Positions 1 through 64,000 of a DNA stretch of 64,000 bases are shown here, piece by piece. Below the pieces are notes generated by a model, which was given only the letters and a program-made list of their open reading frames with translations, had not been told where the DNA came from and made no database searches. The DNA comes from Closterium sp. NIES-65. Lineage: Eukaryota; Streptophyta; Zygnematophyceae; Desmidiales; Closteriaceae. The position numbers and the translations under genes were made by a program. Location of the stretch: NCBI GenBank assembly GCA_948144175.1, contig CANXME010000875.1, positions 248,001-312,000 of the forward strand, read 5' to 3'. Numbering within the stretch: position 1 is the first letter of the stretch; every line of letters begins with the position of its first letter.

Positions 1-15
1 TGGCGGAGCTAGCCG
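1..15 (+). mobile_element. Copia element B, sliver left of insertion A
   Basis: These bases are the left-hand continuation of element B, which resumes at 7467. Removing element A and one AGCCG copy joins them into one run of B coding sequence. B starts before the window, so its 5' end is not seen. Confidence 0.7.
11..15. repeat. Target-site duplication of element A, left copy
   Basis: AGCCG directly precedes the TG of the left LTR and is repeated exactly at 7467-7471 after the CA of the right LTR. Five bp is the usual duplication size for Ty1/copia integrases. Confidence 0.9.
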
Positions 16-145
16 TGTGAAAGTTGTAGAACAGGAATGGTAATGACTAAGTGAAAGTTGGGTACAAATACAAACCCTAGAGAGCTGTACTCCATATGTG
101 CTACCCCACTATAGCCTACAACAGCTATGTCATATATATCTGACA
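16..145 (-). repeat. 3' LTR of element A
   Basis: A 130-bp repeat with TG...CA ends on either strand, identical to 7337-7466. It contains the core shared by this group's LTRs (GTAGGCTATAGTGGGGTAG on the element strand). It is the 3' LTR because the polypurine tract abuts it and the pol stop lies beside it. Confidence 0.95.
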
Positions 146-168
146 CACCCCCACAGGCAAAGTGGGGG
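146..168 (-). promoter_or_regulatory. Polypurine tract of A, within a hairpin
   Basis: On the element strand the sequence GTGGGGGTG lies directly against the 3' LTR and should prime plus-strand DNA synthesis. The window bases CCCCCAC (148-154) and GTGGGGG (162-168) pair as a 7-bp stem around a 7-nt loop, so the tract lies in one hairpin arm. The same arrangement recurs in D, E, F, J and H. Confidence 0.75.
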
Positions 169-358
169 AGAACAAGAGGTCACAAGACCAGTCAAGCAAA
201 ACAAAGCAAAGCAAGCTCAGGGTGGATCACAAAGTCACCACACAGTCCGAGCACAAGAGCAGGGCCAGAGGCCAGTTCACATGCAGGAATACAGACATAT
301 ATATATAAAACTAGACAAGCAAGAGCAGGTATATATATATGTAACAGTACAAGTAAAG

Positions 359-2011
359 TCAAGAGGAGAGCAAGTGAGGCAAGACAGGCCCAAGACCCAG
401 CTGGGTGCAGAAGCGCTGATGGTCACAAGGCGCGAGTGCCTTGGTGAACACATCAGCAGTGTTGGCCTCAGAGGCCACGTTCGCAAGCCGCAACTGTCCA
501 CGCTGCTGTAGCTCACGAGCAAGGAAGTAGCGAAGAGCAATGTGCTTCGTTCTGTGCTCCAGGCGCTGCTCTCGACACAAGGCCAGCATGGCCTTGTTGT
601 CTACGTACAGCACTGGAGGAGAACGAGGCGGCTCTCCAAGGTCAGTCAGCAGGTAGGTGAGCAAGCGAAGCTCCTGTGCAGCCATGGCCCCGGCGTAGAT
701 CTCAGCCTCACAACTGGAGCTGCGAACCGAAGACGAACGAGTAGCCCGCCACGAGACAGAGCCGGAACCAAGGCTGAAGGTGTAACCCTGTGACGACCGC
801 TGCGTAGCCTGGTTGTCAGCCCAAGAAGCGTCAGCGTGGCCTGTAAGGACCACTGGACTCCGCCCTCCAAGCACTAGCCCCATGCCCGACGTACCGCACA
901 GGTAGCGCAATACCCTCTTCGCTGCAGCCATGTGCTCTGGTCGGTGTCTCCCAGGAGCAACATAGCGTGCAAGAATGCTCAGAGGGTATGCAAGTTCAGG
1001 TCGTGTGCACGTCATCAGGTACATGAGGCAGCCAACAAGCTCTGGGTACGGGCCACTCGACTCTACGGACTCATCCGAAGGCAGAGCTGAGAGCGAGTGA
1101 CGAGTAGACAGAGGAGTGGCCTGTGGCGAGGAGTACGTGAAGCCGAAGCGCTGAAGGACCTGCTGCACCATGTGTGACTGAGTCAAGGTAATGGTGCGGC
1201 GTGCTCTGTCCCGGGTGATCTGCAAGCCAAGGTAGCTGCGCAGTTCACCCAGGTCTGTGCACGTGTGTCTCTTCAGCAGCTCGGACTTCACGTAGGCAAG
1301 TCCAGCAGTGTCCGCTGTGGCAAAGACCAAGTCGTCGACGTACACGAGGATGTAGAACGGCGGCAGTGAAGTGTCGGTGCGCAGAAACAGCGACGGGTCA
1401 GCAGTAGAAGGAGCAAACCCAAGAGCCGCAAGCGTAGTCCTCAGTGTGTCGTGCCACTCACGCGGTGCCTGGCGGAGACCGTAGACTGGCCGTCGGAGGC
1501 TCCACTGGGTGCCAGGAGGAAAAGTCCCAGTGAAGCCAGGTGGACGGCACAGCCAGATCTCCTCGTGCAGGCTACCCTGCAGGAACGCAGTGCTGAAGTC
1601 GAGAGAGTGAAGCTCGTAGTCGCGCTGAGCGGCTATGTGCAATAGCACCCGAAGAGTGGTCATCTTCGGGGTGGGAGAGAAGGTCTGAAAGTAGTCTACT
1701 CCCTGCCGCTGACTGAAGCCACGAGCAACGTACCGCGCCTTGAAGACAGGTGGAGAGCCCGGCGGCCGCTTCACCCTGAAGATCCACATGCCACTGACGA
1801 TGTTCGCCCCAGGAGGGGGAAATGCGTCAACGTAGGTGCCTGTGGACTTCCAGGAAGCCATCTTTGCATCCATAGCTGCCTGCCAATGAGAGGAGTAGGG
1901 ACCCTCTACGGCCTCCGCGTAAGAGCGCGGAGTCGGGATGTCTAGTGCATCCGGGTCTCCCTCAGGAGCAAGCAGTACAGACGCGAGATGAGGTGAAGCA
2001 GCCGCCAGACA
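359..2011 (-). CDS. Element A POL, reverse transcriptase and RNase H part
   Basis: This is the 3' part of the copia polyprotein, about 550 codons ending in TGA. It begins directly after an in-frame TAG (2012-2014) and stays in the frame of the upstream segment. The RT domain starts near 1870 with the residues MDAKMASWKS, a family-conserved entry, and carries the catalytic YVDD box at about 1330-1345. RNase H follows with its acidic residues visible: Asp in DASWA (about 828), Glu in EAEIYA (about 700) and Asp in VDNKA (about 600). Products act in cytoplasmic virus-like particles to copy element RNA into cDNA. All visible catalytic residues are intact. With the TAG read through or reverted, this would be a working enzyme region. 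That is an inference. Confidence 0.9.
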   Translation of the reverse strand, partial: CLAAASPHLASVLLAPEGDPDALDIPTPRSYAEAVEGPYSSHWQAAMDAKMASWKSTGTYVDAFPPPGANIVSGMWIFRVKRPPGSPPVFKARYVARGFSQRQGVDYFQTFSPTPKMTTLRVLLHIAAQRDYELHSLDFSTAFLQGSLHEEIWLCRPPGFTGTFPPGTQWSLRRPVYGLRQAPREWHDTLRTTLAALGFAPSTADPSLFLRTDTSLPPFYILVYVDDLVFATADTAGLAYVKSELLKRHTCTDLGELRSYLGLQITRDRARRTITLTQSHMVQQVLQRFGFTYSSPQATPLSTRHSLSALPSDESVESSGPYPELVGCLMYLMTCTRPELAYPLSILARYVAPGRHRPEHMAAAKRVLRYLCGTSGMGLVLGGRSPVVLTGHADASWADNQATQRSSQGYTFSLGSGSVSWRATRSSSVRSSSCEAEIYAGAMAAQELRLLTYLLTDLGEPPRSPPVLYVDNKAMLALCREQRLEHRTKHIALRYFLARELQQRGQLRLANVASEANTADVFTKALAPCDHQRFCTQLGLGPVLPHLLSS

Positions 2012-5000
2012 CTATAACTCCTCCTGCCTGTCCTCTAGGACGTCCGTGCCAAGAGCACACTCACCCCCGACCGACAGAGGACAGACAGACGCAGACTCAG
2101 CAACAAGACTAGCAGCGTAGTCTAGACGACAGCTAGCAGCAAAGTCGACGAGCTCAGCGACAAGAGCAGACGCAGCAGTGGACTCAAAAGAGGGGTCAGT
2201 GACGACAGTAGCAAGCAGACGCATGACAGTAGGACTGGCAGCACGAAGGGAGTCCGACTCAGGGTCGGCAAGTGCAGGAAGAGAGGACTGAGGAGGAGAG
2301 GGCAAAGGGGCACGCAGAGGAGCAGTAGACGGACGCAGAGACATCCGGTGCGTGCCAGGGACAGGAGGAGGACGCTGACGCGAACCGCGACCACTAGCGC
2401 GAGCAGGACGAACAGGCGACGCGGGACGAGACGCAGGCTCACGACGCTCAGCAAGACCTCCAGTAGGACCAGAGTAAGGAGAGGGAGCAGGCAGTGGAGA
2501 GGAAGGCTCCAACAGTGACTGCGACTGGACAGGCTGAGGACACTCTACCGGAGGAGAAAGACCAAGAACCTGCTGCAGGAGCGGAACGAAGTACGGCCGA
2601 GGCCGCGCGGCAACTCCAGACTCAGCAGGGACAGCACCAGCACCCTCAGCGACAGCACCAGCGCCACCAGCACCTCCAGCAGCAGGACCTCCAGCAGCAC
2701 CAGCAGCAGAACCACTGCCAGGACAGACAACAGTAGTCTCTGCACCAACACCCTCAGCAGCTCCAGCTCCAGTAGGACCCGCAGGCCCAGCAGCTCCGGG
2801 ACCGGCAGCACCAGCACCCTCGACGGTTGAAGAAGCTCCAGCTCCAGTAGCACGCCTCCAGCGGCGAGCAAACCACTCGCGCAGCTCCTGTGGAGAGAGG
2901 GGCTCCCGGCGAGACGCAGCAGCAGGAGAAACCCTAGGCTCAGCAGCTCCAGACGCAGCACCCCCAGGCTCAGCAGCTCCAGACTCAGCACCCCCAGGCT
3001 CAGCAGCTCCAGACCCAGCACCCCCTAGCTCAGCAGCTCCAGGCACAGCACCCCCCGGCTCAGCACCCCCAGGCTCAGCACCCTCCGCAGTAGCACCCCC
3101 AGGCCCAGCACCCCCAGGCTCCGCACCCCCAGTAGCAGCACCTCCAGGCTCGGCACCCCTGCGCACAGCACCCCCAGAGTCAGCACCCCCAGGCTCAGCA
3201 CCCGCAGCAGCACCAGAGTCACCAGTAACCTCGGCCGGGTCAACTGCGTCTACCTGGGACACACCTGAGGGGGCAGGAACCTGAGGGGGGAGGGGGTCTA
3301 TCGGGGGGGGAACCGGCACAAGGAAGTCCGGTGGAGGGGGGAGGGAAGGAGTGCGGTAGGGGAAGAGGCGGCAGAAGGGGACTGACTCGTCGAACGTGAC
3401 GTCCTGGGAGGACAGAACACAACGAGAAGAGGGGTGGTAGAACTGCCACCCGGGAGCGTCTGTGGGGAAGCCAAGGAAGACACAGGGAGCAGCACGAGGG
3501 GACAGCTTGTCCGCAGACAAGTCGCGGACAAACGCCCGAGATCCCCAGACACGGAACGCCGACGCATCGCCAACCTTCCCCGTCCACAGCAAGACTGGGG
3601 ACATCGCGGGCCGAGAGACCCGGGGGTGAAGGTTGATCTCATGCGCGGCGTACCGAACCGCAAACGGCCACAGAAAATGGGGGGCAGCCGCATGCACCAT
3701 GGACGTACGGGCGACGTCCATGACAATGCCGATGCGGCGCTCAGCAATCCCATTCTGATGTGGAGAGTCCGGAAGCGTGAATGTCTGGCGGATGCCTCGT
3801 GCCCGACAGTAGGCTCGCAGAAGGCCGGAGGAGAACTCTCCGCCTCTGTCCGAGTGCAGACGCAAAACAGGAAAGTCCGAGCCGAAGCTCCGCCTGAGCT
3901 GGAGACGAGCTGCGCGGATCCAGTCGATCAACACCTCAGTGACCTCACCCTTGCTGCGCAAGGGGAAGACTGTGGTGTAACGCGAGTAGTCGTCAACCAC
4001 CAGCAGGAAGTAGCGCTCGTGACCCTGTCCACCGACGCGGGCTGGGCCCCACACGTCCATGTGAAGCGTCTGCATCGGGGCCTCCGTCGAAGGAAACGGG
4101 GAGGAGTGAGGGGTAGCCCGCAGGCGACCCTCAACACAGGGGACACAGGGAGGGCCAGGCCCCGGAGGAAGGGGAGGGAGGGACCGGGGAAGGCCAGAGA
4201 CAAGAAGGCGAGAGGCCATGCCCCGGAGACGAGGCAGGGAGGGGTGACCCATCCTGTGGTGCCACAGGAGGGTCTCGTGGGACAGGAGGCGACACGAGCA
4301 GGGGGCAGACTCAGGACCAGACCTGGACGCTGCAGCAAACACCTGACCCGACGCAGCTACCTGACCAGACGCAGGAGGAGGAGACGGAACAGTGAGTGTG
4401 TACAGGCTCGACCCCGGCCCACGTGTGAACGTGGTCAAGTGTCGACCCGTGTCCGCGTCCGTGCAGTGGGTGTCCCGTCGGCGCGCAGGGGTGAACTGGT
4501 CAACCCCTGCATCCTGTAGGTCAGCACCCGCCACCAAGTTCGTAGAGAACGAGGGGAGGTAGAGACCGGACAAGACGCCAGACGGGACCGCAGGGCACGG
4601 CAGGACAGTGGAGTAGCGAGCCAGAACAGGACCCCCAGAGGGGTCCGCCAGGGAGACCGCCACTGGCCGACTAAGCGGCGTGAGTGTGGTGCGGTCTCGA
4701 AAGAAGGAGCGAGACGCCCCTGAGTCAAGAGTGAAGGTGAGAGAGGGCGGAGACGTCGCAGTACCTGAGAGAGCAGACTCACCAGCACCTGAGGACACAG
4801 ACTCACTGGCACCTAGAGCAACAGCCTCACCAGCACCTGGAGCAGCAGCCTCAACAGCACCTAGAGCCGCAGTACCAATGCCCGGGTCGGGCGGGAAACA
4901 CCGGTAACAGTCACCCTCCTCACTAATAGTCACAGCATACATGGCAGCAAGAATAGCATCAAAGTCAAGATCAAAGATAGCTACTCCCGCCCTAGACAGC

Positions 5001-5826
5001 TGGTCCCAGCGAGGGATCTCAGAGGCGTCAGGAAACTGGCGGCGCCAAGCGTCAGTCAAGCGGCCGAAGCAACGCTGGGTGGAGTGTGGACCACCACACT
5101 GCTCACCCGCACGGTCGCCAGTGCGCAGGATGTAAGTGCACGGACCAGCACCCCCACCCCGCTGACGTGCAGAGTACCACTCACGGAGCTGCTGCGGGGA
5201 GAGGGTCTCCTGACCACGCTGCTGCTGCTGGCGCTGACCACCACCGGAGCCACTCCTCCTAGACGCGCCACGACCTCCGCCGCCTCCTCCTCCGCCGCCG
5301 CCACCACCTCCGCTGCCACCGCCACTCCCACCGTCGCCGCCGCCACCGCCGCCTCCGCCTCCACCCCCACTACCACCGCCGCTGCCGCCCCCGCCTCCAC
5401 TGCCTCCGCCGACACCTCCACTCCCGCCACCACTCCCGCTACCACCCTCACCTCCTCCGCTGCCTCTACCGCCGCCTCCACCGCCCCCGCCGCCTCCACC
5501 ACCGCCCCTGCCCCCCTTGCTCTTGCCAGAGCGACGTTTCCCGCTAGGGGTAGACGCCGCACCGACCGACTCAAAGCCAACAAGGTCGGCCGTAGCAGCA
5601 GAGGCGACAGAGGGCAGGAGGGGGGAGGGGGAACACCCCTCAAAGATGGGGGTGCGTGGGTCACCACGAGAGGCCCCTACAGCGAGAATGCTCTTCTCGG
5701 CTGCTAGGAGGGACTTCTCAAGGAGCTCGACAGTGAGAGTGGTGGGGCAGACTGCGAGTAGGTCGTCCCTGACTCCGCGAAGGGAGTCAGGGAGGCGGGT
5801 GACAATGTAGTAGAGAGTGAAGTACT
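2012..5826 (-). CDS. Element A GAG C-terminus, protease, integrase and linker
   Basis: A 1291-residue open frame ending at TAG 2012-2014, where sister copies have CAG. In order it holds: the GAG tail; a glycine-rich tract (about 5560-5235); an L-S-P-Q-Q-L-R-E-W module; an atypical Cys/His motif (about 5139-5068, C-X13-C-X3-H-X4-C); aspartic protease with DSGAS (about 4725); the GAG-pre-integrase H/C zinc region (HHRMGH near 4250); and integrase with Asp in HMDVWG, Asp in LHSDRGG and Glu in AERRIG at DD35E spacing. A long low-complexity linker follows, with GAEPG repeats (about 3230-2940), a second L-S-P-Q-E-L-R-E-W module and Pro/Ala-rich sequence before RT. The true start is the GAG ATG at 6299, in another frame because of the homopolymer at 5827-5838. 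Confidence 0.9.
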
Positions 5827-6299
5827 GGGGGGGGGGGGTTCTTAGCGCAGAACTCAGCAGGAAGTGCAGCGCGGAAGCGAGCATCACTAGTGCGCAGGTG
5901 GGTAATGAGGTCGGCTACTGTGGCAAAAGCAGCAAGGTCGGAAAAGAGGTACGGTAGCATGAGGCGGCTCAGTGCAGCAGTGGCAGGGGTGGAGTAGCGT
6001 GCAATAACCGCGTCGTACAAGGTCTGAGCACTCTTGTACGACCCAAAGTGGGCACGCTCAGCGGGAGGGAGGTGGCGACGCACAGCAAGACGTGCAGCAG
6101 CATCGCGTGTGGCCCACTGTGAGCGAACAGTGGCATCCTCAGTAGCAGCAGGGGCGGGAGAGGCACCAGAAGTGAGATCAAAGAGAGAGAGTCCGTCAGC
6201 TCTGACGCACTGTAGGAAAAGCAGTAGGTCGTCTACCCACACGTCAAAGTCGATGGCTCTGCCCTCAGCGTCAAAGGTGAGGACACTGGGGGTAGCCAT
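5827..6299 (-). CDS. Element A GAG N-terminal part
   Basis: Copia GAG/capsid N-terminus starting at ATG 6299 with MATPSVLTFDAEG, the start shared by D and J. It corresponds to the copia GAG capsid domain (residues 1 to about 150), with the conserved stretch TVADLITHLRTS. The frame runs into a 12-base C tract (G on the given strand). Downstream homology continues in another frame, so the tract is off by one base relative to D and J. GAG would assemble the particle and bind element RNA. The frameshift could be a mutation, a sequencing error in a homopolymer, or a slippage site; I favour the first two. Confidence 0.85.
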
Positions 6300-7307
6300 G
6301 ACAGCAGTAGAGAGAGGGCAGTGCGCAGAGTAAAGCTCAGTGCTCACCAGACAGGGCAGTGCAGGGAGGGCTCGGGCGGCTCGGGCGGCTCGGGCGGCTC
6401 GGCGGCTCGACTGCTGGGCGGCTCGGGCGACTCGGCGGCTCGGGCGGCTCGGGCGGCTCGGCTGCTGGGGCGGCTCGGCTGCTGGGGCGGCTCGGCTGCT
6501 GGGGCGGCTCGGCTGCTGGGGCGGCTCGGCTGCTACGGTGGCTCGGCTGCTGGGGCGGCGGGGCCGGGAGATGAGGTGGCGGGGCCGGCAGGGGCAGCAG
6601 CAGGGGCCAGTAGGGGTAGCGGCGGGGCCGGCAGAGGGGACGGCGGAGCCGGTAGAGGGGACGGGGGGGGGGGGGGGGGGGGGGGCCGTCGGGTGCAGCG
6701 GCGGAGCCGGTAGAGGGGACGGCGGGGCCGTCAGGCGCGGCTGCGGGGCCGTCAGAAGGGGACGGCGTGGCCGTCAGAAAGGGACGGCGGAGGGGCCGTC
6801 GGGTGCAGCAGCGGGGCCGGCAGAGGGGACGGCGAAGCCGTTGGGCGCAGCTGCGGGGCCGGCTGGGGCGACGGCGGGGCCGTCCGAGGGGACGGCGGGG
6901 CCGTCAGGTGTAGCGGCGGGGCCGTCAGAGGGGACGGCGGGGCCGTCCGAGGGGACGGCGGGGCCGTCAGGTGCAGCAGCGGGGCCGGCAGAGGGGACGG
7001 TGGGGCCGCGGCTGAGCAGGCGGCAGGGCCGCGTCATAGCGGGCGGCGGGGCCGCGGCTGAGCAGGCGGCGGGGCCGCGTCGTAGCGGGCGGCGGGGCCG
7101 CGGCTGAGCAGGCGGCGGGGCCGCGTCTGAGCGGGCGGCGGGGCCGCGTCGTAGCGGGCGGCGGGGCCGCGTCTGAGCAGGCGGCGGGGCCGCGTCCGAA
7201 ATGGCGGCGTCAGGGCCGCGAGGGAAGGGCGACACGGAGGGTCGCTCGAGCGAGAGGAAAAAAAAAGTGAGCGCGCCTCGGGGTGCGCTTCGGTGGGCCC
7301 TAGGCGA
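6300..7307 (-). other. GC-rich repetitive 5' leader of element A
   Basis: About 1 kb between the primer-binding site and the GAG ATG. It is composed of degenerate short GC-rich repeats of the GGGGCCGTC/GGGGACGGC type, 9-bp GGCTCGGGC-type repeats, and a run of about 23 G at 6663-6685. Open frames on both strands here are compositional. D (15954-16888) and J (40608-41678) have leaders of the same length and style, so it is a family feature, probably the packaging/untranslated leader. Strong RNA structure is expected. Confidence 0.8.
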
Positions 7308-7336
7308 AGTTCCCACAGGGAACCCGCTCTATACCA
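7308..7336 (-). promoter_or_regulatory. Primer-binding site of A with overlapping hairpin
   Basis: On the element strand the sequence TGGTATAGAGCGGGTTCCC starts directly after the 5' LTR. It resembles the initiator-Met tRNA primer site of plant copia elements (TGGTATCAGAGC), allowing small gaps. Its 3' half (GGTTCCC) pairs with GGGAACT just downstream (7308-7314 with 7318-7324, loop of 3 nt). The hairpin is conserved in D and J. Confidence 0.8.
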
Positions 7337-7466
7337 TGTGAAAGTTGTAGAACAGGAATGGTAATGACTAAGTGAAAGTTGGGTACAAATACAAACCCTA
7401 GAGAGCTGTACTCCATATGTGCTACCCCACTATAGCCTACAACAGCTATGTCATATATATCTGACA
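7337..7466 (-). repeat. 5' LTR of element A
   Basis: A 130-bp copy identical to 16-145. In the element orientation this LTR carries the promoter and is followed by the primer-binding site. The right neighbour 7467-7471 (AGCCG) completes the target duplication. Confidence 0.95.
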
Positions 7467-7471
7467 AGCCG
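7467..7471. repeat. Target-site duplication of element A, right copy
   Basis: AGCCG, identical to 11-15. Confidence 0.9.
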
Positions 7472-8709
7472 TGCTCGTCGGGAGCAGCCGCTTTTTCCGC
7501 AGCAACGTCGTGAGTGGGCTGCCCGGTGGGGTGCTACTAATGGAGGTACCTGTGAGTCTACTCCTCCTGGTAGTGCCGCGTGTATACGCGGAGGTTTCGG
7601 AGGTGGACAGCAGCAGCAACAGCGTCCCCTGGAGACTCTCTCCCCGCAGCAGCTTCGTGCGTGGGCTGTCCGGTGGGGCTGCCTTGATGGCGGAGGGTTT
7701 TGGGGTATTCGTACTGGGGGTGTAGAGGCACGTGGTGGCGCAGAGGCTACTAGTCTCGTTGCGTGTGACTTAGCTAGCCTTGCGGTAGAGCCTGAAGAGG
7801 CCTTGCACACTTTTACTCTCGACTCAGGTGCGTCTCGTTGCTTCTTCTGTGACAGCACCATAGTCACACCGCTCACAGTCCTTGTCCCTCTCACACTGGC
7901 CGACCCCTCCGGGGGCCCGGTAGTCGTGCGTGGCGCCACTGTTCTCCCTTGTCCGGCGGGCCCTTCGGGCCTCCTCACAGGTCTCCACCTCCCCTCGTTC
8001 CCTAAGAACTTAGTGGATACCTCTGTCCTCCAGGACCAGTGGGTCATTGTCACCCAGCCTAGAGGCGAGCTAGTGGCAATATGTACTGACTCGCGCACAG
8101 GTGAGCACCTCGCCACGTTCACTCGGAGGCCTTGGTCTGGCCTATATACACTAACCACTGAGTCTACACTAGCAGCTGAGTCAGGTCAGGTAGCTGCGTC
8201 GGTTGAGGTCGTTGCGTCTTGCTTGTGTCGTCTCCTCACGCACCAGACTCTCTTCTAGCACCAACGTCTTGGCCACCCCTCCTTCCCATGCCTTCGAGGC
8301 ATGCACTCCCGTCTCCTTGCCTAGGTCCCTGCTCCCGCTCCCGTTTTTGCTTGCACCGCCGTGTCTTCCTTGCGTCGAGGGGTGCCAGCGTGTCGCTCCT
8401 CACTCCTCCTCGTTTCCTCCTACCACAGCTTCTCTGCAGACCCTCCACATAGACGTGTGGGGTCCAGCCCGAGTCCCTGGACAGGGTGGAGAGCGCTACT
8501 TCTTGCTGGTTGTAGACGACTACACGTGCTACACCACGGTCTTCCCCTTGCAGAGCAAGGCGGAGGTCCGCAGTGTTCTGTTCCGCTGGATCCGTGCTGT
8601 CCGTCGCCAGCTCAGGGCTCGGTTTCAGCAGGACCTCCCGGTCCTGTGACTGCACTCTGACTGAGGTGGTGAGTTTTCCTCCGGTCTCCTCGAGGAGTTC
8701 TGTGGTGCT
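7467..8709 (+). pseudogene. Copia element B: GAG tail, protease, integrase remnant
   Basis: Plus-strand copia remnant into which A inserted. The first open stretch (to the TAG at 8256-8258) encodes two R-(E/A)-W modules, a Gly/Gln-rich segment, and an aspartic protease with DSGASRCFF near 7825, followed by the start of the GAG-pre-integrase region. At 8256-8258 a conserved TGG (Trp) has become TAG. Frameshifts follow, then an integrase core is visible: LHIDVWGPARV (about 8440), VVDDY, and a broken second-Asp region near 8650 with two TGA codons where sister copies have arginine. Homology stops at about 8709. B is related to, but distinct from, the A/D/J group and is clearly dead. Confidence 0.8.
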
Positions 8710-9241
8710 GATCCGTGAAGAAACGCATTCTTCACATCAAGTTGCAGCAAATCCATGACCATAGCTGCCGCGATTCAGAGGAGCACACGGACGGTGGTGT
8801 AGCTGCTAACCGGAGTATAGGTGTCGTCGTAGTCGGTGCCGAAGCGTTGCCACGAGCCTGGCCTTGTATTTCTCCAAGGCACCGTCAGGTCGCAGCTTCT
8901 TCTTCAGCGGCCACTTGACGCCGACACTTTTGCGACCTTCGGGGAGGTCAGCCAACATCCAAGTGCCTTGCTCATCAAGGTTCTCCATCTCCTCCTTCAT
9001 TGCCGCCCAACATTCCTTTCCTTCAAGTCCGGACAACGCAGCTGCCAGGTCGAGGATGACACCTCCCCAAGCGCCTTCCCCCTCATTCTCGTCCAGGTAC
9101 TCCACATCGTCATCGCTGTCCGTGTCGCAATCATCCTCAGCAAGGTATGCCATGTCGTACGCATTGTCCTCATCGTCCGCATCCTAGGCCGTCATGGCTG
9201 ATGGTTGAAACCGTACGGGTGGCACCCCCTTGTTAGGCCTG
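8710..9241 (-). pseudogene. Fragment G: RT N-terminus of a different copia lineage
   Basis: A minus-strand frame at 9153-8806 begins with an acidic stretch. It then shows the classic copia RT entry: W-x-A-M-x-E-E-M near CWAAMKEEM, a GTWMLADLP segment, VKWPLKKKLRPDG, and YKARLVA. After a small frameshift the RT continues toward 8716 with TDYDDTYTPV and LQLDVKNAFLHG. The sequence differs clearly from the A/D/J RT, so it is another lineage. No LTR, primer site or target duplication is visible. Both edges are abrupt junctions to B (left) and C (right). Confidence 0.75.
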
Positions 9242-10572
9242 CTAGTAGCGCAGAGCGATATGCTTCGTTCTGTGCTCCAGTCTGTGCTCCTCACACAAGG
9301 CAATGGTAGCCTTGTTGTCGACGTACAGCACTGGAGGAGAACGAGGCCGCTCTCCCAAGTCGGTCAGCAGGTAGGTGAGCCAGCGTAACTCCTGTGCAGC
9401 CATGGCTGTGGCGTAGATCTCAGCCTCACAACTGGAGCTGAGAACAGAAGACGAGCGTGTAGAACGCCAAGAAACTGAACCAGAGCCAAGGCTGAAGGTG
9501 TAACCCTGAGACGACCACTGAGTAGCCTCGTCGTCAGCCGAAGAAGCGTCTGAGTGCCCAGTGAGTACAGCTCGGTCTCGTCCTCCAAGCACTAGCCCCA
9601 AGCACTCGGTCTCGTACTGCACAAGTAGCGCAACACCCTCTTAGCGGCATCCATGTGCTCCTTCCGGTGACGGCCAGGAGCGACATAGCATGCAAGGATG
9701 CTAAGAGGGTATGCAAGGTCAGGTCGAGTGCAGGTCATCAAGTACATGAGGCAGCCCACAAGCTCTGGATACGGGCCACTCGGCTCTACGGACTCATCCG
9801 AAGGCAGAGCTAAGAGCGAGTGACCGATAGGCAGAGGAGTGGCCTGAGGCGAGGAGTACGTGAAGCGGAAGCGCTGAAGGAACTGCTGCACCATGTGTGA
9901 CTGAGTCAAGGTGATGGTGCGCAGTGCTCTGTCCCGAGTGATCCGCAAGCCAAGATGGCTTGTAAGTTCACCCAGGTCTGTGCACGTGTATCTCTTCTGC
10001 AGCTCCAACTTCACGTGGGCGAGTGCTGCAGTTTCAGCAGTGGCAAAGACCAAGTCGTCGACGTACATGAGGATGTAGAATGGCGGCAGCAAAGTGTCGG
10101 TGCGTAGAAACAGCGACGGGTCAGCAGTAGAAGGAGCGAACCCAAGAGCCGCAAGTGTAGCCCTCAGTGTGTCGTGCCACTCACGCGGCGCCTGGCGGAG
10201 ACCGTAGACTGGCCGCCGGAGGCTCCACTAGGTACCAGGAGGGAACGACAGAGTGAAGCCAGGTGGGCGGCGCAGCCAGATCTCCTCGTGCAGGCTGCCG
10301 TGTAGGAAAGCAGTGCTAAAGTCAAGAGAGTGGAGCTCGTAGTCACGCTGAGCGGCGACGTGCAACAGAACCCAAAGAGTGGTCATCTTCAGGGTCGGGG
10401 AGAAGGTCTGGAAGAAGTCAACTCCCTCTCGCTGACTGAAGCCTCGTGCAACGTAACGCGCCTTGAAGACAGGTGGAGAACCCGGCGGCCACTTCACCCT
10501 GAAAATCCACATGCCACTGACGATGTTCGCCCCAGGTGGGGGAACCTCGTAGACGTAGGTGCCTGTGGACTT
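9242..10572 (-). pseudogene. Element C RT and RNase H remnant
   Basis: Minus-strand RT/RNase H in several frames. RT starts after the TAG at 10573-10575 (Trp TGG in sister copies). A second stop at 10228-10230 is TAG for the CAG of a conserved Gln. The YVDD box lies near 10050-10065 (preceded by YILM) and the RNase H DAS, EAEIYA and VDNKA acidic motifs lie between about 9545 and 9315. Reading ends at the left truncation, so the last roughly 60 residues, the terminal stop and the 3' LTR are lost. Confidence 0.8.
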
Positions 10573-12288
10573 CTAGAAAGCCATCTCTGCGTCCATGGCT
10601 GTCTGCCACTGAGAGGAGTACTCACCCGCGATCGCCTCCGCGTAAGAGCGCGGGGTCGGGATGTCTGGAGCATCCGGGTCTCCCTCAGGGGAAACCAGCA
10701 TGGACACGAGATGAGATAAAGCAGCGGCAAAGCACTCAAACTCCTCCCGCCTGTCCTCAAGGACGTCCGTGCCAAGAGCACACTCACCCCCGACGGACGG
10801 AGGACAGACAGACTCAGACTCAGACTCAGCGACAAGGCTAGCGGCGTAGTCGAGACGACAAGCGGCCGCAAAGTCAACTAACTCAGCGACTAGAGCAGAC
10901 GCAGCAGAGGACTCAAAGGAAGGGTCAGTGACAACAGTGGCGAGGAGACGCGTGAAAGTAGGACTGGCAGCACGAAGGGAGTCAGACTCCGGGTCAGCAA
11001 GAGCAGGAAGAGAGGACGCAGGAGGAGACGGCAGGGGGACGCGCTGAGGAGCAGAGGAAGGACGAAGCGCCATCTGATGAGTGCCTTGGACAGCAGGAGG
11101 ACGCTGACAAGGGACACGATGACCAGTGTGAGCAGCACGAATAGGCGACGCACGGCGAGACTCGGGCGACGCAAGACGAGACTCAGGCTCAGGACGCTCT
11201 GTAAGACCTCCAGTCTGACCAGTGTAAGGAGAAGGACTAGGGAGTGGTAAGGCACGAAGTAACAGTGACTGCGACTGGACTGGCGGAAGACACTCTAAGG
11301 AGGGAGCAGGACAAGGAGGAGGTGACTGACCAAGAACCTGCTGAAGGAGTGGAACGAAGTACGGCTGCGGCCTCGTCGTGCCGCCAGAACCAGCAGAGAG
11401 ACCACCAGTAGGCTCAGCTCCAGGGTCTCCCACTACAGCGCCCGCAGGACCACCAGTAGCTCCAGCAGCGCCAGCACCTCCAGCACCAGCAGCAGCTCCA
11501 ACGCCCGGGTCCGCAGCACCAGCAGCAGCTCCAACGCCCGGGTCCTCAGCACCAGCAGCAGCTCCAACTCCAGGGTCCGCAGCACCAGCAGCACCTCCAG
11601 TAGTAGCAGCACCTCCAGCAGCCCCAGCACTAGCAGCACCTTCAGCAGCTCCAGCAGCACCAGCAGCACCTCCAGCAACGTCAGCATCACCATCAGCACC
11701 TCCAGTAGTAGCAACACCTCCAGCAGCTCCAGCAGCACCAGCACCAGCAGCACCTCCAGCAGCTCCAGCAGCACCAGCAGCACCGCCAGCAGCAGCACCT
11801 CCAGCAGCTCCAGCACCAGCAGCACCTCAAGTAGCGCTAGCAGCACCGCCAACAGCAGCAGCACCTCTAGCACCAGGGTCCGCGACACTAGGAGCGCCAC
11901 TTCGGAGACTTCAACGCCGAGTGTACCACTCTTGGAGCCGCTGGGGAGAGGGCAGCTCCCACCTAGGAGGAGAAGCACTAGCACCAGCTCCACCAGCACT
12001 CTTAGCTCCAGAAGCACCTCTCCCAAGGCTGCAGTACTATAAGTACCACTCACGCAGCTGCTGTGAGGAGAGAGCTCCTCCAGGTGTATCACTCCCAGGC
12101 TCAGCACCTCCAGAGTCAGCACCCCCAGACTCAGCACCTGCAGGCTCCGCACCCCCAGGCTCAGCATCCCCAGACTCCGCAACCCCAGGCTCCGCACCCC
12201 CAGGCTCCGCACGCTCAAGCTCAGTACCCCTAGCAGGACGAGAGTCGACAGCTACCTCGACAGGCTCAACCAGGTCTACCTGGGACAC
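10573..12288 (-). pseudogene. Element C integrase-RT linker
   Basis: A long low-complexity region between integrase and RT. It includes GAEPG-type repeats (about 12225-12085), REWYL followed by an in-frame TAG near 12040, a further L-Q-E-W-Y module, Ala/Gly-rich repeats of the DPGVGAAAGAE type (about 11600-11470), and a Pro/Ser-rich part with the motif RPQPYFVPLLQQVLG near 11360. The final segment (11433-10573) is open and enters RT. The linker's role is unknown; in copia elements this region only needs to connect mature integrase to RT. Confidence 0.65.
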
Positions 12289-13775
12289 ACCTGAGGGAGC
12301 GGAACCCTGAGAGGGGGGGGGGGGGGTCTACCACAGCAGCACCTGGCGCAAGGAAGAGAGGCGGGAGGGGGGAGCGGGGCAGTGCGGTAGGGGACGAGGC
12401 GGTAGTAGGGCACCGACTTGTCAAAAGTGACGTCCTGAGAGGGCAGGACACGGCGCGAGGTGGCGTGGTAAAACTGCCAACCAGACGCGTCCGGAAAAAA
12501 GTCAAGGAAGACACAAGGAGCAGCGCGGGAGGAGAGCTTGCCCGGGACGTATCGCGAACAAAAGCTTGAGATCCCCAGACCCGGAAACGCGACGCATCGC
12601 CAACCTCCCCCGTCCACAGCAGTGTGGGCGAGGTCTCCGTCAAGGAGACACGGGGCCAGAGGTTAAGCTGATGCGCAGCGTACCGGACCGCAAACGGCTA
12701 CAGAAAGTGGGGGGCAGCCGCATGGATCAGGGGGGTACGAGCGACCTCCATGACCAAGCCAATGCGACGCTCAGCAACCCCATTCTGCTGTGGAGAGGCC
12801 GGAAGCGTGAACGACTAGCGGATGCCGTGCTCCGCACAGTAGGCTGCCAAGAGGTCGGAGGAGAACTCACCACCTCTGTTCGAGTGCAGACGCAAGACAG
12901 GAAAGTCTGAGTGGAACCGCTCGCTGAGCTGTAGACGAGAAGCGCGGATCCAAGGGATCAAAACATCAGGGACCTCACCCTTGGTGCGCAAGGGGAAGAC
13001 CGTGGTGTAGCGCGAGTAGTCGTCAACAACGATCAGGAAGTACCTCTCCTGACCCTGTCCACAGACGCGGGCTGGGCCCAACACGTCCATGTGGAGCGTC
13101 TGCAAGGGAGCAGTGGTCGGGGGAAACAAGGAGGAGTGAGGAGCGGCGCGCTGCTGCCCCTCGACACAAGGAAGACAGGGAGGAGCAGGCGAGGGTGGGA
13201 GGGGAGGGAGTACCCGGGGAAGACCAGAGACAAGGTACCGTTTGTGCATGGCACGAAGGCGCTGCACTGACGGGTGCCCAAGGCGGTGGTGCCAGAGGAC
13301 GGTCTCGTGTGCTAGAGAGCGACACGAGCAGGGGGCATACAGCTGACCCGAAGCAGACGCAGAAGCAGCTACCTGAGGGGACTCAGTGGTCAGTGTGTAC
13401 AGGTCCGACCCCGGCTGCCGAGTGAAGGTAGCCAGGTGACGGCCCGTCCGAGCACACGTGCAGTGTGTGACGTGCTCGTAGGCAGGGGTGAACTGGTGGA
13501 CACCCCCGTCCTGGAGCGCACAACCCGCCACCAAGTTTGTAGAGAACAAGGGGAGGTGGAGACCTAACAGTGTGCCCGACGGAACCGCAGGACAAGGAAG
13601 GACAGTGGAGGAGGTCGCGATGACCGGACCCGCAGAGGGGTCAGCGAGGGAGACAGCAACTGGCCGAGCAAGCTGCTCAAGGGCAGTGCGGTCACGAAAG
13701 AAACAGCGAGAAGCACCTGAGTCCAGTGTGAAGGTGTGCAGTGCCTCAGTAGACTCAGTACCAGGGGGGACAGAC
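12289..13775 (-). pseudogene. Element C protease and integrase remnant
   Basis: Open from about 13775 to the TAG at 12815-12817 (CAG in sisters). It encodes protease with DSGASRCFFRD near 13720, the GAG-pre-integrase segment with HHRLGHPS near 13280, and the integrase N-half. The second catalytic Asp (LHSDRGG in A, D, E, H) is Asn here (codon at 12878-12880). The C-half continues to 12289 with AERRIG, another TAG for a conserved Trp (12698-12700) and frame breaks, including a run of about 14 G at 12313-12326. The catalytic loss and the stops mean no functional integrase. Confidence 0.75.
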
Positions 13776-13909
13776 TAACGAGTACCTAGAGCAGCAGCCT
13801 CACCAGCACCTGGGGCAACAGACACTCTAGCACCTAAGCGACAGCCTCACAAGTACCTAGAGCAGTAAACTGGATACCGAGGTCAGGCGGCACACACAGG
13901 TGACAGGCA

Positions 13910-14040
13910 TGACGAGAAGTGAGAATTGATGAATGGACTATGAAACAGTTGGGTACAAGTACTAACCCTAATTGGGTTGTACCCCTTGTAGGCTACCCCA
14001 CTACAGCCTACACAAATGTATAAGCTATAATGTTCTGACA
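13910..14040 (-). repeat. 3' LTR of element E
   Basis: 131 bp, TG...CA, clearly homologous to the D, F and N LTRs and containing the shared LTR core. The polypurine tract abuts it at 14041, so it is the 3' LTR of a minus-strand element. Confidence 0.9.
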
Positions 14041-14063
14041 CACCCCCATAGGCAAAGTGGGGG
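14041..14063 (-). promoter_or_regulatory. Polypurine tract of E with hairpin
   Basis: TATGGGGGTG on the element strand lies against the LTR. CCCCCA (14043-14048) pairs with TGGGGG (14058-14063) around a 9-nt loop, as in A. Confidence 0.7.
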
Positions 14064-14247
14064 AGAACAAGCGGTCAAAAGACCAGTCAAGCAAAGCAAA
14101 GCAAGCTCAGGGTGGATCACCAAGTCACCACACAGTCCGAGCACAAGAGTAAGGCCATAAGGCCAGTTCACATGCAAGAACATATATATATATATATAAA
14201 GGTAAACAAGCAAGTGCAGGTATAGAAAGAGTACTGTAAAAACAAGA

Positions 14248-15794
14248 TCAAGAAGTGAGCAAGTGAGGCCAGGTAGGCACAAGACCTAGCAAAGTGCAGA
14301 AGCGCTGATGATCACAAGGCGGAAGGGCCTTGGTGAAGATATCAGCAGTGTTGGCCTCAGAGGCCACGTAGGTGAGACGGAGCTGACCACGCTGCTGTAG
14401 CTCACGAGCCAGGAAGTAGCGGAGAGCAATGTGCTTCGTTCTGTGCTCCAGTCTGTGCTCCCGACACAAGGCCAGCATGGCCTTGTTGTCTACGTACAGA
14501 ACTGGAGGAGAACGAGGCGGCTCTCCTAGGTCAGTCAGCAGGTAGGTGAGCCAGCGTAGCTCCTGTGCAGCCATGACCCCTGCGTAGATCTCAGCCTCAC
14601 AGCTAGTGCTGAGAACAGAAGACGAGCGGGTCGCCCGCCACGAAACAGAGCTGGAGCCAAGGCTGAAGGTGTAACCCTGTGACGACCGCTGCAGAGCCTG
14701 GTCGTCAGCCCAGGAAGCGTCAGTGTGACCTGTGAGGACTACTCGACGTCGCCCTCCAAGCACTAGCCCCATGCCCGACGTACTGCACACGTAGCGCAAC
14801 ACTCTCTTTGCTGCAGCCATGTGCTCTGGTCTGTGTCTCCCAGGAGCAACATAGCGTGCCAAGATGCTAAGAGGGTATGCAAGGTCAGGTCGTGTGCAGG
14901 TCATCAGGTACATGAGGCAGCCAACAAGCTCTGGGTACGGGCCACTCGACTCTACGGACTCATCCGAAGGCAGAGCTGAGAGCGAGTGGCGAGTAGACAG
15001 AGGAGTGGCCTGAGGCGAGGAGTACGTAAAGCCGAAGCGCTGAAGGACCTGCTGCACCATGTGTGACTGAGTCAGGGTAATGGTGCACTGTGCTCTGTCC
15101 CGGGTGATCTGCAAGCCAAGGTAGCTGCGCAGTTCACCCAAGTCTGTGCACGTGTGTCTCTTCTGCAGCTCGGACTTCACATGGGCGAGTTCAGCAGTGT
15201 CAGCAGGGGCAAAGACCAAGTCGTCGACGTACACGAGGATGTAGAACGGTGGCAGAGAGGTGTCGGTGCGCAGAAACAGCGACGGGTCGGCTGTAGAAGG
15301 AGCAAACCCAAGAGTCGCAAGTGTAGTCCTCAGTGTATCGTGCCACTCACGGCGCTCCTGACGAAGACCGTAGACTGGCCGCCGGAGGCTCCGCTGGGTA
15401 CCAAGAGGAAACGACCCAGTGAAGCCAGGGGGGCGGCGTAGCAAGATCTCCTCGTGCAGGCTGCCCTGCAGGAAAGCAGTGCTGAAGTCAAGAGAGTGAA
15501 GCTTGTAGTCGCGCTGAGCGGCTATGTGCAGTAGCACCCGAAGAGTGGCCATCTTCGGGGTGGGAGAGAAGGTCTGAAAGTAGTCAACTCCCTGCCGCTG
15601 ACTGAGGCCTCGAGCCACGTAACGCGCCTTGAAGTCAGGCGGAGAACCCGGCAGCCGCTTCACCCTGAAAATCCACATGCCACTGACGATGTTCGCCCCA
15701 GGTGGGGGAACCTCGTCGACGTAGGTGCCTGTGGACTTCTAGGAAGCCATCTCTGCGTCCATGGCCGACTGCCACTGAGAGGAGTAGGGACCCT
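14248..15794 (-). pseudogene. Element E RT and RNase H
   Basis: From 15678 to the terminal TGA at 14248-14250 there is one open frame of 476 residues. It covers RT (YVDD near 15215-15230) and a complete RNase H with DAS (about 14718), EAEIYA (about 14590) and VDNKA (about 14490). Immediately upstream, TAG at 15739-15741 replaces the conserved Trp codon TGG in the RT entry motif. The coding region is interrupted at 15794 by element D and resumes at 23132. The catalytic residues look intact. Confidence 0.85.
15790..15794. repeat. Target-site duplication of element D, left copy
   Basis: ACCCT before the TG of the D 5' LTR, repeated exactly at 23132-23136. Confidence 0.9.
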
Positions 15795-15923
15795 TGTCAG
15801 AACATTATATAGCTTATACATTTATGTAGGCTGTAGTGGGGTATCCCATAGGGAGTACAACCCAATTAGGGTTAGTACTTGTACCCACTTCATTCATAGT
15901 TGATTCATTCTCGTTTCTTCTCA
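15795..15923 (+). repeat. 5' LTR of element D
   Basis: 129 bp, TGTCAG...TCTCA, followed directly by the primer-binding site. Differs from 23003-23131 at about four sites, including CAG against TAG at positions 4-6. Confidence 0.95.
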
Positions 15924-15953
15924 TGGTATCGAGCAGGTTCCCTCGTGGGAACT
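15924..15953 (+). promoter_or_regulatory. Primer-binding site of D with hairpin
   Basis: TGGTATCGAGCAGGTTCCC directly follows the LTR and resembles the initiator-Met tRNA primer site. GGTTCCC (15936-15942) pairs with GGGAACT (15947-15953) around TCGT. Confidence 0.8.
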
Positions 15954-16888
15954 GTTCTTAGGGCCCACCAAAATCGATTTTTTTTTCCTGCCCAGAGCGC
16001 GCCTCGCTTAGGCCTCCTTCGGCCCCGTCGCGTCGCCCCTAGCGACCTCCCTTCCGCCGCCCTTGCTCGGCCGTTGCCGCCCCTAGCGGCCCGTCGCCAC
16101 CCTACGCGGCCCGGCGCCGCCCTCTCGGAGCGCGTCCCGGCCCGTCGACGCCCGTGCACCGCCCGTCCCGGCCCCGCGCCGCTGCCCCGGCCCGTCGCCG
16201 CCTATCCCGGCCCGTCGCGGCCCGTACCGGCCCGTGCGCCGCCCTTAGCGGCGTCGCGTGCCGCCCCTACCCGCGGCTCTGCCGCCTTACCTGCGGCCCC
16301 GCCACCCTACTCGTGGCTCCGCCGCCTAACCCTACCTGCGGCCCCGCCGCCCTACCTGCGGCCTCGCCACTTTACATGTGGCCCCGCCACCTTACCTGCG
16401 GCCCGGCCAACCTATCAGCGGCGCCACCACCCTACCTGTGGCCCCGCCACCTTACCTGCGGCCCGGCCACCCTATCAGCGGCCCCGCCACCCCACCTGCG
16501 GCCCCGCCGCCTTACTCTCGGCACCGTCACCTGCTGCAGCGCCGCCCGCCACCCGAGTCGCCCGAGCCGTCTCACCCGGCCGAGCAGCCGACCGCCGCGC
16601 CGCCCTGCAGCAGCACAACCGAGCCGCCCAGCCGCAGAGCAGCCGAGGCGCCTAGCAGCCGAGGTGCCCAGCAGCCGAGCCACCCAGCAGCCGAGCCACC
16701 CAGGAGCCGTGCCGCCCAGCAACCGAGGCGCCCAGCAGCAAAGCCGCCGAGCCGCCCAGCAGCCGAGCCGCTGAGCCGCCGAGCCGCCCTACTTCCGGGC
16801 CGCCCGAGCTGCCCAGTCTGGTGAGCACAGCGCCTCTTTCACTGCACTGCCCTCACCCTACTGTTTGCACTGCTAGTCGTCTGTAATC
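15954..16888 (+). other. GC-rich repetitive 5' leader of D
   Basis: About 0.93 kb of degenerate CCCCGCCACC/CCTGCGGCC and GAGCCGCCCAGCA-type repeats between primer site and GAG. It has long open frames in two frames on the plus strand, all low-complexity Pro/Arg/Ala, which I read as compositional. It parallels the leaders of A and J. Confidence 0.75.
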
Positions 16889-18130
16889 ATGGCAACCCCT
16901 AGTGTCCTCGCCTTTGACGCTGAGGGACGGGCCATTGACTTTGAGGTCTGGGTAGATGACCTGCAGCTGTTCTTACAGTGCGATAGGGCAGACGGCCTCT
17001 CTCTCTTTGACCTCACCTCTGGCGCTTCCCCTGCCCGTGCTGGTGATGCTGACGCCACTGTTCGCTCCCAGTGGGCCACGCGTGAAGCTGCTGCACGTCT
17101 TGCTGTGCGTCGCCACCTCCCTACCTCTGAGCGTGCGCACTTTAGTCAGTACAAGAGTGCTCAGACCGTGTACGACGCTGTAGTCGTGCGCTACTCCTCC
17201 CCTTCCACTGTTGCACTGAGCCGTCTCATGCTACCGTACCTCTTCCCTGACCTTGCTGCCTTTCCCACAGTAGCTGACCTCATTACGCACCTCCGCACTA
17301 GTGACACTCGCTACCGCGCTGCGCTTCCTGCTGACTTCTGCGCCAAGAACCCCCCCCCCCCCCCCCCCATGTACATCACTCTCTACTACATAGTCACTCG
17401 CCTCCCTGACTCCCTTCGAGTAGTCAGGGACCACTTCCTCTCAGTCTGTCCCACCACCCTCACTGTTGACCTCCTCGAGAAGGCCCTCCTTGCGATAGAG
17501 AAGGGCATAGTCGCTGTAGGAGCCTCTCGAGGTGACCCGCGCACCCCCATCTTTGAGGGGTGTTCCCCCTCCCCCCTGCTGCCCTCTGTTTCCTCTGCTG
17601 CTACGGCTGACCTCCTTGGGCTTGAGTCGGTCGGTGCGGCGTCTGCCCCTAGCGGGAGACGCCGCCCTGGCAAGGGCAAGGGGGGCAGGGGCGCTGGAGG
17701 AGCGAGCGGGGGCAGTGGAGGTGGAGGTGGAGGCGGTGGGGGGAGTGGGGGTGGCGGTGGGAGTGGAGGTGGGAGTGGAGGGGTCAGTGGCGGCAGTGGA
17801 GGCGGAGGCGGCGGCGGCGGTGGCGGTGGGAGCGGAGGTGGCGGAGGTGGCGGCTGTGGAGGAGGCGGCGGAGGCGGCGGCAGTAGCGGAGGCGGCGGAG
17901 GCGGCGGAGGCGGTGGGGGTGGTGGAGCTGGTCGCGGGTCTTCGCAGAGGAGTGGCTCCGGTGGTGGCTCGCGCCAGCAGCAGCAGCGCGGTCGTGAGAC
18001 CCTGTCCCCTCAGCAGCTCCGTGAGTGGTACACTGCACGCCAGCGGGGTGGGGGTTTTGGTCCTTGCACCTACGTCCTGCGCACCGGCGACTGTACGGGT
18101 GAGCAGTGTGGGGGTGCGCACCCCACCTAG
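16889..18130 (+). CDS. Element D GAG
   Basis: 413 codons from ATG 16889 to a TAG at 18128-18130 that sister copies read as CAG. The capsid-like N-domain (residues 1 to about 150) starts MATPSVLAFDAEG. A C tract of 19 bases (17350-17368) here encodes six prolines in frame. Then come YITLYYIVTRLPDS, the conserved FEGCSPSPLLPS, a basic GRRRPGKGKGG stretch, a glycine tract (about 17690-17940), the L-S-P-Q-Q-L-R-E-W module, and the first part of the C-X13-C-X3-H motif, cut just before its last Cys by the TAG. GAG forms the particle and packages RNA; the Gly/Arg-rich part and Cys/His motif are the likely RNA-binding region. Confidence 0.9.
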   Translation: MATPSVLAFDAEGRAIDFEVWVDDLQLFLQCDRADGLSLFDLTSGASPARAGDADATVRSQWATREAAARLAVRRHLPTSERAHFSQYKSAQTVYDAVVVRYSSPSTVALSRLMLPYLFPDLAAFPTVADLITHLRTSDTRYRAALPADFCAKNPPPPPPMYITLYYIVTRLPDSLRVVRDHFLSVCPTTLTVDLLEKALLAIEKGIVAVGASRGDPRTPIFEGCSPSPLLPSVSSAATADLLGLESVGAASAPSGRRRPGKGKGGRGAGGASGGSGGGGGGGGGSGGGGGSGGGSGGVSGGSGGGGGGGGGGGSGGGGGGGCGGGGGGGGSSGGGGGGGGGGGGGAGRGSSQRSGSGGGSRQQQQRGRETLSPQQLREWYTARQRGGGFGPCTYVLRTGDCTGEQCGGAHPT

Positions 18131-19138
18131 CGCTGCTTTGGCCGCCTGACGGACGCGTGGCGTCACCAGTTCCTGGAGGCCTCACAGATCCCTCGCTGGG
18201 GCGAGCTGTCTAGGGCGGGTGTTGCCATCTATGATCTTGAATTTGATGCTATTCTCTCTGCCATGTATGTTGTGTCTATTAGTGATGAGGGTGACTGTTA
18301 CCGGTGTTTCCCGCCCGATCCGGGCATTGAGACTGCTGCTCTAGGTACTGGTGCGGCTGCTGCCCTAGGTGCTTGCGACGCTGCTGCTCCAGGTGCTAGT
18401 GCGTCTGCGTCCTTAGGTACTGCTGAGTCTGCGCTCTCAGGTACTACGTCGGCTTCAGTCTCCCTCACCTTCACCCTTGACTCAGGGGCTTCTTGCTCCT
18501 TCTTTCGGGACCGTACCACACTCACGCCGCTTAGTCGGCCGGTTGCGGTGTCTCTGGCTGACCCCTCTGGGGGTCCTGTCCTGTCTCGCTTCTCCACAGT
18601 CCTCCCGTGTCCGGCGGCTCCCTCTGGCACCCTGTCTGGTCTCTACCTCCCCTCGTTCTCTACGAACTTGGTGAGTGGTGCTGACCTACAGGATGCGGGA
18701 GTACACCAGTTCACTCCTGCGCATCAGCGGGTGACACACTGCACAGAGGCAAGCACAGGCCGACACCTGGCTACGTTTACCCGTCAGCCGGGGTCGAGCC
18801 TGTACACACTGACCACTGCGTCTCCTCCCGTTGCTGAGTCTGGTAGGGTCACTGCGTCCGGCCAGGTGTTTGCTGTAGCGTCTTGGTCTGGTCCTGAGTC
18901 TGCCCCCTATTCGTGTCGTCTCCTGTCTCACGAGACTCTCCTCTGGCACCACCGCCTTTGTCACCCCTCTCTGCTTCTTCTCAGAGGCATGGCCTCCCGT
19001 CTTCTTGTGTCAGGTCTCCCCCGGTCCCTCCCTCCTTTTCCTCAGGGCCCTGGCCCTACCTGTGTCCCCTGTGTCAAGGGGCGCCAGCGTGCTGCCCCTC
19101 ACTCCTCCCAGTTTCCTCCGACAGAGGCCCCGTTGTAG
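18131..19138 (+). CDS. Element D protease and GAG-pre-integrase segment
   Basis: Continues the GAG frame after the TAG at 18128. It includes the conserved DLEFDAILSAMYV segment, an Ala/Gly-rich spacer, and the aspartic protease with LDSGAS near 18475, followed by FSTNLVSGADLQD. The zinc-binding GAG-pre-integrase region follows, with WHHRLCHPS near 18945 (the usual GHPS is CHPS) and CVPCVKG. It ends at TAG 19136-19138, again CAG in sisters. The protease would cut the polyprotein; the active-site D-S-G is intact. Confidence 0.85.
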   Translation, partial: RCFGRLTDAWRHQFLEASQIPRWGELSRAGVAIYDLEFDAILSAMYVVSISDEGDCYRCFPPDPGIETAALGTGAAAALGACDAAAPGASASASLGTAESALSGTTSASVSLTFTLDSGASCSFFRDRTTLTPLSRPVAVSLADPSGGPVLSRFSTVLPCPAAPSGTLSGLYLPSFSTNLVSGADLQDAGVHQFTPAHQRVTHCTEASTGRHLATFTRQPGSSLYTLTTASPPVAESGRVTASGQVFAVASWSGPESAPYSCRLLSHETLLWHHRLCHPSLLLLRGMASRLLVSGLPRSLPPFPQGPGPTCVPCVKGRQRAAPHSSQFPPTEAPL

Positions 19139-19804
19139 ACGCTTCACATGGACGTGTGGGGCCCAGCCCGCGTCCGTGGACAGGGTCACGAGCGCTACTT
19201 CCTGCTCGTTGTTGACAACTACTCGCGTTACACCGCAGTCTTCCCCTTGCGCAACAAGGGTGATGTCACTGAGGTGCTCATCGACTGGATCCGCGCAGCT
19301 CGTCTCCAGCTCAGGCAGAGCTTTGGCTCAGACTTTCCTGTTCTGCGTCTGCACTCGGACAGAGGCGGAGAGTTCTCCTCTGGCCTTCTGCGAGCCTTCT
19401 GTCGTGCACGAGGCATCCGTCAGACCTTCATGCATCCGGACTCTCCGCAGCAAAATGGGATTGCTGAGCGCCGCATTGGCATGGTCATGGATGTCGCCCG
19501 TACGTCTATGATGCATGCGGCTGCCCCCAATTTTATGTGGCCGTTTGCGGTGAGGTACGCGGCGCATCAGATCAACCTTCACCCCAGGGTCTCCAGGCCA
19601 GAGACCTCCCCAGCCTTGCTGTGGACGGGGAAGGTTGGCGATGCGTCGGTGTTCCGGGTCTGGGGATCTCGGGCGTTTGTCCGCGACTTGTCTGCGGACA
19701 AGCTGTCCCCTCGTGCTGCTCCTTGCGTCTTCCTGGGGTTCCCCCCTGACGCGCCTGGGTGGCAGTTCTACCACCCCACCTCTCGACGTGTTCTGTCCTC
19801 CTAG
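19139..19804 (+). CDS. Element D integrase core
   Basis: Same frame as GAG, from the TAG at 19136 to the TAG at 19802-19804 (CAG in sisters). The catalytic triad is intact: Asp in HMDVWGPARV (about 19150), Asp in LHSDRGGEF (about 19358) and Glu in GIAERRIG (about 19465), at DD35E spacing. The C-terminal part shows VWGSRAFVRDLSADKLSPRA and CVFLGFPPDAPGWQFYHP, typical of copia integrases. It would insert cDNA and leave 5-bp duplications like those seen here. Confidence 0.9.
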   Translation, partial: TLHMDVWGPARVRGQGHERYFLLVVDNYSRYTAVFPLRNKGDVTEVLIDWIRAARLQLRQSFGSDFPVLRLHSDRGGEFSSGLLRAFCRARGIRQTFMHPDSPQQNGIAERRIGMVMDVARTSMMHAAAPNFMWPFAVRYAAHQINLHPRVSRPETSPALLWTGKVGDASVFRVWGSRAFVRDLSADKLSPRAAPCVFLGFPPDAPGWQFYHPTSRRVLSS

Positions 19805-21425
19805 GACGTCACGTTCGACGAGTCGGTCCCCTACTACCGCCTCTTCCCCTACCGCACTCCGTCCCTACCCCCGCCCCCACTCTTCCTTGTACCAGGTCCC
19901 CCCCCCGATAGACCCCCTCCCCCCTCAGGGTCCTGCCCCTTCACGTGTGTCCCAGGTAGACGCAGTCGAGCCTGTCGAGGTCACTGGTGACTCTGGTGCT
20001 GCTGGAGGTGCTGAGCCTGGGGGTGCTGGGCCTAGGGGTGCGGAGCCTAGGGGTGCTGAGCCTGGGGGTGCTGAGCCTGGGGGTACTACGCCTGGAGGTG
20101 CTGAGCCTTGGGGTGCTGAGTCTGGGGGTGCTGAGCCTGGGGGTGCCGGGCCTGGGAGTGCTGAGCCTGGGGGTGCTGAGTCTGGGGGTGCTACGCCTGG
20201 GGGTGCTGAGCCGGGAGGTGCTCCGCCTGGAGGTTCTCCGGGTACTTCGTCTCTGCGGGAGCCACTCTCTCCACAGGAGCTGCGCGAGTGGTTTGCCCGG
20301 CGCTGGAGGCGTGCTGCTGGTGCTGGAGGTTCTTCGGCTACTGAGGGTGCTGCAGTTGCGGGTCCCGGAGGTGCTCATACTGGGAGTACTGGAGCTACTG
20401 AGCCTGCGGGAGCGACTAGAGCTGGTGCTGCTGAGGGTGTTGGATCTGAGCCTACTGCTGGCGGTCCTGCTGCGGGTACTCCTGGTGGTGCTGGAGGTTC
20501 TGGCGCTGCTGGAGGTGCTGCTGGAGCGAGTGCTCCTGCTGGGGGTACTAGTGCTGTCCCTGCTGCTTCTGGCGTCGCCACGCGGCCTTGACCGTACTTC
20601 GTTCCGCTCCTGCAGCAGGTTCTTGGTCTTCCACCTTCTACTCGTCCTCCTCCTCCCTTAGCGTGTCCACAGATTGTCCCGTCACAGCTCCAGTTGCAGC
20701 CTACCTCCCCTTTGCCTGCTCCTCCCTACGCTGGTCCTACTGGAGGTCTTGCTGAGCGTCGTGAGCCTACGTCTCGCCCTACGTCGCCTGTGCGTCCTGC
20801 TCGCGCTAGTGGTCATGGTTCGCGTCCGCGTCCTCCTCCTGTCCCTGGCACGCACCAGATGTCTCTGCGTCCGTCTACTGCTCCTCTGCGTGCCCCTTTG
20901 CCTTCTCCTCCTGAGTCCTCTCTTCCTGCTCTTGCCGACCCGGAGTCGGACTCTCTTCGTAATGCCTGTCCTACTGTCACGCGTCTCCTTGCTACTGTCG
21001 TCACTGACCCTTCTTTCGAGTCCACTGCTGCGTCTGCCCTAGTCGCTGAGCTCGTCGACTTTGCTGCTCGCTGTCGCCTAGACTACGCTGCTAGTCTTGT
21101 CGCTGAGTCTGAGTCTGTCTGTCCTCCGTCCGTCGGGGGTGAGTGTGCCCTTGGCACGGACGTCCTTGAGGATAGGCAGGAGGAGTTCCAGTGTCTGGCA
21201 GCTGCTTCACCTCATCTCGTGTCCGTACTGCTTACCCCTGAGGGAGACCCGGATGCACTTGACATCCCAACTCCGCGCTCTTACGCGGAGGCGATAGAGG
21301 GTCCCTACTCCTCTCAATGGCAGGCAGCTATGGATGCAGAGATGGCTTCCTGGAAGGCCACAAGCACCTACGTTGACGCTATCCCCCCTCCTCGGGCGAA
21401 CATCGTCAGTGGCATGTGGATCTTC
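19805..21425 (+). pseudogene. Element D integrase-RT linker
   Basis: A C run near 19897 shifts the frame by one. The frame from about 19900 to 20591 encodes a GAEPG pentapeptide array (about 19995-20240, 15-bp units), the L-S-P-Q-E-L-R-E-W-F-A-R-R-W module and Ala/Gly-rich sequence. After a TGA near 20590, likely from CGA, the same frame resumes with a Pro/Ser-rich part and the conserved PSVGGECALGTDVLEDRQEEF before RT. Its function is unknown; the array is conserved in all copies but varies in length. Confidence 0.7.
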
Positions 21426-21966
21426 AGGTTCTATGCCTGTCTCCAAGGCGCGTTACGTGGCTCGTGGCTTCATTCAGCGGCAGGGAGTTGACTACTTTCA
21501 GACCTTCTCCCCCACCCCGAAGATGACCACTCTTCGGGTACTGCTGCACGTTGCTGCTCACCGTGACTACGAGCTGAACTCTCTCGACTTCACCACAGCT
21601 TTCTTGCAGGGCAGCCTGCACGAGGAGATCTGGCTGCGCCGCCCACCTGGCTTCACTGGGTCTTTCCCTCCTGGTACCCAGTGGAGTCTCCGGCGTCCAG
21701 TCTACGATCTCCGCCAGGCGCCACGTGAGTGGCACGACACACTGAGGACTACGCTTGCGGCTCTTGGGTTTGCTCCTTCTACTGCCGACCCGTCGCTGTT
21801 TCTGCGCACCGACACCTCTCTGCCGCCGTTCTACATCCTCGTGTACGTCGACGACTTGGTCTTTGCCACAGCTGACACTGCTGGACTCGCCTACGTGAAG
21901 TCTGAGCTGCAGAAGAGACACACGTGCACTGACCTGGGGACAGAGCACGCTGCACCATTACCCTGA
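21426..21966 (+). pseudogene. Element D reverse transcriptase
   Basis: After a small deletion that removes the VKRPPGSPPV-type segment, RT continues in a new frame: KARYVARGF, FSPTPKMTTLRVLL, LDFTTAFLQGSLHEE and the catalytic YVDD box at about 21843-21854. It stops shortly after HTCTDLG, where about 35 bp are deleted relative to A and J. Confidence 0.85.
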
Positions 21967-22790
21967 CTCAGTCACACATGGTGCAGCAGGTCCTTCACCG
22001 CTTCGGCTTCACGTACTCCTCGCCTCAGGCCACTCCTCTGCCTACTCGCAACTCACTCTCAGCTCTGCCTTCGGATGAGTCCGTAGAGTCAAGTGGCCCG
22101 TATCCAGAGCTTGTTGGCTGCCTCATGTACCTGATGACCTGCACACGACCTGACCTTGCATACCCTCTTAGCATTCTTGCACGCTATGTTGCTCCTAGGA
22201 GACACCGACCAGAGCACATGGCTGCAGCGAAGAGGGTGTTGCGCTACTTGTGCAGTACGTCGGGCATGGGGCTAGTGCTTGGAGGGCGGAGTCCAGTGGT
22301 CCTCACTGGGCACGCGGACGCTTCTTGGGCTGACGACCAGGCGACGCAGCGGTCGTCACAGAGTTACACCTTCAGCCTTGGTTCCGGCTCTGTCTCGTGG
22401 CGGGCTACTCGCTCGTCTTCTGCTCTTGGCTCCAGTTGTGAGGCTGAGATCTACGCCGGGGCCATGGCTGCACAGGAGCTTCGCTGGCTCACCTACCTGC
22501 TGACCGACCTTGGAGAGCCGCCTCGTTCTCCTCCAGTCCTGTACGTAGACAACAAGGCCATGCTGGCCTTGTGTCGAGAGCAGCGACTGGAGCACAGAAC
22601 AAAGCACATTGCTATCCGCTACTTCCTTGCTCGTGAGCTACAGCAGCATGGACAGTTGCGGCTTGCGTACATGGCCTTTGAGGCCAACACTGCTGATGTC
22701 TTCACCAAGGCACTTGCGCCTTGTGATCATCAGCGCTTGTGCACTCAGCTGGGTCTTGTGCCTGTCTTGCCTCACTTCCTCTCCTGTTGA
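21967..22790 (+). CDS. Element D RT C-terminus and RNase H
   Basis: Open from about 21967 to TGA 22788-22790. It carries the RT tail (QSHMVQQVLHRFGFTYSS) and RNase H with Asp in GHADASWADD (about 22318), Glu in EAEIYAGAM (about 22447) and Asp in YVDNKAMLA (about 22548). It ends with the family-typical ANTADVFTKALAPCDHQ. RNase H removes element RNA during cDNA synthesis. All three acidic residues are present. Confidence 0.9.
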
Positions 22791-22979
22791 CCTTGCTTGT
22801 ACTGTCACATACATATATACCTGCTCTTGCTTGTCTAGCTTTATATATATGTGTGTACTCTTGCATGTGAACTGGCCTTGTGGCCTTGACCTTGTGCTCA
22901 GAATGTGTGGTGACGTTGAGATCCACCTTGAGCTTGCTTTGCTTTGCTTTGCTTGACTGGTCTTGTGACCCCTTGTTCT

Positions 22980-23002
22980 CCCCCACTTTGCATATGGGGG
23001 TG
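22980..23002 (+). promoter_or_regulatory. Polypurine tract of D with hairpin
   Basis: ATGGGGGTG directly before the 3' LTR. CCCCCA (22980-22985) pairs with TGGGGG (22995-23000). CTTTG repeats lie just upstream, as in sister copies. Confidence 0.7.
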
Positions 23003-23131
23003 TGTTAGAACATTATATAGCTTATACATTTGTGTAGGCTGTAGTGGGGTATCCCATAGGGGGCACAACCCAATTAGGGTTAGTACTTGTACCCACTTCA
23101 TTCATAGTTGATTCATTCTCGTTTCTTCTCA
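23003..23131 (+). repeat. 3' LTR of element D
   Basis: 129 bp, TGTTAG...TCTCA, about 97% identical to the 5' LTR. ACCCT follows. Confidence 0.95.
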
Positions 23132-23136
23132 ACCCT
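23132..23136. repeat. Target-site duplication of element D, right copy
   Basis: ACCCT, identical to 15790-15794. Confidence 0.9.
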
Positions 23137-24560
23137 CGATCGCCTTAGCGTACGATCGAGGTGTCCGAACGTCTGGTGCATCCGGGTCTCCCTCAGGGGC
23201 AATCAGCGTGGACACGAGATGGGGCAAAGCAGCCGCAAAGCAATGGAACTCCTCGTGCCTGTCCTCAAGGACGTCCGTGCTAAGAGCACACTCACCCCCG
23301 ACGGACGGAGGACAGACAGACTCAGACTCAGCAACGAGACTGGCAGCGTAGTCTAGACGATAGCGAGCAGCGAAGTCAACAAGCTCAGCAACTAGAGCAG
23401 ACGCAGCAGTGGATGCAAAGGAAGGGTCAGTGACGACAGTAGCAAGAAGGCGCGTGACCGAAGGGCTAGCAGCACGAAGGGAGTCAGACTCCGGGTCAGC
23501 AAGAGAAGGAAGAGAGGACTCTGGAGGAGACGGCAACGGGACACGCAAAGGAGCAGTGGAAGGACGCAGTGCCATCTGGTGTGTGCCGGGGACCGCAGGA
23601 GGACGCGGACGCGCAGTACGACCACTAGTGTGAGCAGCAGGAACAGGTGACGCAGGACGAGACGCAGGCTCACGACGCTCAGCAAGACCTCCAGTAGGAC
23701 CAGTGTAGGGAGAAGGAGCAAGCAGAGGGGAGGCGGGCTGTAACTGTGACTGCGACTGGACAGGCGGTGGACACTCTAAGGGAGGAACAGGACCAGTATA
23801 GGGCGGGAGACCAAGAACCTGCTCCAAGAGCGGAACGAAGTACGGCCTCGGCCGCGCAGCGCCTCCAGAACCAGCAAGGACGGCACCAGTACCCCAAGCG
23901 GCAGCACCAGCGCCAGCAGCACCTCCAGCTCCAACAGCGCCAACTCCAGCACCCTCAAGAGCACCAGCGCCAGCAGCACCGCCAGAGCCAACACCCCCAG
24001 CAGCTCTAGTTCCAGTAGCACCAACTCCAGTAGGACCGTCAGCACCAGCAGCCTCAGCAGCACCCCCAGACGCACTAGCACCAGTAGCGCCAACACCCCC
24101 AGTAGCTCCACCTCCAGCAGCACCAGCTCTGCTAGCAGCTCTAGCAGGACCAACTCCAGTAACTCAAGCAGCACTTCTAGACTCAGCAGCACGTCTCCAG
24201 CGACGGGCGAACCACTCGCGCAGCTCCTGTGGAGAGAGCGGCTCCCGCCTTGAAGAACCGCCGGCGGCCACACGAGCAGACCCAGCACCCCAAGGCTCCG
24301 CACCCCCACGCTCAGCACCTCCAGGCTCCGCACCCCCAGGCTCAGCACCCCCAGTCTCAGCACCCCCAGGCTCAGCACTCCCAGTCTCAGCACCCCCAGG
24401 CTCAGCACCCCCAGTCTCAGCACCCCCAAGCTCAGCACCCCCAGTCTCAGCACCCCCAGGCTCAGCACCCCCAGTCTCAGCACCCCCAGACTCAGCACCC
24501 CCAGACTCAGCACCCGCAGGCTCAGCACTTCTAGCAGCACGAGAGTCAACAGCTACCTCG
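23132..24560 (-). pseudogene. Element E integrase-RT linker
   Basis: Minus-strand linker with a long GAEPG/GAETG array (about 24535-24290), the L-S-P-Q-E-L-R-E-W-F module near 24220, a stop after RRWRRAAES, then Ala/Gly-rich sequence, RPRPYFVPLLEQVLG near 23850 and the Pro/Ser-rich portion ending at PSVGGECALSTDVLED near 23290. The C-terminal part is open to the D insertion. Frames change at least once. Confidence 0.7.
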
Positions 24561-25492
24561 ACAGGCTCAATTGCGTCTACCTGGGACACACCTAACGGGG
24601 CAGGACCCTGAGGGGGGAGGGGGTCTACCTCGGTAGCACCTGACGCAAGGAAGAGCGGCGGTGAGGGAAGGGGCGCAGTGCGGTAGGGGAAGAGACGGTA
24701 GTAAGGCACCGACTCGTCAAAGGTGACGTCCTGGGAGGACAGAACACGCCGTGAGGTGGGGTGGTAAAACTGCCACCCAGGCGCGTCAGGGGGGAAGCCA
24801 AGGAAGACGCAGGGAACAGCACGGGGGGACAGCTTGTCCGCAGACAAGTCGCGGACAAACGCCCGAGATCCCCAGACCCGAAACGCAGACGCATCGCCAA
24901 CCTTCCCGGTCCATCGCAGGGCGGGGGAGGTCGCAAGGAGACGCGAGGCTGAAGGTTGAGCTGATGCGCGGCGTACTGAACCGCAAACGGCCACAGAAAA
25001 TGGGGGGCAGCCGCATGCATCATGGACGTACGAGCGACGTCCATGACCATGCCAATGCGGCGCTCAGCAATCCCATTTTGCTGTGGAGAGGCCGGAAGCG
25101 TGAAGGTCTGGCGGATGCCCTGTGCACGACAGAAGGCTCCCCCACGGGCAGAGGAAAACTCCCCGCCTCTATCCGAGTGCAGACGCAGAACACGAAAGTC
25201 CGAGCCGAAACTCTCTCTGAGCTGGAGACGATCTGTGCGGATCCAGTCGATCAACACCTCAGTGACGTCACCCTTACTGCGCAAGGGGAAGACTGTGGTT
25301 TAATGCGAGTAGTCGTCAACCACCAACAGGAAGTAACGCTCGTGCCCCTGTCCACGGACGCGGGCGGGGCCCCACACGTCCATATGGAGAGTCTGCAGCG
25401 GAGCCTCTGTCGGAGGAAACTCGGAGGAGTGAGGGGCGGCACGCTGTCGCCCCTCAACGCAGGGGACGCAGGTAGGGCCAGGCTCCGGCGGA
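24561..25492 (-). pseudogene. Element E integrase
   Basis: Minus-strand integrase in two frames. LHMDVWGPARV lies near 25385, LHSDRGGEF near 25175 and GIAERRIG near 25065, so the DD35E residues are present. A TAA near 25301-25303 replaces a conserved Tyr codon. A frameshift near 24930 separates the core from its C-terminal part (AFVRDLSADKLSPRA, CVFLGFPPDAPGW). The upstream half is lost at the truncation. Confidence 0.8.
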
Positions 25493-26510
25493 GCATAACC
25501 TCCTCCCTTCCCCACATAGCATGCATTCCCCAACCATGTGTATCCTCCCCCCTCCCCTTTTCCCCCTCTCCATGTGCCTTGCGACCTCGGTGCATCATAC
25601 TCACATGCTCACGGCTCAGTATGCCCCAGCCCCGCCTGCTTGTGCCCCTGCCCCCTCTCTCGACTCAAGCCTGTCTGCTCACCCCGCTGCCGCCTCGCCT
25701 TGTATCTGTCCTGCTTGACTTCGTTGCTGCCCTGCCTACTGGAGCAGGTAACTTGGTTGTTGCACAACACTTCGGTCCCATCAGCTCGTGTCTCTCATCA
25801 GCTCTGGTCACACCACCCATGTCACTGCTGCACACCAAGTCAGAATCGATGTTCCTTTGGATCCGCGCAGGCCAGCCATTCATCTGCTCACACACCTACG
25901 CCTCACCAAGCCCCAGTCCCCTCTACTTGTGCCCCTGCCCCGACTCTAGACTCACTCCGGTCTGCTCCTTTCTTCTCGTCTGACTATCCCCCACCTGCGC
26001 TTCGCTGCCCTCTCGTCAGCTCTAGTCGACGTACTACTCCTGTCCCGTTGCTCGGCTGCTGCTGCTGCTGCCTCAACGAGTCCTTGGCTGCTAGCCGCCA
26101 TACATCTGCCACGCCACTACAGATGCACACCGGCATGGCAAGGATGTTTTAGGGGGAGTGAGGGGGGGTGGAGGTGGGGGGAGAAGGGGGTTGGAAGGAT
26201 TGTGGGTAGGAGATGCGCAAGAGCTGCGCCTCGCACTGCCCCCTCTCTCGAATCGCTCCTATCTGTTCTTTTTCTTCCCGTCTATCTAACCCCCACCCCA
26301 CCTACGCTTCGCCGGCCTCTGGTCAGCTCCAATCGCATGCACTACTCCTGTCCCTATAGCACCCCAAGTCAGCGGCACCCAGTACTGCTTCGTTTGCTGC
26401 TGCCTCAGCGAGTCGAGTCCTAGCGTGCCTTCAATCCCTTGGCTTGGCTTCACGCCGCCATGCATCTCATCTGCCACCGCAGATACACACTACCATGGCA
26501 AGAAGGACGC
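25493..26510 (+). other. Non-copia DNA with a diverged internal duplication
   Basis: Unrelated to the copia elements. Two diverged segments (about 25925-26145 and 26225-26505) share order and wording, for example GCCCC(T/C)...CTCTAGACTC-like starts and CATGGCAAG ends, so this is probably an old tandem duplication or a non-coding repeat family. The plus strand is open for up to 204 codons but low-complexity (Pro/Ser/Cys). I see no known domain. Confidence 0.4.
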
Positions 26511-27570
26511 GTAATGCAGAGGGAAAAGGTGAACAAGGGGGCTTGCGTGGGGGGTGGGGTTAGTATAGTTGGGGCGGAGCAAGTTGCAACTGCGCACGGG
26601 CTGGCATTGTACATGGTCGTCGCATCTGTGTGGCTCTCTGACGGCCGTATATCCCCACCGTCCCTATTGCCGTGGAAGATTTTACATCTGCGGGGAGGGG
26701 GCCATGCGAAAGTGATGAAATCAAGAGCAAGAGGGAAAAAACAACGTTTTGTACAAGAGCCATGGGGACCTTTTAGAGGTTAGAAGCAGGTGAAAGTGAT
26801 GAATTCAAGAGCAAGAGGAGAGGGCACGTCAGAGGAGAAAATGGATAAGAGCTAAACGTGTGAGAGGATCATGGTGACACGGTTACACTCGGTCGACTCA
26901 CCATCGCCATCGCCATCGCCAGGGCCATCGGAGAATAACTGGAGCGATATCGGTCACTTTGGCATGAGGGCCGGGTCTCCTTTCATCTGCCCTTTCGAGA
27001 ACCCACCAATAAGCTCCAACCCCCATTTCTTTCGCGTTCCGCTCGTCTCTCCCGTCCCCTCCTGGCGGAGTGTAACTGATGCTTTCGTACCACAGAAGCC
27101 GAAAGATGATGACATCTGTCTCGTTAAAACCGGAGGGTCAAGAAGCACGAAACTGGTTCAAGCTTCCCAAGGTTGGTTGGGTGTTACCCGGTTTCCAGCG
27201 GAGGCAAACTTTTGAAACACAAACCTGGTCTTGAACATTCGCCAAACTAGAACTCTGTAGCAGTGAGAAATGCCCAATTGGGTTTCATCGCACGGCACAT
27301 CGCACAACACCAACCTGCGTAAACATGAGGCATACAGGCAAGAGAAACTTGTCCCCAAAACGCTATTGATTATACGCGAGTTCTAGGACCCACTATTAGA
27401 CCCGCGTAGCCCGCCAACTAGCCAACATACCGACAACCGGGCGCGCGCTAATCACGAATTACAAAAGGTATGGGAGAGCCAAAGTCGCGGAAACTGACAT
27501 TACCGGAAATGTAGTTGTGCGTTGTGACGTTAGCAGACCGATGGCCACGATTCGACCTGCAGAGCTATGC
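26511..27570. other. Mostly unique DNA, one small ORF of unknown status
   Basis: No recognisable gene. A 114-codon plus-strand frame at 26871-27215 starts with a Ser/Pro repeat from a CCATCG microsatellite and then has more normal composition, but shows no known motif. It could be chance or an exon. The rest shows nothing I can name. Confidence 0.3.
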
Positions 27571-27734
27571 AACGTCGCATTTAGGTCACGAATTGCATTG
27601 CAGGGCAACGCGACGGCAACATTAGGTCACGATTTGCCCTGCAGGGTAACGCGACGGCGACATTAGGTCACGTTTTGGCCGGCAAGGCAACGCGACGGCG
27701 ACATTAGGTCACGATTTGCCCTGCAAAGGCAATG
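27571..27734. repeat. 41-bp tandem repeat, about 4 copies
   Basis: ATTAGGTCACGATTTGCCCT-type units recur at 27579, 27621, 27662 and 27703, a constant 41-bp period, with GCGACGGCGAC between. Confidence 0.85.
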
Positions 27735-27819
27735 CGACCTACAAACCGGCGGAGGTGCATGGGCTAGGGGGATCGCGTGGGCAGGGGGGATCGCGTGGGC
27801 AGGTGAAATCATCTGGCTC

Positions 27820-28458
27820 ACCTCCGCCTCTCTCACGCTCCACCTCTCTCACGCTCCGCCTCTCTCACCCTCCGCCTCTCTCACCCTCCACCTCTCTCAC
27901 CCTCCGCCTCTCTCACCCTCCGCCTCTCTCACCCTCTGCTTCTCTCACCCTCCACCTCTCTCATCCTCAGCCTCTCTCATCCTCCGCTTCTCTCACCCTC
28001 CGCCTCTCTCACCCTCCGCCTCTCTCACCCTCCGACTCTCTCACCCTCCGCTTCTCTCACCCTCCGCTTCTCTCACCCTCCGCCTCTCTCACCTGCGCCT
28101 CTCTCACCCTCCGCTTCTCTCACCCTCCACTTCTCTCATCCTCCGCCTCTCTCATCTTCCGCCTCTCTCATCCTCCGCCTCTCTCATCCTCCGCTTCTCT
28201 CACCCTCCGCCTCTCTCACCCTCCGCTTCTCTCACCCTCCGCCTCTCTCACCCTCCGCCTCTCTCACCCTCCGCCTCTCTCACCCTCCGCTTCTCTCACC
28301 CTCCGCTTCTCTCACCCTCCGCCTCTCTCACCTGTGCCTCTCTCACCCTCCGCTTCTCTCACCCTCCGCCTCTCTCACCCTCCGCTTCTCTCACCCTCCG
28401 CCTCTCTCACCCTCCGCCTCTCTCACCCTCCGCCTCTCTCACCCTCCACCTCTCTCAT
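27820..28458. repeat. 16-bp pyrimidine minisatellite, about 39 copies
   Basis: Units of TCTCTCACCCTCCGCC with small changes. As 16 is not a multiple of 3, all frames stay open and give Ser/Pro/Leu-rich nonsense. It is strand-asymmetric (almost pure C/T). Confidence 0.9.
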
Positions 28459-28800
28459 GGGGAGATGCATCGACGGGGGGTAGCTTGGGTATGGGGAGAT
28501 GCATCGACAGGGGGGTAGCTTGGGTATGGGGAGATGCATCGACAGGGGGGTAGCTTGGGTATGGGGAGATGCATCGATAGGGGGGTTGCTTTTGTATGGT
28601 ACCGATGCATCGACAGGGGGCTTGCTTGGGGATGGGGAGATGCATCGACAGGAGGGTTGCTTGGGTATGGGGAGATGCATCGACAGGGGGGTTGCTTGGG
28701 GATGGGGAGATGCATCAACATGAGGGTTGCTTGGGTATGGGGAGATGCATCCACAGGGGGGTAGCTTGGGTATGGGTAGATGCATCGACAGGGTAGATGC
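28459..28800. repeat. 35-bp minisatellite, about 10 copies
   Basis: Units contain GGGGAGATGCATCGACAGG and GTAGCTTGGGT at 34-35 bp spacing. Both strands are open, which is a by-product of the repeat. There are no unique spacers, so this is not a CRISPR-like array. Confidence 0.9.
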
Positions 28801-29210
28801 GTCATCCTCCCTCCCTTTCTCCCGTCCCCTTCTTGCCATTCTCCAATCTCCTCATCCTCTCTCGATCCTGTCCCCCTTCCCCTTCCCATCTCCCACCCTC
28901 CTACTCCCTTCCTCTCATCCTCCCATCCTCCCTTTTTTTCCTTCCTCCCTCCCTTCCACCCATCTACCCAACGTCGTCCTCTCCCACCCCCTTCCTTTCT
29001 TCATCTATTCCCTCTCCTAATTCTCTAGCTCAGTGCCTTTCCCCGCTCTCTCCCCCCTTACAACCACTCTTCATCTCCCCCCCCCCCTTCCGCCCTTCCT
29101 CTGTGTCCCCCTTGCTCATTTTCTCCCTCCGGGCATTCCTTGTTCCCTACCGCTGTTGCCCTTCCATTGTCATTGTTTTGTATCCTTCTCCGCCGCTTCA
29201 ACTTTGACAC
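28801..29210. other. Polypyrimidine-rich stretch
   Basis: C/T-rich low-complexity DNA continuing the asymmetry of the preceding minisatellite. No coding signal. Confidence 0.6.
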
Positions 29211-29569
29211 ATCCGAGTTGTGGTTCGTGTGTGTGCAGGTCTGCCATGCATCCAGTTGTGATGTGTTTGTTGTTTGATGATAGTGGTGCCGTATGACAAA
29301 TAGCTGTCATATATTGATGTTGGATGCTTCTCATAATGCACAGCTTTGTGTTTTGGAGCAGAAATGCACATGACCATTACAAGGAAGTGCAAGAAAGCAA
29401 GCTATATTTCCAAAGAGGTTTCCAAGAGTGGACTAAGGCACATGCACAAATCTAGGAGGTGGAACATTTCAATCCACTCCTGTCAGGCCACGACCCATGG
29501 TGCTGGGCACTTGTACAAGCATGGTTCTGTGATGGAACAGGGGAAGAGGGGATATGGCAGAATAAGCGA
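29211..29569. other. Short unique stretch, nothing recognised
   Basis: Normal-composition DNA between the pyrimidine-rich and purine-rich blocks. No ORF of note and no recognisable RNA. Confidence 0.4.
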
Positions 29570-30700
29570 GGGGTGGAGGTGGAGGTACGGAAGGGCATGT
29601 ATGGGAGGAGTGGACAAGGCAGAGGGGTGAGCAAAGGGGGAAAGGGAGTGAGCAGGGTGGAGAAGGGGGTGAGCAAAAGGGGAAAGAGAGTGAGCAGGGT
29701 GGAGAAGGGGGTGAGCAAAAGGGGAGAGAGAGTGAGCAGGGTGGAAAAGGGGGTGAGCAAAGGAGAAAGCAAGTAAGCAAGGGCTAAGGAGGGGTGCGAA
29801 CAGGGGAAATGAGAGGACTTGGGGGTGGAAAAGGGTTGAACGAAGGGGAATAGAGAGTAAACAGGGGGAGAGATGGGTGAGTACAGGGGGGAAAGGAGGG
29901 TTGGCATGGGGGAAAGGGAGGATTATTGTAAGGAAAGGGCGAGGAAGAGTGGGGGAAAGGACGGGGGGGAGTGGGGGAATGGACAAGTGGGGTGTGGGGG
30001 AAAGGCCCGGGGGGGGTGGGGGAAAGGATGAGGGGGAGAGACGATGACATGGTTCGCACCAAGAGGCGTGTTGGGAGCGTAGGGCATGCATGGTCGAAAA
30101 GGCGGTGTGGCCCTGGAGGAGTGGGGAAAGTTTCAGATGGGAAGTTGGGGATTGGACGGGGGGAAGTGGGCGAGAGGCCCGGGGGAGTGCGGGGAGGGAC
30201 GAGGTGGAGTGGGGGAAAGAGAGGGTAGGAGCGGGGGAGAGGGGGGGTAGGATTGAGGGAAAGGGGGGGTGTTAGTTGGGGAAAGACAGGGCAGTAGTGC
30301 GGGAAAGGGAGGTGCGTGGGGGAAGCGGAGGGTTGGCGTTGGTGAAAGGGAGGATTACTGTGTGGGAAAAGGGTGAGGGAGAGTGGGGTATTGGACGAGG
30401 AGGAGTGGGGGAATGGACGGGTGGGATTGGGGGACGGGTGGAACATTTCAACCCCTCACGGGTGAGTGTTGGGTAAGGAAATGGGAGCGGGGGACCAGGG
30501 AAGATTACTGTGTGGGAAAAGGGCGAGGGAGAGTGGGGTGTTGGAAGGGGAGAAATGGGGGGCAGTGGGGGACTGGACGCGGGGGGGAGGGGGCTGGGGC
30601 GGGTGGATGTCGGGGAAGGAAATGGGAACGAGAGAGGGGTTAATGGCAGGGGGGTCGGGAAGGGGTTGGAAGCGTGCGGTGAAACAGAGTGACCCGGGGA
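29570..30700. repeat. Purine-rich repeat block with 42-bp units
   Basis: Almost pure G/A on the given strand. A clear 42-bp tandem part (about 29627-29770) contains GTGAGCAGGGTGGAGAAGGG at 29648, 29690 and 29732. The rest is degenerate GTGGGGGAAAGG-type repeats. Open frames on the minus strand are compositional. Confidence 0.8.
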
Positions 30701-31536
30701 GGTGAGCATGAGCAGGGGAGACAGAGTTCGCCGGAGAGATCAAGGTGTGTGAGGGTGTTACTGCTGCTAGTAACCACTTCAGCTCGCAGGGCAGGTTGTG
30801 AGTGCGTGGAGGGGGAGTAGAGTGCGATGGAGAGTGGTGAGGAGCTTACATACCGTGTGGGGACAGGAGTGGACAAGGTGTAACACAAGGGCGTCAGGTT
30901 CAGCAGCAGTAGAGAGGTGGTGGTGTGTGAGGGATACTGCTGCTTGTGAGAGAGCCTGGTGGAGGGCATTGAGGATGAGCATGAGGGGGGTAAGAAGCCA
31001 ATGGTAATTAGGCGGCAGTGGGAGAGGTGGAGGACGGTGGGGTATTATTTAGTCACAAAAGCTTGGCAAGAGGAAACTAGGATTGCGGTCATTCCCGATA
31101 AAGTATGTGCGCTAAGGATCTCGCGCCGTGGTCAGAACGCACCTGCATATCGAGGCAGAGAAGTGCTACGATGGCATCAATGTCGCAGCCACAAGCGACG
31201 AGCACGGTTGTGTACTTCTCCGTCTCTTTCTTGGAGTTTGCAATGTTTAGCTGGGTCGATTGGGTTTTGGTACTTGCACAGAGTGACGAGAATAAGTACG
31301 AAGTATGAGAACCGCGTTACTTATTCAGTGGAGACGGGGTGCTAAACAAGGTTGCTTGGATGAATGGTGTTGTTCTCGCATGTCGCATTAAGTTTTTGGC
31401 GACGTGGTGGTTGGGGGTGTTGAGGTCGCATTTGGACTCGGGTAACCTTGGCGAGGTTGCCCTAGTCCGCGAACATCGTTTGTTATTTTCGACACTTCCT
31501 GTGTTCGCGGGCCTATCGCTATTCCTGAACCCAATC
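30701..31536. other. Unique DNA, no recognised gene
   Basis: A plus-strand frame of 128 codons (30959-31345) has mixed composition but no known motif. I see no splice or promoter pattern strong enough to call a gene. The last five bases (31532-31536, AATCA) flank the LTR of element F. Confidence 0.3.
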
Positions 31537-31669
31537 ATGACGAGAAGTGAGAATGGAATGGATGAACTATGAAACACTTGGGTTCAAGTACTAACCCTAA
31601 TTGGGTTGTACCCCTTATGGGCTACCCCACTACAGCCTACACAAATGTATAAGCTATAATGTTCTGACG
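31537..31669 (-). repeat. 3' LTR of element F
   Basis: 133 bp, homologous to the N LTR (about 6 differences) in opposite orientation. The terminal CA is changed to CG on the given strand. The polypurine tract and its hairpin (31672-31692) abut it. Confidence 0.9.
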
Positions 31670-31873
31670 CACCCCCATAGGCAAAGTGGGGGAGAACAAG
31701 TGGTCACAAGACCAGTCAAGCAAAACAAAGCAAAGCAAGCTCAGGGTGGATCACAAAGTCACCACACAGTCCGAGCACAAGAGTAGGGTCACAAGGACAG
31801 TTCACATGCAAGAACATATATATAAAGGTAAACAAGCAAGTGCAGGTATCGAAGGAGGACAGTACAAACAAGA

Positions 31874-33389
31874 TCAAGAAGTGAGCAAGTGAGGCCAGGT
31901 AGGCACAAGACCTAGCACATTACAGAAGTGCTGATGATCACAAGGCGGAAGGGCCTTGGTGAAGATATCAGCAGTGTTGGCCTCAGAGGCCACGTAGGTG
32001 AGGCGGAGCTGACCACGCTGTTGCAGCTCACGAGACACGAAGTAGCGGAGAGCAATGTGCTTCGTTCTGTGCTCCAGTCTGTGCTCCCGACACAAGGCCA
32101 GCATGGCCTTGTTGTCTACGTACAGAACTGGAGGAGAACGAGGCGGCTCTCCTAGGTCAGTCAGCAGGTAGGTGAGCCAGCGTAGCTCCTGTGCAGCCAT
32201 GGCCCCTGCGTAGATCTCAGCCTCACAACTGGAGCCGAGAACAGAGGACGAGCGGGTAGACCGCCATGAAATAAAGCCGCAGCCAAGGCTGAAGGTGTAA
32301 CCCTGTGACGACCGCTGCGTAGCCTGGTCGTCAGCCCATGAAGCGTCAGCGAGACCTGTGAGGACTACTTGATATCGCCCTCCAAGCACTAGCCCCATGC
32401 CCGACGTACTGCACACGTAGTGCAACACCCCTCTTCGCTGCAGCCATGTGCTCTGGTCTGTGTCTCCAAGGAGCAACATAGCGTGCCAAAATGCTCATAG
32501 GGTATGCAAGGTCAGGTCGTGTGCAGGTCATCAGGTACATGAGGCAGCCAACAAGCCCTGGGTACGGGACACTCGACTCTACGGACTCATCCGAAGGCAG
32601 AGCTGAGAGTGAGTGGCGAGTAGACAGAGGAGTGGCCTGAGGCGAGGAGTACGTGAAGCCGAAGCGCTGAAGGACCTCCTGCACCATGTGTGACTGAGTC
32701 AAGGTAATGGTGCGGCGTGCTCTGTCCTGGGTGATCTGCAAGCCAAGGTAGCTGCGAAGTTCACCCACGTCTGTGCACGTGTGTCTCTTCTACAGCTCCG
32801 AGTTCAAGTGGGCAAGTCCAGCAGTGTCAGCAGTGGCAAAGACCAAGTCGTCGACATACACGAGGATGTAGAGCGGGGGAAAAGAGGTGTCGGTCCGTAG
32901 AAACAACGACGGGTCGGCAATAGAAGGAGCAAACCCAAGAGCCGCAAGTGTAGTCCTCAGTGTGTCGTGCCACTCACAGGGCGCCTGGCGGAGACCGTAG
33001 ACTGGCCGCTGGAGGCTCCACTAGGTACCAGGGGGAAACGACCCAGTGAAGCCAGGTGGGCGGCGCAGCCAGATCTCCTCGTGCAGGCTGCCCTGCAAGA
33101 AAGCTGTGCTGAAGTCAAGAGAGTGGAGCTCGTAGTCACGCTGAGCGGCTATGTGTAGCAGCACCCGAAGAGTGGTCATCTTCGGGGTGAGAGAGAAGGT
33201 CTGAACGTAGTCAACCCTCTGCCGCTGACTGAAGCCTCGAGCTACGTAACGCGCCTTGAAGACAGGCGGAGAGCCCGGCGGCCGCTTTACCCTGAAAATC
33301 CACATCCCACTGACGATGTTCGCCCTAGGTGGGGGAACCTCGTCTACGTAGGTGCCTATGGACTTCCATGAAGCCATCTTTGCGTCCAT
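31874..33389 (-). pseudogene. Element F RT and RNase H
   Basis: Starts with MDAKMASWKS at 33389 and ends at TGA 31874-31876, in more than one frame. TAG codons replace CAG at 33021-33023 and 32790-32792. The YVDD box lies near 32850-32865. RNase H motifs DASWADD (about 32340), EAEIYAGAM (about 32210) and VDNKAMLA (about 32115) are present. It shares the FVSREL variant with N, where other copies have FLAREL. Confidence 0.8.
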
Positions 33390-34860
33390 GGCCGACTGCC
33401 ACTGAGAGGAGTAGGGACCCTCGATCGCCTTAGCGTTCGATCAAGGAGTCGGGATGTCTGGTGCATCCGGGTCTCCCCCAGGGGCAATTAGCGTGGACAC
33501 GAGATGGGGCAAAGCAGCCGCAAAACACTAGAACTCCTCCTGCCTATCCTCAAAGACGTCCGTGCTAAGAGCACACTCACCCCGAACGGACGGAGGACAT
33601 ACAGACTCAAACGCAGCAACAAGACTGGCAGCGTAGTCTAGACGGCAGCGAGTAGCGAAGTCGACAAGCTCAGCAACTAGAGCAGACGCAGAAGTTGACT
33701 CAAAGGAAGGGTCGGTGACGACAGTAGCAAGAAGGCGCGTGACCGAAGGACTAGCAGCACGAAGGGGGTCACACTCCGAGTCAGCAAGAGAAGGAAGAGA
33801 GGACTCTGGAGGAGACGGCAACGGGACACGCAGAGGAGCAGTGGAAGGACGCAGTGCCATGTGGTGTGTGGCGGGGACCGCAGGAGGACGCGGACGCGCA
33901 GTACAGCCACTAGGGCGAGCAGCACGGACAGGCGACGCAGGATGAGACGCAGGCTCACGACGCTCAGCAAGACCTCTAGTAGGATCAGTGTAGGGAGAAG
34001 GAGCAGGTAGAGGGGAGGCGGGCTGTAACTGTGACTGCGACTGGACAGGCGGTGGACACTCTAAGGGAGGAGAAGGACCAGTAGAAGGCGGGAGACCAAA
34101 GGGAGGAGCAGTGGAAGCTTGCTCCAGGAGCGGAACGAAGTACGGCCTCGGTCGCGCAGCGCCTCCAGAACCAGCAAGGACGGCACCAGTACCCCTAGCG
34201 GCAGCACCAGCGCCAGCAGCGCCAACTCCTGCACCCTCAGGAGCACCAGCGCCAGCAACACCGCCAGCGCCAACACCCCTAGCAGCTCCAGCTCCAGCAA
34301 TACCAACTCCAGTAGGACCGTCAGCACCAGCAGCCTCAGCAGCACCCCCAGATGCACCAGCACCCGTAGAAACACCAGTGCCAACACCCCCAGCAGCTCC
34401 AGCTCCAGCAGCACTAGCGTGGTCAGCAGCTCCAGTAGCTCCAGCAGTACCCCCAGACTCAGCAGCACGTCTTCAGCGGCGGGTGAACCACTTGCGCAGC
34501 TCCTGTGGAGAGAGCGGCTCCCTCTTCGACGAAGCACCGCCGGCGACCACACGAGGAGACCTAGCACCCCCAAGCTCAGCACCCCCAGGCTCAGCACCCC
34601 CAGACTCAGCACCCCCATGCTCAGCACCCCTAGGCTCAGCACCCCCTGGCTCAGCAACCCCAGAATGAGCACCCCCAGGCTCAGCACCCCCAGAATCAGC
34701 ACCCCCAGGCTCAGCACCCCTCGTCCCAGCACCCCCGGACTCAGCACCCCTGGACCCGGCACCCGCAGGCTCAGCACCTCTAGCAGCACTAGAGTCAACT
34801 GCTACCTCGACAGGCTCGACTGCGTCTACCTGGGACACACCTGACGGGGGAGGACCCTGA
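33390..34860 (-). pseudogene. Element F integrase-RT linker
   Basis: Holds the GAEPG-type array (about 34790-34560), the L-S-P-Q-E-L-R-K-W module near 34490 and Ala/Gly-rich repeats. The Pro/Ser part follows, with PSVRGECALSTDVFED near 33570 and a TAG at 33528-33530 for CAG. Frames shift between 34060 and 34480. Confidence 0.65.
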
Positions 34861-35803
34861 GGGGGGAGGGGGTCAACCTTGGCGCAAGGAAGAGCGGCGG
34901 CGGGGGGAGGGGCGCAGTGCGGTAGGGGAAGAGACGGTAGTAAGGCACCGACTCGTCAAACGTGACGTCCTGGGAGGACAGAACACGGCGCGGGGTGGGG
35001 TGGTAAAATTGCCAGCCAAACGCGTCGTGGGGGAAGCCAAGGAAGACGCAAGGAACAGCACGGGGGGACAGCTTGTCCGCAGACAAGTCGGGGACAAACG
35101 CCCAAGATCCCCAGACCCGAAACGCAGACGCATCATCAACCTTCCTAGTCCACTGCAAGGCGGGGGAGGTCTCTGGCAAGGAGACCCGGGGCTGAAGGTT
35201 GAGCTGATGCGCGGCGTACTGAACCGCAAACGGCCACAGAAAATGGGGGGCAACTGCATGCATCATGGACGTACGAGCGACGTCCATGACCATGCCAATG
35301 CGGCGCTCAGCAATCCCATTTTGCTGTGGAGAGGCCGGAAGCGTGAAGGTCTGGCGGATGCCCTGTGCACGATCCTGTAGGTCCGCTCCACTCACCAAGT
35401 TCGTAGAGAACAAGGGGAGGTAGAGACCAGACAGGGTGCCATAGGGGGCTGCAGGGCACAGAAGGACAGTGGAGAAGCTAGCAAAGAAAGGACCCCCAAA
35501 GGGGTCCGCCAGGGAGACTGCAACCGGCCGACTAAGCGGCGTAAGTATGGTGCAGTCTCGAAAGAAGGAGCGGGACGCACCCGAGTCCAGAGTGAAGGTG
35601 TGGAAGGTCTGAGCCGACGTAGTACTTGAGAGAGCAGACTCAACACCACCTGGGGCGGCAGACGCACTGGCACCTGGGGCAGCAGACGCACTAGCACCTA
35701 GAGCAGCAGCCTCACCAGCACCTAGCGCAGCAGCCTCAATGCCCAGGTCACGTGGTACACACAGGTAACAGGCACCCTCAACACTATCAGCAACAGCATA
35801 CAT
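34861..35803 (-). CDS. Element F protease-integrase fusion created by deletion
   Basis: A 325-residue open frame (about 34826-35803). It starts MYAVADSVEGACYLC and includes protease with DSGASRSFFRD near 35580. After SGADLQD (near 35372) it jumps directly to RAQGIRQTFTLP of the integrase. Comparison with D shows that about 720 bp are missing, including the GAG-pre-integrase zinc region and the first two catalytic Asp residues, yet the frame is kept. GIAERRIG and the integrase C-terminal part remain. It cannot be an active integrase. Confidence 0.8.
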
Positions 35804-36353
35804 GGCAGCAAGAATAGCATCAAAGTCAAGATCAAAGATAGCAACTCCGACCTAAGCCAGATCTCCCCAGCGAGGGAACTCTGATGCCTCAGGGAACTGG
35901 TGACGCCACGCGTCCGTCAGGCGACCGAAGCAGCGCTGGGTGGAGTGCGGGCCCCCGCACTGCTCACCAGCTTGGTCACCGGTACGGAGGACGTAAGTGC
36001 AGGAACCAGTACCCCCACCGCGCTGACGTGCAGCGTACCACTCACGAAGCTGCTGAGGGGACAGGGTCACACCACTCCACTGCTGCTGGCACGGACCACC
36101 ACCTGACCCACTCCTCTGCGCAGAGTCGCAACCCGCTCCACCACAACCGCCGCTGCCGCCTCCGCCGCCTCCTCCACCTCCGCCTACTCCACCACCAAAA
36201 CCCCCACCGCGCTGGCGTGCAGTGTACCACTCACGAAGCTGCTGAGGTCACAAGGTCACACCACTCCGCTGCTGCTGCTGGCACTGACCACCACCGGCTC
36301 CACTTCTCGGCGCAGAGTCGCGACTCGCTCCACCACCGCCGCCTCCGCTGTCA
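35804..36353 (-). pseudogene. Element F GAG C-terminal fragment
   Basis: Encodes L-S-P-Q-Q-L-R-E-W-Y-A-A-R-Q-R and an intact C-X13-C-X3-H-X4-C motif (about 36005-35930), followed by AWRHQFPEASEFPRW and a TAG at 35852-35854 for a conserved Arg. Further upstream, a stretch of about 180 bp with the REWY module and Gly-rich sequence is present twice in tandem (about 36025-36200 and 36205-36345). The fragment stops at the junction with N. Confidence 0.7.
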
Positions 36354-36464
36354 GGGTCGAGCCTCTACACCCTTACTGCTGAGTCAGGTGTTTGCTGCGG
36401 CGTCCAGGTCTAGTCCTGAGTCTGCCCCCTGCTCGTGACGTGTGCTGTCCCACCAAACTCTCTC

Positions 36465-38530
36465 TTCCCGCGTCGCCTGTCCGTGTTGGTCGCACTAGTG
36501 GTCTTTGCGCGTGCGCGTCCTCCTGCGGTCCCCGCCACACACCAGATGGCATTGCGTCCTTCCACTGCTCCTCTGCGTGTCCCGTTGTCGTCTCCTCCAG
36601 AGTCCTCTCTTCCTTCTTTTGCTGACCCGGAGTCTGACTCCCTTCATGCTGCTAGTCCTTCGGTCACGCGCCTTCTTGCTACTATCGTCACTGACCCTTC
36701 CTTTGAGTCCACTGCTGCGTCTGCTCTATTTGCTAAGCTTGTCGACTTCGCTGCTCGCTGTCGTCTAGACTACGCTGCCAGTCTCGTTGCTGAATCTGAG
36801 TCTTTCTGTCCTCCGTCCGTCGGGGGTGAGTGTGCTCTTAGCACGGACGTCCTTGAGAACATGCAGGAGGAGTTCCAGTGTATTGCTGCTTCTTTGCCTC
36901 ATCTCGTGTCCACGCTGATTTCCCTTGAGGGAGACCTGGATGCACCAGACAACCTGACTCCTCGATCGTACGTTGAGGCGATCGAGGGTCCCTACTCCTC
37001 TCAGTGGCAGTCTACCATGGACGCAGAGATGGCTTTCTGGAAGTCCACAAGCACCTACGTCGACGAGGTTCCCCCACCTGGGGCGAACATCGTCAGTGGG
37101 ATGTGGATTTTCAGGGTAAAGCGGCCGACGGGCTCTCCGCCAGTCTTCATGGCGCATTACGTAGCTCGAGGCTTCAGTCAACGGCAGGGAGTTGACAACT
37201 TCCAGACCTTCTCTCCCACCCCTAAGATGACCACTCTTCGGGTGCTGCTGCACATAGCCACTTAACGCGACTACGAGCTTCACTATCTTGACTTTAGCAC
37301 AGCTTTCTTGTAGGGCAGCCTGCACGAGGAGATCTGGTTGCGCCGCCCTCCTAGCTTCACTGGGTCGTTTCCTCCTGGTACCCAGTGGAGCCTCCAGCGG
37401 CCAGTCTACGGTCTCCGCCAGGCGCCCCGTGAGTGGCACGACACACTGAGGACTACACTTGCGGCTCTTGGGTTTGCTCCTTCTACAGCCAACCCGTCGC
37501 TGTTTCTGCGCACCGACGCTTCTTTGTCGCCGTTCTACATCCTCGTGTACGTCGACGACTTGGTCTTTACCACTGCTGACACTGCTGGACTCGCCCACTT
37601 GAAGTCCGATTGTAAGAGACACACACGCGCACAGACCTGGGTGAACTGCGTAGCTACCTTGGCTTACAGATCACCCGGGATAGAGCACAGCGCACCATTA
37701 CCTTGACTCAGTCACACATGGTGCAGCAGGTCCTTCAACGCTTTGGATTCACGTACTCCTCGCCTCAGGCCACTCCTCTGCCTACTCACCACTCGCTCTC
37801 AGCTCTGCCTTCGGATGAGTCCGTAGAGTCGAGTGGCCCGTACCCAGAGCTTGTTGGCTGCCTCATGTACCTGATGACCTGCACACGACCTGACCTTGCA
37901 TACCCTATTAGCATCTTGGCACGCTTTGTTGCTCCTTGGAGACACAGACCAGAGCACATGGCTGCAGCGAAGAGGGTGTTGCACTACGTGTGCAGTACGT
38001 CGGGCATGGGGCTAGTGCTTGGAGGGCGATGTCGAGTAGTCCTCACAGGTCACGCAGACGCTTCTTGGGCCGACGACCAGGCTACGCAGCGGTCGTCACA
38101 GGGTTATACCTTAAGCCTTGGCTTAGGCTCTGTTTCGTGGCGGTCTACCCGCTCGTCCTCTGTTCTCGGTTCCAGCTGTGAGGTTGAGATCTACGCAAGG
38201 GCCATGGCTGCACAGGAGCTACGCTGGCTCACCTACCTGCTGACTGACCTAGGAGAGCCGCCTCGTTCTCCTCCAGTTCTGTACGTAGACAACAAGGCCA
38301 TGCTGGCCTTGTGTCGGGAGCACAGACTGGAGCACAGAACGAAGCACATTGCTCTCCGCTACTTCGTGTCTCGTGAGCTGCAACAGCGTGGTCAGCTCCG
38401 CCTCACCTACGTGGCCTCTGAGGCCAACACTGCTGATATCTTCACCAAGGCCCTTCCGCCTTGTGATCATCTGCGCTTCTGTACTGTGCTATGTCTTGTG
38501 CCTACCTGGCCTCACTTGCTCACTTCTTGA
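36465..38530 (+). pseudogene. Element N linker, RT and RNase H
   Basis: Linker tail (RPSTAPLRVPL, PSVGGECALSTDVLEN) leads into RT at MDAEMAFWKS (37019). A TAA near 37265 and a TAG near 37312 replace two CAG codons. YVDD lies near 37548-37559. Shortly after it the frame shifts (near 37610), then RNase H runs open from about 37703 to TGA 38528-38530 with GHADASWADD, the EVEIYARAM variant (usually EAEIYAGAM, catalytic Glu kept) and VDNKAMLA. Confidence 0.8.
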
Positions 38531-38734
38531 TCTTGTTTGTATTGTCCTCCTTCTATACCTACACTTGCTTGTTTACCTATATATATATGTTCTTGCATGT
38601 GAACTGTCCTTGTGGCCCTACTCTTGTTCTCGGACTGTGTGGTGACTTTGTGATCCACCCTGAGCTTGCTTTGCTTTGCTTTGCTTGACTGGTCTTGTGA
38701 CCACTTGTTCTCCCTCACTTTGCCTATAGGGGTG

Positions 38735-38866
38735 TGTCTGAACATTATAGCTTATACATTTGTGTAGGCTGTAGTGGGGTAGCCCATAACGGGTACAACC
38801 CTATTAGGGTTAGTACTTGTACCCAACTGTTTCATAGTTCATCCATTCCATTCTCACTTCTCGTCA
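38735..38866 (+). repeat. 3' LTR of element N
   Basis: 132 bp, TGTCTG...TCGTCA, about 95% identical to the F LTR in inverse orientation. The polypurine tract precedes it with one change that weakens the hairpin. Flank GTGTT does not match the AATCA beside F. Confidence 0.9.
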
Positions 38867-39724
38867 GTGTTCCCCCCTGCTAGTAGTGCGCGAAGGAAAT
38901 GGGATTGGGAACTTGCAAGTATCGTAGTGGAGTTTGTGTACCAAAACTCACTCCACAACAACCCAACCTCAAAAGCAGAGGGCCCGCCAACCTTAGGATG
39001 CGTTACTTAGTTTAGAATGTCACGCTATTCGTCAAAATAGACGGATAAATTGCCACTTGTTCAAATGTCGCAGTTCGTCGCTTGCCGACAGCTCGCCTTC
39101 CAAGTCATCGTTCGTCGGTGTGTTGACGCCATTTATCGTCTTATAATCATCGTGTTTCGCTGTCGCCTTCCGCTCGCATCTCGAAGCTCGATTGTCCGCT
39201 AGTCGTTGCGTGTCGCAGCCCACTCAATGGCGGTCGCCGCAGAATTGGCGTTGCTCGTTGCAACCAGCACGTCGCGATCCGCTTCTCGCTGCATCCTGTT
39301 CCTGCTATCAGCTCATCGCTCCGCTCCTGCTTTCCGCACCCCGCTTTCAGCGTTGCCACTCGTGCGGTTCCGCTCGATGCTCGCCGTTTCCCTTGCTTCG
39401 CTCGGTTTCGCAGGCCTGAGCCGCGATTACGTGGGAGGCTCGGAAGGGAGGCAGCAGCGGTTTAGCGCAAGGCGTGGACGCGAGGTAGCAGGATGGGAGG
39501 GGCGGACGGGAGCAAAGAGCTATCTCGCGCGCGTGGCGGGCTGGAGCGACCAGCGACATTGCGAAACTTGGGTTTCTGGTTTTCCAACCAAAAGCCAGTC
39601 GTTGACAACTAGAGGGGTAAAACCAACCGTCAACGCCTTGCAAACCTGTCCAGTTGGCCAGTAGGTTTCGACATCCCAGTTTTCGGGCGGCTCATTTGCG
39701 TGTTGCCAGGTATTTCATCGGAAT

Positions 39725-39845
39725 GTTGGTTGACACCAACCAATTACTGAGACACGGGAGGCAAGCCTCCGGTTGGCTGAGGTTGGGAAATGCCCCAGAC
39801 GCTAGAGAACCAATCGTTTGATTGGAGGTTCCGAGGTGTTGGGGC
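39725..39845. other. Cluster of small inverted repeats
   Basis: GTTGGT/ACCAAC (39725-39740), GGAGGC-AA-GCCTCC (39757-39770) and a longer imperfect hairpin beginning GCCCCA (39792) and ending TTGGGGC (39839-39845) with AATC/GATT at its tip. Could be a structured RNA or MITE debris; not assigned. Confidence 0.4.
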
Positions 39846-40307
39846 TTCGACAATGTGGGACGAAGACATCGTATGGGTGACCTGTTAATGAGACATTTAG
39901 GCACATGTACATGTGGCGTGTAGAATGGGAATGAATTTCAATTAGATGCTGGTTTTTTTAACAGTGGCCATTATTAATTTCAATGTACTAATTAAGTGTG
40001 TTATGAACGGTGAGTTACATGTATGCGAAACTTGCGAAGAGAATTTAGCCCGTGAAGTATAAATGATATGAATGTAACAATGTTAATTAGATTATCACAT
40101 TCAGAGATTGGTACATAAAATATGTATATGCTGGACTGTAACTACGTGTTACAGGATTTGTCAAAGGAATTGGCGCGCGAAATGGAAGTGTTAGGACGAG
40201 GAGTGTTAGAAGTTATGCAGTGTCGATTGCACGATCGCTGATTGCATCGCGCTGAATGTCTCTGAAAGCATTCAAAATTCACTACACCATTTATTACTCC
40301 GCAAAAA

Positions 40308-40329
40308 ATCGAACCTGCGCAGGTTCGAT
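40308..40329. repeat. 22-bp perfect palindrome
   Basis: Two 11-bp arms (ATCGAACCTGC and its complement) meet without spacer. Confidence 0.7.
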
Positions 40330-40450
40330 CGCAGGTACGGTGATACACGGGTCAGGTCCTTATCATGTCGGTGGGCTGAGAGGGAGGGTGGTGCGGATTT
40401 GCAGGATTGTAGAGAGGCGCGAGAAAATGTACACGTGGCCCAGTTTCCAC

Positions 40451-40455
40451 GCGTG
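40451..40455. repeat. Target-site duplication of element J, left copy
   Basis: GCGTG, repeated at 47931-47935. Confidence 0.9.
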
Positions 40456-40577
40456 TGTCAAATTATAATGTTGTGTAGGCTATAGTGGGGTAGCCCATAT
40501 AGGGTACATATTTCTAGGGTTGCATATTTGTATCACTTCCATTCCATAGTCATTCCATTCTTGTTCTCATTTCCTCA
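40456..40577 (+). repeat. 5' LTR of element J
   Basis: 122 bp, TGTCAAATT...TTCCTCA, followed directly by TGGTATCGAGC. Shares the LTR core with A, D and H. Confidence 0.95.
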
Positions 40578-40607
40578 TGGTATCGAGCAGGTTCCCTCGT
40601 GGGAACC
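40578..40607 (+). promoter_or_regulatory. Primer-binding site of J with hairpin
   Basis: TGGTATCGAGCAGGTTCCC; GGTTCCC (40590-40596) and GGGAACC (40601-40607) form a perfect 7-bp stem with TCGT loop. Confidence 0.8.
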
Positions 40608-41678
40608 GTGCCTAGGGCCCACCACATCGATTGTTTTTTCCTGCCCGAAGCGCGCTCAGCCCGAGTCGCGCTCCGGGCCATCACTTCGTCGAGCCGCCCT
40701 AGCGGCCCCAACGCCCTAGCGGCCCCGCCGCCCGTCGATTCGGCCCCGCCGTCCTTCGCAGCGGCCCCGCCGCCTCACACTGCGGCCCCGTCGCCCTTCC
40801 CTGCGGCCCCGCCGCCCGTCTCAGCGGCCCTGCCGCCCTTTGTTGCGGCCCCGCCGCCTCTCTTGCTGCGGCCCCGCCGCCCTTCTCAGCGGCCCTGCCG
40901 CCCTTCGCTGCGACCCCGCCGCCTCACATTGCGGCCCCGCCGCCCATCGCTGCGGCCCCGCCTCCTCACTCTGAGGCCCCACCACCCTTCGCTGCGGCCC
41001 CGCCGCGCGTCTCAGCGGCCCCGCCGCCCTTCGCTGCGACCCCGCCGCCTCACATTGCGGCCCCGCCGCCCTTCACTGAGGCCCCGCTGCCCTTCGTTGC
41101 AGCCCCGCCGCCCGTCTCAGCGGCCCCGCCGCCCTTCGCTGTGGCCCTGCTGCCTCTCTCGCTGTGGCCCTGCTGCCTCTCTCGCTGTGGCCCCGCCGCC
41201 CTTCTCAGCGGCCCCGCCGCCCTTCTCTGCGGCCCCGCCAACTCTCTCACTGCGGCCCCGCCGCCCTTCTCAGCGGCCCCGCCGCCCTTCACGGCGGCCC
41301 TGCCGCCCTTCACTACGGCCCCGCCGCCCCTCCCACTCCGGCCCCGCCACCTACCTTGCGGCCCCGCCACCTGAGCCGCCGAGGAGCCGAGCCGCCCGGG
41401 CCGCCCAACCCGCCCGACCCGCCCGAGCCGCCCGAGCCGCCTGAGCCGCTGAGGAGCCGAGCCGCCCGAGCCGCCCGACCTGCCCGAGCCGCCCGAGCCG
41501 CCTGAGGAGCCGAGCCGCTGGTGCCGTGGAGCCGCAGTTGCTGCTGAGCCGTCCGAGCAGCTGTGTTGCCGTGTTACTATGCTGCTGAGCTGCCCGAACC
41601 GCCCTGTCTGGTGAGAGCAGCGCTTCTGTCACTGCACTGCCCCAACCCTACAGTTGGTACTGCTAGTCTACTATTGTC
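40608..41678 (+). other. GC-rich repetitive 5' leader of J
   Basis: About 1.07 kb of degenerate units such as GCGGCCCCGCCGCCCTTCGC, then 9-bp GAGCCGCCC-type repeats near 41380-41520. The 281-codon frame inside is Pro/Arg-rich and has no ATG at its start, so I do not call it a gene. Confidence 0.75.
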
Positions 41679-43170
41679 ATGGCTACCCCTAGTGTCCTCG
41701 CTTTTGACGCTGAGGGTCGAGCCATTGACTTTGACGTCTGGGTAGATGGCCTGCAGCTGTTCTTACAGTGTGATAGGGCAGACGGTCTCTCTCTCTTTGA
41801 CCTCACCTCTGGCGCCTCTCCTGCCCCTGCTGCTGATGCTGACCCCACTGCTCGCTCCCAGTGGGCCACGCGCGATGCTGCTGCACATCTTGCTGTGCGT
41901 CGCCACCTGCCTACCACTAAGCGCGCACACTTTAGTTAGTACAAGAGTGCTAAGACCTTGTAGGACGCTGTAGTTGCGCGCTACTCTTCCCCTGCCACTG
42001 CTGCACTGAGCCGCCTCATGCTACCGTACCTCTTCCCTGACCTTGCTGCCTTTCCCACAGTCGCTGACCTCATTACGCACCTCCGCACTAGTGGCACTCG
42101 CTACCGCGCCGCGCTTCCTGCTGAGTTCTGCGCCAAGAACCCCCCCCCCCCCCCCATGTACATCACTCTCTATTATATAATCACCCGCCTCCCTAACTCC
42201 CTTCGTGTAGTCAGGGACCACTTCCTCTCAGTCTGTCCCACCACTCTCACTGTTGACCTCCTAGAGAAGGCCCTCCTAGCAGCGGAGAAGAGCATAGTCG
42301 CTATAGGAGCCTCTCGTGGTGACCCTCGCACCCCCATCTTTGAGGGGTGTTCTCCTTCCCCCCTTTCGCCCTCTGTCGCCTCTGCCGCTGCGGCCAACCT
42401 CGTTGGTCTTGAGTCGGTCGGTGCGGCGTCTGCCCCTAGCGGGAGACGCCGCTCTGGCAAGGGCAAGGGGGGCAAGGGCGCGGGTGGAGCTAGCGGGGGC
42501 GGTGGAGGTGGCGGTGGAGGCGGCGGAGGGAGTGGGGGTGGCGGTGGGAGTGGTGGCGGGGGTGGAGGTGTCGGTGGCAACAGTGGAGGCTGAGGCGGCG
42601 GCGGTGCTAGCGGAGGCGGCGGTGGTGGCGGAGGTGGAGGAGGCGGTGGTGGAGGAGGTGGAGCTGGTCCGGGTGGCGCTTCGCAACAGAGCTGCTCTGG
42701 TGGTGGTCAGCGCCAGTAGCAGCAGCTGCACCAGCGTTCTCGGGACATTCCCCCTCCTCAGAAGCTCCGTGAGTGGTACACGCAGCGTCTGCGTGGTGGG
42801 GGTTTTGGTCTGTGCACCTACGTCCTTCGCTCCGACGACCGCGCGGGTGAGCAGTATGGGGGTGCCCACCCCACCCAGCGCTGCTTTGGCCGCCTGACGG
42901 ACGCTTGGCATCAGCAGTTCCCGGAGCCTAGTGAGATCCCCCGCTTGGGACAGCTGTCTAGGGCAGGTGTAGCTATCTATGATCTTGACTTTGATGCTAT
43001 CCTTCCTGCCATGTATGCTGTGACTATTAGTGATGAGGGTGACTGTTATCGGTGTTTCCCACCCGACCCAGGCATTGGTACTGCTGCTCTAGGTGCTGGT
43101 GAGGCTCCTGCTCTAGGTGCCAGTGCGTCTGTGCTCTCAGGTGCTGGTGAGTCTGCGCTCTCAGTACCAC
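41679..43170 (+). pseudogene. Element J GAG
   Basis: Starts at ATG 41679 (MATPSVLAFDAEG). Stops: TAG 41937 (CAG in D), TAG 41961 (TAC), TGA 42591 (GGA) and TAG 42717 (CAG), all in one frame. The C tract at 42140-42155 has 16 bases and is in frame (five prolines). The glycine tract runs from about 42480 to 42665, and the R-E-W module lies near 42770. In the Cys/His motif the second Cys is Tyr (near 42856). A one-base loss near 43165 shifts the frame into protease. Confidence 0.85.
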
Positions 43171-44677
43171 GTCGGCTTCAGCCTCCCTCACCTTCACACT
43201 TGACTCAGGGGCTTCTCGCTCCTTCTTTCGAGACCGCACCACACTCACGCCGCTTAGTCGGCCGGTTGCAGTCTCCCTGGCAGACCCCTCTGGGGGTCCT
43301 ATCCTCTCTCACTTCTCCACTGTCCTCTCGTGTCCGGCTGCCCCCTGTGGCACCTTGTCTGGTCTTTACCTCCTCTCGTTCTCTACAAACTTGGTGAGTG
43401 GTGCTGACCTGCAGGATGCAGGGGCTCACCAGTTAACTCCTGCGAGTCAGCGGGTGACCCACTTCTCGGACGCTCGCACAGGCCGGCACCTGGCCACGTT
43501 TACGCGTCGGCCGGGGTCGAGCCTCTACACCTTGACCACTGGGTCTCCTCCTGTCCCTGCGTCTCGCCAGGTAGCTGCGTCGGGTCAGGTGTTTGCTGCA
43601 GCGTCCGGGTCTGGTCCTGAGTCTGCCCCCTGGTCGTGTCGCCTCCAGTCTCACGAGACTCTCCTGTGGCACCACCGTCTTGGTCACTCCTCCCTGCCTC
43701 GTCTCCGAGGCATGGCTTCCCGTGTCCTTGTCTCTGGTCTCCCCCGATCCCTCCCTTCCCTTCCTCCAGGGCCTGGTCCTTCCTGTGTTCCCCGTGTCGA
43801 GGGCCGGCTCCGGGCTGCCCCTCACTCCTCTCAGTTTCCCCCGACAGAGGCCCCGCTGCAGACGCTTCACATGGACGTGTGGGGCCCGGCTCGCGTCCGT
43901 GGACAAGGTCACGAGCGTTACTTCCTGCTGGTGGTTGACGACTACTCGCGTTACACCTCCGTCTTCCCCTTGCGCAGCAAGGGTAATGTCATTGAGGTGT
44001 TGATCAACTGGATCCGCGCAGCTCGTCTCCAGCTCAGGAGGAGCTTCGGCTCGGACTTTCCTGTTCTGCGTCTGCACTCTAACCGAGGCGGAGAGTTCTC
44101 TTCTGGCCTTCTGCGAGCCTACTGCCGTGCGCGAGGCATCCGCCAGAACTTTACGCTTCCGGACTCGCCACAGCAAAAAGGGATTCCTGAGCGCCGCATT
44201 GGCATGGTCATGGACGTCGCTCGTACGTCCATGATGCATGCGGGTGCCCCCCATTTTCTGTGGCCGTTTGCGGTTCGGTACGCGGCGCTTCAGATCAACC
44301 TTCACCCTAGGGTCTCCATGCCGGAGACCTCCCCAGCTCTGCTGTGGACGGGGAACGTAGGCGATGCGTTTGCGTTCCGTGTATGGGGATCTCGGGCGTT
44401 TGTCCGCGACTTGTCTGCGGACAAGCTGTCCCCTCGTGCTGCTCCTTGTGTCTTCCTTGGCTTCCCCCCTGATGCACCAGGGTGGCATTTCTACCACCCC
44501 TCCTCTTGTCGTGTTTTTTCCTCCCATGACGTCACGTTTGACGAGTCGGTCCCCTACTACCGTCTCTTCCCCTACCGCACTCCTTCCCTCCCCCCACCGC
44601 CGCACTTCCTTGTGTCAGGTCCCCCCCAGGTAGACCCCCTCCCCCCTCAGGGTCCTGCCCCTTCAGGTGTGTCCTAG
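43171..44677 (+). CDS. Element J protease and integrase
   Basis: One open frame up to TAG 44675-44677 (CAG in sisters). Protease shows LDSGASRSFFRD near 43200. GAG-pre-integrase shows WHHRLGHSS near 43670. Integrase has Asp in HMDVWGPARV (about 43870) and Glu in IPERRIG (about 44190), but the second Asp is Asn (codon 44081-44083). Other conserved residues near it also differ (QQKGI for QQNGI). The domain is complete in length but catalytically dead by the DDE rule. Confidence 0.85.
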
Positions 44678-46091
44678 GTAGACGCAGTCGAACCGGCCGA
44701 GGTTGCTGGTGACTCTGGTACTGCTGCGGGTGCTGAGCCTAGGGGTGCTGACTCAGGGGGTGCTTCGCGAGTGGGTGCTGAGCCTGGGGGTGCTGCGACT
44801 GGGGGTGCTGAGCCTGGGGGTGCTACGACAGGGGGTGCTGAGCCTAGGGGTGCTACGCCTGGGGGTGCTGCGTTTGGAGCTGCTGAGCCTGGGGGTGCTG
44901 CGTCTGGAGCTACTGAGCCTGGGGGTGCTGAGTCTGGAGCTGCTGAGCGTGGGGGTGCGGAGCCCGCGGCCGATGGACCTGCTCGTGTGGTGTCTGGCGG
45001 TGCTGGGCCTGGTGGTTCTCCGGGTGCTTCGTCTCGGCTGGAGCCACTCTCTCCACAGGAGCTGCGAGAGTGGTTTGCCCGGCGCTGGAGGCGTACTGCT
45101 GGAGCTGGTGCTTCTTCGGCTGCTGAGGGTGCTGGTGCCGTCGTCTCGGAGGTGCTAGTCGTGGGAGTGCTGGAGCTGCTGGGCCTGCGAGTGTGACTGG
45201 AGTCGGAGCTGCTGAAGGTGTAGGCGCTTAGGCTACTGCTGTCAGTCCTTGCGGCGGTCCTGCTGCGGGTTCTGCTGGTGCTGCTGGAGGTACTGGAGCT
45301 GGAGGTGCTGTTGGCGCTGGTGCTGCCGCTGGGGGTACTGGTGCTGTCCATGCTGTGTCTGGAGTCACTGCGCGGCCTCGGCCGTAATGTTTTCCGCTCC
45401 TTCAGCAGGTTCTTGGTCTTCCTCCTCCCTTAGAGTGTCCACCGCCTGTCCAGTCACAGTTACAGTTACCGCCGGCCTCCCCACTGCCTGCTCCTTCTCC
45501 CTACACTGGTCCTACTGGAGGTCTTGCTGAGCGTCGTGAGCCTGCGTCTCGTCCTGTGTCGCCTAATCGTGCTGCTCGCGCTAGTGGTCGCGGTTCGCGT
45601 CAGCGTCCTCCTCCTGTCCCTGGCACGCACCGGATGTCTCTGCATCCGTCCACTGCTCCTCTGCATGCCCCTTTGCCTTCTCCTCCTGAGTCCTCTCTTC
45701 CTGCCCTTGCCGACCAGGAGTCGGACTCTCTTCGTGCTGCTAGTCCTACTGTCACACGTCTCCTGGCTACTGTCGTCACAAACCCCTCTTTTGAGTCCAC
45801 TGCTGCGTCTGCTCTTGTTGCTGAGCTCGTCAACTTTGCTGCTCGATGTCGTCAAGACTACGCTGCTAGTCTCATTGCTGAGTCTGCGTCTCTCTGTCCT
45901 CCGTCCGTTGGGGGTGAGTGTGCTCTTGGCACGGACGTCCTTAACGACAGGCAGGAGGAGTTCCAGTGTCTGGCTGCTGCTTCACCTCATCTCGTGTCCG
46001 TACTGCTTACCCGTGAGGGAGATCCGGATGCACTAGACATCCCGACTCCGCGCTCTTACGCGAGGGCCGTAGAGGGTCCTACTCCTCTCAG
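44678..46091 (+). pseudogene. Element J integrase-RT linker
   Basis: GAEPG/GAATG-type array (about 44715-44960), L-S-P-Q-E-L-R-E-W-F module near 45050, Ala/Gly-rich part with frame breaks between 45150 and 45550, then the Pro/Ser part ending PSVGGECALGTDVLNDRQEEF. A one-base loss near 46078 and a TAG for Trp at 46092-46094 precede RT. Confidence 0.7.
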
Positions 46092-47600
46092 TAGCAGGCA
46101 GCTATGGATGCAGAGATGGCTTCCTGGAAGTCCACAGGCACCTACATTGACGCGGTTCCCCCTCCTGGGGCGAACATCCTCAGTGGCATGTGGATCTTCA
46201 GGGTGAAGCGGCCGCCGAGCTCTCCGCCTGTATTCAAGGCGCGGTACGTGGCTCGTGGCTTAAGTCAGCGGCATGGAGTTGACTACTTTAAGACCTTCTC
46301 TCCCACCCCGAAGATGACCACTCTTCGGGTGCTGCTACACATAGCCGCTCAGCGTGACCACGAGCTTCACTCCCTTGAATTCAGCACTGCTTTCCTGCAG
46401 GGTAGCCTGCACGAGGAGATCCGGATGCGCCGTCCACGTGGCTTCACTGGGAATTTCCCTCCTTGCACCCAGTGGAGCCTGCGACGGCCAGTCTACGGTC
46501 TCCGCCAGGCACCATGCGAGTGGCACGACACACTGAGGACTACGCTTGCGGCTCTTGGGTTTGCTCCCTCTACTGCTGACCCGTCGCTGTTTCTGCGCAC
46601 TGACACCTCTCTGCCGCCGTTCTTCATCCTCGTGTACGTCGACGACTTGGTCTTTGCCACTGCTGACACTGCTGGACTCGCCTACGTGAAGTCCGAGCTG
46701 CAGAAGAGACACACGTGCACAGACCTGGGTGAACTGCGCAGCTACCTTGGCTTGCAGATCACCCGGGACAGAGCACGCTGCACCATTATCCTGACTCAGT
46801 CACACATGGTGCAGCAGGTCCTTTAGCGCTTCGGCTTTACGTACTCCTCGCCTCAGGCCACTCCTCTGCCTACTCGCCACTCGCTCTCAGCTCTGCCTTC
46901 GGATGAGTCCGTAGAGTCGAGTGGCCCGTACCCAGAGCTTGTTGGCTGCCTCATGTACCTGATGACCTGCACACGACCTGACCTTGCATACCCTCTTAGC
47001 ATTCTTGCACGCTATGTTGCTCCTGGGAGACACAGACTAGAGCACATGGCTGCAACGAAGAGGGTGTTGCGCTACTTGTGCAGTACGTCGGGCATGGGGC
47101 TAGTGCTTGGAGGGCAGAGTCCAGTGGTCCTCACTAGGCACGCGGACGCTTCTTGGGCTGACGACCAGGCTACGCAGCGGTTGTCACAGGGTTATACCTT
47201 CAGCCTTGGTTCCGGCTCTGATTCGTGGCGGGCTACTCGCTTGTCTTCTGTTCTCGGCTCTTGTTGTGAGGCCGAGATCTACGCCGGGGCCATGGCTGCA
47301 TAGGAGCTTCGCTGGCTCACCTACCTGCTGACTGACCTTGGAGAGGTGCCTCGTTCTCCTCCAGTGCTGTACGTAGACAACAAGGCCATGTTGGCCTTGT
47401 ATCGAGAACAAGACCGCATTGCTCTTCGCTACTTCCTTGCTCTTGAGCTACAGCAGCGTGGTTAGTTGCGGCTTGCGTACGTGCCCTCTGAGGCCAGCAC
47501 TGCTGATGTTTTCACCAAGGCACTTGCGCCTTGTGATCATCAGCGCTTCTGTACTCAGCTTGGTCTTGTGCGTGTCGTGCCTCACTTGCTCACTTCTTGA
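46092..47600 (+). pseudogene. Element J RT and RNase H
   Basis: RT from MDAEMASWKS (46104) with YVDD near 46636-46647. TAG at 46824-46826 (CAG) ends that part. RNase H follows in the same frame with DASWADD (about 47150), CEAEIYAGAM (about 47270), a TAG at 47301-47303 (CAG) and VDNKAMLA (about 47378). A deletion near 47405 and TAG 47463 (CAG) precede the terminal TGA 47598-47600. Confidence 0.8.
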
Positions 47601-47785
47601 GCTTGCTTGTACTGTCACATATATATACTCTTGCGCTTGCTTACTTAGCCTCTTATATATATATGTGCTCCTGTATGTGAACTGGCCTTCTGGCCTTGAA
47701 CTTGTGCTCGGAATGTGTGGTGACTTTGTGATCCACCCTGGGCTTTGCTTTGCTTTGCTTGACTGGTCTTGTGACCCCTTGTTCT

Positions 47786-47808
47786 CCCCCACTTTGCCTA
47801 AGGGGGTG
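47786..47808 (+). promoter_or_regulatory. Polypurine tract of J with hairpin
   Basis: AAGGGGGTG directly before the 3' LTR; CCCCC (47786-47790) faces GGGGG (47802-47806). Confidence 0.65.
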
Positions 47809-47930
47809 TGTCAGATTATAATGTTGTGTAGGCTATAGTGGGGTAGCTCATATGGGGTACACATTTCTAGGGTGGCATATTTGTATCACTTCCATTCCAT
47901 AGTCATTCCATTCTCGTTCTTATGTCCTTA
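47809..47930 (+). repeat. 3' LTR of element J
   Basis: 122 bp, about 93% identical to 40456-40577; the last bases are TTA instead of TCA. Confidence 0.95.
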
Positions 47931-47935
47931 GCGTG
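47931..47935. repeat. Target-site duplication of element J, right copy
   Basis: GCGTG, identical to 40451-40455. Confidence 0.9.
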
Positions 47936-49279
47936 TGCACTATTACACTCGCATCAATTTCGGCGATCCAATTTCGATCAGTCACTGCACTGAAAACCTG
48001 CTATTACAGTCTAAAACTTCCTGACCTTTTTAAAACCCTGCTTTGTGTTAATGATCAATGGACAAGATTGTCTCCGTTCAGATTTCAGGCAATGCAGATT
48101 ACCCAATCACATGAATTCGACGGCAGAATGTGTGTGTGAGGTTGACCCAGGGTGATGCTGTGGCAATATAGTATGGTGAAGAAATGACACCGTGTCCCGA
48201 AATTGACTCGTGGAGTTGCACAGTGACTCCGACAGCACAGAATTACCACCCAATGATACCCAACAACCAGATTCAGGGCGAGTCATTTTCATTTCATTTT
48301 TGCTCAATACCCATCCCAACCTATCTGGAAACTGATTTGGCTGTTGTGGAACGCGAGAAATCCCACTAAGCCGCATTCAAACGAACGAAAAAGATCCGCC
48401 CTCAGAGTAGGCGAAGGTGCATCCCAATGTTTCTTCTGGGGCATCCCACACGCACCCTTCCCATCCTCTGCTCGCATTCACAGATCAGTCATTCAGTTTT
48501 TTTGTCATTCATCTGCTCCATAGCTGTTTCTCACGCACGTTCCCCTACTCCCTCCGCGTCGCCTACTTAACAAAAATAATTTCACAGGCTCAGTCTAGCT
48601 GGTGCCGAGGGCACTGTTTCTCTCGACGTCGTCAATCCGAAATCGCGTGCAGGATATTCTCAGGTAATTAGAAATCCTTTGCATTTTTTTCATGTTTTTT
48701 TTTTCCAGATCTGTAGTTTCCTTCAAATCTGATCAATGTAGGTTTCGTCCGTAGTATCTCGAGTATCTTTGTTCTGCGTGAATGTTCACACTGCCCCTTA
48801 TAATGCTGCCGTGATTTCGCGTTATTTTCCTTGAAGATCCTTCTTCATCGTGTTATCTGTGCCATGTTGAGAATGGTTAACCACCCTGTCTGTACACTAT
48901 GTTTTTCTAGGTGTTTTGCTGCTACCGCACCTACATTTCGACACCCAGAGGTAAGCCAGCATTGCAGGGAGCAATAATACATCGGTGCTCTGCTTATCTT
49001 GCTGAGCTGTTCGTTTTTTTTTTCTTTCTTTCTTTCTTTTATGGATAACTATGTATATGAGTAGCAAGGTTTCGTGCCTTCCAAGCTACAATCACTAACA
49101 TTTCTTATGGCATTTCGTGTACCTGCAGGTTTGCTGAAGGTGTTTCAGCCGAAGTTTGTTGCTTAGGGACTTCTAGATGTAGGCACATTGAGGATTGGGA
49201 CTTGGTGATCTGAGTTGTGTCAATCATATACACTTGCATTATACCAGTTAATAAAGTTGGCAAGATCCTACTTGGCAGA
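47936..49279. other. Unique DNA upstream of the transposase
   Basis: AT-richer than the retroelements. No protein gene recognised. CAG|GTAATT near 48661 and a pyrimidine-rich stretch ending CCTGCAG|G near 49130 could bound a 5'-UTR intron of the following gene; this is speculative. Confidence 0.3.
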
Positions 49280-50289
49280 ATGGAAGAAGGGGGGCATTAT
49301 CGATGTGACGTGAAGGACTGCATTGCAAAATTTCCTACTTCGTTGGCAAAGGCATGGCATATGTCGAAGGGAAAGCACAAGTTCAAGGCTCCTGATGCAA
49401 ATCCAGAGCTAAGAGACGAAAGCAGCTAGGGCGGAGCTGCAGAGGCGCTCCAAGCTGCAGCAGAGCGCATTCGCACGAGAACAACTAAACGTACCCGCAG
49501 TGAAGCGCAGGTCGAGAGTAGTCGCATGGCAGAGGACGTGGGCGCTCTAGAGATGAACGAGGACCCAACAGGGTATCGCTTCTCCTCCGGTGGTGACACA
49601 TCGAAGGTGGATCCCGACGCACGCATATATCGTTTTGTAAGGACGGCTGCAGGAGGTTCCGGACTCTCGAGGGTGGATATCAAGGAGTTGATATCCATCC
49701 TCATAGAGGTGTTGAGCAATCCCGGGCGTCTAACCATAAATTTCCTTGCCGCATTTGATGGCTACAAGAAGTTGCTACTCGCCGATGCCAATTTGCACCC
49801 TTTCGAGCAGGTTAATCTTGCGAAGGAGGTGGATTTGGAGCCGGTGATCATGTGGCGTCGTTCTGCATTGAACTGCGTCGCAAGCCTATACGAGAACGTG
49901 GCGAACGCGGACGGCTTCGTTGTGAAACCACCGCCACCCAACAGAGACCCTGAAGCTAAGCGCATATACAAGGGTCCTGAGACGGGGAGTTGGTGGCGAG
50001 ATGTCCTGGCCGAATTGCCACAAGGGGCGTCAGTAGCTGCGGTGATTATATACTCCGACAAAACGACACTCACCATCGATGGAGGACTCAAGGGATGGCC
50101 AGTGTACATCTCATTGGCCAACATTGCTTCGGGTAATCGTTGGAAATCGCACGGCCATCGACTTGTCACTGTGTTACCCGACGACGACGGCGGCTTCTAC
50201 GCGAAAGAGAATGAATAGCGTCGGCGGCTTGAAGTGTTCCAGGAGGCCCTGAATCTCATCATGGAGGACTTGAAGGCCGGGCAATACAA
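49280..50289 (+). CDS. Plavaka-like transposase, exon 1
   Basis: From ATG 49280 in one frame to a GT donor at 50290. The N-terminus has a C2H2 zinc finger (C-X4-C-X12-H-X5-H, starting YRCDVKDC), a likely DNA-binding part. After an in-frame TAG (49427-49429) the frame stays open for about 260 codons with features I recall from Plavaka-type (KDZ/CACTA-related) transposases: a WW-containing segment (GSWWRDVLAELP), then VIIYSDKTTLT, which may hold the first catalytic Asp, then GWPVYISLANI. A second TAG lies at 50216-50218, after which RRRLEVFQEAL continues to the donor. Family assignment is from memory of motifs. The two TAGs suggest a decayed copy. Confidence 0.65.
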
Positions 50290-50408
50290 GTAAGTGCGTT
50301 ATTCACGCGATTACACCTTGTTTTATGTATGCAATGCTCGCCGATGGATACTCGCGCTTGTGATGTTTCACTAACCACGAGCTGCGTACATTTTCATTGC
50401 TTGTGCAG

Positions 50409-50704
50409 CGGTATGATACTCACGGACCCATATGGCATTCGTCAAAAGGTTTATCCAATGACATACGCGTACGTCGGCGACTACCCAGAGCAGCGCAAGG
50501 TCGCCAGAACCGAGTCGGGCATCAAGACAAAGTTCCCATGTCTGAGATGCGCCGTACCAAAGGAGGAGCTCAACAACATGGAATACCCACTGGAGTACAG
50601 GAGGGAGGAGCATCAGAAGCAGCTTGTGGGCGAGATGGAGTGTGCGTGTACGAAAGAAGCGCGCACGGACCTCGAGCATGCACACAGTACCCACTGCATT
50701 CATG
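50409..50704 (+). CDS. Plavaka-like transposase, exon 2
   Basis: Follows a 119-bp GT-AG intron (50290-50408) that joins exon 1 in frame across a split codon. It encodes GMILTDPYGIRQKVYP, DYPEQRKVARTESG and a Cys pair (FPCLRCAVPKEEL), matching the DYPEQ...C-x-x-C region of Plavaka transposases. A GTAAGA donor follows at 50705. The rest of the transposase, including later catalytic residues, is not found; element H begins shortly downstream. Confidence 0.65.
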
Positions 50705-50841
50705 TAAGAGACGTCGCGTTTGCACCTAGGGTTTCGATATGCTGTTGCATATGTGTCTCGGCTGAACCATCGTGTAGGGGCTATCACATCGTGTCTCGGC
50801 TGAACCAAACCGACCGTCCTACCTGCCTGCCTGCTGCTCCC

Positions 50842-51314
50842 ATGGCTAGTCCTCCGGTGCTAGTTTTCAATGCTGAGGGCCGCCCAGTGAAGTTCGACAC
50901 CTGGCTAGATGACCTGCACCTCTTCCTACAGCTCACTGCCAAGGAGGACATCTCACTGTACGATCACGCCCTAGGCCATACCCCTGCCCCTGCTGCTACT
51001 GCTGACAGCACTGCTCGCTCACAGTGGCAGACTCGTGATGCCCACGCTCGCTTCGCTATTCACAACTCCCTACTGATAAACGAACGCGAGCACTTTGGCC
51101 AGCACAAGACTGCACAAGCACTGTACACAGCTGTCGTTGCTCGCTACTCCTCACCTGCCTCCGCCGCGCTAGGCCGTCTCTCCCTCCCCTACCTGTTTCC
51201 CGACCTGGCCTCGTTCCACACAGTCGCTGACCTCATCACGCACCTCCGTACTAGTGAGGCCCGCTTCCGTGCCGCCATGCCCGCTGAGTTCTTTGCCACG
51301 CACCCCCCCCCCTA
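50842..51314 (+). CDS. Element H GAG N-terminal part
   Basis: Starts at ATG 50842 with MASPPVLVFNAEGRP, homologous to the A/D/J GAG start but clearly diverged. It includes SQWQTRDAHARFAIH, YSSPASAALGRLSLPYLFPD and TVADLITHLRTS. It runs into a tract of 10 C (51303-51312), after which homology (LWLTLYHLVTRLPD) continues in another frame, so the tract is off by one as in A. The likely role is the capsid part of GAG. Confidence 0.8.
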
Positions 51315-52979
51315 CTCTGGCTCACTCTCTACCACCTAGTCACCCGCCTCCCTGACACACAGCGTGCTGTCAGGGACCACTTCCTAGCTCGCTGCCCCAC
51401 TGAGCTCACCATTGCCCTCCTCGAGAAGGAACTACTTGCAGCTGAGACTAGCATAGTCGCTGTAGGTGCCTCTCGTGGTGACCCCCGTACCCCGTTCTTT
51501 GAGGGGTGTTCTCCTTCCCCCCTTCTTCCCTCTGTCGCCTCTGCTGCTGCTGTCGACCTCCTTGGTGCTGAGAAGGTCGGTACTGCGTCTGCTTCGAGCG
51601 GGCGCCGCAGCGGCAAGGGCAAAGGGGGCAAGGGTGGTGGCGCTGACGGCGGGGGAGGTGGTCGTGGGGACGGTGGAGGCGGTCGGGGTGGTGGCGCGAC
51701 TGGAGGGGCTAGTGGCAGCGGTGGGGGTGGTGGCGGCAGCGGCGGGGGAGGTGGCAGGGGCGGAGGCGGTGGTTGGGGTGGCGGTGGACGAGGCGGCGGC
51801 AGGGGTTGGGGTGGTCGAGGAGGTGGCGGTGGTGGTCGTGGAGGCGCTGACGTTCACTAGGGCCAGCAGCACACTCCGTCGCCCCAGGAGGTCCGTGAGT
51901 GGTACTCTCTGCACGGGGGGGGGGGGGGGGGGGGGGGGGGGGGTGGCCTTAGCTGCACGTACGTCATTCGCATTGGTGACCGCACTGGTCAACAGTGTGG
52001 ACGACCACACGCCACACAGTGCTGCTTCGCTCGTCTCGATGACGCTTGGCGTGTTCAGTTCCCTCAGGCCACTGAGCTGCCCCACTGGATTGATCTCTTG
52101 AAGAAGGGGATTGATATCTATGCTCTAGACTTTGATGCTATTCTATCTGCTATGTATGTGATGTCTACTAGTGGAGAGGGTGCTGAGTACATGTGTGTGC
52201 CGCCTGACCCGGGCATTAGGACTAGTGCATCTAACGCTCTAGGAACTCGCGTGTCAGCTACCCCAGGTGCTGGTGAGGCAGCTGCTCTAGGTGCTTGTGC
52301 GTCTGCCCCCTTTGGTACTGAGTCGACTGCAGCACTACACACCTTCACACTGGACTCAGGTGCTTCTCGCTGCTTCTTTCGTGACCGCACTGCCCTTGAG
52401 CCGCTTGCTCGGCCAGTTGCTGTCTCCCTTGCTGACCCCTCTGGGGGTCCGGTCATTGCGACCTCTTCCACTGTCCTTCCCTGCCCTGCGGTCCCGTCGG
52501 GCACACTGTCAGGTCCCCACCTCCCCTCGTTCTCTACAAACTTGGTGGCAGGATGTGCGCTCCAGGACGGGGGTGTTCACCAGTTCACCCCTGCCTACGA
52601 GCGCGTGACACACTGTACGTGTGCTCGTACGGGCCGTCACTTGGCTACCTTCACTCGGCAGCCGGGGTCGGACCTGTACACACTGACTACTGAGTCCCCT
52701 CAGGTTGCTGCGTCTGCGTCTACGTCCGCGTCAGGTCAGCTGTCGGCCCCCTGCTCGTGTCGCTCTCTGGCACACGAGAGTGTCCTCTGGCACCACCGCC
52801 TTGGCCACCCGTCTGTGCAGCGGCTTCGTGCCATGCACTCCCGGTACCTTGTCTCTGGCCTGCCCAGGGTCCTTCCTCCCCTCCCACCCTCACCTGCTCC
52901 TACCTGTCTCCCCTGTGTCAAGGGACGGCAGCGCGCCGCTCCTCACTCCTCCTCGTTTCCCCCGACGACTGCTCCCTTA
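51315..52979 (+). CDS. Element H GAG C-terminus and protease
   Basis: One frame from 51315, broken only by TAG 51858-51860. It holds LWLTLYHLVTRLPD, FEGCSPSPLLPS, a glycine tract (about 51600-51855), an R-E-W-Y module, a 29-base G run (51915-51943) that stays in frame, and the Cys/His motif C-X13-C-X3-H-X4-C (about 51955-52025). Protease follows with LDSGASRCFFRD near 52350, then the GAG-pre-integrase region with WHHRLGHPS near 52790. It ends at TAG 52980-52982, CAG in sister copies. Confidence 0.85.
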
Positions 52980-52982
52980 TAG

Positions 52983-53606
52983 ATGCTCCACATGGACGTG
53001 TGGGGCCCAGCCCGCGTTCATGGTCAGGGTCAGGAGAGGTACTTCCTGATAGTTGTTGACGACTACTCGCGCTACACGTTGGTCTTCCCCTTGCGCACGA
53101 AGGGTGAGGTGCGTGATGTCTTGATCCCTTGGATCCGCAGAGCCCGCCTCCAGCTCAGCGAGCGTTTCCACTCGGACATTCCAGTCCTACGCTTGCACTC
53201 TGACAGAGGTGGTGAGTTCTCCTCCGACCTCTTGGCGGCCTACTGTGCTGAGCACGGCATTGAGCAGCCGTTCATGCTTCCGGCCTCTCCACAACAGAAT
53301 GGGGTTGCCGAGCGCCGCATTGGCCTGGTCATGGAGGTGGCCCGTAACTCCTTGATCCATGCGGCTGCCCCCCACTTCTTGTGGTCGTTTGCGGTCCGGT
53401 ACGCTGCGCATCAGCTCAACCTCTGGCCCCGTGTCTCCTTGCCGGAGACCTCGCCCACACTACTGTGGACAAGGGAGGTTGACGATGCGTCGTGTTTCCG
53501 GGTCTGGGGATCTCGATCTTTTGTCCGCGATACGTCTGCGCACAAGCTCTCCTCCCGCGCTGTTCCCTGCGTCTTCCTCGGCGTTGTCCCGGACGCGTCT
53601 GGTTGG
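52983..53606 (+). CDS. Element H integrase core
   Basis: Same frame, ending at TAG 53607-53609 (CAG in sisters), with TAA and another TAG soon after. The catalytic Asp in HMDVWGPARV (about 52992), Asp in LHSDRGGEF (about 53202) and Glu in GVAERRIG (about 53310) are intact with 35 residues between the last two. The C-terminal landmarks VWGSRSFVRD and CVFLGVVPDASGW are present. Confidence 0.9.
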
Positions 53607-53609
53607 TAG

Positions 53610-55240
53610 TTTTAACACGCCACCTCGCGCCGAGTCTTGCCCTCTTAGGACGTCACTTTTGACGAGTCCGTCCCCATACTACCGCCTCTTCCCCTACCAC
53701 ACCGCCCCTTTCCCCCCCCCTCGCCTCTCTTCCTCGCGCCAGGTGCTACTGTTGTAGACCTCCTCCCCCCTCAGGGTGCTGCTCCCTCAGGTGTGTCTCA
53801 GGTAGACCCCGGTGAGCGTGTTGAGGTAGCTGTCGACTCTCTTCCTGCTGGGGGTGCTGAGCCTGGGGGTGCTGAGCCTGGGGGTGCCAAGCCTGGGGGT
53901 GCCGGGACTGGGGGTGCTGAGCCTGGGGGTGCGGAGCCTGGGGGTGCGGAGCCTGGGGGTGCTGGGCCTGGGGGTGCTGAGCTTCGGGGTGCTGAGCAGC
54001 AGAGTCCAGCGTCTGTGGGTTCTGAGTCTGGAGGTACTGAGCCTGGGAGTCCTACACCTGGGGGAGCCCTCTCCTCGGAGCAGCTGCGTGAGTGGTACTT
54101 ATAGTACTGCATCCTCAGGAGAGGCACCTCTGGAGCCGAGCGTGCTACTGGGACTGGTGCTAGTACTTCTACTCCTAGCCGGGAGCTCCCCTCCCGTGAG
54201 CGGATCCGTGAGTGGTACGAGCGGCGCTGTACTCTTCGGAGTGGCGCGCCTCGTGTCGCGGACCCCGCTGCTGTTGGTGCTACTGCTGGTGCTGCGGACC
54301 CAGGTGTTGGAGCTGCTGCTGGTGCTGAGGACCCGGGTGGTGGAGCTGCTGCTGGTGCTGTGGACCCGGGCGTTGGAGCTGCTGCTGGTGCTGAGGACCC
54401 GGGTGTTGGAGCTGCTGCTAGTGCTGCGGACCCGGGCGTTGGAGCTGCTGCTGGTGCTGGGAACCGGATGTTGGAGCTGCTGCTGGTGCTGAGGACCCTG
54501 GTTCGGGTGTCTCTGCTGGTTCTGGTGTCACTGCACGGCCGCGGCCGTACTTCGTTCCGCTCCTTCAGCAGGTTCTTGGTTCGCTCCCTCCTCCGTGTCC
54601 TCCTCCCTCCTCAGGGTGTCCTCCGCCTGCCCAGCTGCCGTTGCAGCTACCGTCTGCCTCCTCTCTCCCTGGTCCTGCACCTTACACTGGTCCGACTGGA
54701 GGTCTTACTGAGCGTCATGAGTGTGAGTCTTGTCCTGCGTTGCCTATCCGTGCTGCTCTCACTCGTAGTCGTGTCCACCGTCAGCGTCTTCCTGCTGTCC
54801 AAGGCACTCACCGGATGGCGCTTCGTCCATCCACTGCTCGACAGCCTGTCCCACTGCCGTCTCCTCCTGCTTCCTCTCTTCCTGCTCTTGCTGACCCTGG
54901 GTCAGACTCCCTTCGTGCTGCCAGTCCTACTGTCACGCGTCTCCTGGCTACTGTTGTCACTGACCCTTCCTTTGAGTCCGCTGCTGCGTCTGCCTTAGTT
55001 GCTGACCTTGTCGACTTTGCTGCCACCTGACATCTAGACTACGCTGCTAGCCTAGTTGCTGAGTCTGAGTCTGTCTGTCCTCCGTCCGTCAGGGGTGAGT
55101 GTGCTATTGGCACTAACGTCCTTGAGGACAGGCAGGAGGAGTTTGATTACTTTGCTGCCGCTTTGCCCCATCTCGTGTCCATGCTTGTTGCCCCTGAGGG
55201 AGACCCGGATGCACCAGACATCCCGACCCCACGCTCTTAC
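53610..55240 (+). pseudogene. Element H integrase-RT linker
   Basis: After a one-base insertion near 53680 comes a GAEPG array (about 53850-53995), then LSSEQLREWYL followed by TAG near 54103 (also present in C), a further I-R-E-W-Y module near 54210, and an 11-residue DPGVGAAAGAE-type array (about 54290-54470). RPRPYFVPLLQQVLG-like sequence lies near 54540, then the Pro/Ser part. A TGA near 55027 replaces a conserved Cys codon. Confidence 0.65.
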
Positions 55241-56800
55241 GCAAAGGCGATGGCTGGTCCCTACTCCTCTCAGTGGCAGTCGGCCATGGACACGAAGATG
55301 GCTTCCTGGAAGTCCACACGCACCTACGTCGACGAGGTTCCCCCGCCTGGGGCGAACATCGTCAGTGGCATGTGGATTTTCAGGGTGAAGCGGCCGCCGG
55401 GCTCTCCGCCTATTTTCAAGGCGCGTTACGTTGCACGAGGCTTCAGTCAGCGAGAGGGAGTTGACTTCTTCCAAACCTTCTCCCCGACCCCGAAGATGAC
55501 CACTCTTCGGGTTCTGGTGCACGTCGCCGCTCAGCGTGATTACGAGCTCCACTCGCTTGACTTCAGTACTGCTTTCCTACAGGGCAGCCTGCACGAGGAG
55601 ATCTGGCTGCGCCGTCCACCTTGCTTCACTGGGTCGTTCCCTCCTGGTACCCAGTGGAGCCTCCGACGGCCAGTCTACAGTCTCCGCCAGGCGCCACGTG
55701 AGTGGCACAACACACTGAGGACTACACTTGCGGCTCTTGGGTTCGCGCCTTCTACTGCTGACCCGTCGCTGTTTCTACGCACCGACACCTCTCTGCCGCC
55801 GTTCTACATCCTCGTGTACGTTGACGACTTGGTCTTTGCCACTGCTGACACTGTGGCACTCGCCCATGTGAAGTCGGAGCTGTAGAAGAGACACACGTGC
55901 ACAGACCTGGGTGAACTGACAAGCTATCTTGGCTTGCGGATCACCCGGGACAGAGCACGCCGCACCATCACCTTGACTCAGTCACACATGGTGCAGCAGG
56001 TCCTTCAGCGCTTCCGCTTCACGTACTCCTCGCCTCAGCCCACTCCTCTGCCTACCGGTCACTCGCTCTCAGCTGTGCCTTCGGATGAGTCGGTAGAGCC
56101 GAGTGGCCCATATCCAGAGCTTGTGGGTTGCCTCATGTACCTGATGACCTGCACTCGTCCTGACCTTGCGTACCCTCTTGGCATTCTTGCACGCTATGTC
56201 GCTCCCGGCCGTCACCGGAAGGAGCACATGGATGCAGCTAAGAGGGTGTTGCGCTAGTTGTGCAGTACGTCAGGCATGAGGCTAGTGCTTGGAGGGCGAG
56301 TCCAAGTTGTTCTCACTGGACACTCAGACGCTTCTTGGGCAGACGACCAGGCTACTCAGCGGTCGTCTCAGGGTTACTCCTTCAGTCTTGGCTCTGGTTC
56401 AGTTTTTTGGCGTTCTACTCGCTCTTCTTCTGTTCTCAGCTCCGGTTGTGAGGTTGAGATCTACGCCACAGCCATGGCGGCTGAGGAGCTACGCTGGCTC
56501 GCCTACTTGCTGACCGACCTTGAAAAGCAGCCTCGTTCTCCTCCAGTGCTATACGTCGACAACAAGGCAGCCATTGCCTAGTGTCAGGAGCACAGACTAG
56601 AGCACAGAACGAAGCACATTGCTCTGCGCTACTTCCTTGCTCGAGAGCTGCAGCAGCGTGGTCAGCTTCGCCTGCGTTACGTGGCCTTTGAGGCCAACAC
56701 TGCTGATGTGTTCACCAAGGCGCTTCAGCCTTGTGACCATCAGCGCTTTTGCACTCTTCTAGGCCTTGTGCCTACTGTACCTCACTTGCTTACTTCTTGA
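55241..56800 (+). pseudogene. Element H RT and RNase H
   Basis: RT entry is near 55285. YVDD lies near 55817-55828. TAG 55883-55885 (CAG), TAG 56255-56257 (TAC) and TAG 56579-56581 (TTG) interrupt one otherwise open frame. RNase H shows GHSDASWADD (about 56325), EVEIYATAM with catalytic Glu (about 56455) and VDNKAAIA (about 56555), and ends at TGA 56798-56800. Confidence 0.8.
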
Positions 56801-57014
56801 GTCTGTTTGTACTGTGATCTCTATATATATATATACCTGCATGTCTACTCTTGCTAGGTTGTGATCATTGTACCTCTTGTTCTATTATAAACCTGCATGT
56901 GAACTGGTCTTGTGACCACTTGCTTGTGCTTGGAATTTGTGTGGTATCCTTGAGATCGACCCTGAGCTTGTTTTGCCTTGCTTTGCCTTGACTGGTCTTG
57001 TGACCCCTAGCTCT

Positions 57015-57036
57015 CCCCACTTTGCCTATGGGGGTG
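57015..57036 (+). promoter_or_regulatory. Polypurine tract of H with hairpin
   Basis: TGGGGGTG lies before the LTR; CCCCA (57015-57019) can pair with TGGGG (57029-57033). Confidence 0.6.
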
Positions 57037-57173
57037 TGTCAAACATTATATATGTTGTTGTGTTTGTTTTGGCTACAGTGGGTTAGCCTATAGGGGGTAC
57101 ACGATTCTAGGGTTAGGTACTTTTACTGTTTTCACTACTAGTCCATTCATTCCTGTTCTGTTATTCTAATACA
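57037..57173 (+). repeat. 3' LTR of element H
   Basis: About 137 bp from TGTCAAAC to a likely end at TAATACA. It contains the family LTR core in diverged form (GGCTACAGTGGGTTAGCC). The exact right end is uncertain because the 5' LTR is missing. Confidence 0.75.
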
Positions 57174-57229
57174 CGCTTCATCCATGCTTACACTCGCTAA
57201 TTTTGCTATTCTGTTGCGTCTGTTTTCAG

Positions 57230-58631
57230 CCCAAACAGGCAAAACTGGAGATCACCCGATGAAGTTGCGATGACCCGGGCGATAGGGGAGGCTTATACTA
57301 CCAATGCTACGTTTTCGCGAGGAGGGACGGCAGCATCTGGAGGTGAATGACGAGCTTCAACTGAAGGCTGACGACCAGGAAAAGCATAACGTGGAGCTTC
57401 GTAAGCAGCTTGAGAAGAGGGACGCGGATCTGAAGGATGCATTGGCGCTGTTCAAGCATCTGGCGGAGAAAATTGCCGATGATTAGCTCGCCAAAGTGAA
57501 TTTGCGGGTGAGTATTGCCCTCTGTTTTGCCGTCTGCGCTGTTTACAAACAGTCACTACTGCGATGTGATTTTTTAATTTCAGGTCCACATCAAGGAGTC
57601 GTGCGACGACTTCCTTTTCAAGCCGGATACGCTCAACTTGTCACCCGATCCTGATGCGATGCTCGCAGCTTTAATCAGTAAGTGACGGTCAGAAACTGTC
57701 GCGTTCGTTTTTCATTGTTTTTTACTTCCTCGTCGTCATTGTGTTTTGTGCAGAGAAAGCTAGTTACAGCGCTGACTCCCCTCAGGGCTTGAAGCTCGCT
57801 GCCTTGCTGAAGGTCAATGGCATTTTGAAGCACGCGTGTGTGCGCTTCAACGACCGGATCGGTAAAATCTACCGATTCTATCACCTTTATGCTCTGAGCC
57901 TAGAACCATGCGTTTTTATGGAGAGGAAGCGGAACTTCAAGGGAGAGCTAACCTTGCAGGTGCCTGAGGACTTACTCACGAAATGTGTTGACTACGTTGA
58001 GCGTTTCGCCGACTGTAAGTCATTGAGGTTTTTTTTTATCGGTTGCATTAAGTGGGTTTCGGGATTAACGTGGCATGTTCTGATGTATGTTTTGGCCCGT
58101 TGCAGAGCTCTTAGGGATTCTCTGGCACGTCAACAGGAGAGGCAGTCCGTTTTCCAGCCCTGCCTTCGTTAAGTGTGCTTCTCTGTGGCATTTGAGTGGC
58201 GCCTTGCCAATTGGTTTATTTCCTGTTCAGCTGCTTGTCATCCTTGCAGCGGTAAGTTTAACATGAGCACTTTATTTGCCTTTCACATTGTGCAATTTAA
58301 CAAGTGTTGATTGCTTTTCTTCGTGCAGGTGAGGTTCAAGTTCCGCCATCCCAGCGCCACGAAGGCTCAGTTGGATCGGTCGGGGGATCCTGGTGCTCTT
58401 GCCAGGCAGGCGCGGGTTGTACAACGCTGGATCAACAGCAGTGACGTCACTCGCACGGACGACTGCCTTGGGATCAGCAAGGTCTGCATCGTTGGTTGGA
58501 AGGATATTCCAGAGGAGGAGCTGGTTGCAGAGGAGCATGGTGACCTTGGTCTGGATGAGCTAGTGAGCGAGCCAGGCTCGCAGGAGCGGGTTTATGATGA
58601 GAATGAAGAGCCGGAGGAGCTTTACGGGTGA
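57230..58631 (+). pseudogene. Unrecognised multi-exon gene remnant
   Basis: A series of exons with clear splice signals. An acceptor TTTTCAG ends at 57229. A first exon to 57507 has frame breaks and a coiled-coil-like region (57304-57483, rich in Glu/Lys/Leu, for example KRDADLKDALALFKHL) followed by TAG 57484-57486. The intron 57508-57583 precedes an exon 57584-57677, the intron 57678-57753 precedes an exon from 57754 to about 58014 (SPQGLKLAALLKVNG, RIGKIYRFYHLYALSLEP), a further exon begins near 58106, and the last exon runs from about 58330 to TGA 58629-58631 with an acidic end. I do not recognise the family. It could be the distal part of a gene split by element H, or part of another transposon. 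Confidence 0.5.
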
Positions 58632-59310
58632 CCTGTAGTACCTGTGGTAGCTTAGGGCTGTTTTTGTAGGTGTATATGAGTTTGTAGCTAATGGTAGTTC
58701 TTGGATTTGTATCTATGTAAGCTTTTGACCTTTTTAGTGTATTGTCTTCTCTATTTGTTATAATGTAGAATTGTAGGCTATACTGAATTTCTAAAAATAT
58801 CGGTAATTGTTTAGTCACTATCTCTTTATTTTGCTTGTTTACTGTATCTTTACTGTACCTATTGACATTCATGTTTTTGAGACTCGATGTGTTCATCCCT
58901 CCTTAGTATCACGTTTTAAATAACGGGGAAACAAATGTAGGATTAAATGAATGAGACCGAAAGACTTATAACGAGTTTCCTCTTCTAAACGAGTGCGCGT
59001 CGGAATGTATTTGGACGGTCCGGCAGCCAATAGAAACAAAGTTGCAACAAATTGTCACGCGCCAGGTGTCCTGTGCGTGTTCGCTAAAATTTCCCGAACC
59101 AGCTCGGAGGGCTTGGGAGAAATTCTCTGCACCAGTCGATCTCTACTTGTCAGATGTATCGGAAACCAATCGCAATTCGCGGGAAAACGCCAGGAGTCGA
59201 AAACCACTCGGCAACAACTCGTTCCCAACAAGTTTCCCACACCCCCCAAATTGGCGATGGACGGGGAGGGAGGGGGTGCGAGGGGGACTGAAGGAGCCGC
59301 TTCTACATCC
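58632..59310. other. Unique DNA, no recognised gene
   Basis: AT-rich 3'-flank-like DNA to about 58970, then mixed sequence. A plus-strand frame near 58993-59280 has normal composition at its start but no known motif. Confidence 0.35.
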
Positions 59311-59480
59311 CCCTCCCGTCGACCTCGCTTCCCCCCTCCTGTCGACCCCTCTTTCCCCCTTCGCTTTCCACCTCCCGTCGACCTCGCTTTCCCCCTCTCG
59401 TCGACCTCGCATTCCCCCTCCCGTCGACCTCGCTTTCCCCCTCCCGTCGACCTCGCTTTCCCCCCCGTCGCCCTCGCCTT
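59311..59480. repeat. Minisatellite of CCCGTCGACCTCG units
   Basis: About seven degenerate units of roughly 24 bp containing CTCCCGTCGACCTCGCTTTC. Pyrimidine-rich and strand-asymmetric. Confidence 0.75.
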
Positions 59481-59699
59481 CCCGTGCTCACTCTCTTCCC
59501 CCTGCTCACTCTCTTTCCCCCTGCTCACTCCTCTTTCCCTCTCTGTTTGTCCCTCATTCTGTTTCCCCCTGCTCACACCCCTAATCAGCCCCTACTTTAG
59601 AGTTTAGTGCAATGCAATGGGAGAGGTTAGAGGGAGATGGAGTGCATTCATGCCATGCGCGTGTCCCACTCCCACCGAGTCCCCCCTCGTTGGCTAAGC

Positions 59700-60180
59700 T
59701 CGCTGCTGTAGTGCCGTGGGCCACTGTCGCCATGCGCTTCCCCGCTCCCTCCTCTTCCCCACTCCGCTCGCATACTCCCCTCTCCCCTCCCTGCCCTCTC
59801 TCCCCATCCTTCCCTTTCCCCCCTCCCTGTCCTGTCTTGTCCCGACTCCCCTCTCTCCTATCCCACCTCCCTGCCCTGTCCTGTTCCCCCGCTGCCCTGT
59901 CCTATCCCCCCTCTCCGCCCTGTCCTATCTCCTCACTCCGCCCTGTCTTACCTCCTCACTCCGCCCTGTCCTATCTCCTCACTCCCTGTCCTGTCTCCTC
60001 ACTCCCTGTCCTATCTCCTCACTCCCTGTCCTATCTTCTCACTCCCTGTCCTATCTCCTCACTCCCTGTCCTATCTCCTCACTCCCTGCCCTATCTCCTC
60101 ACTCCCTGTCCTATCTCCTCACTCCCTGTCCTATCTCCTCACTCCCTGTCCTATCTCCTCACTCCCCATCCCATCCCCTC
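59700..60180. repeat. Polypyrimidine block with a 20-bp minisatellite
   Basis: C/T-rich, with a clear tandem array (about 59925-60175) of ACTCCCTGTCCTATCTCCTC, about 12 units. ORFs inside are compositional. Confidence 0.85.
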
Positions 60181-60587
60181 ACCCCTCACCACCGCAGGCG
60201 AGCATGACACTGGCTCAGACAAGCTGCATGGATGTGCCGCCTCTTCTTGAACATGCTTTCAGCATGTCAGAGGCCCAGACAGGCTACATTGCGTACAGGG
60301 GCCATCGGCAGATTCAAAACGGAGCAAAGGCTTCCCTCCCTATCCTGATATGGCATGCTTATACCGTATTATATGTACTCACATCTCACTAAATATATGG
60401 TTCTAAAATGTTTACATCTTGTCGCGTGATTTGGATAAGGGGTTACCCACAAAACCAAGAGGCTACCATGACAACAGCATGAACAGCAACTTGAGCACAG
60501 TATCAATATGTTATACCGGTAATCAGCCATTGGATGGCACAATGAGGCACACATTAGCCTAAAAAGAAATGAAATCGTACTTGATTG
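60181..60587. other. Unique DNA before element P
   Basis: No gene recognised. GATTG (60583-60587) is the expected left half of the P target duplication; its partner would lie beyond the window. Confidence 0.4.
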
Positions 60588-61021
60588 TGTTGGGAACAAC
60601 AAGTCTTAAGCGCCTCTGTCGTGTCGAAACTCAGGACACTAACGAAGCAGTCCAAGACGAAGCATCGCGAGTCAACCCTCGGAGGTTAGGGTAACCGCCT
60701 GGAGGTTACGGGAAAGTCAAAGGTCAGCGACCTTTGACTCGACAATTACAGCGCGACAGCAAGGACACACAACTGACTCGACATTGAGCAGTTGCCCGAG
60801 TCGCACTGTATCGAATCGCAACAGTAAAACGGTTTAAATCCATCTATTCGTATTCCTTGTACTATTATATAAACCTTGTATCTGCTTGTTTAATTCAACT
60901 TACTTTGCCCTCACATACCAGCGCAAGGTGGTTCAATCACTTCTTTATTCAACGCTTCTGCTATTACAATCCTATTCAGACCTTAAGCTCTACAAAGATC
61001 CTAGGGCTTCTCAGCCCAACA
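60588..61021 (+). repeat. 5' LTR of element P
   Basis: Begins TGTTGGG and ends CCCAACA, a perfect 7-bp terminal inverted repeat, directly followed by a primer-binding site. The 3' copy is outside the window, so the boundaries rest on these ends and the primer site. Confidence 0.85.
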
Positions 61022-61040
61022 TGGTATGAGAGCAGTTAGA
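61022..61040 (+). promoter_or_regulatory. Primer-binding site of P
   Basis: TGGTATGAGAGCAGTTAGA matches the initiator-Met tRNA primer site TGGTATCAGAGC at 11 of 12 positions. Confidence 0.85.
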
Positions 61041-61087
61041 GTTTAAGTTTATTTTCTCTCTCAATACTTAAATACAAGAAAGAAGAC

Positions 61088-62340
61088 ATGTCTGCAAGGA
61101 AGGAGAGGAGCTCCTCCAACGGCTCTCCAGGCACTACTCCTACACCACCTCCTGTCTCTGGCCTATAGACAGAGGAAGGTACTACCACAAGACCAGCAGC
61201 TGGGTCCACGGAAACACCCGCAGGCTTCGATCCAAACATGATGGAGAAATTTTTCTCCTTCATGTCCTTCTACGAGCAACACCAGCAAGGAGTGCATGCG
61301 CAGTCAAACAACAGCAACAACAACAACGTTACTCCGATGAGCCTCGACGGCTCATCCTACGCACGCGGGATTCAACAACAACAACAACAACAGCAGCCTA
61401 CCTTTGCGCCGTACGAGCCTCAACGTGGCTCCGTCAGCTTCATGCCGCAACCGCAACCTGCATCGGGACAAGAAAGGACATTGGATGCGTTACAAGTCCA
61501 ATCGCAATTCGCGCATGTCCTAAAACTACAAACGACAAAGCCTTTCGACGGCAAAGACTTCTTCACCTGGTCGTTCGAGTTTGAACTGATGATGGAAGGA
61601 GCACAGATTCTCGGCTTCTTCGACGGATCCCTGCCATACCCAACCAACGGGACACAATATGAGAAGCAGCAATATACATATCAGTCAATGATGGCGTACA
61701 CGATTCTGCTGAGGAACATCACCCCAACCCAGCAGCAGAACATCAGGACTTACCGAGGCTACGGCAACTCCGCGGAGCTCGCGTACAACCACCTGAAGAA
61801 CCTGTATCAAGCAACAGACAGCGTAAACCAAAGCAGGTTAATGGCGCAGTTGACAACGATTGAAATGAAACCAGGCGAGAAAGGCATGGCTTATATCAGC
61901 CGCTGACGCGAACTGCGCGACAAGCTTCTTCGATGCGGTGGGTCGATTTCAGAAGACGCCTTTGTCACGGTGGTCATCGGCGGTCTCGGCCCCCACTGGC
62001 GCTCCACGCGCACCATATTACGAGCACACGGGAGGATCTCCGAAGCGGCACTCTGCGCCAAAATTCATGCTGAGCAGCAGGACATGGACCTGCAAGAAGA
62101 AAGACACAAGAAGAAGGCATTAGCACCAGAATTTGCCTTTCACACTCAGCGACGTCACAACGGCAACAACAATCGACAACAGCAAGTGAAAACAGTACAT
62201 CCGTTCTGCCACATCTGTAAGACTTCGGGCCATCCTCGCACGCATTGCCCGTCTCGTCAAACAACACCACAGCGACAACTACGGCCTTCAAGCTCCCAGG
62301 TTACTTCAATGCAAGAAAGTCCGACGACGACCATCTAAGC
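61088..62340 (+). pseudogene. Element P GAG with zinc knuckle
   Basis: Frame from ATG 61088, with TAG 61166-61168, TGA 61904-61906 and TAA 62336-62338. The long open part (61238-61903) holds a Gln/Asn-rich stretch, KPFDGKDFFTWSFEFELMMEG and MAYTILLRNITPTQQ of a copia capsid, then RELRDKLLRCGGSISED. A classical zinc knuckle CHICKTSGHPRTHC (C-X2-C-X4-H-X4-C) lies near 62206-62247. This is the usual GAG for RNA packaging. Confidence 0.8.
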
Positions 62341-63227
62341 TTCAACGACTTCAACTGGCCAACCTGCACAAGGAACAAGAAGCATCGTCAACTGCATGGT
62401 GAAGATAAACGACTCTTGCACAACAGAGTCACCACCCCACTACTCACCAGAAGAAGAGCTCGACAACAGGACGCCTCACCGCGAATCACTCCAGCCGAAT
62501 CCAACGTACGCCGCCATCGCTCAAAGCGAACCGTCCGGCCAAGACACTTGGTTCTTGGACAGTTGTTGCGGACAACACATGTGCTCCTCCGGACGCTTCG
62601 TACAACGCGAACATCGACTCCAGCGAGAAGTAGTCATCACAGTCGCCAACAATCAGAACCTGCGCACACGACGACAAGGAGTGGTACAGCTTCAGTCAAG
62701 AGACAAACGTCATACTGCATATGTCAAAGGTACTCATCGCAGAAGGACTCGGTTACAACTTACTGAGTGTTAGCCAGCTGATGGCGAAAGGCATCCACTT
62801 GGAAGCCCACAGCACCACCCAGGAGTTTAAATTGTATCACGGGAAGGGCGGTCTCTACATCGGAAAAGCAGTTCTGAAGAACAACGTCTTCGTCCTCGAT
62901 TTCGTCCCCGACCTAGGCACTGCAGACAGCGACGCCATCGTCAACTTCGCCGACTGGACTCACCCCCCGGATCTCGATCCCGACTTCAGCCCGGGAGGCT
63001 TCTGGTACTCGCACACCATCCCTGAGGCAGAACGAACACGAGCATTAGCAACGATTCAACAAACGGCAGCAGCAGAGACAACAACGGTAGCAGCAGAGAC
63101 AACAACGGCAGCAGCAGAGACAACAACGGTAGCAGTAGAGACAACGGTAGCAGCAGCAGGACCAACGACACCAGTCATCGTCGACGAAGCACCACCAACA
63201 CTCGCACAGCAGCTGAACCCGACTTAA
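62341..63227 (+). pseudogene. Element P protease
   Basis: The same frame runs on to a protease-like site WFLDSCCGQHM near 62550, where the usual D-S-G is D-S-C. A frameshift near 62715 leads to GLGYNLLSVSQLMAKGI, the conserved copia protease end. A Thr/Ala/Glu-rich tandem stretch follows (AAAETTTVAAETTT, about 63065-63160, from an 18-24 bp repeat). It ends in TAA 63225-63227. Confidence 0.75.
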
Positions 63228-64000
63228 CGAGAAGTCCACCGAAGTGCCAACTTCGTCGCCAGCTTTTACTCCAACTCCGACGCATACCAACGTTCACCCG
63301 GACACCGCGCCTCCGAAGACATCTGGCACGCACGCACAGGACATCCAAGCAACACGGTATTAAACAACACGATACGAGCAGGAGTGCTAGACAAGGACTC
63401 GTTACTACTACTCGACGGCAGAGAACTTCAACGTGCACGAGGGACTTGCCTCATCTGCCCCGAGGCCGACTTACCACATCGACCTTTTTCTTCTCACCAC
63501 AACCCGAGCGCACCTGCATACGCACCACTCGAAAAGGTTTACAGCGACATCCTCTACAATCGAGACCCAGGCCAAGTGACCTATAATTACACGATCACCT
63601 TCATCGACGCCGCCACTCGATACGTCTGGCATCGAAACCTACCCAGCCGCGACATGGCTCTCGCAGCGTTCGCCGCTTGGCTATCGATAGCAGAAAGGGA
63701 ATCAGGAACGCAGCTGAAAAGCTTCCAGTCAGACGGAGGTGGCGAGTACACCTCTCAGCGTTTCAAGCATTACCTGGCGGAGAAGGGGATCAAGCAACTC
63801 CTCTCCCTTCCCTACGCACATCAGCAGCAAGGTGTTGCAGAAAGAATGAACAGGACTCTGCAGAACAGCATGCGCAAGCTACTACGTGGCATGCGGCTTC
63901 CCAACCACCAGTGGCCTGCAGCAATGGACCATGCTGTCATGCTGCACAACTTGCTGTCGTCGTCGTCACTCCCGAACAACGCATCACCGCATCTGCTGTG
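63228..64000 (+). CDS. Element P integrase (partial, runs off the window)
   Basis: Open to the window end. GAG-pre-integrase zinc region WHARTGHPS near 63330 with CLIC near 63450. Integrase catalytic residues: Asp in VYSDIL (63546-63548), Asp in FQSDGGGEY (63732-63734) and Glu in GVAERMNRTLQ (63840-63842), with exactly 35 residues between the last two. The pattern is typical of plant copia integrases. The C-terminus, RT and RNase H lie outside. Confidence 0.9.

Follow-up and report, generated by a model that had tools for sequence, protein, structure and literature searches.

C-to-T decay at CHG sites in transposons is already known, for example from wheat. In the wheat study, transition rates served as a proxy for methylation, CG and CHG were methylated above CHH, and LTR retrotransposons, with LTR pairs among the material, showed C-to-T decay at CG and CHG, as do the elements described here (PMC2996936). 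In contrast to the wheat elements, the LTR pairs analysed here changed more often at CHG than at CG (p=0.005). For the enzymes, two further sources describe that CMT3/ZMET2 prefers CWG (PMC9256654) and that the residues for CHG recognition are conserved across streptophytes, including charophytes (PMC11540031); this preference corresponds to the motif avoided in a second copia group of the Closterium genome. For ONSEN/ATCOPIA78 of Arabidopsis, the description is taken to mean that the element has fewer CHG sites, and it is discussed there as a competition between CMT2 and CMT3 (PMC8376061), whereas three diverged subfamilies of the second copia group have almost no CWG along 4.2 kb.

In Klebsormidium nitens, KnitGypsy-Dnmt3 is described as a Ty3/gypsy-type element with a Dnmt3-like methyltransferase, like two elements of Closterium, L030 and L034 (PMC5890265). 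In total, three PF00145 loci were read out of 123 scored matches (L029, L030 and L034); all three are Ty3/gypsy-like, and no chromomethylase gene was found among them. As in Dnmt3-bearing Ty3/gypsy elements, a Dnmt3-type C5-methyltransferase was found to share one ORF with a protease and a reverse transcriptase (RT). L034 matched Pfam DNA_methylase and, weakly, an aspartyl protease, with RT-like residues in the same frame identified by eye, and the best PDB match of L030 was DNMT3A (E 6.5e-9). Unlike in KnitGypsy-Dnmt3, motif IV of the putative methyltransferase reads GWECQGYS, and the enzyme of L030 and L034 is predicted from sequence.

A decayed Ty1/copia family in the window

The window, a 64-kb stretch of the genome of Closterium sp. 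NIES-65, contains about ten diverged Ty1/copia copies, with the following features:

13..7466, minus strand: copia copy A; LTR pair 13-145 / 7334-7466 with 1 difference; in-frame TAG at 2014-2012
359..361, minus strand: pol terminal TGA; TGA in 7/7 copies alignable there (A, D, J, H, F, N, C1)
7419..9230, plus strand: diverged copia fragment B, about 71-77% identity to its six alignable copies
9230..13909, minus strand: copia fragment C2; TAG at 13777, 12817, 12700, 10575 and 10230
13908..15794, minus strand: copia 3' fragment C1; TGG-to-TAG at 15741
15795..23131, plus strand: copia copy D; LTR pair 15795-15923 / 23003-23131 with 4 differences, one of them CAG/TAG; TAG at 18128, 19136 and 19802
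23132..25492, minus strand: copia fragment E; TAA at 25302
31530..36190, minus strand: copia fragment F; TAG at 35854, 33530, 33358, 33346, 33023 and 32792
36461..38875, plus strand: copia 3' fragment N; TAG at 37311, TAA at 37263
40453..47928, plus strand: copia copy J; LTR pair 40453-40575 / 47806-47928 with 8 differences; 11 in-frame TAG
50841..57180, plus strand: copia copy H; 6 in-frame TAG

Read across the aligned copies, the domain order is that of Ty1/copia elements, namely gag-pre-integrase, integrase and an RVT_2-type RT. Gag_pre-integrs was identified in 18263-19135 and rve with SH3 domains in 19148-19801 (both in copy D), and RVT_2 in 362-1873 (copy A) and 46104-46823 (copy J). Copies A, D and J are flanked by LTR pairs. 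The 5' LTR is followed by TGGTATCGAGC in D and J and by TGGTATAGAGC in A, which we take to be a tRNA-type primer site.

In the codon-aligned table of ten copies, 44 in-frame stops were identified, 34 TAG, 6 TGA and 4 TAA. The consensus residue was Gln at 22 of the TAG positions and W, Y, L, E, R, A or P at the other 12. This agrees with the original prediction, made from the sequence, that the stops are overwhelmingly TAG at Gln (CAG) positions, with TGA and TAA being few. Among the 25 coordinates given there, 24 read TAG on the strand of the element and one, 37312, was off by one (TAG at 37311-37313). The roughly twenty proposed CAG-to-TAG changes were all found in frame (20/20), with Gln as the commonest residue among the other copies or, at 41937, tied for it, and the CAG/TAG difference in the LTR pair of copy D was verified. 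Four of the five proposed TGG-to-TAG changes stand in the table, the fifth (8256, in copy B) lying outside it. Further stops are CAG-to-TAG at 47038 in J and 33358 in F, and CAG-to-TAA at 37263 in N. These stops reflect the decay of old Ty1/copia copies.

TAG is dominant mainly because the Gln codon of the family is nearly always CAG (361 CAG and 8 CAA among the majority codons). When copy B is excluded and only those codons are used for which three or more copies align and the majority codon reaches 60% (9262 codons), a flat C-to-T rate predicts 26.2 TAG, 10.1 TGA and 4.4 TAA, compared with 27, 3 and 4 observed. Since a flat rate already yields the TAG counts, the TAG skew alone is weak evidence for CHG, and the claim rests on the context rates. 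In the same subset, TGG changed to TAG four times and to TGA once, an excess in the direction that would be expected if the G in CHG context is hit.

It was also considered that the host might read UAG as Gln, so that the apparent stops would be sense codons. This would fit the pol terminal TGA of all seven aligned copies and the fact that non-sister copies share TAG in 5 Gln columns where 1.96 would be expected (P=0.016). TAG was also identified in 7 of 97 HSP70 matches, all of them partial (8 TAG), but TGA occurs in 7 and TAA in 2 as well. However, at 17 loci of the second copia group TAG closes pol, at a single conserved end of the protein and close before the polypurine tract, showing that UAG is used as a terminator. 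All seven near-full-length HSP70 matches are without an internal stop, in-frame UAG included, the two of these that were read contain 18 CAG, 4-5 CAA and 0 TAG, and three HSP70 ends are TAA. Together with the 12 of 34 window TAG at non-Gln residues, this led us to reject the reassignment, which is extremely improbable.

C-to-T changes by sequence context

C-to-T changes were counted per context and normalised by the number of sites, fragment B being excluded from the substitution counts; the rate at CHG was above that at CHH for the window family as well as for LTR pairs. In the window family, 82/2018 CHG and 84/5818 CHH sites were changed, with a ratio of 2.45 (1.95-3.11, block bootstrap), and the seven highest of the 16 contexts comprised all four CG and all three CHG contexts. 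Transversions were also raised at CHG (OR 1.89), with a Ts:Tv not significantly different from CHH. Counted on trees of 500-column blocks, the terminal branches gave an OR of 2.46 for CHG against CHH with a similar Ts/Tv (1.50 and 1.57), an equality to which misaligned tandem-repeat blocks may contribute, and CHG was not significantly above CHH on the internal branches (20/1794 vs 25/3468, p=0.16); both results count against deamination at CHG. Masking of low complexity increased the OR up to 6.07, with CHG transversions still high (Ts:Tv p=0.14). The raised transversions imply that the window family by itself does not isolate deamination, for which LTR pairs are better suited.

The LTR-pair set is non-coding and consists of 18 pairs, 3 from the window and 15 from other parts of the 874-Mb genome. 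The latter derive from 20 fetched loci, of which L013, L018 and L021 showed no pair, and L015 and L028, with repeats of about 90-93%, were excluded because their LTR pairing was not clear. An earlier count that included two mispaired elements (84 and 116 differences) is superseded by this set. C-to-T changes were found at 15/525 CHG, 17/2618 CHH and 10/1089 CG sites (CHG vs CHH, p=6e-5), and transversions at CHG in 0/525. In these pairs, CG was not significantly above CHH (p=0.40), and a CG rate near that of CHH would be unusual for a methylome of plant type. Across the retrotransposons analysed, C-to-T is concentrated at CHG and not at CHH, and in the window family and internal sequence at CG too.

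These rates bear on plain C-to-T decay, in which CAG is simply the commonest codon one transition from a stop and context is irrelevant. It holds for most of the TAG skew, where the flat model comes close to the observed counts, but its context part is contradicted by the CHG excess in the LTR pairs as well as in the window family, and as a full explanation it is improbable. The original prediction had suggested deamination of methylated CHG as the source of the skew; the enrichment of CHG over CHH supports this in part, whereas the predominance of TAG goes back mostly to the CAG-rich codon pool.

Another possible source of the changes is a RIP-like or APOBEC-like process, CpA-biased or acting on one strand, instead of methyl-deamination. 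CAG fits CpA, and in the window family the CA class (68/2430) exceeds the CT class (44/2742). A mild sense-strand excess was present in this family (plus-strand OR 1.31, z 2.63; at CHG 29/342 on the plus and 12/298 on the minus strand), which counts against symmetric deamination, by which it is not predicted; the 16-context table showed little strand bias. However, CTG and CCG were raised like CAG in the window family and CAA and CAT were not, the LTR pairs showed higher rates at CTG (6/142) and CCG (7/245) than at CAA (2/440), and C-to-T was not CpA-specific as in fungal RIP. In 67 Gln columns with 441 cells, 346 CAG, 19 TAG, 17 CAA, 1 TAA and 58 other codons were found, so that CAG-to-TAG and CAG-to-CAA occurred in like numbers (19 vs 17 in these columns, 17 vs 14 of 361). 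Strand-specific editing was rejected on this near equality, and a RIP-like or APOBEC-like origin is very unlikely.

The preferred reading is that the host would methylate symmetric CHG cytosines in silenced retrotransposons, by a chromomethylase that may be CMT3-like. Deamination of 5-methylcytosine to T would then turn CAG into TAG when one strand is hit and into CAA when the opposite strand is hit.

CWG in the body of a second copia group

In the second copia group, CAG/CTG is almost absent from the 4.2-kb internal region, with 1 site against 141.4 expected in L016, 7 against 135.9 in L025 and 5 against 163.0 in L009. No other strand-collapsed trinucleotide fell below an O/E of 0.35 in these three. 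The near-absence holds in every reading frame, CG is kept, and 19 of the 20 fetched loci contain a CWG-free stretch; within the window, none was found except repeats at 28001-29000. L016 shares 70% of its residues with L009 and 56% with L025, about 0.6 of the four-fold sites differ, and all three subfamilies are without CWG at near-saturated synonymous divergence. No relative was identified when viral contigs were scanned for the RT of this group. In searches of an open-access collection, in which most subscription papers are absent, no title or beginning of an abstract reported a CWG-free transposon.

In 100 synonymous shuffles of L016, cross-codon CWG had a mean of 60.7 and a minimum of 48, compared with 1 observed. 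The same test showed no CWG deficit in one HSP70, two window-family and three methyltransferase-gypsy ORFs or in L028. Simple codon bias was tested in this way and rejected. In L016 and L025, the third base of NCN codons before G was T in 3, A in 1, G in 120 and C in 69 cases, and of those not before G it was G in 181, C in 117, A in 111 and T in 114. Codon usage and deamination products alone do not explain the absence of CWG.

The CWG-free state might have arisen by mutation alone, with sites deaminated and never returned, at no advantage to the element. The deamination products CAA, CTA and TTG are over-represented (the TTG excess in L025 is slight), and the frequency spectrum gives no sign of short-term selection, with CWG-creating variants being 16/130 of the singletons and 3/49 of the shared variants (p=0.29), or 10/111 and 3/32 without L018 (p=1). 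However, CWG is also gone where deamination would be missense, the codons before G having shifted to NCG and NCC; mutation alone is therefore insufficient. Of 104 private changes, 13 create new CWG sites where 9.1 would be expected, which is close to the neutral rate, yet none of 20 CWG-creating positions was common to all 11 copies, and the absence extends over three subfamilies at near-saturated four-fold divergence. This origin is unlikely. Private C-to-T in the CWG-free bodies was raised at CG (37/6747, compared with 24/12573 at CHH) but not at CCG (2/1367), the latter counting against the CHG reading.

A different double-strand recogniser of CWG, like a nuclease, a binding factor or the gypsy Dnmt3-like enzyme, might also drive the avoidance. 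The two motifs CAG and CTG are reverse complements and are lost jointly, which points to recognition at the DNA level, and methyltransferase-bearing elements are present in the genome. On the other hand, the LTRs of the CWG-free group retain CWG (5-14 in those counted), which a nuclease would presumably not spare, and we regard such a recogniser as rather improbable. Because the LTRs retain CWG, an escape would concern the body.

We infer that the absence of CWG in the second group reflects selection to escape CHG methylation. Copies with CWG in the transcribed body would be subject to silencing through CHG methylation and have fewer descendants, and the successful lineages would be those purged of CWG. 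The whole account, decay by CHG deamination together with CWG purging under selection by CHG silencing, is probably correct, judged from the sequence patterns. For the more specific proposal of a retrotransposon lineage invisible to CHG methylation through a CWG-purged body, kept by selection over the long term, through composition alone and without an anti-silencing protein, while a co-resident CWG-rich copia family is scarred, the chances appear evenly balanced. If confirmed, the near-absence of CAG and CTG in the second group would mean that CHG methylation acts strongly enough to shape the whole coding sequence of a genome parasite, and it makes testable whether CHG methylation of the body limits retrotransposition.

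In-frame stops in the copia family of the window

The window, located in an assembly of 874 Mb and 2400 contigs, contains one Ty1/copia-like family represented by ten diverged copies or fragments, with pairwise identities mostly of 80-93% and copy B more distant. The domains of the family (gag_pre-integrs, integrase and RVT_2) are consistent with copia, and LTR pairs are retained in copies A, D and J, with 1, 4 and 8 differences, respectively. Other elements were also identified in the window:

49526-50218 and 50329-51339, + strand: fragments of a Plavaka-type transposase (Pfam PF18759), the second ORF continuing into the copia gag of copy H
61238-63998, + strand: a different copia-type element with Retrotran_gag_2-like (below the Pfam cut-off) and rve domains, truncated by the window end

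A codon-aligned table of the family contained 44 in-frame stops, 34 of them TAG, with 6 TGA and 4 TAA, in agreement with the TAG predominance seen originally by eye. The TAG codons are located at Gln in 22 cases and at other residues in 12. All 20 CAG-to-TAG sites of the original prediction were recovered, one being corrected from 37312 to 37311, as were four of its five TGG-to-TAG sites; the fifth, 8256, lies outside the coverage of the table. For modelling, 9262 codons were used, each covered by three or more aligned copies and having a majority codon at the 60% level, copy B being excluded. Here, 27 TAG, 3 TGA and 4 TAA were observed, compared to 26.2, 10.1 and 4.4 expected under a flat rate and 29.6, 8.3 and 4.2 under a context model. 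Since the flat model already yields the observed number of TAG codons, the skew is mainly a product of the CAG-rich codon pool, in which the majority Gln codons are CAG in 361 cases and CAA in 8. In 67 Gln columns (441 cells), 19 TAG and 17 CAA were counted; cytosines on the two strands, the C itself and the one paired with G, decay alike, as predicted by symmetric methylation of CWG (CAG/CTG). TAG was present in two copies at the same Gln column in five columns, where 1.96 such columns would be expected (P=0.016), which is a modest indication of hot sites.

It had also been considered that UAG is read as Gln in the host, by which the stops of the window would be sense codons. Internal stops do occur in 15 of the 97 HSP70 matches listed (8 TAG, 7 TGA, 2 TAA); all of these matches are partial, and the stops probably represent exon ends or pseudogenes. 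However, all seven near-full-length HSP70 matches are free of internal stops, two HSP70 ORFs contained 18 CAG, 4-5 CAA and no TAG, and the HSP70 ends examined use TGA in four cases and TAA in three. Further, at 17 loci of a second copia group elsewhere in the genome, pol has TAG as its terminator, at a single conserved protein end shortly upstream of the polypurine tract. A reading of UAG as Gln is thereby ruled out.

Cytosine decay in the CHG context

Deamination of methylated cytosine in the CHG context had been proposed as the origin of the stops. In the window family, C-to-T changes at sites where the other copies are unanimous amounted to 69/1405 in CG, 82/2018 in CHG and 84/5818 in CHH. 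The seven contexts with the highest rates were the four CG and the three CHG contexts. When a 75% majority of copies was required instead, the CHG/CHH ratio was 2.45 (block bootstrap 1.95-3.11), and logistic regression with terms for codon position, copy, strand and next base gave an odds ratio (OR) of 3.05 for CHG. Transversions at CHG were likewise elevated (OR 1.89), and in a tree-based count Ts/Tv was equal between CHG and CHH. A mild sense-strand excess was observed (OR 1.31); in a separate count, CHG changes were 29/342 on the + strand and 12/298 on the - strand. Given the age of these copies and their partly coding content, deamination cannot be isolated from the window by itself.

The cleanest support for CHG-context decay was obtained from LTR pairs, in which differences are post-insertion and non-coding. 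In 15 second-group elements and the three window pairs, C-to-T changes were 15/525 in CHG (CCG 7/245, CTG 6/142, CAG 2/138), 17/2618 in CHH and 10/1089 in CG, with 0/525 transversions at CHG. CHG differed from CHH (p=6e-5) and from CG (p=0.005), while CG showed no significant rise over CHH in these 18 pairs (p=0.40), which would be unexpected under plant-like methylation. The excess at CHG on which the deamination reading depends was thus found, while the TAG predominance is owed mainly to the codon pool.

Copia elements devoid of CWG

In the second copia group, a CWG-free stretch was identified in 19 of 20 loci, the exception being L028. These loci were the 19 best RVT_2 matches and the 28th (L028), a small sample skewed to the best-scoring copies (70,632 loose candidates, 150 scored). 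CAG and CTG are nearly absent across all frames: L016 contains 1 (141.4 expected), L025 contains 7 (135.9 expected) and L009 contains 5 (163.0 expected). All 28 Gln codons of L016 are CAA. Every other strand-collapsed trinucleotide has an observed/expected ratio (O/E) of at least 0.35 in these three elements. CG is retained, at 95-102 per kb in four elements, with an O/E of 1.18 in L016, 1.00 in L009 and 1.19 in L025. The group is thus opposite in composition to the window-family ORFs in L017 (949 codons) and L024 (940 codons), which are CG-poor (O/E 0.68-0.69) and CA/TG-rich.

Cross-codon CWG occurs once in L016, compared to a mean of 60.7 and a minimum of 48 in 100 synonymous shuffles; by shuffling, no deficit was found in one HSP70, two window-family and three methyltransferase-bearing Ty3/gypsy ORFs or in L028. 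In L016 and L025, NCN codons preceding G end in G or C in 189/193 cases, while A, C, G and T are all freely used when G does not follow. Deamination at these sites before G would be missense, which indicates that CWG was removed by synonymous choice and not by mutation alone. The CWG-free sequence occurs in three far-diverged subfamilies: of its residues, L016 has 70% in common with L009 and 56% with L025, and it differs from these two at 0.59 and 0.61 of four-fold sites. The state has therefore been maintained and not simply inherited.

Among 11 near-identical copies of the group, 13/104 private changes create CWG (9.1 expected), so new sites do arise; of 20 CWG positions, 16 are private, 4 shared and none common to all. 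The frequency-spectrum test for selection in these copies was null (CWG-creating 16/130 singletons, 3/49 shared, p=0.29; p=1 without L018). Selection against CWG, which appears probable, is therefore argued from the absence of the sites over the long term and from the choice of bases at codon boundaries, not from a within-family signal. In the same copies, C-to-T was elevated at CG (37/6747, CHH 24/12573, p=6.5e-5); CCG showed no such rise (2/1367).

In four elements, the CWG-free interval starts close to the primer site and reaches as far as the 3' LTR, and the LTRs of the group still contain 5-14 CWG. In the 615-bp LTRs (L016, L012, L020, L023, L009, L014) these are concentrated 3', near a TATA-like motif and downstream of it, and the first 330 bases hold no more than two. 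L024 and L025 have 537-bp LTRs, with 5-6 of 9 CWG in the 3' part and 3-4 in the 5' part. The CWG-free zone may correspond to the transcribed body, with the start region excluded. Among L009-L027, the primer-binding site after the 5' LTR is TGGTATGAGAGC in L012, L016, L017 and L019, and TGGTATCAGAGC, which includes a CAG, in L010, L011, L014, L020 and L022; the latter is also present in L024-L027, shifted one base inward.

Methyltransferases and a proposed effect on element survival

The PF00145 profile gave 123 scored genome matches, many within long ORFs. Three loci were examined, each a Ty3/gypsy-like element with a Dnmt3-like C5 methyltransferase:

L030:967-2796
L034:262-3213
L029

In all three, the Dnmt3-like domain is located between protease and reverse transcriptase. 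Motif IV of this methyltransferase is GWECQGYS, without the Pro-Cys that the motif usually contains.

Ty3/gypsy elements of the charophyte K. nitens are described to encode a Dnmt3, and its CG, CHG and CHH methylation to resemble that of land plants (PMC5890265). Plant chromomethylase favours CWG (PMC9256654), with recognition residues conserved among streptophytes, charophytes included (PMC11540031); CHG decay is already established for wheat TEs, including LTRs (PMC2996936), and in ONSEN the CHG context is reported to be below that of average TEs (PMC8376061). In an open-access collection of papers, searched at title and abstract level, no report of a CWG-free element was found.

We infer that a chromomethylase-like enzyme would deposit CHG methylation, by which copia bodies would be silenced. 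Copies bearing CWG, like the window family, would be methylated, silenced and then scarred, and lineages devoid of CWG, like the second group, would stay transcribed and multiply, which would be the benefit to the element.
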